Under the pieces are notes generated by a model, which was given only the letters and a program-made list of their open reading frames with translations, was not told where the DNA came from and searched no databases. Positions 1-64,000 of a stretch of 64,000 nt of DNA are shown here, one piece after another; position 1 is the first letter of the stretch; every line of letters starts with the position of its first letter. Both the position numbers and the translations under genes were made by a program. This DNA comes from Gyrodactylus bullatarudis (taxonomy: Eukaryota; Platyhelminthes; Monogenea; Gyrodactylidea; Gyrodactylidae), in the NCBI GenBank assembly GCA_012064415.1, contig SSNU01000248.1:124001-188000 (forward strand), given 5' to 3'.

Positions 1-97
1 TGATACACGACAACTTGTTACGATTCAAATATCTATAGAATAAAAAGATAAATGAATAGATATGGTCGGCCTTTATGCGATAGAGTTGGTCACTTAC

Positions 98-3000
98 AAA
101 AGCCTAAGATTCTTCAAGTTTTTGAATGTTCCACTTGAAATTCGATCGAGTTTGTTTTCATTCAGGAATCTAGAGAAGGAATAAATGAAATTTCTTCGTA
201 TCATACACAAGAAAAAGAAGTAGGATAAAAGTTAACTTACAGTGTTGATAACTTTGTTAAATCGTTGAATGCACCATTTTCAATGTTTTTTATTTGATTA
301 TTGCTCAGATTTCTGCATGAATGAAATACAATAATTGTTTTCTATAATAATACAATACATAAAACACTATGATATCTCAGTAGACTTACATTTGTTTAAG
401 TTGTGGGTAATTGGAAAAAGCGCCACTTTTAATCTCGGTCAAGTTTGAATCGGACAAGTCTCTGTTTGTGTGTAACACATTAAAGTATGAAAATGATGAG
501 TATTTTTTATTACACAACACGTACAATTCAATAAGATCCACTGGCAGATCCTGGGGAATGTGATCGATAGTTTTTGTTAATGATTTGCTTGCATAACACT
601 TGACTGAACTGGGTGCCTTGGTACAATCACAAATACTTTTACAGGAATGAACCAGGGATCTTGTTTGTCTTGTTCGTTCATGAGGACACTGGGTAAAGGA
701 CAAAACATCCGCTAAGAGAAAGCATTAGTTGAACAAACCACTAGGTCAAATGAAGCCCCCTCTTTAGAAAGGTTAATTAATTATTACGCAGTTTAACTCT
801 TTGCAAATCCCTACTACTTGACATTAAGAAAGAGATCTATTGTTGCAAATACCAAAAAAAGACTTACAATTTTTCTGGAAGCAAGAGTTCTTAACTTCAT
901 ATTCTACAAGATCAGAGTAGAGGTCAGTATTTGATTGAGTTGAACTATTGTTGTCACGATGGAAGCAGGTGGAGAGTTTCTTGAATAGAATTTCATTTGC
1001 TGAACCGTGAATGATTTGATTCTCTGGAGAGCTAAACAACTCGAGGCCGTATTTGGCAAGGGGACATGCACACTTGAGGTCATCAATCACCAAATTACTG
1101 AGTAACATTTAGAGAATATGAGTGTATAATTTGAAAATATACTATTCGAAATGCATGTAAAAAATTCCAAGACCAACTTGGCTTTAATAAAACTTCTTAT
1201 AATGACTTGGGAGAGAAATGAAAGGAAAACATTCAAACTCTTTGCCAACTCTGATAGCTGAGGATTTAAAATTACAAAATTGAAAGAATTACTTTTTACC
1301 AGCGATTGATTTCATTATCGTTTAGGAGTTGAATTTCTATTTGTTGATCATTCTTAAAAAAACAATGCAATTTCGATTATTTTCTGTTTCTTGTCTTATT
1401 GCGATTATAATTATGATTATACAATCCTTTTTTAAGATTAATAACATTTTTTTGTTCAAAGATTGAAAAAATGGGGATTTGGCGCCAAATCAAAATTTGA
1501 ATTCCCTAATTGAATTCTCAAACCAAGCAACAAGAGGATACATATTTGTTAATTTATCTAATATATAAATCAAGCCAGTGTAAGAGTCTGATGAGATCCG
1601 ACAAAATAAAAGCTTTATAACTAAATATTCACTCGTCTTATCTTCAAATCCTCAAAATGAGTTCCAGCTCACCAACAGAAACGAAAATAGGGAAAATTTA
1701 TAGGCTCATCTCGTCTTGAGATTCATTTCGAAGTTAGCTATTTATTTTATAATTCTAAAGTTGGTTGATATGAAGTAGTGAATCTATGATTTTTACAGAA
1801 ATTTCGATGTTTTCATCAAGAATTTGAATATGTTGAAGATATTTTGGAATCCTACTCATGTTGCCCACTTTATATTCTGAATAAAAATATTTTTATGAAA
1901 AATATGGCCATTTTTCAAATTCCCATTTGGTGCCAAAATCCCATTTTTTCGAACTTTGAACCGAAAATATTTATTGATTTGAAAGTTGGACGTTGATCAA
2001 AAGAGGTTTTTCAAGATCAAGATTAGACAAGAAAGCTGACTAGCACCGTTAAATTACCAACAATTACCATATTATTCATAATAATAATTTTTTTTTTAGA
2101 ATTTTTTTTTCAAATCATAAAATTGGGCAACATGAGTAGGATTCTTTGAAAAATTCAAATTCTTGATGAAAACATCGAGATTTCAGTAAAAATTATAGAT
2201 TCCTAACTTCAAATCAATTAGATTTATCTTTGTATGTCATAAAGACATTTTGAATTCATTCAGATTTTCTTAAATTTAATTTCTCTACATTATAATTTTA
2301 CCACAGACTTTGTGACGCACTTTAAAATTTGGTCTACTTTTATTCATTCTAATTAATTAATAATACCTTCAAGTTAAAAATCAAGAAACTAGTACAGAAA
2401 ATTACTCAGAAGGGTTTATTTTCTTTTAGTCAACGTGCCTCTCATAGGATAACAAAAGATATATTCTTTGCCTTATCTCAGATGCCTTTAGTGTTTTTCA
2501 TTTGCTTCAATTTAACCGTAAATATCTCATTCTCTTGGTAGTTCCTTTTGTTTATTGATCCAAATCAATTTCAGGTCCAGGATATTTGTTCATTACGACA
2601 AAAATTCTTTTTAATTATAATTTTTCCCTTTATCAAATACCGGAGGGGTTTTGACGGAGGCAGAAATATACAGAAGGAGACGGATTTAAAATAAAAATAA
2701 GAAATATGTTTGTTTATCATTACATACATAAAGTAATTTGGGAATTACATTTACTAGTTTTGATAAGAAGCTTCTTAAAAGAAAATACTCAGTGAATACA
2801 ATGAAAGATAAGCCCATAAAAAGGTTATATAAATTACTCACGGTATTCGAAGATAATTCCAGTTGACCCTATCAACAGCGTCGAGGGAAAATTGACTTAT
2901 CGGATTTCTATCTAATGATCTGGAAGAAGTAAACTTAATCATTAATCATTCATTAAATAAACGGTTAATATGATTGTGTTTAATCAGCCAAGAAATGTCA

Positions 3001-6000
3001 ATCCTTATCCATACTTTTTTATTGTCAACCAAGCTAGGAATATTATCAGTATTATTATTATTATGCCATGGAACCCTGAGAAAGTAATAGAATTGACTTA
3101 AACTGATAGCACACAAATAATTTAATCAAATGGCAACGGTTGATTTATTTTTCAAAGTAATACAACTACACTATTAAATGTAATAATGAAAGAGAGAAAC
3201 AAAAGTGACCTTGCTTTAAGGTAGGGTCATTTAAAAGAGAAGGGAGTCATGTTTTTATTAAAATATTATTACATTCCAAAAATATTCTTTCACGTGGTAA
3301 AGATATCATAAGGGTAATTTTCACCTTTTTTTTCCCAAAAAACAATTAACAATTTGTAACTTACATTGATGTAAAAGTATTTCCTGTTCTTAATGATCCT
3401 TTTGTCAAACACTTGATAGAATTGTCCGATAAATCTCTGAAAAAAACGTTTTCTATTAATCTCGTATCAAATTAATGCAAGAGAAATAAAAATTTCCGGC
3501 TTCAATAAACCCTGAGTTATTTCTGATACATCACATTTTAGCAGATCATTATTATTTATCAGAGGCTAAGAAAATACTTTGTTTATCATCCGAATACGTA
3601 AAGATCTCAGCTCTATCATTCGTCAAACATTCGTTATACTAATTTGAAAGATATTTATTTTTGTTTAAAAGTGAAAACCTATTTCACAGGGTCATAGATT
3701 GAAACTAAGGTTATCGAGTAATCATACCTGTTCAAATATAAAGCTAATTAATATGAAGATGGAAATTTATGATTTTTACAAAATTATGAATTTTTTCATC
3801 AGGAAATCGAATTTGACCAAGATTTTTTGGAATATAGATCATAGGTTCCACTTTGAGGATCTAAAAAAAAATTTGAAAAAAATCAAATTTTAAGAAAGTT
3901 ATGGCATATTTCAAATCTAGCGATGGCGCCGAGTTCCCATTTTTTTGAACTTTGAGTTGAAAATTTTGGTTGATTTAAAAGTGAGAGAGGGATCAAAAGT
4001 TGATATTTAGGATCACGATTAGTCAAAGAACCCGATTATGAGCATAAAAATTTCAATGGACTCGCCAATTTCCAGGGATCTTGAATCATCAAAATTTCTT
4101 CGATTTTCAAGTAGTGAAAATGTTCAAAAAATCAAAATTCGATTTTCACACGAAGATGGGGGGATTCTCAAAATCTGAATCAGCATATTTGATTTCTTTG
4201 ACTAATCGTGATCCTAAAAATCAACTTTTGAACACTCTCTCACTTTTAAATCAACAAAAACTTTCAACTCAAAGTTCAAAAAAATGGGAACTCGGCGCCA
4301 TCGCTAGATTTGAAATATGCCATAACTTTCTTAAAATTTGATTTTTTTCAAATTTTTTTTCTTCAGATCCTCAAAGTGGAACCTATGATCTATATTCCAA
4401 AAAATCTTGGTCAAATTCGATTTCCTGATGAAAAAATTCATAATTTTGTAAAAATCATAAATTCTCATCTTCATATCAATTAGGTGTATATATTATAGAA
4501 TTTATCATCAGGCAGTTAGACCGATGTAAAAGAGTCCAATACGATCAAGTTTGAATTTGCTGGAAACTCAACGTCTAGCCGTAAAAAACTTTTAAAACAT
4601 TTTATCGTGGTTTCTAATCTTTAAAATAATATTTATCTCGATAATAAATAACGCGATAATTATGATTCAAATAAAGAATTTATCTTAGAGGCGAGGAAAT
4701 ATTCTTAAATGATTGATGGGATATCTTTCACATAGGCTGTCCATCTGTTAATATATATATATATATCAATACTTACAATGATACAAGTGGGCTTTCACTA
4801 AAAGGACTTCCCTCAATTTCTGTCAATTTGTTCAAGTTGAGACGGCTTTGAAATAAAAAAAGAGAATTATAACTCTCATCATCAAATAAAAATTATTATT
4901 TCAGGCTATTTTTAGAACCAGATTGGTCTCGATTTATTTTTCGATTGTAGAACTTATGCCTTGATAAAATGGTCGTTTGTGAATCAAACTTCTTATTTAC
5001 TACTCTTAATTAATTTTTATTTCATAAACCCTGTTGAGTTCAGAGTTATAAATTACCGCATTTCTAAGATTATCATTATTTCTATTCTGTATTATTAAAT
5101 TTCCTGATATAATCTTCTGTGATTATAGATAAAGTTGATTCGTTCGTCTTAGACCTAAATTATAGAGTAGTTCTTGAAGTTAAAAGCGTTCGAGTTCCAA
5201 AAGCATTTGACAAGACCTTGTGGAAATATTTGAATGTATGAATCTCTACATATTGACTCTTTAGTATAGAAATTATACTTTCTAAAATTTCTAAATTCGC
5301 CTATCGATATGATTTTTAAAGTATATTAAAATCATCCCATCAAATTTCGCTCTAGAATCTCTTTTTATGCTTCTGTAATAAGATTTAAAAAATTATGAAA
5401 TTTTTCAAATATAAAACTTTTTTTCCGATAAGATTTGTTATATTCATGGAAAATAATAAGTTTCAAAACAATATAAATAAGAGACAGAAAACGTAAAAGT
5501 CTTATGGGCCAACCATTATTTGACAGATACGTAAGGAGGCAGCAATGACCTTGTTGTTGAGCAGTGCTATCTCTCACCTAACCCATCTCCCCATATGATG
5601 TAAAATACGGATTGAACCAATCAAAGGATTATTTTACATTTATGTTTTTAGAAAAATCAAGCCGGTGTAGTAGTCTGAAGAGATACAATGAAATATAAGC
5701 TTTATTACTAAATTTACACCTGATTTCTAAATCCTCACAATGAGTCCCTCATTAACCAGCAAAATAAGATTACATTTTTACAACTTTTTTGAAACATTAA
5801 AATACGTTTTTTTATTTGAAAATTTTCATAATTTGGCATAATTTTTAAAGAAGTATGTTATTAATTGATTAATTTTATCATTTCTTAGTAATTTTGGAAG
5901 ATTTCGTTTAAGTCTAATAGAGATAATCATTGAAGAAATGTTGACAAAGATTTAAAACTAGTTGTGGAATGTGTATGTTGACTCACAGAGTTTTCAAATT

Positions 6001-9000
6001 CTCTACACCTCGAAATGCCTCTGGTTGTATTTTGTCAATTCTGTTTCTTTCGAGATGCCTGCAAGATAAACATTGTACAAATAAAAATCTGACAAACGGA
6101 TGAATCATAGAATCAAGTTCCTCTGGTGAAATGTATTTCAAAAGGCCACAGAGGAAAATTGAAAGTGTCAATCATAGAACTCACAGACGACGTAGATTAC
6201 GCATTCCCGCGAAAGCGTTTGAGTCAACTTTTTCAATTGCATTGTCTGCCAAATTTCTAGAATAAACACAATTAAATCACATTAACAGTAACTGGAGAGG
6301 ATATTGAAGAAAAATGATGTTTTCTTATTCCCACATGGCACTCTAAAATTTCTTCCGATTCTAAAGCAAACTGTAGAATTTTGAAAATTTTGATTTTATT
6401 TCTTTCTATTGAAACAATATGGAAGCTAATTAAAACGTTTTTAATTGATTTATTGTAATTAAAAGGAAATTATTGTATACGTAACACCGATTTCGGGAAA
6501 AAATTTATGAAAAAAACAATAATTTTCAATATAATTACAGATCAAACAATATTTTGAAGTGTCCGTTTTGAATTGATTTCCAAAAAAATTTGGGTAAATT
6601 TTCAGGAGAATTTGAAGGAGAATTGAGAATAGCTTTAGTTAAAAATTATAGTTACAATTAAATAGGGTAATTCTGATCACAATCAATGATAAAAAAACTA
6701 CCCAAATCAAAGAGAATTTCTACTCAAATTTGATATAAGTGCAGCATATAGCCATGTTTCTGTAAGAAATTTATTTTTGTAAAAATCCTAAATTCTTATC
6801 AACGTAGAAAAGAAACATAACAGATTCAACGCTAGTTACATGTAAGCCTATTCGATTAAAAATATAAAAGATTATGGTTTACTGTTTACCAGCTCAAAGA
6901 GAAAAATTCTCAAGCATTCAAGAAAAAGAATTTTATCGAACACAAGTTGATTCATCTTAATAGCCTTCGTGAACCTGGCATAGTGTTTGAGGAAACTGTT
7001 ATCTGTCGGCTCATTTGATGAGAGAACCTAAATTTTGATTCTGCGGGATCTTAATTACACGGTTAGATCTGTCCTGAAAATTTTTGGATTAAAATGTAAT
7101 AATCAATAAACTCGGTAAAAAATAAAACTCGGAGTAAAACCAAATTCCTTTGAGTCGAAAATTTTTGTTGTTTTGATTGAGAAAGGTATTTTCTTTGACC
7201 AGCTCCGCAATAAGAAAGAACCCGGTTTCAAGGAAATAATTCATTTAATAATCATACAGAATTCATTCACTTTCTTTTAATGATAACAAGGGAAGAAGAT
7301 AAATTATTCAACCAATTTTCTGTCACCCAATTGTGAACCTTGAATGGTTTAAAACTATTGATGAAGGATGTATTCAAGTATTGAGGCCAACCTTATCGGC
7401 ATTATTTATTCAATATATCCATTTTTATCATATGGATTTATTTTTTATTCAAAAAAACCCCAAGATTTTTCCATTTCCTCCTATAATGCACTTGAATGTG
7501 AAATGAACAGAATAAAGGTTATCTTTTTCAAAAAAATTGACAACTTTTCTTCCTGTATCTCAATAAACACTATAACCAATGTAATAAAAATACAACTCTT
7601 TTTGTTAAAAGAAGCAAACTCAGCTAATTGATATGATTATAAATAACTAGAGAAAGATGTTAAACGTTAGGAGTAGATTTCAGGAATTCAATAGTGACTA
7701 AAAAATCTTACAATATGAGTAAGATATTTCGAGTTATGTTCATTTTTAGGCACTCAGAAGCAAAAGGGGAACATTTTTATTCTTGATTGGTTATTCATTT
7801 TTTGATCATAATTTTATTTCATCAATGATTGGATAATTTAAAATTCAAAAACTCAGCAGGGCCTTTCGTGGGATTAAGAAATTAAAAAGAAGTCAACACT
7901 AGTTGATAATCAAATTATGAGCCAATCCTTAATTAGTGTAAAAGAAGAGGTGAAAAAGGATCAAGAAGATACATTGGGCAGTTACTGATGGATGAATTCC
8001 TAAAGTTTAAAGGGGGCCCAAGTATGGAGTGAAACCAAAAGTGAAACCGCAAATTCACATCCCTCCCTCTCTGAGCAATTTCGAACCAATGGATGGGCAG
8101 AAAAACATGCATTGTAACATTATATAAATGTCAGTCCGGGATCAAGTCTGAAGAGACCCGGCGAAATAAAACGTTTATCATTTATTTATTGCTTGTCATC
8201 CAACCTTTCTTATGAGTCTAGAATCGAGTAACAAAAAAATCCAAATTTCGCGCCTTCTCGAAAAATTAGAAATATTTTATATATTTTTTTAAAATACTCT
8301 TGTCACTCAGAAGAATATTAAACTTGATATCAATTAGCTTTATATTTTCCGCCAATTCAAATGAGTGATGTTTTTTTTTAATTTTGGATTAGAGTAGTTA
8401 TTTTGAATTGATATTTTTTTCACAAAATTAATGAATTTTAAAAATATAATTACATTAAGTGGGTACCTCGGCCAAGTTAACAAAGACTAAAAAAAATGAT
8501 GAGTGAATACTCTTGCCATGAGGGAATTCGGCTCCTCCATGAGCTGAGTAAATGTATCCAAATGGTTATCAATGATCATAAATACCCATGTAGATACTTA
8601 ACATGAAGTGTTTTTTTTCTAAATTATAAAACTATGAAATTAAAAAAAGAACATTTCAATAATGAAACTAAAATTCATGGCCCCTTCAACTAGGCGCGTA
8701 TTTTTTTCTCGTTTTATACGTACTTCAATTACTGTATATTTAAACTGTATAATTATAATTGAATATTATAGATATTGTATATGAGATATTCACTCGAATA
8801 TCTCAAATGTTTATCGATCAAATAGCCATTTACTGAAATCACTTGTATATGATTGTAAAGAATGTGTTCTCTTACAAAACTTTCTTATTATTCTATTTTA
8901 AAGTTCAAAAAATTCGATCAAGGAAATACCGTCTTCAAAACGTTTTTTCCATAAACTTGAAAAAATAAATACAGTTACAAGAAATAATTCGAGTATATGA

Positions 9001-10789
9001 GTAAACTTAACTGAAGCTATATGTAGATGAGAATTCAATTTTTTTATAAACTCAATATTTTTATCTGGATAGTGAGAAGAAAATATGAAAAAAAGGTAAA
9101 TTTTCGAATCTCGAAAATAGACCAAATTTCCACTTATTTAACAATTGTGGTCAAAATTTTTGCTGATATCTGATATTTGTGATCAAAATTTGAATTTTCT
9201 GATTATCAAGAAAGGAAATGAACCAACATTTAAATTTACACATTTCATCGAATAGTATTCTGTATAAAAATCCATGTCGGTCTGATGAAAACCGACAAAA
9301 ATAACGAGCTCATCGAAAAATGATCTAAAATTAGTTTATAATAAAATTTATTAAAACTTGGGTCAATATTAGTATTCTTAGCCATGGCCACCCAAACGTT
9401 TCGACAGTGGTACGACAAGCTCATCAAAAATAATACTATTTATATACTTCCATGATCTCATCTCTATCAGTTTTTTGATGACCAATGGCTGAGAATATTA
9501 ATATTGACCTCATATTTACCAACAATTCATCTCCGTTTTCTACCTCCTATTGGACGAAATTTTGCAAAATAAGTCATTTTTCGATAAGATAAATTTAAAT
9601 CTTCAATCAAGTACTTAAATATTATCCCACCAAATTTTGCTTCAAAATACTTTTCTGAAATAAGATAAATAAACAAAATTTTGAGAATTTTCACATTAAA
9701 AACGTCTCATGACCTATCAAAATTGGAAAAAATTTAATTTTTAATCATTGAAAAAACAATTTCAAGTCTTTTTTGCCCATTTTTGACGAATAATTTGAAT
9801 TCAAGTTAAAATTATGAAAATAAAACATTTAAAAACGTTTTTAATTCGAAAATTTTGACAATTTTGTTAATCTTATTCCAGAAGCATGGTATTTTGAAGC
9901 GAAATTTGGTGGGATAATATTAAGATACTTTAAGATTAAATTTATCATATCGATGGGCAATTTAAGTAATTTTGCAAAATTTCGTCCAAGTCTACTAAAT
10001 AATTTTTGAATATCAAGGAAATCTGGAATTTAAAAGATGACGATGAGTTTTTTTTAAAAATAGAGAATTCCCATATTCCAATATCTGCTCTAATTTATTT
10101 ATTTCTAAATAAGTTTTTAAAATTGATTTCTGTCGTATTGTCCAAGAGATGATGGATAATTATATAACCAATACATGCTCGATTACACAATATTTGGCAT
10201 TTACACTTCTTTTTTTTCGGGAAGTTAAAAATGGTATGTTTTGGGATATAGCCATGTAAATAGCCTTTATTATACTGATAATATATACCCTTAGATTAAT
10301 GAGAATCTAAGGCTACCTGTGGATTCATTGCTTGTGTCACATGTACAGGATACGTACAAGTAAAACATTTATTCAGGCTATTCAGAATACACCTGTTTCA
10401 TGATTAAGATGATAAATAATTTCACGGTATTTTTAAATTTCATTTTAACACCTCTCTCTCAACAATCCTTGTAATAATAGTAATAATAATCTCGCGATTA
10501 AGAATAAAATAAAAGTAGGAACTTACAGTATTCGAGTGTCCTTTGGTATGCCACTTGGAATATGGGCTAGATTTTGATGAGAACAGTCGACAGTGAATTT
10601 ATCACATGTACACTTGGTTGGACAAATCCTCGGATTAATTGAAGCATTCTTGGCATCCTCCGAGCTTAACTTTGGCAATGACACCCCCAAATTGCTAGAT
10701 GAAATAGGTGAAATATCCAAAAGGCCCACCACTATCAAGAGGACGTAAAGACTTGTTAAACGGATTTGTTTAAGCATAATGATTTTCAT
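98..10789 (-). CDS. slit: Slit-family secreted leucine-rich-repeat guidance protein, 5' part (3' end outside window)
   Basis: Slit proteins are secreted ligands of Robo receptors in axon and cell guidance. Eleven exons were joined on phase and splice signals: 10527-10789, 6185-6256, 5987-6058, 4777-4845, 3365-3436, 2842-2919, 868-1097, 525-711, 390-461, 241-312 and 98-169. The start ATG at 10789 opens a hydrophobic signal peptide, followed by an LRRNT cysteine cluster (CPTKCTCDKFTVDC), five leucine-rich repeats, an LRRCT-like segment (CACPLAK), a second LRRNT-like cysteine cluster and three more repeats. The repeat AFSNYPQLKQMNLSNNQI closely resembles the second LRR block of Slit. Almost every repeat is one exon of 69-78 bases with phase-2 borders, the usual Slit structure. 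The reading frame across 462-524 stays open, but removing that 63-base GT-AG intron restores a perfect repeat start. The first LRRCT is diverged (no C-x-C-xLxW). The 4.3 kb first intron and others hold repeats. Another two-block LRR protein cannot be fully excluded. Confidence 0.8.
1573..1682 (+). repeat. Dispersed repeat family C, copy 1
   Basis: A segment of about 110 bases of the form agtctga-gagat-c-g-c-aaataaaa followed by a thymine-rich stretch recurs at 5660-5765 and 8125-8235. Each copy carries an AATAAA-type hexamer at the same place, which would suit the 3' end of a retroelement or the R region of an LTR. No coding part was found with it. Confidence 0.5.
1758..2228. repeat. Palindromic (foldback) repeat family A, copy 1
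   Basis: The left arm begins near gttgatatgaag and runs through catcaagaatttgaatatg to cctactcatgttgcccac; the right arm is its imperfect reverse complement and ends near caaatcaattagatttat. It is one of at least seven copies of the same foldback family in the window. No open frame of note is present. It lies in a slit intron. Confidence 0.7.
3738..4490. repeat. Palindromic (foldback) repeat family A, copy 2, about 750 bp
   Basis: The two halves are near-perfect reverse complements over roughly 300 bases each, from aaagctaattaatatgaag on the left to cttcatatcaattaggt on the right, with a short central spacer near 4040-4190. The transcript of either strand could fold into a very long hairpin. 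It lies in a slit intron. The apparent open frames inside it are by-products of the repeat. Confidence 0.85.
4751..4766. repeat. (AT)n microsatellite
   Basis: A short run of alternating A and T lies just downstream of a slit exon donor site. Confidence 0.7.
5660..5765 (+). repeat. Dispersed repeat family C, copy 2
   Basis: This segment matches 1573-1682 in order and spacing (agccggtgtagtagtctgaa, then gctttattactaaatt, then caatgagtccctcattaacc) with scattered substitutions. It lies in a slit intron. Confidence 0.5.
8125..8235 (+). repeat. Dispersed repeat family C, copy 3
   Basis: The copy reads tcaagtctgaagagacccgg followed by cgaaataaaacgttta and is the least decayed of the three complete copies. 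A reverse-oriented fragment (aacgttatatttcgccgggt) is seen near 42769. It lies in the first slit intron. Confidence 0.5.
9550..9995. repeat. Palindromic repeat family B
   Basis: The left arm contains tggacgaaattttgcaaaat and ttatcccaccaaattttgct; the right arm contains their reverse complements (agcgaaatttggtgggataa, then ttttgcaaaatttcgtcca). Diverged single arms of the same family occur near 5268-5400 and 5790-5910. It is unrelated in sequence to family A. It lies in the first slit intron and looks like another non-autonomous foldback element. Confidence 0.65.
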
Positions 10790-11584
10790 CTGGTCATTAA
10801 CAGGACGCTTCACTCATTCGAACTTTGACTTATTCAATAATAGTAATTATTAACACTCTTGATGATGATGATGAGAAATTATTTATACTTTTCGTCTACA
10901 TGCTTTACCTTTCATACTTGGTCGTATATTATCAGGTATAGAGAATGATTCTCATTGGTCCTTATCGTCCAATGGAATTCTATTGGTCAAGATTTCTATC
11001 TCAACCAGGATTGATTGACGAATAAAATTCATAGTGTGCTTTTATCTCGGTATCTAATTCTAGTTTATATAAAGCACGTTTTATTATTAAATATTACATA
11101 AATGATTCATTTGATGCAATACTTTAATGTGTAGACTTTTAGTCAGTCATTGAAGATAGTTATCTCAGTTACTTGTATAGTAGCAACATTCATCTCTATC
11201 AATGGAAGAAAGGGTTGGGGAGCCAAGGATATGTAGAGGAAAGCAGACGAGTATTTCTCCATTCTAAACTGGAGAGGAAGAAAAAAGTGTCTGGTCAGTC
11301 AGTCAGTCAGCCACTCAGTAGCTGAAAGGCATTCAGAATAAAATGCATATCTATCTATCGAGAGAATATCTTTCCATTAGAAATATAATTACAAAGTGTT
11401 TTTTTTTCTTCCTACTCTATCACACATTGAAACAAAAAGTTGTGAATAATCTTGGATAATAAAAATCTTTAATTTTGTATTTTATTTTATCTTGGTTAGA
11501 GAGAATCGAATAGGTGAAATTATTTTGTAAAAAAAATGAAATAAAATGATAATATTTGTGTTCTGTAGATCATTAGTGTTTGAA
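10790..11584. other. Region between slit start and PALS1 stop
   Basis: This stretch separates the stop codon of PALS1 from the start codon of slit, both on the minus strand, so it should hold the slit 5' UTR and proximal promoter together with the PALS1 3' UTR. I see no further gene, only a short (GTCA) microsatellite at 11294-11310 and runs of A and T. Confidence 0.5.
11294..11310. repeat. (GTCA)n microsatellite
   Basis: Four tandem copies of gtca are visible about 500 bases upstream of the slit start codon. Confidence 0.85.
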
Positions 11585-14500
11585 TCATACGAGGGAAATG
11601 GGTTCAAGGCTATTGTGAGCAGTGGCATAATCAATTTTATTCTTCCAAGCGAGGCCCATGGCCATTTTCAGCCAATGGCGTGGAATCCATTGTTTATTTC
11701 TCTCCAAATGGATCATAACATCGCGAATATTTTTAACTGTCTCATCGATGTTGTAGACAGGTTCAACATGGTCAAACCAGTGCCCGTAAAGAGTCTCATA
11801 GAGTCGGTTTGATTCAATGCAGTATTGTAGTTCTTCAACCTAAATTATTTAATAATATAAGCATAGTTACTCGCAAGTGGATAGATTAAAAATCAATTAA
11901 AAGATTCATAGAACAATAGTTGTAAATTAAAACTTGTAATGAATTGAAACCAATTTTTCTATTTATATAATTGAAATGACAGATACTAGAATGATTTGAC
12001 CAATAAATCTGCTCGTTTCCAAAACCTAATTCCTACAATACTACTTCTGGATAAAGAAAATTTGAAAGTATCAATTCAGATCAAAACACTTTCACTACTC
12101 TAAAAAAAATCCCCTAATCTCGGAATTGTACTGCAGTGTGAATTTCAACTATGCTAATAAATTTGATGTTATTTGAATAATTACAAAGGATGAAATAGAA
12201 TCATTTGGAAACTCAACAATCCAAGTCAGTTGCAGCCGTGTTCTTCCAATAACATTCCCGTCAGTACAATAGAGGCTCATGAGCACAATATCCCTAATCC
12301 GTCTTATTCTAGCAGTGTTCAAGACATATCATGTAGGAATCATGACTTTTAGAAGTTTCATTGACGAAATAAAATAGTTTATTAACAAAAACAATTTTTA
12401 TTGACTAAATTAGTTGCTACATTGATACATTTAACCTGCTTTTGAGCTTTCTATAAGACATAATTGGCTGTTCGATATGATTAGGAATTATTTCATTTTT
12501 ACAGAAATTAAATTAGCATTAAAATTCTTACAGAAATGAATATTTCCACAGATTTATTGAATGCGAGTCATAAAAAAATTCTCTGGGACTTTAAGAGTTA
12601 AAAATAGTAACTTGTGATGATGACTAATTAGTTATAACAGATAACAATAACAATTTAAACTTTGATTTGATCAATGTGAGAGTTATATTTTGAAATTGAT
12701 TGAAATTTCTTTATAGAATCTTAGTTCTCATACATATTGATCGTATATTATTCAATAGTCTGTTCAAATTGAATGAAATTTATAATTTGAAAGTATTATT
12801 ACTATATATCATCACTAAAGCTTCTCGGCAGAAGGTTAGATTAAAGGTTTGATTATTGGAAGTCATGCTGGTTACTAAAATAACAAACAAGTAGTGAAAA
12901 TGATCAAAAAATTGAAATTCAGCTCCTAAACGATAAAAAGGCTCTACATCACATAAGATTCAGTTGAATTGATTTTCTTGTCTAATCTTGATTCTGAAAA
13001 CCCCCTTTTGATCAATCTCCAACTTTCAAATCAATAAAAATTTTCAGTTCAAAGTTCGAAAAAATGGGTTTTTGGAGCCAAATTGAAATTTGATAAATGA
13101 TCATATTTTTCATTAAAAATCGAATTTCGGCGCCAACTCAAAATTCACGAAGTATCCATATATTTTTACCCTATTTCTTATAATTTTTCTACACTTTCGT
13201 AATTGAGGAAAAAATTGTGTTCTGTAGTATCGAGGTGTTGATTGTCGGCTGGGAACTTGAAAAGGGGATTGGATTCACTGTTCTTTGGATCCTAGTGGGG
13301 CATGGAATTACAGATGTATGAGCAGATTGACTACATTTTTCTGAATACACAAGCTAGGTTTCTCTTTGAGAATGAAAAAGACTTCGGCGGCTCTGAGCAT
13401 GTGAAGGTTTATTTGAAGATGATTGAGAAATTGTCGGGGGATACTTTCTTCTTGCAACTTAATACTTGCCACATTAAGTCTGACAGCTGTCTCCTAACTT
13501 TACAGGTTTTCATCGATCCTTTCTCCAAGGCGGCGTATTGTGTGTCCAATATATTCAGCTTTGCAAGTAAAACTTGTAGACAACATGGGACTCTTTCAGG
13601 AAACTTGGTCTGTCTTTAGAAAGATTATTAAAAAGTTTTCTAGTTTTGAAGACTATGTTAAGTTTTACATCCGAATACGCTTTCCTCAAGACTTCAGTTG
13701 CCTTCATTCTGTATGTTGCTGCTTACAAATCACCTTTGAATGAGACTAACAGGGTTACTTCTGATGCAGCTTCTATTGGTTGCCTTTTCGGTTGGAAAAT
13801 ACTAGCAACTAGATCTTCGATCAGTTTTTGTGGATAGCCATTAGCTTAGCCGACGATCAACACCTCGACTCCTCAGTTTACAAACTATTTTTCCTCCTCT
13901 CAGTAATTTTGAAACAAATGTGTAACTAAATGAAAAAATAACAAATATAAAATTATTATGTTAATATCATCACTAAGCAAGATACAAATCAGTCTTTTGC
14001 TTTTTTATAATAAAATGTACATAAAAAACGTTTTAATTTTTCTTCCTGAATGAAATTATCCTTAAAACATTCAATATATTTTTAAAACCCCATAGTGTTA
14101 TAGTAAAATAGAATTGTCTTTAAAAATTCTGTATAATGGATACCGTCTATGCCTATTGAGCAGAAGAGTTAGAGAAAAACTATTTTCTAACAAAAAAATT
14201 TCAACTAAAAGAAATGCCATATGAGACGATTACATTCTGGTGAATGAATAATATTTATTTTTCCAAAAGGCTAGCACTCCTTCAATTTTAAATATCAAAT
14301 TTTTAGTTTCACATTAAAACGAAGCTAGACTTCTACAGACTCACTGAGTGGAAAAAACCTCAAGGATTTTTAAATAAGACTAATTTCAAAAAGATATTAG
14401 TAAAAGTGGATTTAACGGAGAGAATAACAGCCTCTCATCGCATAATGCTCACTATCATGTCGCGTATCAGATCTAAATTAGATTGTAAAAAAAGTCTACT

Positions 14501-17500
14501 TTATCTTCAATAATTCAAAATTCTTCTTAATTTCTCTTACGTAACCTTTTTTAAATTGTATTCACTTATTGCCATCGTATCCAGATAACTTTAAATCTTT
14601 ATTGTATTTCCTCGTATAGAACTTCTGTATTTTTTATTTATTTTTGTATATAATTATTCAGAATCAAAATAAGTATTTTCTAACAAAGAAAAATCGTATT
14701 TCTGTTTGGAAGACTATAAAACATGAAGAAATCAAGTAAAATAGTACTTCGGAGAGCTTCTCAAGATAAGATTTCTGTTTTTATAAATATTGAGATTTTC
14801 CCAGGTCGATATGTATTGAGATTCAGAAAATTTATAAGTTTTTGCAGGTTTTTAATACGGTTTGTAATATTAGTGAAAGGGTCCAGCGATAGTAGTAAAG
14901 AACGATGGTCTTTATGGGGGAAGAGATGAGTGACATGATAATCAAATTTTATGAAGGAGGGAATAAAGACAGAATATTATTCAGTCTTGTTGGTGTCTTT
15001 ATGATTTGAGTAAGGCCATGCGTAAATAAAAATTTGGAAATAACATTTTTTGGTGACCGCCAGTTTTCTTTAGGCAAGTTAAAGTCACCTACAATAACGT
15101 GAGTGTTATAATCAATAAAAGAGACATGTGTGTAAATAGCTGAAATTTATGAATCTACTTTGAAAATTAGAGAAAACGTCTCAAAACCCATAAAAACGGT
15201 GAAAAAAATTTTGAAACCTTTTTTTATAGGCTTCTTTCAAATTTTAATTTTTAAAATTTGAATGAATAGCCATCTGATTTAGGTGAAGGTAGAAGGTAAG
15301 TAGGGCAACCTAATGCCTATTTTGTCCTTAGATTAATACGGTAGTGTCGAAAACCATGTCCCCTTGTTTAATTCAGAAAATTGTGAATTTCGTCAAAAAC
15401 ATAGAAAAAAAGCAAACTTCATTTTATAGATTACAACTTTATTTTTCGTTGAAAAATTATTCAATAAAATTTAGGGTATGAGAATGACTTTTAATATCAT
15501 CAGTCAGTTGTGCAAACGGTGAGAGCATTTAAATAAATAAGAAAGGATGCCGAGAAAATTTTGAGGAATAAGCGCTTTATTTCAGGCATACTCTTCAGCC
15601 TCTTACATGCCGAATATATAGTAAAACACAAAGAAAAATATAAATAAATCTGATTGGCTCTCATAATAATAATAAAGCGCTTATTCCTCAAAATTTTCTC
15701 GGCATCCTTTCTTATTTATTTAAATATTCAATAAAAAATTTTGACTTCGACTCAGGGCCTTTTCTTCATGACTTTGGACCATAAAATATGGAATATCTTT
15801 CGAGTCTGTGGATGGATTTTGTGGGTAAGTAGCTTAAATTTAAGATCAATAAAGACGAAATTCATAATTTTCTGAATTAAGCAAGGGGACATGGTTTTCG
15901 ACACGACTGTATTTACCCCTAAAATCTTATTGAGAAATCAAATCTCTCTTTGAATTTGCATCTTAAAAAGCCATCTTTGCATTAAAATAATTAAGAATCT
16001 TCTTCACAATCTCAGAAACAATCAAAAATTAATACGACTTCAATAAAAAATCGAAATCTGCTAACTTTAAAATCATTATGATATTCTGCATTTAATGGTT
16101 CTATTAACTGAAGCTCAAAATGAGGACTTTCAGGACTCCTAGCCAAAAAATTAAGTGTTCAAACTTATTGAAACTTCTCCAAAGCAAAATAGCAGTTGAT
16201 ACTTTCGTTTTTAAGCCAAAACTAATATTGATCAACTCACAGAACATTCATAATTTGGATCGTAAATCTGTCGGCAACGACGAAGTTCGTTTCCACTATT
16301 TGGAGGCGATAGGCAGATAACATATGGAAGTAAGCCGGTCTTCCGCATTCTCCTCAGCGACTAGAATAAAAATGGGTTTGATGCTTTAAATATCAATTCT
16401 TTCATCAAGAATGCCAATGTATGTTAAAGTTTTTTTACAATCCAGTTAATTTAAAAAATCTAATAAAAGTTATTTCTAGGAGAAAATGGTCATTTTTCAA
16501 ATTTCGATTTGGCGCCAAATCCCTACTTTTAGAATTTTGAGCTCAAAAATTTTACTGATTTAAAAATGACGATTTCCATTTAAGATCAAAATTAGAAAAG
16601 GAGTTCAAATTTGCTAAATGAGGCCTGATTATCATTCTCAGGATGGAGAAGGAGTTGAATTTCGATTCCTTGAACATTTTTTCTCCTTCAAAATTGGTGA
16701 ATTCTTGATTTATCTTTCAAACTGAGTGGGTCTTGAAAAACTTAAAGAGTAACCATTGGCATACTGACGAGTTCAAAAGAGGACGAAACGTGTGTTTATG
16801 TCTAACAATGATGTATACTTAGATTATTTCTAGTGCAGTAATTTTGCTATTTTGGATATTATCAATAGAATTTCAATAAGAATTAGTCGGTATCATTCTT
16901 TTTTTCCCTAGCTTGCTGATAACCAAGAAAATTTGGCAAATTTTTGCTATAAAAGCATGAAATGCCCCTATTTTATGCTAACACATTCTCACTACATTTA
17001 AGATATTATTTGGGATAAAGTTCTTAATTCTTATTGGACAATTTATTTTTGCTATTTTTTGACAGAAAATTCTCACAATTTTGCTATTTTTTTCAAAAAA
17101 TTTTCCCCTTGAGTTTCTATCCTAATTATTTGTTAATGCTCTGTGAGTATCTTTTGTACTAGTCACGATGGGATCGATTAGTAAGCTGTAACATTCAGCG
17201 ACATGGGCTAATGCATTACCAAAAGAGATGAACCTGTGGGAACTATTACCTAAGCACTTAGAACGAAATATTTCTAGGTAATAATTTGTCTAATTTTGAA
17301 AAAATGTATATTTTAGTACTTCAAATTCTAGAACTTCCACATTTTTGTCAAAAAGTTTTTTTCTTGAATTGGTAAAAGTGAGTCAAATTATCTAGATTTA
17401 AAATACCATTTTATCAATTTTCAATGTAAAATTTGATTTTTTAAGCTTAGCTTTAGCTATCAATAAATAATAGGTTTTGCGGCATAAACAGCTAAAAATT

Positions 17501-20500
17501 TATTAAACCTACTTCTGGCCTTAAATTAACAACTGCAACCTTGCCCTGCTTAACGATATCCTCCAAAGTTTGCTTCTTTATACCATAGAAATGCTTGTTG
17601 AAATATCCTATTTCCACAAAGGAATCTTCCCGGAATAGAGCTTCGAATGTGGCATAACTGATTCTCTCATATTCCTGGTGATTGTTCGAATTAGGCAGAG
17701 ATTGATTTGTTGTCACTACAGCATTGGAAAGAGAAAGAGTCTTACATTGTAATTAATTGTAAATGTACAGAGATTTTTATATTTTGCATAAATATTTAAA
17801 TAGTGTACATAATGTAAAACTTCGATCACTCATTGAGATAAGAAAATAAATCAATTTTCTAGAGAAAAAAGCCACAATTTTTTTTGTTCATGATACCTAT
17901 GCAAGTTGTGGTGAGACAAAAACATCTTGAGACTGTTTCAACGAGTTCAGTACTAAAAAACTTTGATAAGGAAACCTAGGGAAACATTAAGGGAGAACAT
18001 TTTATTATAGCAATCTAGATACTAAAGCTAATTGATATGAAGTTGGGAATCAAGGATTTTTACAGAGATCTCGATGTTTTTATCAAGAATTCGAATATGT
18101 TGAAGATATTTTGGAATCCTACTCATGTTGCCCATTTTTACCAGTTGAAGGAAAAAAATTCTGAATAAGAATTATTTTTATGAAAAATTTGGAAATTTTT
18201 CAATATGTGGTCAAAATTTTTTTCGAAAATTTTTAACGATTTGAAAGTTGGAGGTTGATCAAAAGAGGTTTTTCAAGATCAAGATTAGACAAGAAAGCTG
18301 ACTAGCACCGTCAAATTACCGATAATTACCCCATTTTTGAGAGATTTCAAATTATCGAAATTTCATTGATTTTCAAGTAGTGAAAATGATCAAAAAATTG
18401 AAATTCAGCTCCCAAACGATAAAAAGGCTATGCATCAAATAAGATTCAGTTGGATTGATTTTCTTGTCTTATCTTGGTCCTGAAAAACCTCGTTTGATCA
18501 CCCTATAATTTTCAAATCAATTAAAAGTTTTCAGCTCAAAGATCAAAAAATGGGCTTTTTCGGCGCCAAATGGGTATTTCATAAAAATATTTTTTTCAGA
18601 ATTTTTTTCTTCAAATGGTAAAAGTGCAAAACATGAGTAGGATTCCAAAAAGTCTTCAAAGAATTTGAATACTTGATAAAAACATCGAGATCTCTGTAAA
18701 AATCCTAGATTCCTTCAAATTCAAATTTCATGTCAATTAGGTTTATATCCTTGTTATTCTTCTGTGTTATTTTTCTAAATTATGCAATATAAACTAAGGC
18801 AAGATGAGATGAAGATGAGAATTCACTATTTTTACAAAAATTTTTTGTCTGGAAAGTCAGGGAAATTTTTTTTCGAATTCCTCATAATTTGTTGGAATAG
18901 AGAAGAGTCCGAAAAAATCCAATATAGCCAAAATTTTTATTGATTACGAAACTTTACAACATTTTGGGTTATCATTAAGTGTCTTAATTTAAGACGATGA
19001 ATTCAAATTTAGCTATCCGTCATTTTAAAAAAAAACTTTATGATAATCAAAAAAATTCAAATGCCTCGATTTTCCCAAATAATGACGAGCCTTTTTAGGC
19101 ATATTCGAATCATTGATCCGAAATATCAACTTATAAGTGCTTCAAAATTTCTAAATATCGATAAAATATTTGATCTCAAAGGTTGAAAAAGTGAGGAGTT
19201 CCAAAAAAACAAATTTTTGTCAGATCAAATTTTCTGGGATTTCTTTTTCTTTTAAAATCTTATTAGAAATAAGTTATTACATAGTGGGATCCAAAAAAAG
19301 TAAATTCTTATATAAGTAGCTTGTCAACTAGCTTCATATTCGAGAGTTAAAAATTCGGTTTTCTAAGCTTTCGGCCTAATTTTAGAGCCTATAATTCATT
19401 TTCCCTGAACAATTTTCCATGCCTTTATCAAAAATTGATGTTTCAGCCGAAAAAAACACATTTTTGAAAATATAAATAAAAAATCACCTAAAATTTACCT
19501 AACTTAGCTAGGAATTGCTTTCATTGTGTGAAGAATGACTCAATGTTTACTATAAAATAAACTATTCAGAAATCTCACTTTTTTCCTCACTCGTAGTAAA
19601 ATTCATTGAGAAAATCTTTGTTGTCGTTTTCAATCGAGATTTCGTATATTAGAACAAACTCGAAAACGAAAAAATCCTTAGCTTTCAATTATCTTCAAAA
19701 TGAGTTTAAGCTTGATAAAAGTTGAAAATTTTGACTGACTCTACTGTATTTAATGAATATCATTTATATAGTGATTAAAGGAAAAAATTTATTCATGATG
19801 CTTACCAATTCTAGGTAGGACAAAGCGTCTTGAATCAGCCTCAATGAGTTTATCAATGATGAGAGACTTGCCGACCTGTGCTGACCCAATGATGACCAAG
19901 ATTCTCCTCCGATGGGGTTGCGGGAAAAATTCAACAACAGGCTCATATGTAAGCAGACAAGGATGACTTATCGAATGAATTATTTCATCTTCATCTAACC
20001 ATTGGACAGGATCCTCGGCATCCTGACCTGAGGATAATTTCAGATCATTCGGCTGAGCTTTGGTCTTATTGTGACTTTTGAAGCCTTTCTTGTTATTCTT
20101 CAAATCGCAGAGGCTATAACCAAGTTGGCCCCAGATAATCCCAGAATCTACATAATTTACAGTTAGTTTGATTCAAAAGAAAAAAGGGCCCCCATAAATC
20201 ATTTATTCTTACGACACCAGATCTCCAATTTTTCCCTCGACAAGTCCGCCCCGGTGGATAGTCCTTCTGAGAGTTTTTGATAATATTGATAAGCGGCGCC
20301 GCCATTTTTCAACCAGATAAGGTCACTTTGAGATTGGAATAATTCGATAATGTTGATGCTAGGATTCTGAGAGTATTTCTCGTCTAAATTTTCATACGTA
20401 ACTTCTATATCATCGGAGATGTTTCCCGTTTTAATTCTAGCAATAGTTCTATTGTACTGATATTGAGGACTAGGAATGATGCCGCAGAGTCTTGTATCGA

Positions 20501-23500
20501 TTGGACCTTCACGATTGTTATCCTGTTCAAGACGATAGGCCTGCCACCAGAAGGAATCCTTGATGCATCTAACCTCGAGGATGTCTCCCTTCGTAAACTC
20601 TAGGCCAACATCTTTGCATGGAAGGTAAACATCACTCTCTGGATCGTATGAGAAAAGGGAACGAATGAATATCTAGATGAAAATATGTAAGGATATTTTA
20701 TTAGGGTAATACAAAATCTTTACAACTACTATTTCGGCCATTCTCTCAATCGATTAAATAGGATTAAATATTTGAAAAAAATCATATTGAATATTTCAAA
20801 TTTTTGAAAATTAATACTTTTTAAGAGTCAATTACATTTTTGACTAGAGTTACTTCATTTTTCACACTTTTTTTCTTTATTATATTTTTGACTACACTTT
20901 CTCCCATATTTACATTTTTGACTACACTTTTTAGTCAAATTTCAATTAAAATATTGAGATTTTTTCCAAATATATTTTAACTACACTTTTCTTCCTTTTT
21001 ACATTTTTGACTACACTTTATGTATTGAGAAAGATAATATATTATACAATGTTTATTCAATATGATTAATTTTACATCTTCATATTTTGATTTTAGTCGT
21101 TTCAGCCTAGGTCGACCTCGTTTTCGAGTTGCCGTCAGGCTTAGAATTTCACTATCCTTGAGAGAATCCAAATCCGGTAGAAATATTTTCTAACAAAAAA
21201 AAACAAATAAATTTTTACCAGAGTGTTAGTCTTGTATATTCTTTCAATGTGATCTGTTCAATTTATTTGCTACAGCGAAAAAATGTTTGCAAGGCGAACC
21301 AATAAATTTTGCCTTGTTGCATGATCTTCGCATCCGATTTGTTGTGAAACTGAATTCGAAATTTTTATTCTGCAAAAATTAAAAAATAGGGACCCAGTCT
21401 AATGAGTAGAGTTGGACGAAATGAGAAAAATTTGAGAAAATTGATACCTAGATATGGTAAAAATAAAGAGAAAAAATTAAAAATAAGAACTGGCCTATCT
21501 TAGGCCAAAATAAAACCCAAATTCTTACAAGCAGCCATAAACAAATTCCATGTTTCGCGGAAACTTGGAATTAAATTTTGAAAACATATTTGTTTGAATA
21601 TAAAAGAAATATTTTGACCGTAAATTCAAAATAAAATTTGAACGATAATGTTGTCGAACTTTGTCAAAATTCTTTACTAATGAGCATATCAATTTGCACA
21701 AATTGAACACTTGGAAAATTTCAAATGATGGTCTATTCATTGTATTAATTTAATTGAAAAAACGAATAATTATAACACAGCATAAATGATAATTAACTTT
21801 GAAATAAACTTTGAGATCCTAGAAATTGTATAGACAAAAATGTAAATATGGAAAAAAGTGAAGTCAAAAGTAAAATATTTTTTTCAAATTGTAGTCAAAA
21901 CCATAAAAAGTGTACTCAAAAATATAATACAGAAAAAAGTGTAGTCAAAAGTGTAAATTATGAAGTAACTATAGTCAAAAATGTAATTGACTCTATTTTT
22001 TAATTACGCGCCAACAAATTTCGAATGAATTTTGATAACATCCACGTTTTTGGGCAGTCTATAAGTCTCATATGCTGTATCATTTTCTAAAATTTTCGAA
22101 GAATTTTGGAAAAATTAGATTTATGCGTATCAGAACGTTAGAATTTTTGAATTAAATTTATGAAAATCTTCTTTTCTGTGTGAAAGCGTCAAAATTAGCA
22201 AATTGCCCGAAAATTTTTTTTGAGAAAAAAGTTATTTTGTACTACCCCAATTTATTCATAATGGGGTAAGACATAAATTTCAACTTTTCGAGCTCCTTTG
22301 ATAGAAAATAAGAGAGTAAGAAAAATTTCCTATTGAGGCTTTTGTCTTGAATTTTATAAAAATCCAATAAAATATTAATTTCAATCTTAATTTTCTTTCA
22401 AGTGATGAATTACAAATTATTAGAGTTATATTACTCTAATAATTCTGATTACTTATTATTTATTCTTCCTTATTCTTTAAGAAATACTACATCTTTCTCT
22501 CCCCTTTCTTTTTCTACAGATAGACCAATACTAGAGGTAGATGAAATTTTAATATCGCTTGTCTGAATCATAAGATGATAGCAAATCCAATTTGAATACA
22601 AAATACTAATTTATCAAGCTATAAAAATTTCATTTCGGTCAGAATTTTCCAAAAAAAGATTTTGCCAATTTTGGTGATTCAAATTCCCACCAATGATTTT
22701 CGCGCACTTTATCTGATCAAAGTATTCTTCATCAAAATCTAAATCAAAAGGACCAAAAGTATTTCATAAATTCTGAATCAGAATAATTCTGGTAGCAAGT
22801 AAACAACGTTATAGTCGAAAAATTAAAAAATTTGAATTATTAGAGACGGATATGATCTTTTAAAATCAGATTTTCATGTCAAATAAATATATATTATTAA
22901 TACACCCTGATTTTTGGGATATTATTTAATCATTCTCTTGATCATGTTTCTGTTTAACTGTTAACTTACAGACGATTCATTAACGAGAGACTTGGTCATC
23001 TTGGCAAACATATTTGAAGATGGTGCAATGATCAACTCTAACTGGCCCGATTGATCTCGCTGTCAATGAAAGACGGAATGAATAATATGTAAATTTTTAA
23101 GGAAAACTTTTAGACATACAAAGATATCATGAACGTAATCAACGTCTTCTGAAACTAACTCTTGGCCATTCATAGCGACCAGTTCGTCGCCTTCTGTGAA
23201 AACTTCTGCAATAGAATTTGCAACATTTTTATTTTACGATTAATATCATGTAGTTGAGAAAATATGATGCACAGGATAACCAAAGCAAATTGAAATAAAA
23301 TTACTAAAATTACACCAGGGTTAAGAGCATTACACTTACCTTTGTATATGTATTTTTATGCAAGTATATATAATTATATATACTTACATATTATATATTA
23401 TGTATATATTACATTTAACTGAGATTTGGTTTTGATCTGAGCTACCAATGACATGAGCGAAGTAAGAAGAAGCTAGAATGTTTTACAAATAAAGATCTCT

Positions 23501-25149
23501 ATTTCGGGCATACTCATCAGTGTGATAAATGCCATATAAATACAGGTTTATCCAAATTTTTATTGTTTAATTTTTTTATGTTTAATGAAAAGACATGAAA
23601 AATGAAGATGACGAAAATGACATAGGAAAATAAATACAACTGGGGTATGAAGAGACCCCATTTCCAGGGCGAAGGTTAATCGAAAAATGGCAATTACGAT
23701 TTGATTATTTTTCTGCTAAGACGAACCTATTTGTTAAACCTATATTTGGCATACTGTTGGATATGCCTGAAATAAAGATCTTATTTGTGAAACAATTTTT
23801 AAATAAATTAAATAATAACTGAGAAATCGTAACAAGTTAAGGGTTTTAAGAAGTTAATTCCAAATTTTACACTAATGATTGGTGATTAAGTAGAATAAAT
23901 TATCAAATTTAAAACATACATATAGCTAATGAAGAGAAAAATATCTTTTTCTTACAGAAAAACTTACCAGAAATGTCTGACATACCGCCTTTCAAGATTC
24001 GGTTGATGATTATCGAGGCCCCCTCATTTTTCACACATATTCCCTAATGTTTAAAAAAAAGAATCAATTATTAATATTCCATAATTGGCTTCATCTTTTT
24101 ATTGAAGTTACCAGGGGACAATTTTGAGGTTTCCGCATGATAATCCTCTTGAGTTTGATCCCTCGGTCAGTGGTAAACTCATGCCAGTAACAGCCGGTTA
24201 GGGGTGTTTCATGAACTTTTTCCTGATCACTGATCACTTTAGTTGTGCGTCGGTTTTCATGATCCTCATCGTAATACAGATTGTCGTTCCTATCTAAGAT
24301 TGGTGTATTTTGATCAGAATTTTTATTATCATTATTAAGAGACATTTCTCTTGGATCCTTGACAGCTTTTCGATCATTGAGCCAGAGAGATGCAACATCC
24401 TCTAACGAAATTAGGAGGCTCTTAAAAAGAGAATTTTTTTAAATGGAATTTCTTACTTTAAAATTTACATCTTTCAAAATATCCAATAAATGCATGGACT
24501 CTTGGAGTGTGCAAGTCTGATTCGTGTCTTTTCTCAAATCAACATCACTCGATTCCTTGATACGAGGTCTGTCAAGGATTCCTTTGAGATTAAATTCTAT
24601 TGTTTTAACTAATCCTCTGATATTTTCTTCTCCTATCATTTTTAGTTCAGCCGTGAGATGAGGATTTTTTAACTTAAAACTTTCGATACAAGAGGCTATT
24701 TTTTCATGGGTGTTGAGAGATTTTTGAACTGTAGCTTTACCAAAGTAATTCTCAAGTATTTCCCATTCTCTGTCATTTATTCTTTTACTCTCCCTGATTT
24801 CACTAAAAATTCTTTTTTCTTTTAACTCAGTTAGGAAATTAGGAAGTTGGGACGAAGAAGTACCTTTATATTCATTTCCATCAAAGGCTTTGTTTTCAAA
24901 AGAGATGGGTGTCCCATCGTTCCTAATTTTGTTTGCTAATCCTCGTAAACGCTGACTTTTTGTAAGAGACGTTCTTAAAAAGTTTTCTCGTTTATTCTCG
25001 TGTGCTTTTCTATTTTTCTCTTCTTCGTATCTGGAAAGATGTATTCTGGTGTCCGATTTAAGTGATTCATTATTAGGCTTAGGACTTAGGCTTGGCTTAG
25101 GAGAGAAATTAATAGAATTATTCTGTGGACTTCTGTTTCGATAATTCAT
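11585..25149 (-). CDS. sdt: Stardust / PALS1 (MPP5)-type MAGUK scaffold of the Crumbs polarity complex
   Basis: PALS1 links Crumbs to PATJ and Par6 at the apical membrane. I joined ten exons into an 877-residue frame: 24457-25149, 24112-24420, 23968-24043, 23120-23205, 22970-23059, 20213-20672, 19806-20147, 17513-17715, 16241-16360 and 11585-11839. The order is a disordered N-terminus with an ECR1/Par6-binding-like patch (about residues 60-90, ending SFENKAFD), L27 repeats whose second spans exons 1-2, PDZ (PLGICVKNEGASIINRILKG, TEGDEL), SH3 (YDPESDVYLPCKDVGL, FWWQAYR), a hook segment and a guanylate-kinase-like domain (LTYEPVVEFF to GHWFDHV). The small exon 16241-16360 (LLPYVICLSPPN) is essential and easily missed. 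The GK domain keeps a GSAQVGKS loop but has lost the GMP-binding arginines, as expected for a scaffold. About 27 residues follow the usual PALS1 end (WIPRHWL). Another MPP-family member is the alternative. Confidence 0.85.
12895..13160. repeat. Palindromic repeat family A, partial copy
   Basis: The stretch from gtagtgaaaatgatcaaaaa through aatttcggcgccaactcaaa matches the central part of the 18023-18746 copy, and lacks the outer arms. It lies in the last PALS1 intron. Confidence 0.55.
13230..13868 (-). pseudogene. Penelope-like retroelement remnant with GIY-YIG endonuclease
   Basis: On the minus strand three frames, broken by stops and shifts, read like the C-terminal part of a Penelope-like element: a segment ending DVKLNIVFKTRKLF, then VVYKF...AEYIGHTIRRLGERID, which fits the GIY-YIG nuclease core, and further on LRAAEVFFILKEKPSLCIQ, which fits its tail. 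At least two frameshifts and several stops make it non-functional. The block is clearly richer in G+C than its surroundings and is bounded by 20-base inverted repeats (13230-13249 and 13849-13868, one mismatch). It lies in the last PALS1 intron. Confidence 0.65.
15339..15909. mobile_element. MITE with Tc1/mariner-like ends
   Basis: The ends are inverted copies of a sequence containing gtgtcgaaaaccatgtcccc and then ttaattcagaaaatt, flanked on both sides by TA, the target of Tc1/mariner elements. There is no transposase frame. A second inverted-repeat element is nested inside at 15527-15725. It sits in a PALS1 intron. Confidence 0.75.
15527..15725. mobile_element. Nested hairpin element with 54-bp perfect arms
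   Basis: Bases 15527-15580 and 15672-15725 are reverse complements of each other over 54 bases without a mismatch that I can see, around a loop of about 90 bases. The loop contains ttcaggcatactcttcagcc, which resembles the family D end sequence found at 23.5, 38.1 and 45-46 kb. The identity of the arms suggests a recent insertion into the older MITE. Confidence 0.7.
16380..16570. repeat. Palindromic repeat family A, single arm
   Basis: The stretch from aaatatcaattctttcatca to cgccaaatccctac and the following gctcaaaaattttactgat matches one arm of the family A palindromes. The second arm is missing. It lies just upstream (in transcription order) of the 16241-16360 PALS1 exon. Confidence 0.5.
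18023..18746. repeat. Palindromic repeat family A, copy 3, about 720 bp
   Basis: The left end is aaagctaattgatatgaagt and the right end tgtcaattaggtttat. Shared internal blocks include tcaagaattcgaatatgttg on the left and its complement on the right, and tcaaaagaggtttttcaaga. It lies in a PALS1 intron and is close in sequence to the copy at 1758-2228. Confidence 0.8.
20823..21996. mobile_element. DNA transposon-like element whose inverted ends are made of tandem repeats
   Basis: The left end (20823-21015) contains about five irregular copies of a unit like acatttttgactacacttt; the right end (21838-21996) contains the same unit inverted (agtgtagtcaaaaatgta). The outermost bases, gagtcaattacatttttgac and its complement, pair best. 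Between them lies a minus-strand frame (20977-21171) with an AT-hook-like patch RKRGRPRLK, too short to classify. This looks like a non-autonomous DNA transposon with subterminal repeats, inserted in the PALS1 intron between the PDZ and SH3 exons. The superfamily is not recognised. Confidence 0.65.
22430..22520 (-). repeat. Fragment of LTR-like repeat also present at 48.58-48.68 kb
   Basis: The reverse complement (ctgtagaaaaagaaagggga, then gtagtatttcttaaa and taatcagaattattagagta) matches bases 48587-48683 with few differences. Only this part of the element is present here, within a PALS1 intron. Confidence 0.6.
23481..23793. mobile_element. Family D non-autonomous element, complete copy
   Basis: The left end reads ttttacaaataaagatctct, then atttcgggcatactcatcag; the right end is an inverted version (tatgcctgaaataaagatct, then tatttgtgaaac). 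The same end sequence borders the large palindrome at 44961-46083 and occurs singly near 38095. No transposase is present. It lies in a PALS1 intron. Confidence 0.65.
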
Positions 25150-25252
25150 TGAAGATTTGAATTCGCACTATTTATTTACGAGTATATTAAAAACCAAAAG
25201 TTGCTTTGCTTATTCAAAAATATCTTTGGCGACAATTCAGTAAAATGATAAT
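25150..25252. promoter_or_regulatory. Head-to-head promoter region of PALS1 and LMX1
   Basis: Only 103 bases separate the start codons of the minus-strand PALS1 gene and the plus-strand LMX1-type gene, so any promoter and both 5' UTRs must share it unless upstream non-coding exons exist. A three-codon upstream ATG (25245) overlaps the LMX1 start. No core element is obvious in this AT-rich stretch. Confidence 0.5.
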
Positions 25253-26226
25253 ATGACAGAAATTCCCAATTGTAAAGAATGTTCATTGCAAATAACTGAT
25301 TCTTATCTCACGCAGATTAAGGAAAAACAATATCATAACCATTGTGCTGTTTGCTCATACTGTTCAAAAGAATTAGCTGATGTTTGCTTTGTTAACGATG
25401 ATGGTCGAATTCTCTGTCGCGTTGATTATTACAAGCATTTCTCTCAAAAATGCGCATCCTGTGACCAGCCTGTTATAAGTCATGAGCTCATTATGAGAGC
25501 AAGATCTTCCCAGCATCCTGGATTAGTTTACCATGCAGCCTGCTTTTGTTGTTCTGTCTGTTGTAAGAGACTTGTCCAAGGTGACATGTATATTTTGCAT
25601 CCAAAAGAGAAAAAACTTCTTTGTAAAACTGATTTTTATGAACTTATGAAAAACTCGAAAGATGATGACATATGCTCTCAAACTGACTCTGATTTATGTC
25701 AAGATACAGGTTCAAATTATGGTAAAAAGGGACGCACTGTTCTCACAGAAAGTCAAAGAATTATATTTATGAAAGTTTTTGAGTCTCATCCTCGTCCGAG
25801 TAAACAAGTTCGAGAAATGCTCTCAACTGAAACAGGTGTTTCCCTTAAAGTTATTCAGGTTTGGTTTCAGAATCAAAGAGCTCGTGAAAAGAAGAATGGC
25901 AGTCTTGGCTATGAGAATGGTAAGTTTTTTCAATTTAAATTCACATTTTCATTCAATGATTGGAAAATTTCCCAGAAAAGAATCTTAATGAAGACGAAAA
26001 CTCGACTCCTTTCGAGATGTCTGTAACAATTTCCACTCCAAATCCCGGATATACTCAAAATTACAATCAAGGTAATAATCATATTGGAAAGAAATTGTTA
26101 TTTTATAAATAAACTTATTTTAATTTTTAAATTTTCCTATCTAATCTTGCAGATCATCAGCGCTCAAACTACAATACAAATCCTCTTTCGCCCAACCAGT
26201 CCTTACATAACTTATTCAACAGATGA
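25253..26226 (+). CDS. Lmx1: LIM-homeodomain transcription factor, LMX1 type
   Basis: Three exons (25253-25919, 25976-26071, 26153-26226) encode 278 residues. Two tandem LIM zinc fingers occupy roughly residues 7-130 (C-x2-C...H-x2-C pattern, for example CAVCSYC and CFCCSVC), and a homeodomain lies at about 160-217 (GRTVLTESQRIIFMKVFE ... VIQVWFQNQRAREKK). The homeodomain is closest to LMX1A/LMX1B among LIM-homeodomain families (compare the TETGVSLKVIQVWFQNQRA stretch). LMX1 factors pattern neurons and appendages; that role is inferred. Introns are 56 and 81 bases. The tail after the homeodomain is short and asparagine-rich. It is divergent from PALS1 and convergent with SCO1, whose stop codon lies 67 bases away. 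Confidence 0.88.
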
Positions 26227-26293
26227 AGTTCAAATCTATCTTAACATTATATATAAATATTGCAGTTTATTATTTTCTGTGTAATTTTTGTGA

Positions 26294-27072
26294 TTAACTA
26301 TTAAACTTTTTATCATATTCATTTGCCCTTTTCACAATATCTCGTACGACATCTGGAATAGGCTTGAGCTGACCATAGTACTGTTCAAATTCTCCCTCAG
26401 GGTTCATCAAATACATTACGACAGTGTGGTCAACAATATAGTCTCCATCGTCATCTTTACGACCAGCACTGTAGTAAATTCGGTAATTTTTGCAAACAGA
26501 CTTAATTTCATCTATGGACCCAGTGAGGCCAACCAATTTATCTGAAAAATCTGCAATGTATTTTTTCACAACTTCTGGTGAGTCCCTTTCTGGGTCAACC
26601 GTAACGAAGACTGGAACTAGTTTCAGGTTTTTGTTCAATATATCTTTGAATGCTAATAATAATTTTGGACATACGAACTCTCTCAACAACTTCGACAAGT
26701 CTCTCCAACTGCTCCGGACAAATGTCGGGACACCGACAAAATCCAAAATAAAGGATTATCCATTTTCCAGCAAAGCTACCAAGATTGCACTTTTCACCAT
26801 TTTGGTTGATTAGATTAAAGTCTCCGCCAATATCAACTTTACCCGTCTGAGCAACTTTAACTCTATTATTCACTAAACATGAATTTACAAATATATTTAC
26901 TCTCAGTTATTTCACGATTCATGTACGTTGTAATAGCAGCAGTTAGACATGATATTCCTGCGAAGGATACCCATAATGGTCTACTAAATTTGTTAAATGA
27001 ATCTTTGAAAGAAGAAAACTGTCGTAACTGGAAGGGTAGACGCCCAAGGTATAATGTAAAATTGCGAATCAT
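26294..27072 (-). CDS. SCO1: SCO1 copper chaperone for cytochrome c oxidase assembly
   Basis: SCO proteins insert copper into the CuA site of COX2 in the mitochondrial intermembrane space. Exons 26901-27072, 26675-26872 and 26294-26643 give 239 residues. The N-terminus (MIRNFTLYLGRLPFQLRQF) looks like a mitochondrial presequence and is followed by one membrane segment. The thioredoxin-like domain carries the copper-binding CPDIC motif (YFGFCRCPDICPEQLERL) and the conserved histidine in VDHTVVMYL, with VTVDPERDSPEVVKKY between them. The two introns are only 28 (26873-26900) and 31 bases (26644-26674); a 22-base alternative for the second (acceptor at cattattattag) would add three residues and fits the family length less well. 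No key residue is missing. Confidence 0.93.
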
Positions 27073-28041
27073 TTCAGCAGAAAGTATTTATAATTTTGTG
27101 ATCTGATCAATTTGATGATCAAAATTTGATCAATTTATTAAATGTTCATTTAGCAAAAACAATCTCATGATTAGACTTTTCAATTTGAAAATTTCAATGT
27201 AAAAGATTTGGCACTATTATAGTTTTAAATCTGTTTTTTGCAATCATTGCAATGCAATGAATGCATTTTGAGCTGTTCTCAAATATTTTAAATCTATCCT
27301 TTAATGATCAAATTAATTCAAAAATTAAAAATCACCCTCGATGATGTTATAAGAATCTTAGACTAAGACTGTTAAGTACATGCTTACAGTCTTGAAACTT
27401 TCAAGTTAGAAGTCTTTGTCAAGTATCCTTTATCTACTAATAATATAAAATTTTCAACAATATTTTACTATATAGATTCCACACCTCATGCTATGGCCCA
27501 ATCAACTACAGAAATTGCCTTAATTTGTCTTCAATGTACTCTATGTCGCTCAGAAGGATCTCCAGCTCTCTCATACTCTATAACTCATATAGAGAACAAG
27601 ACGATTAAATCTCTCCTCATAACACCAGAAACCAAAGAAAATACTCGATTCTCGGAAACATCCTCTGTCTCCAGGCCAGATTCAAACTTTCATTGGATTC
27701 AATCCATTCCACAACCGTCAAATCCACCTGTACATTCCTCCAGAGACTCGTCCCAGAGGACGAAGACCTATTTTTCTTAATTGTACATACTTATCTATAT
27801 TTTATTATCAGTTTAATAAACAAAAATTTCTATTCCAAATCCTTGGTCGAATTTAATAACTGGTTGACAAATGGTTTAAAGAATAAATCGAGATTAACTT
27901 AATAAGCGTTACATTTTAATTGATTTTAAAAATACTTTTCTTCTGACCATTTATTTATTGGTCGAAATCAATCTTAAGCTTTGAATAGTTATAATAAAAC
28001 TGAGAATAGATAATTATGCAATCACAAGTGTGCTGAATTAA
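27073..28041. other. Intergenic stretch between SCO1 and Ly6-type gene
   Basis: This 970-base stretch lies upstream of SCO1 (minus) and of the Ly6-type gene (plus). Apart from an isolated open frame at 27493-27780, listed separately, I see only AT-rich sequence. Confidence 0.5.
27493..27780 (+). CDS. Unidentified open frame of 95 codons, doubtful
   Basis: The frame starts MAQSTTEIALICLQCTLCRS and is serine- and threonine-rich toward its end. Its base composition is clearly richer in G+C than the flanks, which hints at current or former coding use. A second plus-strand frame (HQKPKKILDSRK to YIPPETRPRGRRP) overlaps its 3' half and looks equally protein-like, so an unseen ultrashort intron, a decayed gene or a repeat fragment are all possible. 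I recognise no family. Confidence 0.25.
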   Translation: MAQSTTEIALICLQCTLCRSEGSPALSYSITHIENKTIKSLLITPETKENTRFSETSSVSRPDSNFHWIQSIPQPSNPPVHSSRDSSQRTKTYFS

Positions 28042-28502
28042 ATGATGAAGATTCTAATAATGACATTACTGACCTGGATTTACTATAGTTTGTTTCTTTT
28101 TTTAACACTTCAATAGCAGAGTCTATAGCATGTTACACCTGTATTTCTATTAACGGTTCAGATAAAAGTTGTGATGATCCAATGTCTTCAAATGTTTCTA
28201 GTAAACCATACTGTAAGCAAGCGAATGATCTTTCAAGAGGATTTTTATTTGCTAATTACTGTACAAAAATAAAGGGAAGAAAACTTTCCGATTCAATGAA
28301 TATAACGATTCGACAATGTTCAGCCGATAAACTAGCAGAGTCAACATCTCATTGTGGAGAATTTAAATTAGATGGGGAGAGATACGAGGGTTGTATTATA
28401 TCATGTCAAAAAGATTGGTGCAACTCGTCAACGAAATTTTCTTCAACTTTGGCTATGACATTTTTTTTATATATCATTACATCTTGCGAATTTGTTTTTT
28501 GA
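28042..28502 (+). CDS. Ly6/uPAR-type small secreted or GPI-anchored protein
   Basis: Two exons (28042-28087 and 28117-28502), split by a 29-base intron with a GTTTGT donor, encode 143 residues. An N-terminal signal peptide (MMKILIMTLLTWIYY) is followed by a ten-cysteine domain that opens CYTC and closes DWCN, the signature of the Ly6 three-finger fold, and then a hydrophobic tail (AMTFFLYIITSC) suited to a GPI anchor. Family members such as Quiver/Sleepless modulate ion channels or receptors at the cell surface; the particular role here is unknown. Its last 26 coding bases overlap, tail to tail, the end of TAF12. Confidence 0.75.
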
Positions 28503-28946
28503 TTAATGCCAAGCGTTGACGATGAGCTTCTTTTCCATAACTTCTCTTGACAACTTTTTCCTCAGCCGGAAAACCAGGAATTAAAATATCCCAATCTTTT
28601 TCTAGTAAAAAAATAAATAACCATAATAACTTACCAACACTAAATTTTATATCTTTAGCCTCTAAGATTTTAGATCCTCTATGTTGAGCCAGTTTATTTG
28701 ATTTGAGAGTGACATTCTCTATAAACTCTTCAGCAATTTGTATGAGTGACTTGAATGAATAATTATATTTACTTCTTCAGTTTCTTGATCTATTTGTAAA
28801 TTTGGATCTATTTCATGGAGCAAATCTGAGAGACTTTTGGCATTGAATACAAATGATTTTGGCTTTTCTGTAACTTGTTCTATGGGCTTTACAACATTTG
28901 CAGGACAAGAAGCACTGATCTGAGTCTCTTCATTTTTTTCTTCCAT
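28477..28946 (-). CDS. TAF12: TAF12, histone-fold subunit of TFIID and SAGA
   Basis: TAF12 pairs with TAF4 through an H2B-like histone fold. Exons 28773-28946, 28635-28749 and 28477-28601 give 137 residues. The fold runs from LSDLLHEIDPNLQIDQETEE across the first junction into SLIQIAEEFIENV and LAQHRGSKILEAKDIKF, ending with WDILIPGF and KEAHRQRLALIKK, all recognisable TAF12 landmarks. The introns are 23 bases (28750-28772) and 33 bases (28602-28634). Without removing the 23-base intron the frame ends after 18 codons; with it the match to TAF12 is gap-free. The N-terminus before the fold is short. The stop codon lies inside the coding end of the convergent Ly6-type gene. Confidence 0.93.
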
Positions 28947-29315
28947 GTATCGCGCTTATATAAAACAAAAAATAAGAAAAAAAGTAACTTTTATTAATCA
29001 ATTTTTTCAAAAGTTTAATTTAATTCTAATTGGTATTTTTCCGAGTCGAGTCATACAGTGTGTATCTCTAAACTTTTTGGTCTGAATTTGATTATATAAT
29101 TGACTTTTAAACCTAAAAGCAATAATAATGTAAACATTTTGGTTCTGATATTTAGTACTTAATGATTTACAACATGATATATTGGATACTCCTTGTGCCT
29201 TCATTTGTTATAATGTTTTTATTCTGTTACTTTCTAGCATGGATAGGAAAAACATCTTTTATAAATAATTGAATAATAACTTGTTGGAAAAATGATTTAA
29301 ATTTTATTTATAACA
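28947..29315. other. Short intergenic stretch
   Basis: This separates the TAF12 start from the stop of the upstream coiled-coil gene on the same strand and should hold the TAF12 promoter. I see nothing else in it. Confidence 0.5.
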
Positions 29316-30224
29316 TTATCTTCTGTAAGGTATAAACTTTGAGGCAGGACTCCAGGGTTTTTCCGGTATGAATTCTTTCTTAATGCTGTCGTCTTCGCTG
29401 ATGATCTAAGAATAGTTAGTAAAGTTCAATTCACTTTTCTAATATGCCAACTTTCATATTTTCTATTGTTTAATTCCTCCTTTATCTTTAGGTCTGTTCT
29501 AATCCTTATTTCATTTCTTAATATTTCCTCCTTTTTTTGCTTCAATTCTTCTTTTTCTTGCATCTTTTTTTCTCTAAGCCAAACATTGAATGGTTTAGAA
29601 TACCGACGAGATGTATAACTCCTATTAGATCCATCATTCACGGATTCGGTATTACCTTCACTTCCTTTCATACTATTACAATTTTGATAATTTTTTTCTA
29701 TTTTCTTATTCTTTAGCCAAGAGGAGAATGCTTCATGACCTCTAATCTGTTTGTTGAATTCATTCTGTTCTTTAATTTTTTCCAAATTTAATGTTTCCTG
29801 TTTTTTTCGTCTGATATCATCAAAATAATCTCTTTTTGATGCCAACCAGGATTCAAAACTCAAGTTTCTTTTATCTTGTGAACTCTCTTTGATTAATTCT
29901 GAATTTTTTATTTTTACTGGTGATTTGTTTTTCCTATCTTCCGATTTCCATGTCTGATACACGTGGTCTTTTAATTCCTTTGCTGTCAAACTGTGTTTCT
30001 TTACGGGTCCGCTCTCATCAAATTTATCACCAATATGATTGTTAGATAAGAATTTATCGTCGATAATTTTTAATCTCGATTTTTCGTCGGTAACTTTTTC
30101 CAAAAGACTTCCAAATTCAGAACTACAATCTTTTATTTGAAAGCAAAACTTTACCAGTATCTGAGCTTACGATATTTGATCGATGATCTCCAGTCGGTAT
30201 AAATTCTTTTAATACCTTGACCAT
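29316..30224 (-). CDS. Coiled-coil protein with F-x2-WL-x2-K repeats, CCDC181/CCDC34-like
   Basis: Exons 30155-30224, 29435-30129 and 29316-29405 encode 284 residues. The protein is highly charged and repeats a tryptophan motif four times (FESWLASKR, FSSWLKNKK, FNVWLREKK, YESWHIRK) between lysine- and glutamate-rich helices (KKMQEKEELKQKKEEILRNE). This pattern is typical of the ciliary and flagellar CCDC181, CCDC34 and MAP9 proteins, which bind microtubules; which of these it is cannot be decided by eye. The end KPWSPASKFIPYRR is separate from the coil. Introns are 25 bases (30130-30154) and 29 bases (29406-29434, with a TACTAAC-like branch site). It is head-to-head with EXOSC7. Confidence 0.65.
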
Positions 30225-30454
30225 TTGTTAGATTTTCCTAACCTCAAATTATTAATTTTTATAGAATGAATGTAGAATTTATACGGTTGCTATGGTCTTG
30301 TAAAAATGCAGGGGTTTAAAATAAGAATCTCTAAAAATACATTTTGTTTGTATTAGTTAATTTTATAAAATTTTAACGTTAAACGTTTATAACGTTACGT
30401 TATTGGTCTAATTTCCCATTCGATTAAATCAATAGTCTACTAAACAAAATTGAA
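30225..30454. promoter_or_regulatory. Head-to-head promoter region of coiled-coil gene and EXOSC7
   Basis: The 230 bases between the two start codons hold ggttgctatggtcttg near 30286-30301, which resembles the first half of an RFX X-box (GTTGCC-AT-GGCAAC). The second half matches poorly. A palindromic taacgttaaacgtttataacgttacgtta region lies near 30377-30405. Confidence 0.4.
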
Positions 30455-31300
30455 ATGGAAACCTTGTTGTTAAGCGATTACGAAAAATATTATCTCATCA
30501 AAGCTACAAAAGTAAATATTAACTCTTACCTTATTTCAATAGTATCAAAGTAGAGTCGATGGGCGTTTTTGTGATGAATATCGTCAAATATCATGTGATA
30601 CCAACTTTTTAAAGCACACTGATGGTAGCTCTAAAGTTTCCATTGTAAGTCATTGCTTAGTTACAACTTAAAGGGTAATACGTCAGTTATGACAACTGTG
30701 AAGTTCTCGATGGTCAAAGCTAATTCAATTATCAATAAGGATGGTGGAATTAAACTCCAGGTAACATGGTCTCCTACCGCTACAAATAAATTCCAACTTC
30801 GAACAGCCCAAGATTTCGCTGAATTCTTATCTGGTGTTCTCCAAAATACTTATATGCATAACAATTCATTTATTAACTCAAAACTTCTCTCAGTGAATGA
30901 CGGCACATTAAATTGGACAATCTTAGTGGATGTTTTGGTTCTTGCAAATGATGGAAATGTTCTTGATGCTTCATCCATATCAATTTTTCTTGCGCTAGCT
31001 TCCCTTAAAATTCCAGATTCGCTGGCCGAATATCTGAAGGATGAAATACTAATTAAAAAAGAATTGATTCCAATATTTGTAACATGCCATAAAGTTGGTC
31101 ATTCCATTCTGGTTGATACTGGAAGAGAAGAGGAAGCCTGCTCATTAGCTAGTTTATCTATGGCTATGATTGAAGATTACACTTGCGTCAACATGATACA
31201 AGAGGGTTGTGGGAGTTTGACTCCTGATAGTTTAGTAAAAATGTCAAAAATGTCTACCAAGATATGCAAACTATTGCGTGAAAATATTTTGAAAATATAG
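30455..31300 (+). CDS. EXOSC7: EXOSC7 / RRP42, core subunit of the RNA exosome
   Basis: EXOSC7 is one of six RNase PH-like ring subunits of the 3'-5' RNA exosome. Exons 30455-30511, 30543-30644 and 30674-31300 give 261 residues. Landmarks are LLLSDYEKYYLI at the start, RVDGRFCDEYRQI across the first junction, SIGNTSVMTTVKF across the second, WTILVDVLVLANDGNVLDA in the middle and EEEACSLASLSMAMI near the end, in the order of RRP42. Catalytic residues are not expected in this non-catalytic ring subunit. The introns are 31 bases (30512-30542) and 29 bases (30645-30673). It reads away from the coiled-coil gene. Confidence 0.92.
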
Positions 31301-31615
31301 ATAATTTATTTTTAATAATTTTACCTCTTTTTACACTTTTGTCACATGATTTTTCTTTGGATAAATATTGCAATTCTGTTATAATCTTTACTGTTAATCT
31401 CTGAATTATAAATTGATAAAATGAATGAAACAGGATATTTCTATTGGTTGGCAAATCCCATACTTATAGTCATGAAGTATCCCTAAGGAATAACTGTGTA
31501 GCACAACGCCCACGCAAATGGTTTCTAAATATTATTGGCAGATTGTTTTTCTATCATTTAATTTATATATTTTAAGATAATATACTAGCCTAATAATTCG
31601 ACCAACCTTCAAAAT
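31301..31615. other. Intergenic stretch
   Basis: This 315-base stretch lies between EXOSC7 and the PDZ gene, both on the plus strand. I see no gene or repeat in it. Confidence 0.5.
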
Positions 31616-32291
31616 ATGACCGAATTCTCAGCAGAGCCAGTTGTCGTTCAACTTCGCAGGCCAACTTCAGATAAATCATGGGGATTTATTTTACAAGGTG
31701 GCATCGATCAGGGATTACCAGTATTTGTCCATAAAGTAAACTAAAATAAATAAGAATTTTAAAGCTAACAAGAAATGGAATTGCTCACAAAAGTGGTGTT
31801 GAGCCAGGAGATGTTATTGTGAAGATATGTGAAACCTTTGTCCATGGAATGACTAATGCCCAAGTCAAAGCTGAAATTTTAAGAGCAGGAAATGATTTGG
31901 ACTTTACTCTGAGAAAGTAAATTGCCAATTTAATTCCTCTTCCAAATTTATTTTTAGGAGAGAGTTCAATGTTGCTGCATATAATGCCCAGATGAATCCA
32001 AGGCCAAATAATCATGTACCCCAGGTGGCCTCTCCCAGTGAGACTAGAGCAGAAATTGTAGAAGAACACTTATGGAAACACGGAGGTCCAACCTTTAAAA
32101 ATGTTCAGCCAAAGTCTTACAAAATCCTGGAGCAACAACTCCCTCAAGGTAATCAACCGGGTAAGCTGTGATTTTTAATTGCTTTAGCCCAACAAAAAGT
32201 TGGTTCAATCTTTGACAAGAGTCAGGACGAGAGATCAGGATATCTCCAAGCTACAGAACACACAATTCAAAGGGCCTTTGGCGAATCTTGA
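31616..32291 (+). CDS. Small PDZ protein of PDLIM/Zasp type without LIM domains
   Basis: Exons 31616-31735, 31765-31916, 31958-32160 and 32188-32291 encode 192 residues. The first 90 residues are a PDZ domain (KSWGFILQGGIDQGLPVFVH, SGVEPGDVIVKI, DLDFTLRK) close to those of PDLIM/ALP/Zasp proteins, which bind alpha-actinin at Z-discs. The remaining part (EIVEEHLWKHGGPTF, FDKSQDERSGYLQATEHTIQ) has no LIM domain and I do not recognise it. Introns are 29, 41 and 27 bases. A second donor at 32149 is in the same phase, 12 bases upstream, and would remove the residues GNQP from the junction. Confidence 0.75.
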
Positions 32292-32502
32292 ATATTACGA
32301 TCAATTTCTTTCAAGTTCCTCTAATTTTTTTAAATAATATTATTTTTGCATTCATGAAACCACTACGATATCGAAAAGACTTGAAACGATCAAGTTCACT
32401 ATCAAAAGAAAATTTTATAGAATCATTCACTTGTTACAATTAAATTCAATTTAAACTTATCATCTGGCGCTTGTTACAATATAAATAATTATTTACTGTA
32501 TC

Positions 32503-32874
32503 ATGTACTTGGCTTCTATTATTTCAGGAGTACTTGCCGCTTTATCTTCAGTTATTGTCAAATTAGTATGGTCATTTCGTGGACCAGAAGAATCTTTTCA
32601 TCAAGACCTTATATTTACAGTAATAGGTGTCGCTCTTTCATTCATTGTTAACTCAGGAATGTGGATTTTATTTTTCATCGGATTAAGGAGAAATTCCTCT
32701 GGCACAGCTGGCATTAGCTTGAATATTCTAACAAATTTGATTCTTACTGTGAGATATTATTTTTTTATACTCAATTAGACCATTATAGGACTCTTTTCAA
32801 GCGGACATGTTAACTATGGTTATTTAACAGGAATATTCATGATAGCAGTAGGAATAATTTTAATAGAAAAATAA
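32503..32874 (+). CDS. TMEM42: TMEM42-like small multi-pass membrane protein
   Basis: Exons 32503-32748 and 32779-32874, split by a 30-base intron, encode 113 residues with four hydrophobic segments (SIISGVLAALSSVIVKLVW, VIGVALSFIVNSGMWILFFI, TNLILTTIIGLF, YLTGIFMIAVGIILIE). The pattern and the short length fit TMEM42 of the EamA/drug-metabolite transporter group; its cargo is unknown. The stop codon is embedded in an AATAAA hexamer (32870-32875) and lies 11 bases from the stop codon of the convergent RPB8 gene. Confidence 0.65.
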
Positions 32875-32885
32875 ATATGTACAAA

Positions 32886-33368
32886 CTAAAATGCCAATCT
32901 TTTCATCATTATATAAACATTTTTGTTAAGCGAAAATCCAACAAGATTGCTTGCATCACCAGTTAACTGCATTAAGAGACCTCCAAAAGATACATAAACG
33001 TGCAATTTAGATGGATCGTTTTCTTTATCGGCAGGAGCAATTCTGTAAACAATTCCGTACATAACACAATCAAATTCTGACATTTTACTGTTCAAAAGTT
33101 TTTCATCGGTTTCATCTGCTCCGTCATCATCATCTGCATCTAAGCCTGCATCATTTGAAACATTTTTGGTGATAACAATTCTCAATTTATCTCCCTTTTT
33201 AATTGGAAAAAGGAGAGAAGGAAAGTCTAAAATCAGACCCATTTTGAACGATTCACTCTCGCCAAATACACGAGATACCTTGTCAAACTTTTTTCCATCA
33301 GGATCGATTGCTTTAAGATCGAATATATCCTCAACCAAGTTAGACTGGATAACTGTCGTTTTAGTCAT
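32886..33368 (-). CDS. POLR2H: RPB8, shared subunit of RNA polymerases I, II and III
   Basis: This intronless frame encodes 160 residues. RPB8 is an OB-fold subunit common to the three nuclear polymerases. Landmarks are LVEDIFDLKAIDPDGKKFDK, VSRVFGESESFKMGLILDF, FDCVMYGIVYRIAPADKEN and VSFGGLLMQLTGDASNL, ending VYIMMKRLAF as in the family. An acidic insert (DADDDDGADETDE) sits in the central loop where the family is variable. The gene is head-to-head with clathrin heavy chain (151 bases between start codons) and tail-to-tail with the TMEM42-like gene. Confidence 0.95.
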   Translation of the reverse strand: MTKTTVIQSNLVEDIFDLKAIDPDGKKFDKVSRVFGESESFKMGLILDFPSLLFPIKKGDKLRIVITKNVSNDAGLDADDDDGADETDEKLLNSKMSEFDCVMYGIVYRIAPADKENDPSKLHVYVSFGGLLMQLTGDASNLVGFSLNKNVYIMMKRLAF

Positions 33369-33519
33369 GATTTTTGAAAAAAAGATAGCAGTTAAACGAA
33401 GTTAACAACTTCTACGAATTGTTAAAATCTTCATTTGTTATTTGCGAAATTTTAAGATAATTTTGTGTAGCGCCATTAGGAAGCATATATCTCGAAACTT
33501 AATTATTAAAAATTGAATC
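33369..33519. promoter_or_regulatory. Head-to-head promoter region of RPB8 and clathrin heavy chain
   Basis: The 151 bases between the two start codons must carry the proximal promoters of two housekeeping genes. The stretch gtgtagcgccattaggaagc (near 33465-33484) is the most GC-rich part. No standard core element is clear. Confidence 0.45.
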
Positions 33520-36500
33520 ATGTCTAGCCAGGCCCTGCCTATTAAATTCCAAGAGCATATACAGGTAAACTTATCATTTATCATGTTCTCTAACATTCAT
33601 AATCAATTTAAATTTATTCCAGCTCACCAGTCTTGGGATTCAACCTACAAGCATAGGATTTAATTCTCTGACTATGGAATCGGATAAATTTATCTGTGTT
33701 AGAGATAAAGTCAACGATGTTGCACAAGCTGTTATCATTGATTTGGCAGAACCGATGAATCCATATCGTCGTCAGATATCTGCTGACTCAATAATTATGA
33801 ATCCAGTTTCCAAAATTATGGCTTTAAAATCTGCTAAGACTTTACAAATTTTCAACATTGAATTGAAATCTAAAATCAAATCATACACTATGACTGAAGA
33901 TGTCATCTTCTGGAAATGGATTAGTGATAAAATTATTGGACTTGTTACAGCAACAGCAGTATATCATTGGTCTAAGGATGGTTAGTTCAAAGTTTACCAT
34001 ATTTTAATATTGCTAAAATTAAAAATTCTCTTTTAGGAGATTCGATCCCCATGAAAATGTTTGATCGTCATTCTAGTTTAGCAAACACTCAAATCATAAA
34101 TTATCGTTCTGATCCTAGTCAAAAGTGGCTACTTTTATTGGGAATAACATCCCAAGATAATCGTGTAGCTGGTTACATGCAGTTGTATAGTACAGAGAGA
34201 AAAGTTACTCAACCAATTGAAGGCCATGCAGCTGCATTTGTGCAATACAAACCAGATCCGACTAGTGTATCTGCACCTTTAACATTATTTTGTTTTGTTT
34301 CAAGAACTCCTCAAGCCTGCAAATTACATATAATTGAGGTGGGAGCCACCAACACTTCATTCCCGAAGAAAGCTCTAGATGTTTTTTTCCCAGCTGAAGC
34401 GCAAAATGATTTTCCTGTTGCTATGCAAGTGAGTCGACTATAAATCAACTTGTCATATGAATTCTAATTTCATTTCTTAGGCCTCAGAAAAGCACGGAGT
34501 CATCTACCTTATTACCAAAAGTGGATTTCTTCACATTTATGATATTGAATCTGGCACTTGTATTTTTATGAATAGAATTACAAATGAAACCATCTTTGTG
34601 ACAACAGTTCATGAAGCTTCAAACGGAATCATTGGTGTTAATCGTAAAGGACAGGTTTTGTCTGTTTCTCTTGACGAAAATACTGTTATCAAGTAAGTTA
34701 AAATTGAATAACGGAATAAAATACTTTTAAATAACTTGAAATAAATATTTCAGTTATGTAATTAACAATTTGAACAATTCATCTCTTGCTTTGAAAATGG
34801 CAATTCGTTGTAATTTTCCTGGAGCCGAAGATTTATTCATCAAGCAATTTAATTCACTTTTTGCATCTGGTCAATACAATGAAGCAGCCAAGATTGCTGC
34901 TTCAGCTCCAAAAGGTATTCTGAGAACTCCTCAGACTATTTCGAAATTCCAGACTGTTCAAAATCCCCCTGGCCAAAGTGCCCCAATGTTACAATACTTT
35001 GGAATCCTTTTAGATCAAGGTAAACTTAATACCTTTGAGAGTATTGAGCTATGCAGACCTGTCTTGGTGCAAGGAAAGAAAAATCTCATTGAAAAATGGC
35101 TGAAAGAAGAAAAACTCGAATGTAGCGAAGAGTTGGGTGATTTGGTCAAACAGGTAACTAAATCTTGTCCTGAATTTTATTTGATTCACTCATAATTATT
35201 TTTACTTTTGATTTTAGACTGATCCCACCCTTTCCCTCTCGATATATTTGCGAGCCCATGTTCCCGTTAAAGTGATCCAATGTTTTGCTGAAACCGGCCA
35301 ATTTCAAAAGATTATCCACTACTCCCAGAAAGTCGGCTACAAACCCGATTATGGCTTTCTACTTAGAAATTTGACTCGAATTAATCCTGACCAAGGCCTC
35401 CAATTTGCACAAATGCTTGTTCAAGATGATAAGCCTCTAATGGATCTGGAGGAGGTCGTGAACATCTTCATGGAGAACAACCTCATCCAACAGTGTACCT
35501 CATTCATGATAGATGCTCTCAAAAATAATAGACCCTCCGAGGGCCATTTGCAGACAAAACTCCTCGAAATGAATTTGAACAATGCACCTCAGGTAGCTGA
35601 TGCTATACTCGCCAACCAGACGTTCTCTCATTATGATAGAGCCGCGATTGCTCAATTATGTGAAAAAGCAGGCCTCCTACAACGAGCTTTGGAACATTAC
35701 ACTGATCTCTATGATATAAAGAGAGCAGTCGTCAATACACATCTTCTCAACCCGGAATGGCTTGTCAACTATTTCGGTTCTCTCTCTGTTGAGGACTCTT
35801 TCGAATGTTTAAAAGCTATGCTCAATGCTAACATTAGACAAAACCTACAAGTTTGCGTTCAAATTGCCAACAAGTACCACGAACAACTCGGAACCTCTCA
35901 ATTAATTGAAGTTTTTGAATCATTCAAGTCATTTGAAGGCCTCTTCTATTTCCTCGGTTCCATAGTCAATTATTCACAAGACTCTGAAGTCCACTTCAAA
36001 TACATTCAGGCTGCCTGTAAAACTGGACAAGTCAAAGAGGTGGAAAGAATTTGCAGGGAGAGTAATTGCTTTGAGCCTGAACAAGTGAAAAACTTTCTCA
36101 AGGTACGTCCTCATTAAATCTATCCTTGTATTGTAATTGTAATTTATGACAATATTTCTCTCCCCAAATAGGAGGCCAGATTAACGGACCAGCTTCCTCT
36201 GATTATTGTCTGTGACAGATTTGATTTTGTTCACGACCTTGTGCTTTACTTGTATAGAAATAATCTTCAAAAATATATTGAAATTTATGTCCAAAAAGTG
36301 AATCCAGGTCGTTTGCCGGTTGTCGTTGGAGGATTATTAGATGTCGATTGTTCTGATGATGTCATCAAACAACTAATCTCTGTTGTTCGTGGACAATTCA
36401 GTACCGACGAATTGGTCGCTGAGGTTGAGAAAAGAAATCGTCTCAAACTTCTTCTCCCATGGCTTGAAGGTCGCGTCCATGAGGGAATCAATGAGCCAGC

Positions 36501-39500
36501 TACACACAATGCCATCGCCAAGATCTACATTGATTCCAACAATAATCCTGAGAGATTTCTCAAGGAAAATCAATACTATGATAGTAAAGTTGTGGGGAAA
36601 TACTGTGAAAAACGCGATCCCCATCTTTCTTGCATCGCTTATGAAAGAGGCCAATGTGATATGGAACTCATTGGCGTCTGCAATGAGAATGCCCTTTTCA
36701 AAACTGAAGCAAGATATCTCGTGCGTAGGAAGAATCCAGAGTTATGGGATGACGTACTTAAAGAATCAAACGAGTATAGACGTCAATTAATCGATCAAGT
36801 CGTACAGACTGCACTAACTGAAACACAAGATCCTGAAGACATTTCGGTCACTGTTAAAGCTTTTATGACTGCAAACCTACCGAATGAATTAATTGAACTA
36901 TTGGAAAAGATTGTCATGGACATGTCGATCTTCTCAGAGCATAGAAATCTTCAGAATCTTCTCATTCTCACTGCCATCAAAGCAGACAAAACCAAAGTCA
37001 TGGATTACATCACTAAACTAGAGAATTACGATGCCCCAGATGTCGCAAACATTGCCATTCAAAGTGAATTGTACGAGGAAGCTTTTACCATCTACAAAAA
37101 GTTTGACGTCAACACTTCAGCCATTCAGGTAACCATTGAAATTTCATATTCTCTATACGTATATTATACGATAATAATTGATTTAATCTGGAGAGTTTAT
37201 CACTCTTCAATTGTAGCTGTATCCATCTATTGTTTTCATTTTACACTATTGATTATATATTTGTATTATATACAATAGAGGTGTATAGGTCAGCATATAA
37301 AATCATGATATATATATTCAAATACATTATATTTACTTATATTTATAATTTCATTTTGATAAAAAAATTAACTCCGACTCTCTTCCATCCTTGATTATTA
37401 GGTTCTGTTGGACAATATAAAAAATCTTGATAGAGCCTACGAGTTTGCTGAAAAGTGCAATGAGCAAGCTGTATGGAGTCAACTTGCCTCTGCTCAACTA
37501 CGTGAAGGTCTCATCAAGGAATCTATTGACTCGTACATAAAAGCTGGAGACCCTAAAAAATACCAAGATGTCGTTAATGCAGCTCATGCCAATAGCAACT
37601 ATGAAGATCTTGTTAGGTAAGTTTACTTTCTTCTTCTTCTTCTCCTTTATTGGATCAATGAAAATTGAAAAATCCAAATTCCTGACTAAACGAAAAGCGT
37701 AGATTGAGAATTTCTAGGTCTTGAAAGTCTACCATGTTCAATGAACATTTTTCATTTTAGCTTTTACAACTTTTGACTCTAACTAATCGTATCCATGCTT
37801 TGATGAAATTGTGAAAATTCTATTTATAACCCAAAGATAGTTTTCCAATTAGAATTAGGCTTCTATTCCTCCAGCCCTTATTACATTATATATTTATGTA
37901 TCACATAATTTTTTATCAAGCTCTCTTACATTCTGAGCTGAGTTACCAAAGTTATCATTGTGAAATAAATAAAAAGATGATGGTTCGTTTTTGATTGGTT
38001 CATTCCTGTTTCCAGGACTGATCACTGATTATTTGTACATTGATAATTATAGTGGGTTGGAAAAAGTTTTTTGCATTATTAATTAATGTATCTCACTGAT
38101 GAGTATGCCCGAAAAAAAAGCCTTATTCGTTAAATAACTGGCCTCATCTTCTTATTTATTTCATAAAGCTTGTTATTTATTCTTAGAGATTGAATATAAT
38201 AATCTTCATTTTGAAGATGAAAGAAATTATCTCAATTTTAGGCTAGTCACTTAACAAACTGATTATCAAGATGGTTAAAAATTTCAATTTCATACTACGT
38301 TTATTATGACAGATTTTTAAACAGAATTTAACCCCTTGTTTGCCACTGTGTAATCTATTGGATAATTTCCAGAAAATCGAATTAGCTAGATTTAGTCTAT
38401 TCATGAGTAACCCCAATGTAAATAAAACTTCAAAACTCTCAAAAGCTACTGGGATTATGCTAGAAAAAATCTATCGAGTTTATTTCCATCTACGTGTATT
38501 CCATTTATTACGAAAGTGAATTAGAATTTTTTTCGGTATTCTGGAGAGACCAACTCTAACAAATTCCACCTTTTAGATACCTTCAGATGGCCCGCAAAAA
38601 GACCCGAGATAGCAGTATTGAATCTGAATTGGCATATGCCTTTGCCAAAACCAATCGACTCAGTGACCTGGAAGAATTTCTCTCCCAACAAAATCACGCC
38701 AATGTAACCATGGTAAATTTAAACTTGAATTTAGATCAACTTTGAACATGTCTCTGTCTTTCCCCCCTCCATCTCTTGAGCTTTGTCGACCTTTGTCTCT
38801 AAAATTAATTTTTTCATTATCCAGTTTCCCCTGAAAGTAAGTAATTGTACGCCGGGAGCTTTTAAAAATGACGACCAAATGGTTGTCAAAAAACCAAGCT
38901 TTTAATGTTTCTATTTCTCATTGTCATGCTGAGATTTGCTCGCCATCGAGATATCAAACTCAGGTCAATTTTAATAATAATAATATTATTAACAAAATCA
39001 AAAATCAATAGATACTTTTGATAATTTGTCACTAGCAATCTTTATTATTCCAAAGTTTTATTTTCTCCAATCATATTCATTTAGTAGTGAATATATAAAA
39101 CTATAATTAAATTATATGTCGCAACAACTATATTGTCGAGGGGAGTCCTCTGAATCTTCATTATATCCCATCTTCCTCTTTCTAGATTGCCGATCGTTGT
39201 TTTGATGACAAGCTTTTCGATGCTGCGAAAATTCTCTACTCCAGTGTCAGCAACTATTCTAGACTTGCGATAACTCTTGTGAATCTAAATGAATACCAGG
39301 GAGCTGTTGATGCTGCGAAAAAGGCAAATTCCACCAAAACATGGAAAGAGGTCTGTTTTGCCTGTGTTGACAACAAAGAGTTTAGATTAGCTCAAATGTG
39401 CGGTCTTCATATTGTTGTTCATGCTGACGACCTTGAAGATCTTATCTCGGCCTATATTGACCGAGGCTACTTTGATGAATTAATCCAAATGCTCGAGGCT

Positions 39501-40872
39501 GGCCTAGGCCTTGAAAGGGCCCATATGGGAATGTTCACTGAGCTGGCAATTCTCTATAGCAAATTTAAACAGGAAAAACTCCGTGAACATCTTGAACTAT
39601 TCTGGTCTCGTGTTAACATTCCAAAAGTACTTAGAGCCGCAGAACAAGCCCATCTTTGGTCAGAGTTAGTTTTTCTCTATGACAAATATGAAGAGTATGA
39701 CAATGCCATTCAGACTATGATGGCTCATCCAACAGAAGCCTGGAAGGAAAATCATTTCAAGGATATAATATCTCGTGTTGCTAACGTTGAAATTCACTAC
39801 AAAGCTATCCAATTCTACTTGACATATAAGCCAATGTTACTCAACGACCTTCTCATATCCATTTCCAATAAGATTGATCATAATAGAGCTGTCAGCCTAT
39901 TCACCAAAATGGGACACATAAATCTTGTCAAGCCATACCTTAAATCAGTCCAACAAAACAACCTGAACAACAAGTCAATCAACGAGGCTCTCAATAATCT
40001 CCTTATTGAAGAAGGTGATTACCAAGGCCTTAGACAATCAATTGAATCTCATATAAACTTTGACAATATCGCTCTTGCTGCAAAGCTTGAGAATCATGAA
40101 TTTATCGAATTCCGCAGACTGGCTGCATTCCTCTACAAAACCAACAACAAATGGTCCAAGAGTATTGAGCTCTGCAAGAAAGACAAACTCTACCAGGTAT
40201 GCTAGTTTAAATATCTTAATTTGAAAAATATCATTATTGATTCTTTATAATTTCTCTCTTCACCTGTCTGTCATTTGAACTAAATCACAATTTTATTGTT
40301 CAGTCAACTTTTAAATTTATCTAATACACTCACTTCTATTTTCACACCCCAAGGATGCAATGATGTATGCTAGTGAATCAAAAGATGAAGAGATTGCCGA
40401 GAATCTATTGAAATGGTTCCTTGAAGAGTCTTTGCCCGATTGCTTCAGTGCATGCCTCTACCACTGTTACGACCTGTTGAAGCCAGACCTTGTCCTAGAA
40501 CTAGCATGGAGGAACAAGTTAACAGACATGGCAATGCCATTCATGATTCAAGCAATGCGTGATCTCACATCAAAAGTCGACCGTCTCGAGCTCAAGGAGA
40601 AAGACAGAACTGAAGAGGAAAAGAAAGCTGAAGAAGCTGTCAAGCCCATTGTAATGGGTGAGTTTTTTCTAGTTTTTCCACTTGTCCATTCAGGAAATTT
40701 TAATTAATAAGTTTTAGCTACCGACCCAATGCGGATGAAACTGCCCGGCTCTGGACTGCCCATGATTGAAAATAATCCAAATCAGCCCAGTCTATTCCCG
40801 GCCATCACTGGAGGTCCAATGTCAGTTCATCCCCAGGGTATGAGCCTATTCCCACAGAGCAACGGCTTCTAA
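33520..40872 (+). CDS. CLTC: Clathrin heavy chain
   Basis: Clathrin heavy chains assemble as triskelia that coat endocytic and trans-Golgi vesicles. Twelve exons join in phase to 1689 residues: 33520-33564, 33623-33980, 34037-34428, 34481-34692, 34754-35153, 35218-36102, 36172-37128, 37402-37616, 38577-38712, 39186-40196, 40354-40657 and 40718-40872. The beta-propeller N-terminal domain spans about residues 1-330 ([35 protein letters not shown]), followed by the linker and the clathrin heavy-chain repeats ([59 protein letters not shown]). The C-terminal tail is unusual: after KPIV it reads [14 protein letters not shown] instead of the usual QLMLT Hsc70-binding motif. Introns are 52-960 bases; none is ultrashort. 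Confidence 0.97.
38095..38150 (-). repeat. Family D repeat end, solitary
   Basis: The stretch actgatgagtatgcccgaaa and the following ccttattcgttaaat match, on the opposite strand, the end sequence of the family D element at 23481. It lies in the eighth intron of clathrin heavy chain. Confidence 0.55.
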
Positions 40873-41973
40873 TTATCGGTCAATTTTGTGATTTACTAGC
40901 CCTCTATAAAATATATATATTTATTTAAAATCAAAACACTAAATTGTCTACTCTCTTGTTTTACTCAAAATCCACGTCTGATTTGAATCTGTATTCAAAA
41001 TTAAAAAAAAACATTTGCTATATTTACAATGGGAAAGTCGATTAACTTGTTCCTAATGTTCAAGACATGTTTATAATAATAATAATATTGTGCTAATTGA
41101 AAGGAAAAAAAACAATATCTCATTTCTCATTACAATACCAATTCTCCCCTCCCCTCAAGGACTGTGATTCAAATAACCTCTCTGTCTCTCTTACTTGTCA
41201 TTTATGATGATACGAATTCAATCTAGGGTCCGTAATGGTTCTCCTTTTATTCCATTTATGACTATCCAATCAATATTATTTCTCTTGCTCTTCTTTGAGA
41301 AATGAAAACTTATCAAATTATGAAAAACAAAAACCCCCCCATCTTATAATTACTACTACAATATAATATAATATAGTATTGTCTCGTTATATCTCTCACT
41401 TTATTTACTCTTGTTACTTATTATTACATACGAAAAAAAATACTATCCTCAACCGAATAATAAATAGTGAATACAAATACAATAATGGAATATTTCCCAA
41501 AAAGTGTATATTTCTTTTAATTAAAACTAAGTAGTGACACAACTGATTACAAGAAAGAAATACGATCTGATTGGCCCTCATACCACCCTCCATCTATGAT
41601 ATAACAAATCACTATTAATATTTACATTCATCTCTCTCCACTTAATATTAATCTGTTGGAGTTATTTCATGATGATTCTATACGTTAAAAAACAGCTCTA
41701 TCTCTCTCTCTACTTATAATACAGACTATCATTGTTTTCAAAGGATGATAAATTGCTTGTCATTATTATTTAGAAGAAACATAAAATAAATTGTTTGTAA
41801 TTTCAAGAATCCACTTGTTCTCCAAGACATTAACCCATCGATAGAATAGCGTCATGATTCAAAAAGAATACAAATTGATTCATATGATCTTTGGCAATAA
41901 AAAAGGACACTGAAAAACTTCATTAGGCACAAAAAGCCTGTGATGTTATAACCTTTTCGTATTCTATAGATGT

Positions 41974-42337
41974 CAAAATCGAAATATAAAGCTAGTTGAT
42001 ATGAAGTTGGGAATCTACGATTTTTACAGAAATCTCGATTTTTTCATCAAAAATTCGAAGGTGTTTTGGAATCCTACTGATGTTGCCCACTTTTGAAAAA
42101 AAAATATTTTTATGAAAAACATGGTAATTTTTCAAATTTTGATTTGGCGCGAAAAGCCCATTTTTCGAACTTTGAACTCAAAATTTTATCTATTTGAAAT
42201 TGGGAGTTTGACAAAAAGATATGAGTAAGATTCCAAAACACCTTCAACATATTCGAACTTTTGATGAAAAAATCGAGATTTTCGTAAAAACCCTAGATTC
42301 CTAACTTCATATCAATTAGCTTTATACTTCGATTTTG
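41974..42337. repeat. Palindromic repeat family A, short compact copy
   Basis: The arms run from tcaaaatcgaaatataaagc on the left to gctttatacttcgattttga on the right, and pair almost throughout around a short centre. At about 360 bases it is the tidiest copy and best defines the family ends (aaaatcgaaNtataaagcta). Confidence 0.75.
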
Positions 42338-42919
42338 AGATCTATAGCATACAAAAAGGCGAATTTCACCAACAGAGTTGGACTTTTTGAATTGTCCAAG
42401 GGTTGTCAAATACAGTATCACTAAGATTTCGACTTACTATTTATAGATTAGTTCGATAGCTATTGATTCGAATGTAAATCCATTTCTCCTTTTACAGCTT
42501 ACTTAACACAACTATTCTCGAGTACAGTAAAACTTATTGATCCACACTATGAGGAAAAACAAGCATTGAATAGGAGAGTTTGAATAGAGCATACCGAATG
42601 AAAAAGCTGATATATTGATCGTAGTTTTTCTGCAAGAGATATATAAATTCGGGAGTAGTTCATTTTCATCAAATTGCGAAATAGCTTCTCGAATGAATGT
42701 ATTCTTGTTATTGGTTTCTGAATTCATTTGGAAGGTAAGAGAATACAGAAGTATATTATAGTGATAAACGTTATATTTCGCCGGGTCTCTTTTTGTTAAC
42801 TTCTCGTTGTTTTCAGGTTCATCTCTAGTTTCAATCTGTGTAGAACTGATTATTGGTTTGCCGATTGGGTTCAGGACCTCATAAATTTTTGAAATCTATT
42901 TCCTCTTTATATACTAATT

Positions 42920-43102
42920 TCAGGGTCTGTGAAACCTAATTTCATTGCCATCAGCTGGCTTCAGTTCAATGATGAAGTGTTTCTCCACGCTTTCGGAATT
43001 TGACGCTCTCACTTTGCAAGGTTCACCCGGATTGACCTGAAAGAGGATTTTGAAATTGGATTTCTCTGCTGCGTGACCTGTTTCTCTGATATGGGCTTGA
43101 AC
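42920..43102 (-). pseudogene. Penelope-like element fragment (end of GIY-YIG region)
   Basis: One minus-strand frame of about 60 codons reads VQAHIRETGHAAEKSNFKIL, later SVEKHFIIELKPADGN, and then stops. This is the pattern of the C-terminal end of Penelope-like GIY-YIG endonucleases (H-I-R-E-T-G-H ... NFKIL ... ES-x-x-I-x-x-x-KP). No upstream reverse transcriptase was found, so it is a fragment. Confidence 0.5.
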
Positions 43103-43938
43103 TGAACTTGAAAATAATATTTGTTAAATGGGATCAAGCGATTTATCTCTTTATTATGTTCAAGTTGACTTTCTATCGTTTTAAAACTTTGAAAATTAGC
43201 AATATATCCAGGAAAAATAATGCCGGGTATTAGAAGATTGACCTATAGGTAAGAGAAAGTAACAGCTATTTGTTAAATTGGAATTCTTTACTAAGAAATT
43301 GATAAAAGGACTCCATAAACTCTGACCAGACCTAACTTGTAGGTTTAATGTCTAAAATCTCTATAATTTCTACATTGTAACTGTAATTTTTTTTAAAAAT
43401 ACAAGTGTGTAGGTTGTGTTAAAACTATGAGCATTGATTGATGAAAGCCCATCTTTAAATTTTATTGACTCCAATTTTTTTCATGAAGAAAGGAATCAAC
43501 ATTAAGCGAAGTATTGTAAGAAATTGAACTTTACTCCAGATTATCTTTAAATAACAACAAATACAGTCGTGGCAAAAATTGAAGGTCTCCTATTCATTTT
43601 TTTTTTAATTTCAATATAACTTATTTAATTAGCTTCTATTTATGAGGTTATTTTATTTAAGCTTTCATGAAGTGTTTCATGTAGTTCAATAATAAATTCA
43701 ATTATATAAGAAATATCTTAATACATCTTTATAAATTAAGAAAATAAAGATTATTTATTGAACTAGCTTGGAAGAAATTGAAGGTCTTCTTAATTGTATT
43801 TATCATAATTTAACCTTGCAGTATACTTCAAACCCCGAATTGAATAAGATAAGCTCACTCGATCTTATTGGTATTTTATCTAGCCCAAAAATTTATACCT
43901 GATAAAAAATCCGTCTTAAAAATCATTTTTGCTTCCCC

Positions 43939-44929
43939 ATGACAATGATTAATAAGACCATTCGTAAAGAGCTCTCACAAGATTTGAAAAAGAAAATTAT
44001 CCAGCAATTCGAAGATGGCTATGGCTACAAGAAGATTGCAAGATTGTTAAATATCCATCGGAATACTGTTCGGAATATTGTGCTCAAGTTTAAATGCACG
44101 GGAACTCTACTAACTCAGCCTGGTAGAGGTCACAAATGGAAGTTGGACGAATATTCCAGAAGAAGATGGTTAGAATGGTGAAAAATAATCCTTGGACGAC
44201 TAGCAAAGAACTTCAAGAGAAATTTAATGATACTGGCCTAACAGTTTCCGATCGCACCTTTCGTCAGTACATGGTGCAAAATGATCTGCACGGTCGGCGA
44301 CCAAGAAAGAAGCCATTGCTTAAAAATTCCCACAAAAAATCAAGGCTTTCTTTCGCAAAAGAACATCTGAATCTTTCTTCGAGAATATTTTGTGGAGAGA
44401 CGAGACCAAGATCGAGCTTTTTGGCAAAGCAGACCAACTTTATGTGAGACGACCTAAGAACTCATCATATCAAGAAAATTACACCGTACCTACAATCAAG
44501 TATGGTGGTGATTCAGTAATATTTTGGGGCTGTTTCTCTTCTATGGGGACTGGCTCAATTGTACGAGTCCCTGGAATCATGAATTCAGAAAGTTATCAGT
44601 CAATTCTCGAGGAAAATGTTGAAGTCAGCGTTCGGGCCTTGAATCTGGATCCTGTAAATTGGGTCTTTCAACAAGAAAATGACCCAAAACACACCTCAAG
44701 AAGCACGAAGCCTTCTGTGAGTCCAGACCTCAATCCAATCGAAAACCTCTGGAGAAGCCTCAAGAATGCGGTTTCTCGAAGAAACCCTAAGAAACTCGTT
44801 GAGCTTGAGCAATTTGCAAAGGAAGAATGGGCAAAAATTGATGTAAAGACTTGCCGAGCCCTGATTGAAGGCTACAAGAGGCGATTGACGGCTGTAGTCT
44901 CGTCTAAAGGCCGTGCAACTAAGTATTAA
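43939..44929 (+). pseudogene. Tc1-like DDE transposase, frameshifted
   Basis: Three frames in succession cover a Tc1 transposase. The N-terminal helix-turn-helix part (KKIIQQFEDGYGYKKIARLL, then IHRNTVRNIVLKF) is followed by a shift near 44140-44170, a second shift near 44370-44385, and then the catalytic domain (WRDETKIELFG, VIFWGCFSSMGTGS, NPIENLW). The second catalytic aspartate region reads FQQENDPKHTS, so the usual D is E, and about 15 residues are deleted just after it (near 44706). It cannot encode active transposase. Confidence 0.88.
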
Positions 44930-44960
44930 ACGGCAGAAACATCAGGGGAACCTTTAATTA

Positions 44961-46083
44961 TTTCCATTATTGTAGAGAGAAGAAGAAAGTGATGGCAAGA
45001 TTTTCACAAATAAGGCCTTTATTTCGGGCATACTCATCAGTGTGATACATGCCATATATATAAGGTTTTTAGAAAGAAAATGAACATCGAAAGGTTATTG
45101 GTTAAAATATCATTTTACATTACAATTGGCTNNNNNNNNNNNNNNNNNNNNNNNNNNNNNNNNNNNNNNNNNNNNNNNNNNNNNNNNNNNNNNNNNNNNN
45201 NNNNNNNNNNNNNNNNNNNNNNNNNNNNNNNNNNNNNNNNNNNNNNNNNNNNNNNNNNNNNNNNNNNNNNNNNNNNNNNNNNNNNNNNNNNNNNNNNNNN
45301 NNNNNNNNNNNNNNNNNNNNNNNNNNNNNNNNNNNNNNNNNNNNNNNNNNNNNNNNNNNNNNNNNNNNNNNNNNNNNNNNNNNNNNNNNNNNNNNNNNNN
45401 NNNNNNNNNNNNNNNNNNNNNNNNNNNNNNNNNNNNNNNNNNNNNNNNNNNNNNNNNNNNNNNNNNNNNNNNNNNNNNNNNNNNNNNNNNNNNNNNNNNN
45501 NNNNNNNNNNNNNNNNNNNNNNNNNNNNNNNNNNNNNNNNNNNNNNNNNNNNNNNNNNNNNNNNNNNNNNNNNNNNNNNNNNNNNNNNNNNNNNNNNNNN
45601 NNNNNNNNNNNNNNNNNNNNNNNNNNNNNNNNNNNNNNNNNNNNNNNNNNNNNNNNNNNNNNNNNNNNNNNNNNNNNNNNNNNNNNNNNNNNNNNNNNNN
45701 NNNNNNNNNNNNNNNNNNNNNNNNNNNNNNNNNNNNNNNNNNNNNNNNNNNNNNNNNNNNNNNNNNNNNNNNNNNNNNNNNNNNNNNNNNNNNNNNNNNN
45801 NNNNNNNNNNNNNNNNNNNNNNNNNNNNNNNNNNNNNNNNNNNNNNNNNNNNNNNNNNNNNNNNNNNNNNNNNNNNNNNNNNNNNNNNNNNNNNNNNNNN
45901 NNNNNNNNNNNNNNNNNNNNNNNNNNNNNNNNNNNNNNTAACCAATAACCTTTCGATGTTCATTTTCTTTCTAAAAACCTTATATATATGGCATGTATCA
46001 CACTGATGAGTATGCCCGAAATAAAGGCCTTATTTGTGAAAATCTTGCCATCACTTTCTTCTTCTCTCTACAATAATGGAAAA
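44961..46083. mobile_element. Large palindromic element nested in the Tc1 copy, family D ends
   Basis: Bases 44961-45120 and 45939-46083 are inverted copies of one another, beginning tttccattattgtagagaga and including atttcgggcatactcatcag and atgaacatcgaaaggttatt. The centre is an assembly gap. The shared stretch with 23481-23793 places it in family D. The insertion point coincides with the inner repeat of the Tc1 element. Confidence 0.75.
45132..45938. other. Assembly gap of 807 N
   Basis: This run of N lies at the centre of a palindrome, where short-read assembly commonly fails. Its true length and content are unknown. Confidence 0.99.
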
Positions 46084-46431
46084 CTTATCGATATCTCAGC
46101 TCAAAACCTATATAACTCAACATCTCTCAACTGAAAATTTTCATTAATTTTAGAATAAAATATTTTTGATTAAAAACATCAAGTGTCTCAAGTGCTTATA
46201 TTGAAATAAACATATTTTATATCATAATATCAACTATTTTTCATTTTATCCGGCTTAACTAATTAAGAAAACTGTATTGAATAGTGCAGCACCTATACTT
46301 ACAAAGTTTAACTAGAAATATTTCTGTGGGATATACGACCTAAGCACCTAGAACGAAATATTTCTAGTTTAAGAATACTCTGTTAAATATATAATTTCAT
46401 TGGGGGACCTTCAATTTTTGCCACGACTGTA

Positions 46432-47976
46432 AGTCACGTAACAGACTTTTTAGCTATACAAATATGAAGCGTATATTAAAGATGTATCACTCATTTAATA
46501 GAACAATGAAATTCCATTTTAGTTGCATCAAAAAGGGTCCCTGTAAAGGGTTATTCAGGTTTGAAAGTCTAATATTTTTCAAATTCCTGCTTAATTTTCA
46601 TTGAAATTTTACTACCAAATTTAAGAGTTATTCACTATTTTCTTAACTCGTTCGAAAAAATGATATTTAACCCATCCCTAGTGTAAATTGGTCACTGAAA
46701 TAAAGATTTTTAATAAAAATATGATCTGGATTTCACGATCAAATCACTTATGATCTGATGGACTGATTATTTTGCCCTGACTGTTTATGGAATCTGCACC
46801 CGTTCTATTTTTCAAACTAGACTATTCGAAGCCCGAATAAACGTATACTTGATTCACACCCTTTATATATATTGAATCAAAAACCCTGAATTTAATTAGT
46901 CGCTTAAAAGTAGACCTACATAAAACAGGTTTTTTTGAATTACCTTAGAAAGGGAAAATTTTATGCTCTTATGATATAGGACCTTGTCTTTTATATAAAC
47001 TAGTGCTTTTAAACTCTCTAAAACCTCTCTGAACCTCGCAATAAAATTTTAAATACTCAATTCTTTGTACTTTTACATTTTACCGTTAAAGACGCGACTT
47101 AAATGGAAAACTGAATGCACCAATGAATTCCTGGTAAAATTAATCACGATACATTAAGCTCTATTATCTTCGGACTGGGGTAGCCATCACTATTTTTTCT
47201 ATGTAGAAAAGTTTGAAACATATTTAATCTCTAAGATAATTAGGATTTTAGTGATTAATATGAAGATGGAAATTTTAAATTGAATTTGATTTTTTGGAAT
47301 CCATAATTCACCATATAAAGAAAAAAATTTTGGTTAATTCTAAAAACCACCACAAGAAAATTTTTTTCCAAAAATCATCGGAAAAGAAATTTTTTTTCAA
47401 ATTTCAACTCTTATCCTCAAATCAATTATGCTGTAGAATATCCTGGTGAAATTTCTTACGCAAATTGGGCTAGTTTTGCATCTCCTACATGTTGCTTTGG
47501 GATTTTAACTTCTAATTTTGCTGAATCATTGAATGCAAGAAAATAAGAGAAAAACATCCAGCCAATATCACAATTTCGTATATGAATTTATTGTCAGATA
47601 AATTCTTAGAACGGCTAAACTTCTATTCAAAGATTGAAAGTGAACTTTCTCCTTATATAGAACCTTTGATGGAAAAAAAACTTGGGCGAATCTAGGTTCT
47701 TACAAATTTTCGCTACTCCTAAAGAAGATCTATTTTATGCTTCTCAAGATCAAAATAGTGAAATAAGAAGAGTTGTTAATTTCAAAAAACTCCAATGTTC
47801 TTGAAGTTTTGAAAAAATTAATGGATATCCCTGTAAACATCTGAGTGTCGAAGCTAATTAGTTAGAAGTTTCTCCTGAAAAATATGTCCCAAATGAATAC
47901 AAAGTAATCCCCTTATCATACTCTGTGACGTCAGAAATCTTAAGGAGTCGGAACTTGAACAGAATAAATAAAAAAC
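46432..47976. other. Gene-free stretch
   Basis: I see no coding region in these 1.5 kb. A weak family A arm (gattaatatgaagatggaaa) lies near 47256. The rest is unique AT-rich sequence. Confidence 0.5.
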
Positions 47977-48186
47977 GTGGAGGACCATGTAAAAGCCATG
48001 ATAAAAAAATTCTTACCTCTTAAAGAGGATTCCACAGCATTAGCGTCAGAGGAGGAGCTCCTCAATGACCAAAAAGCAAATCTCTCTGATAGCGATGAGA
48101 GCGGAGATGAGGAGGTAGAGGAGAATTCCAAGCCGAAGAGGGTGAGGAAACCTCTCCGAAAACCTGATTTTATTTATAGTAAATAG
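47977..48186 (+). pseudogene. Possible end of a retroelement polyprotein
   Basis: A 69-codon frame (MEDHVKAMIKKFLPLKEDST ... EENSKPKRVRKPLRKPDFIYSK) has the acidic-then-basic tail common at the ends of LTR-retrotransposon polyproteins and is followed 35 bases later by a purine run (gaagtgggggaa) directly before tgtagtgaa, which would suit a polypurine tract next to a 3' LTR. No integrase core is visible upstream, so the assignment is tentative. Confidence 0.35.
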
Positions 48187-48221
48187 ACTTCCTGATGGCC
48201 CACATCGAAGTGGGGGAAATG

Positions 48222-48783
48222 TAGTGAATAGGAAGGAATGTTAAGAATATAAATTAATCGAAATTGAAGTGGAGGAAAGGAGATACGCAGTAAAACAAAA
48301 TGGAAAAGATTTTAAATAAAGAAATATTAAAACACGCTGCAAAAAGCGGCACTCTTGTTTTTGACTTGATAGAGATAGCACGAATGGCAGATACTAATGA
48401 TTACCTTTCCTCCCTCAGGAATGAGTCCCACGATGTTGATTTGGATAAAGTGGACGCGGTAAACGTGCCTAGTGAAACGGCGGTACCTGGATCGAATGCT
48501 AAAGTGTTGGAAATGTGGCAAACATTGGCGCAGAACATTCGCTTGCTACCTGACTATGTTGTCTTTTGGCTTGTATTGTTCTATCTGTAGAAAAAGAAAG
48601 GGGAGAGAAAGGTGTAGTATTTCTTAAAAAGCAAGGATTATAAAAAGCATAGTGATTGTAATAGTAATCAGAATTATTAGAGTACAGTCAATTGGATAGA
48701 TAACGCCTCGAAATAAATGTACAAACTAATAAATCTGTTACTTATACCTCTCTGCCCCATTTTCATTGACAATGATATTCGAG
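48222..48783 (+). repeat. LTR-like repeat
   Basis: The stret ch starts with TG after a purine run, ends near ...ttcattgaca, contains a TATA-box-like tataaaaag near 48640, and its 48587-48683 portion recurs at 22430-22520. A 96-codon frame inside (48300-48590, MEKILNKEILKHAAKSGTLV) is not recognised. A matching second LTR was not found in the window. Confidence 0.4.
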
Positions 48784-51331
48784 TATTATTCCGACCAATG
48801 AAATTAAAGCTAGAATTATCATTATCTCTTTGATTCACTCTCAACTTTTAGGATCCATTTCTCTTCAATTTCTCAAGACTCTATAGATAATTAAACATCC
48901 TTTTATAGAAAATTTTCTATTCTTTCTCATGGTATAAAAATATTTTCTAGGATCCTTTATAGCTGAAATACAATAACTTGGTTATCCATGATATTTTTGT
49001 CTTGAGACTTACACCATTCAACAGAGGATAAAAATTTACGTAATGAATAATAATTATCTAAAATTCATTGATTTTCAGGGAGTGAAAATAATCAAAAAAT
49101 CGAAATTCATCTCCCAAACGATAATGAGGTTATGAATTAGAACAGAATTTGCTAAAGTTTACAAATCTTCTAAAATTCTGAAATTGTTTTTTCAAATCAA
49201 ACTTGAGGAAAAAGGAGTAATATCTTTGTTTACAATTTTAGAGATTATACAAGAACTTTAAAGTTTTTTTGTAAATAAATTTTGTATATATATTAAATCA
49301 ACCATTTTGAAAATAATGGCTATCAAATCACAGCTTAGGTTTTTCAGAAATAAAAGATTTCATATTGATCCTTTTTTATCAGATATTTCAACTTGAAGCG
49401 TATGGATTAAGGTCCAAATCTTGGTTTTATTCATGCAATAAATTATTAAATTTTTTTTTCAATATATTTTTCATATGTAAATGAAACTTATATACCGATA
49501 AATAACTCTCTTTAAAATTATATGCATCTTCATTTGCATGAACAGTCAACCCCGACTAATCCTGAATTTTCCTACCGTTACATGTTATCATATATATTCC
49601 AATAGGAATAGACGAAGAATAGATCCAAAATATATATGAAATTTTATCGGAGTTTCTCAAAAGAGGGTGGCCATTGAGTTTCGGTTCCGACTCTACAATC
49701 GTTAAAAAGCCAAAATTATTGTAAAGCAAGAGTAGGGCAAATGTTCTATTGATTAGCCGCTGTAAATTTGCAAATAATTCTTTTTCTAGAAAATTATAAA
49801 CTTCAGTGTGAATATTTTTATAAATATACAAATCCCTGTTATTGCCTATACTGATTTGATCATTTATTATGAATCCTTCAGTTTTATACAAATTATTGTG
49901 CGAATCAAAATGAACCAATCAGAATCGAGAAAAATTGAATGAAATCACTTATGAAAACCCTTGAATAACTTCTGAACCAGAAAGGATAAATTGTCATGAG
50001 AGGTATCATTGGATAGAGGAATAAATTTTACATTCTTTCCTCTATTAAAATTTGAGATTTTCTCAAAATAAGATAGCCTGTTGAAGAGTAAAAACAAAAA
50101 AGTGCATGGCATTTTTCGCTCATTTTTCATCTTTTTTTAACTTTAAGTGTTATCGGCTCATTTTAATATCAGATTTTAAAATATTTGTTTACATGAGTTA
50201 CTTGGGGAAAAAGTTCATTTTCAAATTTCTCATTCTAGTATGAATTAAATCCCGTAGCCATTAAAGAGTGAATTCAATTGATCTAACAGATGATGACCTA
50301 TGTATTAAAAAACAAACGAATTGATTTTCTCGATCATGTCTCTTTGGTTGATGTATGAAACATGACTAATTCATAAATCACATAATTAATATTACAGTAT
50401 TGTTTTCGATTTTGTAATTTTAATTAATTTTTAAATTAATTTTTAAATGAGTATCTGGTACAAATTATTATACTCAATTTATTAAAAATCACTTTTGTCA
50501 GAGAATCACTATCATCTTTTTGTTCAAAGACTATGCAAGAGAGATTTTTCACCTCCGATAATAATATGCTTTATTTATGTCTGAATTCTTAAGATCCCCT
50601 GATAGTGCTTCCGTGGAGCTAGACGAATTCCCCAATTCTCTTGTGGATGAGTCTCATCATGACAGACATAAAAGATATGTTCGATATCACTAAATTAAAG
50701 TAGAGAAGTTTAATGAATGGCTCAGTGTTTACAAGCAGCCGTTCAAGAGCCAGAAAGTCATAGATTTAAAACCATATCCTGATAGTGTTCAACAGAGCCG
50801 CCAACTGCTCAGCTTATCAGTTCTGCCAAGAACATCGAGGCAGCGTCAATATGTAGTAAGTCCTTCGTAACTTTGCTTAAATCAACTCAATGTCTCAATA
50901 CGATCGGTATCGATCATTTTATTCAAGATTAGACCAACTATTCAAGAAAAGAGGTTTTAAAGGGTCTAAAAGGAATGCTCCGTCTTTCAAACGACCTTCC
51001 GGAGTCTCTGAGCCAGCAAAAATGGTATAGTCTTGAATAGCATCATCGAGAAATTGAGTTGATTTGATCAAAGTTACGAAGGACTTACTGGTCTGCCTAG
51101 CCGGATGTATGTAGGCTTTCGATCCAGCGAGTAATGCTCGACTTTTTCTGTAAGCGTTGCGATAGTGGGGTTGCAACTTTGACATGATGCTGCCTTGGTT
51201 AGGGTCCTTATTTTCTTATGAAAAAAGTCTCAAATTTATTATTCCAATAGAAAACAATACAGTTATATTTTTCATCTATGAATTTCAAAGATAAATTCAA
51301 GAAAACCTGATGTAGAATTGAAAAATTATAT
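48784..51331. other. Gene-poor region with one unidentified minus-strand frame
   Basis: A family A fragment (ttttcagggagtgaaaataa) lies near 49072. A minus-strand frame at 50919-51185 (beginning MSKLQPHYRNAYRKSRALLA) has higher G+C than its surroundings; part of it (gtaagtccttcgtaactttg) recurs inverted at 50857-50900, so it is probably a rearranged repeat or gene fragment. I recognise no family and see no other gene. Confidence 0.4.
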
Positions 51332-54114
51332 TCATATTTTAACCCGAAAGAATTTTACATAGAAGTAGATAAAACTCTGGATTATACCGAAAGAACAATA
51401 AACGGAGATTAATCCAAGGGGTAGGAATTCCATCTTTGGCTTGAAAAGGGGCAATAAAATCTTTGATAACAAAAAGACAACTGGCAGACCACAGAGGTGG
51501 ATATTCTGAGAAAGTTTGAAGAACCTTTCAAATAACAGAGATAAGTTGGATTTCCTCTCCAGTTTTATTTCCATGAGAATTTGGCCCTTGAGTAAATCAC
51601 CATAGACCGAATTCAACATTGTCCAAGTGAGGAACATGGTCCATACTGGGAGTTGTTCTGAAAAATTCAACTTTTTAGATTTGATTCTTTCCCAACTTGT
51701 ACTCTCGAGGTCTAGAAAGATGCGAGGCGCATATTTAACAAAAAAACCTTGTTCCTGTTTTGTAGACAGATAGAAGCAATCAGATGAGATTATTTCAGTT
51801 TCTCAACATTACAGTAAAAATATTTCTATTGAAACATCTTATTTTAATTCAAACACGAATATTTACCCCTTAATTAAGTATTATTTATCTCGACCAATCA
51901 GAATGCAGCAAGTGATTTCTATACATTTAGATAGGAAAAAAAGTGAGTTTTTGTGAAAATGTGAAAATTCACTGTTAATGCTTAATTAGGGGGTAAATAT
52001 TCGTGTTTCAATAAAAATAAGATGTTTCAATAGAAATATTTTTACTGTTAACTTGTCAGGTAGTATGACAAGATCAATGAATAAAAGTTTATGTACACAA
52101 GGTACTTTTTCCAATAGACATATCAATCAAAAGTCTAATATTTACGTTTGTAGCATGTGTCGAATAGGCAATAGAAAATAATATAAAGCTATCCTTGATT
52201 CTTGGAAATTTAAGATTTTTACAAAAATCAAATTCGTGATCAGTGTAAAATTTTACGTCAGAATTTCATATTTATAATAAAATGTCTTTGAAAAAATTTT
52301 ATTTTAATTATCACCAGTTTAATTAATGGAAACATGTATGCCTCATCTGCAGCACTCTGCCATAAGATGCCACCTCCTCCAGACCGCTGTTATCATCTAC
52401 GCTCCTCAAGAGGCTTTAAAATACTATTGACTACCCTCCACCCCCTTAGACATAGATTTCAATTAAGGTTATTATAAACCAGCAAATATTGCAGAAAAAT
52501 TATTTTGAATTTTGTACCAGATACAATTATCTCTAAAAGAAGAGTGGGTTGTAAAAATTCTTTAATAAATAAATTGTAAAATATTCAAATATTTATCGAA
52601 TTAGTTGTTTTAAGAGACCTAAATAGCTTTTATCAATATAAATGTATGTTGAATATTTGTTAATTAATCGATAGTATTACTGTATCAAAATATTCAAGGT
52701 GCATTGATTATAATACATAATTAGAATAATATAAATTTACCTTCTGGTGTAAAGATCAGTGGAGTCAAGCTGAAATGAGCCACAGTATTCACGTAAAAAG
52801 TTAATCCAGTAAGCTGGATGTCAAATAAGAATGTGTACAGACTGAAAAAGAAAGAATAATTATAAAATTGAGTATACTTTAGAACTAAGAGAAATGTCAG
52901 TACAGCTTTCTCATGGACATGCCAGCCAAAAATGAAATAGGACCACGAGGATATTATTATTGAACTGAAGAATAACTGTTTGGATTTTTTATCAGAGTAG
53001 CCTTTTTTCAAGCAACAAATGGCCAATTTAACCAGGCACGGTAGCATAGTACAAATGGTAATAAACATTGTACCCATTGGATTGATACTTGGCAGAATGA
53101 CATGATTTATTTCTCCCACGAGTCCAGATGTTGAACTAGGCTTTAATAAGGGATTTGATGATTTATGCCACCATATCAAATATCTATCGATAAAATTGTA
53201 AATTGCCCAAAAATTAGGGGCCCAATAAGCATGAGTTAGGCCACGGCCAAAGGGAAATAAGCGTTTGAGAAATGCTCCAAATACTTCATAATAAAGCAGA
53301 GGTCCGAGACCCAAGGACATAATTCCAAGTGTAACTGTGATTAGTTGGAAAATTCTCTTGGAAAATTTAAGAAAATAACGATTTTCTCTATTTATGCAAT
53401 AGCCAAAGAAAAGATAGACAAAGTAACTTGGCCCAAGAACAAGGAATAAATGTTTCATGTTGATTAGGATGAGAAAGACAACAGATCCAATTATGGGTCT
53501 ATCTTGGCATACGTAAAATAATGATGCAAACAGAAGTCCATGAATAAATCCGTTATACTGAAAATGAATATCTGTAATTAAAGAAATTAGAATGGCAAAA
53601 AATCTCAAAATGAGTTGGATAAAAAACTCACGATCAACCAGAATAATCCCAAAGTTGTATGTTAGAAGCATGAAAAAATTCTTTTTTATCTCAGACTTTT
53701 GCTTGTGAGAATGGATGAATCTATTTTAATTTATTGATGAAATTACTTGTAAAGATAATATACTAACAAAAGTTCAGAGACTATCACAGTAATTTTATTG
53801 TAGACCAATGTGAAATCTTGATTGAATGGATGGAAAAAAACTTTTAACAAGAAGAATGGATAAGATAGAGCATATTCAAAGTATGCAAAAAATAGAGGAT
53901 AGTCAAGTGTATGAATAGTCGAATTCTGAAGATTAGTTTTAGAAAATATATACCTCAGTATACCATTTACTTATATGATTTTGCCTAGTGACATACAACC
54001 AATTTTCGTGTACTTTGAAGTCTGTGGATACACTAAATGTTATTAAACTGCTTACTAGAATTTAAGAAACAGAAATTTGAATAATACACTAATTGTAGCA
54101 ATGAACTTGTACAT
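51332..54114 (-). CDS. ALG8: ALG8, ER alpha-1,3-glucosyltransferase
   Basis: ALG8 adds the second glucose to the dolichol-linked N-glycan precursor in the ER membrane. Exons 54056-54114, 53954-54032, 53747-53925, 53632-53720, 52878-53571, 52741-52841 and 51332-51657 give 508 residues (human ALG8 has 526). Landmarks are VSTDFKVHENWLYVT, ISKWYTENST, HTLDYPLFFAYFEYALSY, VDHIHFQYNGF, FPFGRGLTHAYWAPNFWA and FIFGWHVHEKAV, with many membrane segments. Introns are 23, 28, 26, 60, 36 and 1083 bases. The 60- and 36-base introns are multiples of three without stops, so the frame reads through them, but only their removal gives the conserved VDHIHFQYNG and a normal loop length. The last intron holds a MITE. 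It is head-to-head with MANF. Confidence 0.93.
51811..52048. mobile_element. Palindromic MITE in an ALG8 intron
   Basis: The ends are inverted copies of acagtaaaaatatttctatt followed by gaaacatcttatttt, and the homology continues inward (acacgaatatttacccctta) so that most of the 238 bases can pair. Flanking bases are TTA-like. There is no coding content. It belongs to none of the families A-D. Confidence 0.75.
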
Positions 54115-54247
54115 TTTCAGTAATTAATTGGAAATTTCTGAAAATTGTGTATTATAATTAAAAAATGATATTAATGAAACAAATCACAAGTCTACCATTT
54201 TTCTTTTAATACTTATACGTAGCTCGACGTGTAGGCAATTATTCAAA
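54115..54247. promoter_or_regulatory. Head-to-head promoter region of ALG8 and MANF
   Basis: Only 133 bases separate the two start codons. Both products act in the ER (N-glycosylation and unfolded-protein response), so shared control is plausible. The motif atacgtagctcgacgtgtag (near 54215-54234) contains two ACGT cores, one of them CGACGTG, which resembles the ER-stress element half-site; this is suggestive only. Confidence 0.45.
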
Positions 54248-54839
54248 ATGCAATTTACGTTTCTATCTTTCTTTCTGCTCATTCTCCCATATTACTATGC
54301 ATCGGTGAATGAGGAAACTTGTGAAGGTAAGATATTTTTCTCCTCATGGCAGTTTGTGTCAAATTTCTCAGAAAGTTCAATGATGAATTAACTCCAGAAG
54401 ATCGCAAAGACCACATGAACATTCAAAAGAAGTTCAAAGATTATTGTAAAACCACTAAAAGCAAAGATAATTCACTTGTATGTTTGACATTCTAACTTTA
54501 CAGTGTTATTATATTGGTGGTCTTGAGACATCTGCTACTAATATCATGAAAGAAATGTCACAGCCACTAAGCTGGAATATGCCTGTCGAAAAAGTATGCG
54601 AAAAATTGAAAAAATTTGATTCACAAATATGTGAACTCAAATATGAAAAAACTATTGATTTGAAGACTATCGAAATAAAAAAACTTAAAGTGAAGGATTT
54701 GAAGAAAATTCTAGACGTTTGGGGCGAGAACTGCAAAGGATGTTCCGAAAAATCTGAATATGTTAAACTTCTGATGGAAAAAATGCAAATTCATGATCCA
54801 GAAGCATACGCCTATCATAAAGCGCGGGAAGAACTTTAA
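54248..54839 (+). CDS. MANF: MANF, mesencephalic astrocyte-derived neurotrophic factor
   Basis: MANF is an ER-resident and secreted, unfolded-protein-response-induced survival factor. Exons 54248-54326, 54353-54477 and 54504-54839 give 179 residues, the usual length. A signal peptide ([20 protein letters not shown]) precedes a saposin-like N-terminal domain with the family cysteines ([59 protein letters not shown]) and a SAP-like C-terminal domain containing the CKGC motif ([18 protein letters not shown]). It ends REEL, a KDEL-type ER retention signal. Both introns are 26 bases long (54327-54352 and 54478-54503). Confidence 0.95.
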
Positions 54840-55002
54840 AAACTTATTACTCATTGATTATGTACAGAAAAAAGGAATTTTAAACTCTAAGTACTGTTGA
54901 CATCTCTCAATTCTATATGCATGAATTGCCTTTTTCAACTATCTTTGTTAATAATATTATCTTGGGTTTCGAATGTATTTTTCTATCAAAAAATTAGTTT
55001 TT

Positions 55003-57200
55003 TTATTCTGCCATTTTAGTTAATACTTGTCCTTTGGAAACATTTTCCCCTTCCTTAATGAAAATATTTTCTATGGTTCCATCTATGGAAGCTCGTATTG
55101 TGTACTCCATTTTCATAGCAATTACTGTAACGAGGGCCTGATTTTTGCTTACTTTATCTCCGACTTTGACCAAAATTTTTTCAATGATTCCAGGCATTGG
55201 AGATTCGCCCTAAGATAAAATGAGATCATTAACTCACTTGAAGGGGATTTTTGGTAGCTTCTTGCAAGAGACTTGTTGATTTCTCTATTGTATTCATAGG
55301 AATTTCAACAAGAATACTTAAATCTTCTGATTGATCCTCGATTTCATATTTTCTATCATCAATTTGGTTGATCTTGAATTTCTTTATTTTTCCAGAGTCA
55401 ATATTTTCTACTGAAAAACTAAAGATTTTGGAATTTTCCTTTGATCTTTCAAGTGAATGTACGAAAAATTTGTAAACAGAATTTCCTGAGAGATTAACTA
55501 AAATTTCATTGGACAATTTTGAAATTTTCGATTTAATTTCTAATTCATTTCTTATGAAATTAACCCCAGTTTGGGTATTAAATTTCGCAGAATAAAATGG
55601 ATCAATTGTGTTATTTTCCAGACTTTTAAGTTCATTGAGTAGAACACTTATCATTGCATTATATTCTGCTTCATCATGAGCTTTACAAACTGGCGATAGA
55701 TTTTGTATATTTTCTGTTATGAACCCAGTATCAAGAATACCAGATTCAACATCAGGATGCTCACAGATTCTCTTGAGAAAATCAATATTACTTGGAATAC
55801 CAAGAACTTTAAATTCTCTCAGTGCAACCTTCATTTTGTTTAGAGCCTCTTTTCTGTCAGATCCCCATGTGATGAGTTTTGCAATCATTGGGTCGTAAAA
55901 TACGGATATTTCTTGGCCTTGTTTAATTGCCTTGTCAACTCTTATATAATCTGGACTAAGGTTGAATAGGTCAGCAGACTTTGGAATGTCTAAAAGCTGG
56001 ATTTTTCCAGCGGAAGGCAACATTACAGCAGGGTTTGAACAATCTTCAGCATAAATTCTGGCTTCAAACGCATGACCGTTGAAAGGGATATCTTTTTGAT
56101 TTTTGATTGGTAAAACTTCGCCTTGAGCCACTCTCAATTGCCATTCGACAAAATCAACATTGGTTATTGATTCTGAAACTGGATGTTCGACCTAAAAAAA
56201 TGTGACCTGTATTTGCAATTCTTGAAGATAAATAATCGATTTCAAAAAATATTGAAAGGGTGTTTGATAATGTACCTGAAGTCTTGTATTCATCTCCATG
56301 AAATAAAAGTTTTCCTCTCTGTCCATAACAAATTCAACTGTACCAGCACCCACATAATTTACTGCTCTAGCTGCTTTAACAGCTGCTTCGCCAATTTTAA
56401 TCCTTGTTTCTGGTTTAATATTGGGAGCTGGGGCCTCCTCCAAGACCTTTTGATGTCTTCTTTGTATACTGCAATCTCTTTCCCAGAGATACACATAATT
56501 GCCATGTTTATCTCCAAATATTTGCACTTCAATATGTCGTGGATTAACAATGTATTTCTCAAGGATCATTTCATCATCATTGAATGCTTTCTTAGACTCT
56601 CTTTTTGCTGCATTAAGCATCTCTTCAAAATCATCAATGGATTGACTTATTCTCATTCCCTTCCCACCTCCTCCGCGTACAGCTTTTATCATGACCGGAA
56701 ACCCTATTTTTGTTGCAGCTTCTTTAAGCACATTTATATCTTGACTTTCTTTATGGTAACCAGGAATAATAGGAACATTTGCTTCTTCCATTATTTTTTT
56801 GCTCAAGTTTTTTAAGCCCATACTCTTAATTGCAGAAGAAGGAGGTCCAACGAAATTGATTCCATTTTGTTGACAAATATCAGCAAATTCATGAGATTCA
56901 GACAGAAAACCGTATCCTGGATGTAAAGCATTAGCTTTTGTCTTTTTTGCAATATCCAGAATTTTATTCATATTTAAATAACTCAGATGAGGCGGAGAAG
57001 GTCCTATAAAATAAGCTTCATCAGCCTTAATTTGTAAAAAAGATAATTTTATTGAATAATATTACGTATTTAGTATGGAGAGAATGACGATCAGCCTCAC
57101 TGTATACAGATACTGTTTTAATTCCTAATTTCTTGCAAGTTTTGATAATACGACATCCTATTTCTCCTCTATTCGCAACTAAAAGCTTCGTAATTGACAT
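55003..57200 (-). CDS. MCCC1: MCCC1, biotin-carrying alpha subunit of 3-methylcrotonyl-CoA carboxylase
   Basis: This enzyme carboxylates 3-methylcrotonyl-CoA in leucine breakdown in mitochondria. Exons 57066-57200, 56276-57025, 55238-56191 and 55003-55209 give 681 residues. The biotin carboxylase domain contains [13 protein letters not shown], the ATP-grasp loop [20 protein letters not shown] and [10 protein letters not shown] across a junction, and [11 protein letters not shown]. The C-terminal biotinyl domain has the biotin lysine in AMKMEY, which fits MCCC1 (AMKMEH) better than propionyl-CoA carboxylase. Introns are 40, 84 and 28 bases. The frame starts directly at the catalytic domain ([12 protein letters not shown]) with an in-frame stop four codons upstream, so no mitochondrial presequence is visible. 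It is head-to-head with MORC2. Confidence 0.93.
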
Positions 57201-57300
57201 TTGAAATAATTAACGGGATCGCATCCAAACAAAATTGACTTAATCATAAATTAATTTCAATTTTGTTTCCATTAATTATTTTATTTAAATTCTAATAATT
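57201..57300. promoter_or_regulatory. Head-to-head promoter region of MCCC1 and MORC2
   Basis: The two start codons are 100 bases apart, the tightest such pair in the window. The stretch contains an imperfect palindrome (caaaattgacttaatcataa and ttaatttcaattttg). An ATG at minus-strand 57225 opens a five-codon frame ahead of the MCCC1 start. Confidence 0.45.
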
Positions 57301-60300
57301 ATGAGTCAATATTCTTGTCTCAATAAGGCACAATTAAGCTATGACTATCTGCACACCAATTCGTAGGCCATTTAATTAAATATTTCAGAACGACTCATGA
57401 ATTTCTTTTTGGAGCCATCGCTGAACTAATAGATAACTCCAGAGATGCTGATGCTACAGAACTTAATATCTATGATAGTTAGTTTTTGGGTGATTTATTT
57501 CTTCTAGTTCCGTCATACAATTTAAGAGGTGGCTTCATGATAGCCTTTGCAGATAATGGTGTCGGAATGAGTCCTGACGAGGCCAAAAACGTCATTATGT
57601 TTGGTAAAAGTAAAAAGAAGAACGCCCTTGGCAAAAGCATTGGCATGTATGGAAATGGATTAAAATCGTAATTCGAATAGATTCTAATAAATTTAGTGGA
57701 TCAATGCGTATCGGTAACGATATGATAATTTTCACCAAACGTGATAATATTTGTACATGTTTGCTATTGTCCAGAACTTTTCATGAGCTGGAAAAACTCG
57801 GCGAGGTCATCGTTCCTCTTCCCTCATTTAACGCTTTTGATATGACACCCCACCATAGCAGTATTGAAGATGCAAGAAAACATGAAATTGAAATGGAAAT
57901 TATACTGAAACATTCTCCATTTAAAACCCAGAGACAGTTGTTGGAAAATTTTACCAAAATTTCTGGTGATAGTGGTACTGTAGTTATGATCTACAACCTT
58001 AAATTAACGAATAATGGGGGACCAGAATTAGATATTAAAAGCTCTAAAGATGATATTCTTCTTGTCAACTATGAAGATAAAGAAGAATCAATGGATTACC
58101 GGGATGATAACGAGTGAGTATAATTTTTTAATTCGATTTGTCATATAAAATTATTGTATTATTTAGAATTCCTGTAGAAAAGAAAAGTTTGCGAGCCTAC
58201 GTCTCTATACTCTATGCAGAACCAAGAATGAAAGTTTACATTCGAGGCAGAAAGGTTCGTACTAAGCGTCTCCTCTCCACACTCACAAATGTTATGCGCT
58301 ATGAGTACACTAGTAAAACTTTTAAAAGTCGCGTTGAAGCAGAATGTGCCAAGGCTAAGTCCCATGTCAAGAGTCGTAAGTGTTGAAGAATATGTCAACT
58401 TTTATCATTTCTTGTGAATATTTTATATTCAAGTCGAATCTGCCCTGAAGGAAGCTGAGAGTAAAGTGAGAGACTTTGAAAGTCGCATGGACATTAGCCA
58501 GAATATTGATGCTCTTGTAAGTCAACTTTTCCCCAAGAATTTTAATTCAAACGATTGAAAAAATTGCCTTGATTATTTAAGAAAGATCTCAGGAAACTTC
58601 AAATGGACTCCTCTCAAATTAAAGAGGATCTTAAGAATGCCCAAGACTATCTTGTTCAACAAATCAAATGTGCTAAAGAGCCCAAAATGATAACCTTCTA
58701 TTTCGGCTTAAACATTCAGAATAGGGCAGCAGACGGAATGTTTGTTTACAATTCTACAAGGCTCATAAAAATGTATCAGCGTATTGGCCCTCAACAAGAT
58801 TCGAGCATGATGTGTAGAGGAATTATGGGTCTTGTTGATGTACCCTACATGATCCTTGAACCAACACATAACAAACAAGACTTTGCTGATGCCAAGGAAT
58901 TCAGAATGCTCATGAGAGCCATGGCAGATCATTTGATGCAATACTGGGATGATTTAAATATTGAATCTCAATTCACCTCATCCACATCAAGACTATCCTC
59001 GACCCCCCTAACCCAGGAAGAATGTATCTTCAAATTTTGGAAAAGTTATGGCTACTTCTCTGCCAAATGGCGTGATCCCCCCTCTTCAGAAGAAAAGTAC
59101 ATTAGAAAGAGAACAGCCTGTCTCCAAACCTGTGTTCAATGTAGTAAGTCTTTCAGTTCAGCATATTCACACGTATCTTTCATATTACGTCAACTTTTTC
59201 TTATCCAAGATTACTGCTTAAAATGGCGTATCCTACCAGCAACGGAAATTTTATCTGGTAAAGAGATTAATGATAACTGGCAATGCTCAAATAACTCTGA
59301 TCCTAAACACAAAAGGTATGCCCCAATTAGCTATTTAAAGCTTATTGATATGAAGTTCTGAATCAATGATTTTAACAAAATTCTCAGTTTTTCATCAAGA
59401 ATACGAATATGCTAAAGATTTCGAGAACACCCTCTGACTTTCAAATCAATAAAAATTTTCAGCTCAAAGCTAAAAAATGGGAATTCCATTCTTTACTCAA
59501 AATAATAAAAGGAGGCAAAATGATTCGAATTCTTGATGAAAAATTGAGATTTTTGTTATTCATATTCATATCAACCAACTCTATATATATTTTGTCGTTT
59601 CTTGCTACTAACCTCATGATGACATCTATAAACAATGCTTCATTTTGATTATCAAAATTATTTTAGATGTGATGACCCGGAAGAAGATCTGAATCCTCAA
59701 TTGGGTGTTTTGCGAAGGAAAATCAAGAGTAAAGAACAACGCCAAAATGAACTAGCCAACCAAATTAAAAAGAAACAGGAGGAGCTGGAGAAAATCAGAG
59801 TCGTCGAAGACGAAAGTGAAGACAAAACCACTAGGAGCAGCAGGAAGAGTTCCTCACGCAAAAAAGATGACAATTTCGACGAAGAAAAGTTGTCCCAACA
59901 TCAAAACACGCGAAATAGAAGTAGTGCCTCTGGAAAAGTTGATTTCAACACACTTGTCAATAATGCCCGACAAACGGAAAGCAATAAAAAAAGGAATTTG
60001 GCTGTACCCTCTCCTAAGCCATTGGCGAATAAGAAACCAAAAACAGAATCGTCTAGAGCACTCACTGTTGCCGATAGAAAAGCAGCTCAAAGAATTTCTA
60101 TTGAGAATCGTCTTCGTCAGAGTGCCAATGAATCAGTTACAAATTCTGAGGAGCCTTTTACTAAAACTAAGGAAGGCGAATCATCTCAGAAGAAAGATGA
60201 CCCAGTCAAGAAGAAACAAGAAATCCACTCGAATAAAGAAGAACAAACTGAAAACTCCTTTTGTAGTATCGATGCGCCTAAAACGAGAAGATCCGCTCGG

Positions 60301-61125
60301 TTCAAAGACACTGTCGAAGAAAAGATTATCAAAGAAGAAGTTGATTTTGAAGTCAAACCCTCTAATCAACTTGAAATATCAGCTATTTCCATTGTATGTT
60401 TTGACCTGTTTCATAAAATCTTTCAAGAGATTCATTTCATTTTTTCAGAGTGACTCTGAAGATGACAATGAAGTTTTGGCTGTCAAGAAGATTAAGCCAA
60501 TCATAAAAAATCATTCAGTGAGTGTAACTGATTGATACTTGAATTTATGCATTTTTATACATTTTCCTAGATTAACGGTGAATTAGCAAACGGATCAAAT
60601 GACTCAAAGTCGAAACTGAAGATCTCAAATGATTCATCATCGGCTGAATCAGGCCAAGTGGAATCACTATGCAAAGTTATAAGATGCCTTGTTAGCAATC
60701 TCCTACCTCCAGACTACAAACATTCTATGGAAGATTTTAATGAATTTTCCACTGCTGAGTTGATCAAGTACGACTACAATTCAATGGTTGCTGAATACAA
60801 TAGCACTATGAATATGGTAAACATCTCTTTCAAAAAAGTCATCATCCCGATCGTATTATTATCATGTTATTATTTAGTGCTTCAACCAAATAAGAGAGAG
60901 TCGAGACCATTTGACAGACGCCGGCAAAGAATGGATCGATTTAGTTTACGGGGTAATTAAACATGAAACCATTAATATTCCATAAATTATTATTCATTAT
61001 TATTTCAGCATGTCCCGGAGGATAAGGGAGAGTTTAGAAGGAAAATTACTGAAATAAGCGAAAATATTCGAGAGTTTTCCCCTGAACAAAAGCAGACTAT
61101 AAGAGAAGTCTTCGAGAATAGATGA
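57301..61125 (+). CDS. MORC2: MORC2-type GHKL ATPase with CW zinc finger
   Basis: MORC2 is a chromatin-compacting ATPase that works with the HUSH silencing complex in vertebrates. Thirteen exons give 973 residues: 57301-57362, 57389-57477, 57508-57667, 57697-58113, 58167-58375, 58434-58516, 58582-59143, 59210-59315, 59667-60393, 60449-60517, 60571-60816, 60878-60952 and 61009-61125. The GHKL ATPase shows the N-box NST THEFLFGAIAELIDN-type segment with ELIDNSRDADA, the G1 box DNGVGMS and YGNGLKSGSMRIG. A coiled-coil arm (about residues 280-370), the ADGMFVYNSTRLIKMYQRIG motif and a CW-type zinc finger (CNYCLKWRILP ... WQCSNN ... RC) follow, then a basic, disordered tail. The first three introns are 26, 30 and 29 bases, later ones 53-66; only intron 8 (351 bases) is longer, owing to a family A repeat. 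Confidence 0.93.
59331..59590. repeat. Palindromic repeat family A copy inside a MORC2 intron
   Basis: The stretch cttattgatatgaagttctg ... tcatcaagaatacgaatatg on the left and ttcgaattcttgatgaaaaa ... ttcatatcaaccaact on the right forms an imperfect palindrome of the same family as 41974-42337. It explains why this intron is about six times longer than its neighbours. Confidence 0.65.
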
Positions 61126-61281
61126 ATATTGTCCAAGTTTATACTTTTATTATTATAATTTTACATGTATAAAAGATAAATAAATCAAATCAGATTTTAT
61201 TGTAAATTTTAACTTTATTTCTATAAACTGAACAATATTATCATCAATCGGTCTTTAAAGGGAATATAAACATACTAATCT

Positions 61282-61560
61282 TTATTCCGTCGTCAATTGA
61301 GCAGGTATTTGGTTCATATTCAGATTATTTGTTGGCTGAGATAGCTTTCGACGGAATAGAATAACATGAGGTTCAGGTTTATGAATCATGTAATGCTCCC
61401 AACCAGGAGATTGTTTAATCCCGACTGCACGCCACTCGGCTTCAGACATCAGCTTGTTCTTTGGTACTCGCCTCATTAAAGCTCTTGGTAGGTGAACATG
61501 TCGGTACTCGTAGGTTTGGTCAGTGTACTTGTCCGAATAGAAGATTTCAGCTTCACTCAT
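61282..61560 (-). CDS. CKS1: CKS cyclin-dependent kinase regulatory subunit
   Basis: CKS proteins bind CDKs and phosphorylated substrates and are needed for cell-cycle transitions. This intronless frame encodes 92 residues, 10-15 more than most family members because of an asparagine- and glutamine-rich tail after FRRKLSQP. The core shows [40 protein letters not shown] and the hinge [12 protein letters not shown], matching the H-x-PEPH motif that controls domain swapping. Whether it is the CKS1/Cks85A or CKS2/Cks30A type cannot be settled by eye. It is head-to-head with the MAD1-like gene. Confidence 0.93.
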
Positions 61561-61700
61561 CGGAGAAAGTTGATTATTCCAATTCGAAATTCGAGCAAAA
61601 GTTCTTTTGATTAGCTTGTTAAAATAAAAAAGAATTAATCAATTTTAAAACTTGTTTTATTAGTTGAAAAAGTTATTTTTTCTCTCCAAAAAATAAAGTA
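61561..61700. promoter_or_regulatory. Head-to-head promoter region of CKS and MAD1-like gene
   Basis: The start codons are 140 bases apart. Both products act in the cell cycle, so joint control would make sense, but I see no clear E2F, CDE/CHR or TATA motif; the only candidates are weak. Confidence 0.4.
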
Positions 61701-63598
61701 ATGGATAGTCAGAATGAGCTTACAGAACAATGCAATAGTATTCTTAAGGAAAATTCTGAACTAAAAAAGTCCATCTATGAGCTCAAGGATGAAAATCAAT
61801 TACTCAAGGGAAAGCTGTCAGAAGCTAATCCTGTTGATTATAAAAATATCTGCGAAAAAATTAAGGAGGAAAATTGTGCTCTAATAAATGAAAATTATGG
61901 TCTCAAAGTGAAACTGGAAGAATCTCTGAATAGTTCTCGCTCTGTAAGGGAAACTTCCATCGTTATCTCTGAAAACGAGAGTACAGAAATACGCCAATTA
62001 AAAGCTAAACTCAATTATCTTTCCAAAGGCCAAGAAGAATTTTTGAAACTAAAAGAAGACTTTAATTCTCTTATGGATACAGTTTGTAATATTATTAACG
62101 TATATTTAGTGTTCAAGACTTGAAAGGTTCAAGAATGAAAACTTGCAGAAAGATTTTATTATATCCAATTTAGAAGAGCAGATCAAGAACAACTCTGATC
62201 AGAACAAAGACAAACTGGAAATTGTTCGCTTGAGTGATGAAAATAGAACTTTGTTGGCTAAGAATGGTGAACTTAGATTAGAGTAATTTATTCAGCATTA
62301 ATTCTTTCAGTGTCGACAAATTATTTAATGAGAATTCTATAATGGAGAATAAAATCATTGAAAATGAGAAAATAATTGAGCAGTTGAACTCCAAGCATGA
62401 CATTTTAACCGAAAGAATAAATTCGCATGAAAATAAAGAAAAAATATTTCTCTCGCAAGTTCAGTGTTATCGTCGCCTAAGTGAAGACATTATGAACATA
62501 CAATCTGGCAACTCACAGATTGTTAAGGATGAATCACGCAAGATTTTGGACTTTTTCCAAGAATTCGATTCTAAAATATCTAATTACATATCTTTGGCCA
62601 ATGAATTTGAAAGGAAAATCAGTCGAATTGCCTCATCAGTGTCATCCGTAGAAAACACCAGCTTAAATGACTCGAAAATTTCAAAGAATGACAAAAGAAA
62701 AGATGAGCTGATTGAAGAAGTTGCCAAACTGAAGGATGAATTATACAACTTGTCGGAAGAGAATAAAAAACTGAATGAAATCATCGAATCGAAGCAGATG
62801 GAAAGCAATCCTCACGAAGAATCTTGTCTCATTCTTCAAATGAACTCGAATCCAACAGACAATGTTAAAAAGGAAAAAGAAAAGGAACTGAATGACCTCA
62901 GGATTGAGGTAGGAGCCCTCCGACATCGAGTGGCAATACAAAATCAGCGTATTGAAGATTTAATGAACTGTCAGAAACGAAGGCGTTCCGCCTCTGGCCA
63001 AGATGAAGATGACTGTGATTTTGCATCAAAGAAAACTCATTTTGAGATGAACTTGGAGAATTTTGAAAAGGTCGAGGATCCATTGGAGAAGATCAAGAGT
63101 AATTAAACGAAACATTTTAACATCAATTTTATTAGCATTGGAAAATAAAGTCAAGTCGTTGATGAACCGAGAAAAGCGATATATGGAGACATTTGAACAG
63201 TGTAGCAATATTCTCCATCAGGCTATAGGCCTTATCTTTGGTTGTCGCATTGATTTGAGAGCTCCAGGTGTTTATCGTATTACTCTTTTGGATAAAGCTA
63301 CTATGGAAATGATTCCGACCAAAAGGTTGACTTTTAGAGTAAGTTAAACATGATCAAGATCAACTTTCCGGTTGACTTTAGTTCCTTAATTCAGTTCGAA
63401 CTCAAGAAGAAAGGTTATCCTTGGACGATTGATGAATCAGTCAGTCCCATAATAAGAGAAATGAATCCTGATGTTATTGAATCTTCGATCGCTGTCAATT
63501 CAGTTCAATATCTAATTGGCCAGCTCTTGGTCGATGAATATGGTCCTGCTCAGTCTAATAAACATACTAAGATGTCCGAAGAAACTATGCAACTTTAA
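61701..63598 (+). CDS. Long coiled-coil protein with MAD1-like C-terminal domain
   Basis: Exons 61701-62081, 62110-62282, 62311-63098, 63136-63338 and 63359-63598 (or 63395-63598) encode up to 594 residues. About 450 residues are predicted coiled coil with heptad leucines (ENSELKKSIYELKDENQLLK). A short globular end follows (KRYMETFEQCSNILHQAIGL, IFGCRIDLRAPGVYRITLLD), which resembles the RWD-type end of the spindle-checkpoint protein MAD1 (a helix, then GYxID...YRLTS). The match is distant, and another coiled-coil protein is possible. Introns are 28, 28, 37 and either 20 or 56 bases; both acceptors of the last keep the frame. The stop codon lies 19 bases from that of the convergent small gene. 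Confidence 0.55.
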
Positions 63599-63617
63599 TA
63601 TAATTAAAAATATTGTT

Positions 63618-63959
63618 TTATTTTTGATACTTCAATTGTTTATTAGTTTCCAAAACAGATTCATGAGCAATAATACGAGATCTTAGCTGTTCTGCTAATC
63701 TTGCATAGATAAGTTGTCCAATTTTTTGGCTTTCTGAAGTCATAAATTCAAGATTTTTTGGATCAACAACGTTCGTGAAATTCATATACAAGATATTTTC
63801 CTTATTCATATCAAAATTACAGCAATCTTCGTCATTGTCTTCTAAATCTTTATCATTACACATTTTTTTTAGAATCCCTGTTTTACTCTGTCTGGGGATA
63901 AATGCTATATCCAGGCGAGGTATTTTCGAAATTTCTTCAAATCTGTTAAGGTCCGCCAT
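63618..63959 (-). CDS. Unidentified small protein, 113 residues
   Basis: The frame starts at the ATG of ATGGCGGACCTTAACAG, a good start context, and ends 19 bases from the stop of the convergent gene. The middle is acidic (DKDLEDNDEDCC) and the end is a probable amphipathic helix (IGQLIYARLAEQLRSRIIAH). There is no signal peptide or membrane segment. I do not recognise the family; tight packing with its neighbour and ordinary codon use support a real gene. Further exons beyond the right edge are not excluded. Confidence 0.6.
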   Translation of the reverse strand: MADLNRFEEISKIPRLDIAFIPRQSKTGILKKMCNDKDLEDNDEDCCNFDMNKENILYMNFTNVVDPKNLEFMTSESQKIGQLIYARLAEQLRSRIIAHESVLETNKQLKYQK

Positions 63960-64000
63960 GATCACGTTACCGTATATACCGACCGTAGTCGCAACAACAA

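What the first reader, a model, noticed from the sequence alone, without database searches (positions are those of the whole stretch)
26644..62310. At least 23 introns of only 23-33 nucleotides in twelve genes
Seen directly: GT...AG segments of 23-33 bases interrupt SCO1 (28, 31), Ly6 (29), TAF12 (23, 33), the coiled-coil gene (25, 29), EXOSC7 (31, 29), the PDZ gene (29, 27), TMEM42 (30), ALG8 (23, 28, 26), MANF (26, 26), MCCC1 (28), MORC2 (26, 30, 29) and the MAD1-like gene (28, 28). Most shift the frame if left in, and removing them restores conserved protein sequence. The great majority of described animal introns are longer than about 40 bases; sizes near 25 are known only from a few lineages. 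Inference: the spliceosome of this organism handles introns too short for the usual simultaneous U1 and U2 binding, while normal and very long introns coexist in the same genome.
Basis: partly seen in the sequence, partly recalled or inferred. Interest (0 to 1): 0.9.

Follow-up and report, generated by a model that had tools for sequence, protein, structure and literature searches.

The report
Very short introns in a flatworm
Genes of a small parasitic flatworm contain ordinary-looking introns of only about 23 to 33 letters next to normal ones; introns this short are rare but already known in a few animals, so this is a further, rather extreme case.

Summary
All 23 listed GT...AG segments of 23-33 nt are in the window; 15 of 23 are spanned by protein homology, 8 of 23 rest on frame joining alone. 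A spliced aligner told nothing about splice sites found 9 gaps of 23-33 nt in five genes; 9 of 9 slide onto GT...AG (chance about 5% each). Donors pair with the organism's own U1 snRNA better than GTs of the same regions (0 of 20,000 resamples). Five more introns of 28-32 nt lie in kinesin genes elsewhere. The organism is a gyrodactylid monogenean (COX1 89% identical to Gyrodactylus albolacustris). U1, U2, U5, U6, U12 snRNA, U2AF2, SF1, PRPF8 and RED are found and, by domain hits and eye, look conventional. Introns of about 60 nt and longer coexist with them. Such microintrons are known: Dicyema has introns of about 26 nt; flukes and tapeworms peak at 36-37 nt, and two-peaked short introns were noted for G. 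salaris. Possibly new: the class here is about 8 nt shorter than the flatworm peaks I could read. No RNA evidence was available. The 'special spliceosome' inference is not supported by anything seen in the factors.

The parts
26873..26900 (-). SCO1 intron, 28 nt
   Evidence: GT..AG, joins open frames; upstream of the region aligned to SCO1, so not spanned by homology
26644..26674 (-). SCO1 intron, 31 nt (a 22-nt alternative, 26653-26674, also keeps frame and was the one used)
   Evidence: spliced alignment with and without splice-site term gives 31 nt
28088..28116 (+). Ly6/Quiver-like gene intron, 29 nt
   Evidence: frame joining; QVR domain (39.3 bits) starts after it
28750..28772 (-). TAF12 intron, 23 nt
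   Evidence: homology to TFIID subunit 12 across it
28602..28634 (-). TAF12 intron, 33 nt (no in-frame stop, multiple of 3)
   Evidence: homology across it
30130..30154 (-). coiled-coil (CCDC34-like) gene intron, 25 nt
   Evidence: frame joining only
29406..29434 (-). coiled-coil (CCDC34-like) gene intron, 29 nt, holds TACTAAC
   Evidence: frame joining only; one of three 29-nt candidates; Pfam score not improved
30512..30542 (+). EXOSC7 intron, 31 nt
   Evidence: homology across it; free alignment slides by 9 nt
30645..30673 (+). EXOSC7 intron, 29 nt
   Evidence: free alignment lands exactly on it
31736..31764 (+). PDZ gene intron 1, 29 nt, interrupts the PDZ domain
   Evidence: Pfam PDZ 43.3 bits when spliced, none on read-through
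31917..31957 (+). PDZ gene intron 2, 41 nt (longer neighbour)
   Evidence: frame joining
32161..32187 (+). PDZ gene intron 3, 27 nt, in-frame stop if retained
   Evidence: frame joining
32749..32778 (+). TMEM42-like gene intron, 30 nt, in-frame stop if retained
   Evidence: frame joining; no homologue found for the protein
54033..54055 (-). ALG8 intron 1, 23 nt
   Evidence: exact in free alignment to Fasciola and Schistosoma ALG8, 2 of 4 references
53926..53953 (-). ALG8 intron 2, 28 nt
   Evidence: free alignment, 4 of 4 references, slide 0 to 3 nt
53721..53746 (-). ALG8 intron 3, 26 nt
   Evidence: free alignment 2 of 4 references; with splice-site term 2 of 2
53572..53631 (-).
   Evidence: exact GT..AG in free alignment, 4 of 4 references
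54327..54352 (+). MANF intron 1, 26 nt
   Evidence: found with splice-site term, not in the free alignment; E-V-C junction as in MANF structures
54478..54503 (+). MANF intron 2, 26 nt, holds TTCTAAC
   Evidence: exact in free alignment
55210..55237 (-). MCCC1 intron, 28 nt
   Evidence: alignment to the MCC alpha subunit continues across it
57026..57065 (-). MCCC1 intron, 40 nt (longer neighbour)
   Evidence: alignment to the MCC alpha subunit
56192..56275 (-). MCCC1 intron, 84 nt (longer neighbour)
   Evidence: alignment to the MCC alpha subunit
57363..57388 (+). MORC2 intron 1, 26 nt
   Evidence: free alignment, 1-nt slide; junction residues identical to MORC2 structure
57478..57507 (+). MORC2 intron 2, 30 nt, in-frame stop if retained
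   Evidence: free alignment, 3-nt slide
57668..57696 (+). MORC2 intron 3, 29 nt
   Evidence: free alignment, 2-nt slide
62082..62109 (+). MAD1-like gene intron, 28 nt, GTTTGT donor
   Evidence: frame joining only
62283..62310 (+). MAD1-like gene intron, 28 nt
   Evidence: frame joining only
63099..63135 (+). MAD1-like gene intron, 37 nt (longer neighbour)
   Evidence: frame joining only
33565..40717 (+). clathrin heavy chain introns used as comparison: 58, 56, 52, 61, 64, 69, 273, 960, 473, 157, 60 nt; none below 52
   Evidence: boundaries set by reading frames and GT-AG, not by alignment

Best explanation
They are ordinary U2-type spliceosomal introns that have shrunk to about 28 nt: the microintron class of flatworms, here in a gyrodactylid monogenean. 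Shown here: GT-AG ends, exact frame repair, conserved protein across 15 junctions, donors that match the organism's own U1 snRNA, and a weak branch-site-like signal. Inferred: that the conventional spliceosome (U1, U2, U5, U6, U2AF2, SF1, PRPF8, RED all found; U4 not searched) removes them by intron definition, with the branch point only some 11-18 nt from the 5' splice site in the four clearest cases, and that the pyrimidine tract matters little. Introns of about 60 nt and of 100-960 nt are removed too, some from the same transcripts.
For: Free spliced alignment: 9 gaps in five genes, 9 of 9 slide onto GT...AG (chance 0.0496 each). ALG8 23 and 28 nt exact with a fluke reference. 24 of 26 curated introns shift the frame or carry an in-frame stop if retained (lengths; the five multiples of 3 read: stops in PDZ-27, TMEM42-30, MORC2-30, none in TAF12-33 and L034-30). 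U1 complementarity 6.42 of 11 versus 4.42 for the 1523 GTs of the same regions, donors included, 0 of 20,000 resamples. Branch-like score reached in 2 of 5000 shuffles. Five introns of 28-32 nt in kinesin loci L031, L034, L035 outside the window, one inside the P-loop. Organism: COX1, single 14.9-kb mitochondrial contig, ALG8 best hit Fasciola. Flatworm microintrons in print.
Against: No cDNA or RNA-seq was available. 8 of 23 introns rest on frame joining alone. A model-free count of donor-to-acceptor distances in 235 kb shows no peak at 22-33 nt, and two ab initio gene-model attempts found none of the 23. The free alignment missed MANF intron 1. In ALG8, of four references, one put the 23-nt gap 19 nt off, one began after it, and two gave 20 and 68 nt in place of intron 3; gaps near the 3' end of ALG8 did not fit GT-AG. 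With the distant KIF1A reference several gaps in L030 and L033 were not GT-AG and were dropped; 3 of the 5 kinesin microintrons were assigned by reading or with GT-AG rewarded.
Confidence: 0.93

Rival explanations
1. The segments are removed by a modified splicing pathway: U1 leaves before U2 snRNP lands, or assembly goes across exons, helped by altered factors.
For: Whole introns of 23-33 nt are shorter than the 5'SS-branch distance of about 50 nt that human splicing needs (PMC6692369 passages).
Against: Every factor looked at is of conventional make-up by domain hits and eye; none was examined for activity, and most spliceosomal proteins were not looked at. An order of assembly cannot be read from sequence.
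Confidence: 0.2
2. Some of the eight introns without homology are wrongly called: the true gene ends or uses another frame there.
For: 3158 GT...AG segments of 23-33 nt exist in the window; CCDC34 score falls on splicing the 29-nt segment; MAD and TMEM42 models lack firm homology.
Against: Lengths and donors are like those of the homology-supported set; one holds a perfect TACTAAC.
Confidence: 0.25
3. Assembly or sequencing indels broke the frames.
For: None found.
Against: Gaps of 23-33 nt that slide onto GT-AG at 9 of 9 places, and like segments in loci on other contigs; indel errors would usually be 1-2 nt and without GT-AG.
Confidence: 0.01
4. Non-spliceosomal removal (IRE1/tRNA-ligase type) or programmed frameshifting.
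For: The very small size.
Against: GT-AG ends, U1 complementarity, branch-like signal.
Confidence: 0.01

Closest known systems
Microintrons of trematodes and cestodes (Opisthorchis felineus peaks 37 and 90 nt; Taenia ~36 and ~73 nt, two-peaked shape also noted for Gyrodactylus salaris)
   Same: Neodermatan flatworm; short-intron class beside longer ones; some microintrons adjacent to each other and near gene starts
   Different: The short class here averages 28.4 nt (n = 26), about 8 nt less than the 36-37 nt peaks quoted in PMC6530080 and PMC5036155; the next class is near 60 nt
Dicyemid (Dicyema) introns, mean 26.2 nt, median 27
   Same: Nearly the same length in an animal with a small genome
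Paramecium introns of 20-35 nt
   Same: Same length range (quoted in PMC2222250)
   Different: A ciliate; Paramecium and Nyctotherus are described as having only ultra-short introns (abstract start of PMC5014332 in the listings)
Human short introns dependent on SMU1/RED
   Same: RED gene present here (222.8 bits) and one LisH_TPL match that could be SMU1 (not checked further)
   Different: Human limit for the 5'SS-branch distance is about 50 nt, longer than the whole introns here

Membership tests
U2-type spliceosomal introns | GT...AG ends | tested here: met
   26 of 26 in the curated list, which was chosen with GT-AG in mind; independent test: 9 of 9 free gaps
U2-type spliceosomal introns | donor complementary to U1 snRNA | tested here: met
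   6.42 versus 4.42 of 11, 0 of 20,000
U2-type spliceosomal introns | branch site | tested here: inconclusive
   group-level signal, 2 of 5000 shuffles; only a few single introns stand out
U2-type spliceosomal introns | removed from mRNA | not testable with these tools
   no transcript data
Flatworm microintrons (as in PMC6530080) | length under 75 nt | tested here: met
   23-33 nt, n = 26
Flatworm microintrons (as in PMC6530080) | separate short class in the length distribution | tested here: inconclusive
Flatworm microintrons (as in PMC6530080) | peak at 36-37 nt | tested here: not met
   mean 28.4, SD 2.4, n = 26, a list cut at 33 nt by the finding; 37, 40, 41 and 42 nt introns also occur
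Flatworm microintrons (as in PMC6530080) | clustered and near gene starts | tested here: inconclusive
   first three introns of the ALG8 and MORC2 models are all micro; no count over many genes
Flatworm microintrons (as in PMC6530080) | pyrimidine tract often lost | tested here: inconclusive
   T+C 62% in the 12 nt before the last three bases versus 59% at positions 7-15
Dicyemid genome | mitochondrial minicircles; mostly very short introns | tested here: not met
   one 14.9-kb contig with 12 protein genes read off; introns up to 960 nt. Minicircle trait recalled
Gyrodactylidae | COX1 nearest to Gyrodactylus; flatworm mitochondrial code | tested here: met
   89% to G. albolacustris, 83-84% to Macrogyrodactylus, Cichlidarus and Paragyrodactylus, 71% or less for the rest of the 120 listed; AAA at the Asn of the LNLPRLNALS motif, TGA as Trp (motif recalled)

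The most novel reading that the evidence does not exclude
A full-complement animal spliceosome removes introns of 23-33 nt, with 5'SS-branch distances of about 11-18 nt, from the same transcripts as 60-nt and longer introns, so it must use an assembly order in which U1 and U2 are not both bound; gyrodactylids would then be an animal system with an internal control (short and normal introns in one gene) for the minimum-distance rule.
Probability: 0.25. Interest if true: 0.7.

Novelty: new member of a known kind. Interest (0 to 1): 0.36.

Why it matters
Practically, gene predictors with a usual minimum intron length will break genes in these genomes; published Gyrodactylus genome BUSCO values of 55.6-58.7% (PMC12677651 table) might in part reflect this, which is a guess. 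Biologically, an animal that removes 23-33 nt introns and ordinary ones from one transcript would let the minimum 5'SS-branch distance, taken as about 50 nt from human extracts, be tested directly.

Tried and rejected
Dicyemid origin: first guess from intron size, rejected by the mitochondrial contig and COX1. Ab initio gene models on coding statistics: little signal per base (0.062), none of the 23 introns found. Model-free histogram of donor-acceptor distances on 235 kb against five shuffles: no excess at 22-33 nt; an excess at 56-61 nt for GTAAGT, GT[AG]AGT and GTATGT donors. A read-through kinesin query found nothing. The paper on the G. salaris genome (Hahn 2014, recalled) is not held, so its intron lengths were not seen. 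Searches for print on this point; I saw no statement of 23-33 nt introns in a monogenean, but the listings are capped and that paper was not readable. Papers, passages only: PMC2222250, PMC7854359, PMC6543705, PMC6736024, PMC12677651, PMC5036155, PMC6692369; PMC6530080 section 9 and passages; PMC5014332 abstract start in listings only. Rows dropped before the count of 27: gaps without GT-AG in L030, L031, L033 and an uncertain 109-nt gap in L031. L038, a kinesin piece whose exon hits lie about 0.5 kb apart, and L037 (PRPF8) were fetched and not analysed. Kinesin: the 7 loci hold 15 of the 26 matches; I picked them because their matches were split or compact, which favours short introns of any kind.
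Full report
What was checked. All 23 were located by length and frame: 21 with coordinates and flanks, the coiled-coil pair (the 29-nt one is my pick of three candidates). Since 3158 GT...AG segments of that size exist in the window, their presence proves nothing by itself.

Homology test without splice sites. Proteins joined across the segments match solved structures: MANF (E 3.4e-48), MORC2 (4.3e-82), MCCC1 (1.5e-187), EXOSC7/RRP42 (1.4e-33), TAF12 (6.1e-25), SCO1 (3.3e-52, with a 22-nt variant of its second intron). I then wrote a protein-to-DNA aligner that allows a gap of 15-200 nt at a fixed cost and knows nothing of GT or AG. On five genes, with the best structure sequences as reference (MCCC1 was not run), it gave nine gaps: 26 (MANF); 26, 30, 29 (MORC2); 31, 29 (EXOSC7); 23, 33 (TAF12); 31 (SCO1). 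9 of 9 slide by 0 to 9 nt onto the listed GT...AG segments; randomly placed gaps reach some GT...AG with probability 0.0496, so 1.8e-12 for nine if independent. MANF intron 1 appeared only when GT-AG was rewarded. With GT-AG rewarded, 2 of 2 references gave 23, 28, 26 and 60. Gaps near the 3' end of ALG8 (52.7-53.0 kb) did not fit GT-AG without the reward and differ between references. Pfam shows the same: SCO1 149.2 bits spliced against 51.6 on read-through, TAF12 72.9 against none, EXOSC7 domain 1 81.5 against 52.8, PDZ 43.3 against none, MANF 135.6 and MORC2 85.0 against none.

What is not covered. 8 of 23 introns have no homology across them (SCO1-28, LY6, PDZ-27, TMEM42, MAD1 two, coiled-coil two). 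For the coiled-coil 29-nt segment the CCDC34 score fell from 33.5 to 30.8 bits on splicing; the MAD1-like protein matched Pfam MAD at 15.1 bits, under its cut-off of 30; for the TMEM42-like protein none of 30 candidates scored.

The organism. The window is part of a 77.3-Mb, 471-contig genome. Its mitochondrial contig C13 (14,926 bp) reads as one molecule with 12 protein genes in the order atp6-nad2-nad1-nad3-cox1-cox2-nad6-nad5-cox3-cob-nad4L-nad4 (gene names by eye, rRNA hits). COX1 is 89% identical to Gyrodactylus albolacustris, 83-84% to Macrogyrodactylus, Cichlidarus and Paragyrodactylus, and 71% or less to the rest of the 120 listed. ALG8 has Fasciola as best hit. Size and GC fit published Gyrodactylus genomes (67-91 Mb; 31-39% GC; PMC12677651; window GC 27-35% per 4 kb). 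I call it a gyrodactylid; the species is open.

Beyond the window. Seven kinesin loci were fetched; they were picked because their exon matches were split or compact, which favours short introns of any kind. Alignment to KIF1A and reading give 12 introns: 53, 61, 31, 42, 85, 121, 28, 81, 30, 29, 32, 319 nt; gaps without GT-AG and an uncertain 109-nt gap were dropped, and L036 has none in the part aligned. Five are 28-32 nt; one, of 28 nt, lies in the P-loop, between AYGQT and GSGKT. Two of these five (28 and 29 in L034) were placed by the free alignment; three (31, 30, 32) were assigned by reading or with GT-AG rewarded. An eighth kinesin piece (L038), with exon hits about 0.5 kb apart, was fetched and not analysed. 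Adding clathrin (11 introns, 52 nt or more), PRPF8 (1), a DHX helicase (2) and SF1 (1), all placed by reading frames, 5 of 27 introns are 33 nt or less, 1 is 42, 12 lie at 52-69 nt, 2 at 81-85 and 7 are longer. This small and uneven sample suggests two modes, about 28 and about 60 nt.

Anatomy. In 26 curated introns (21 window, 5 kinesin; the coiled-coil pair left out) the mean is 28.4 nt, SD 2.4, range 23-33; the list is cut at 33 by the finding itself, and introns of 37, 40, 41 and 42 nt also occur. 21 of 26 are not multiples of three; of the other five, three carry an in-frame stop (read) and two (TAF12-33, L034-30) do not. Donors match the complement of the organism's U1 5' end at 6.42 of 11 positions against 4.42 for the 1523 GTs of the same regions, 0 of 20,000 resamples. 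A TACTAAC-like score is reached by shuffled interiors in 2 of 5000 trials. In the four introns where the best candidate is least likely by shuffling (EXOSC7-1, ALG8-1, MANF-2, MAD1-1; P 0.03-0.07) the branch A lies 11, 16, 18 and 17 nt from the 5' end. Branch positions are inferred, not shown. The pyrimidine tract is weak at best (62% against 59%).

Splicing machinery. U2 three hits: L001 and L002 keep the branch-recognition stretch GTGTAGTATCTGTTC, L003 does not, and the 5' ends of L002 and L003 deviate (by eye). U1 two tandem copies; U5 two, U6 two, U12 one; U4 not searched. U2AF large subunit in a 502-aa open frame (467.3 bits), SF1 (96 bits), PRPF8 (240.1 bits for one domain), RED (222.8 bits), and one LisH_TPL match that may be SMU1 (47.2 bits, not checked). 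Nothing looked at is unusual. In human extracts a 5'SS-branch distance of about 50 nt is needed and SMU1 and RED matter when it is short (PMC6692369 passages). Whole introns here are shorter than that, so assembly must differ in geometry, but how cannot be read from DNA.

What is known. Dicyema: 16 introns, mean 26.2 nt (PMC2222250); median 27 nt, two thirds under 30 (PMC6543705); D. japonicum mean 38.2 (PMC6736024). Flatworms: O. felineus peaks at 37 and 90 nt, microintrons clustered, near gene starts, often without a pyrimidine tract (PMC6530080); tapeworms about 36 and 73 nt, with the same two-peak shape stated for Gyrodactylus salaris (PMC5036155). So the kind is known, and known in this very genus by shape. 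What I did not see stated is a class at 23-33 nt in a monogenean; the G. salaris paper itself was not held.

Verdict. It is a new member, at the short end, of a known kind.

Noticed in passing
window 53572-53631 (-): A 60-nt intron in ALG8 that is in frame and has no stop, so a frame-based reading passes through it; found by homology in 4 of 4 references.
   Followed up: yes
window 43906-44929 and 45132-45938: Tc1/mariner-like transposase reading frames (named by eye) followed by an 807-base run of N; sequence on one side of the N run reappears inverted, with an offset, on the other.
   Followed up: no
G000:C9:19011-19728: Two U1 snRNA matches in tandem about 400 bases apart.
   Followed up: no
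L002 and L003: Two U2 snRNA matches whose 5' ends deviate from the good copy L001; L003 also lacks the branch-recognition stretch. They look like pseudogenes (by eye).
   Followed up: no
G000:C252:369199-369356: A U12 snRNA match (76 bits), so the minor spliceosome may be present too.
   Followed up: no
window 33565-40717, L024, L025, L028: Clathrin heavy chain and the read parts of PRPF8, a DHX helicase and SF1 show no intron below 52 nt, while several other genes are rich in microintrons; expression level might matter, a guess.
   Followed up: partly
window 25253-26026 (+) and 32887-33368 (-): A LIM-homeobox-like frame and an RPB8-like frame that reads without interruption; names by eye from the frames.
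   Followed up: no
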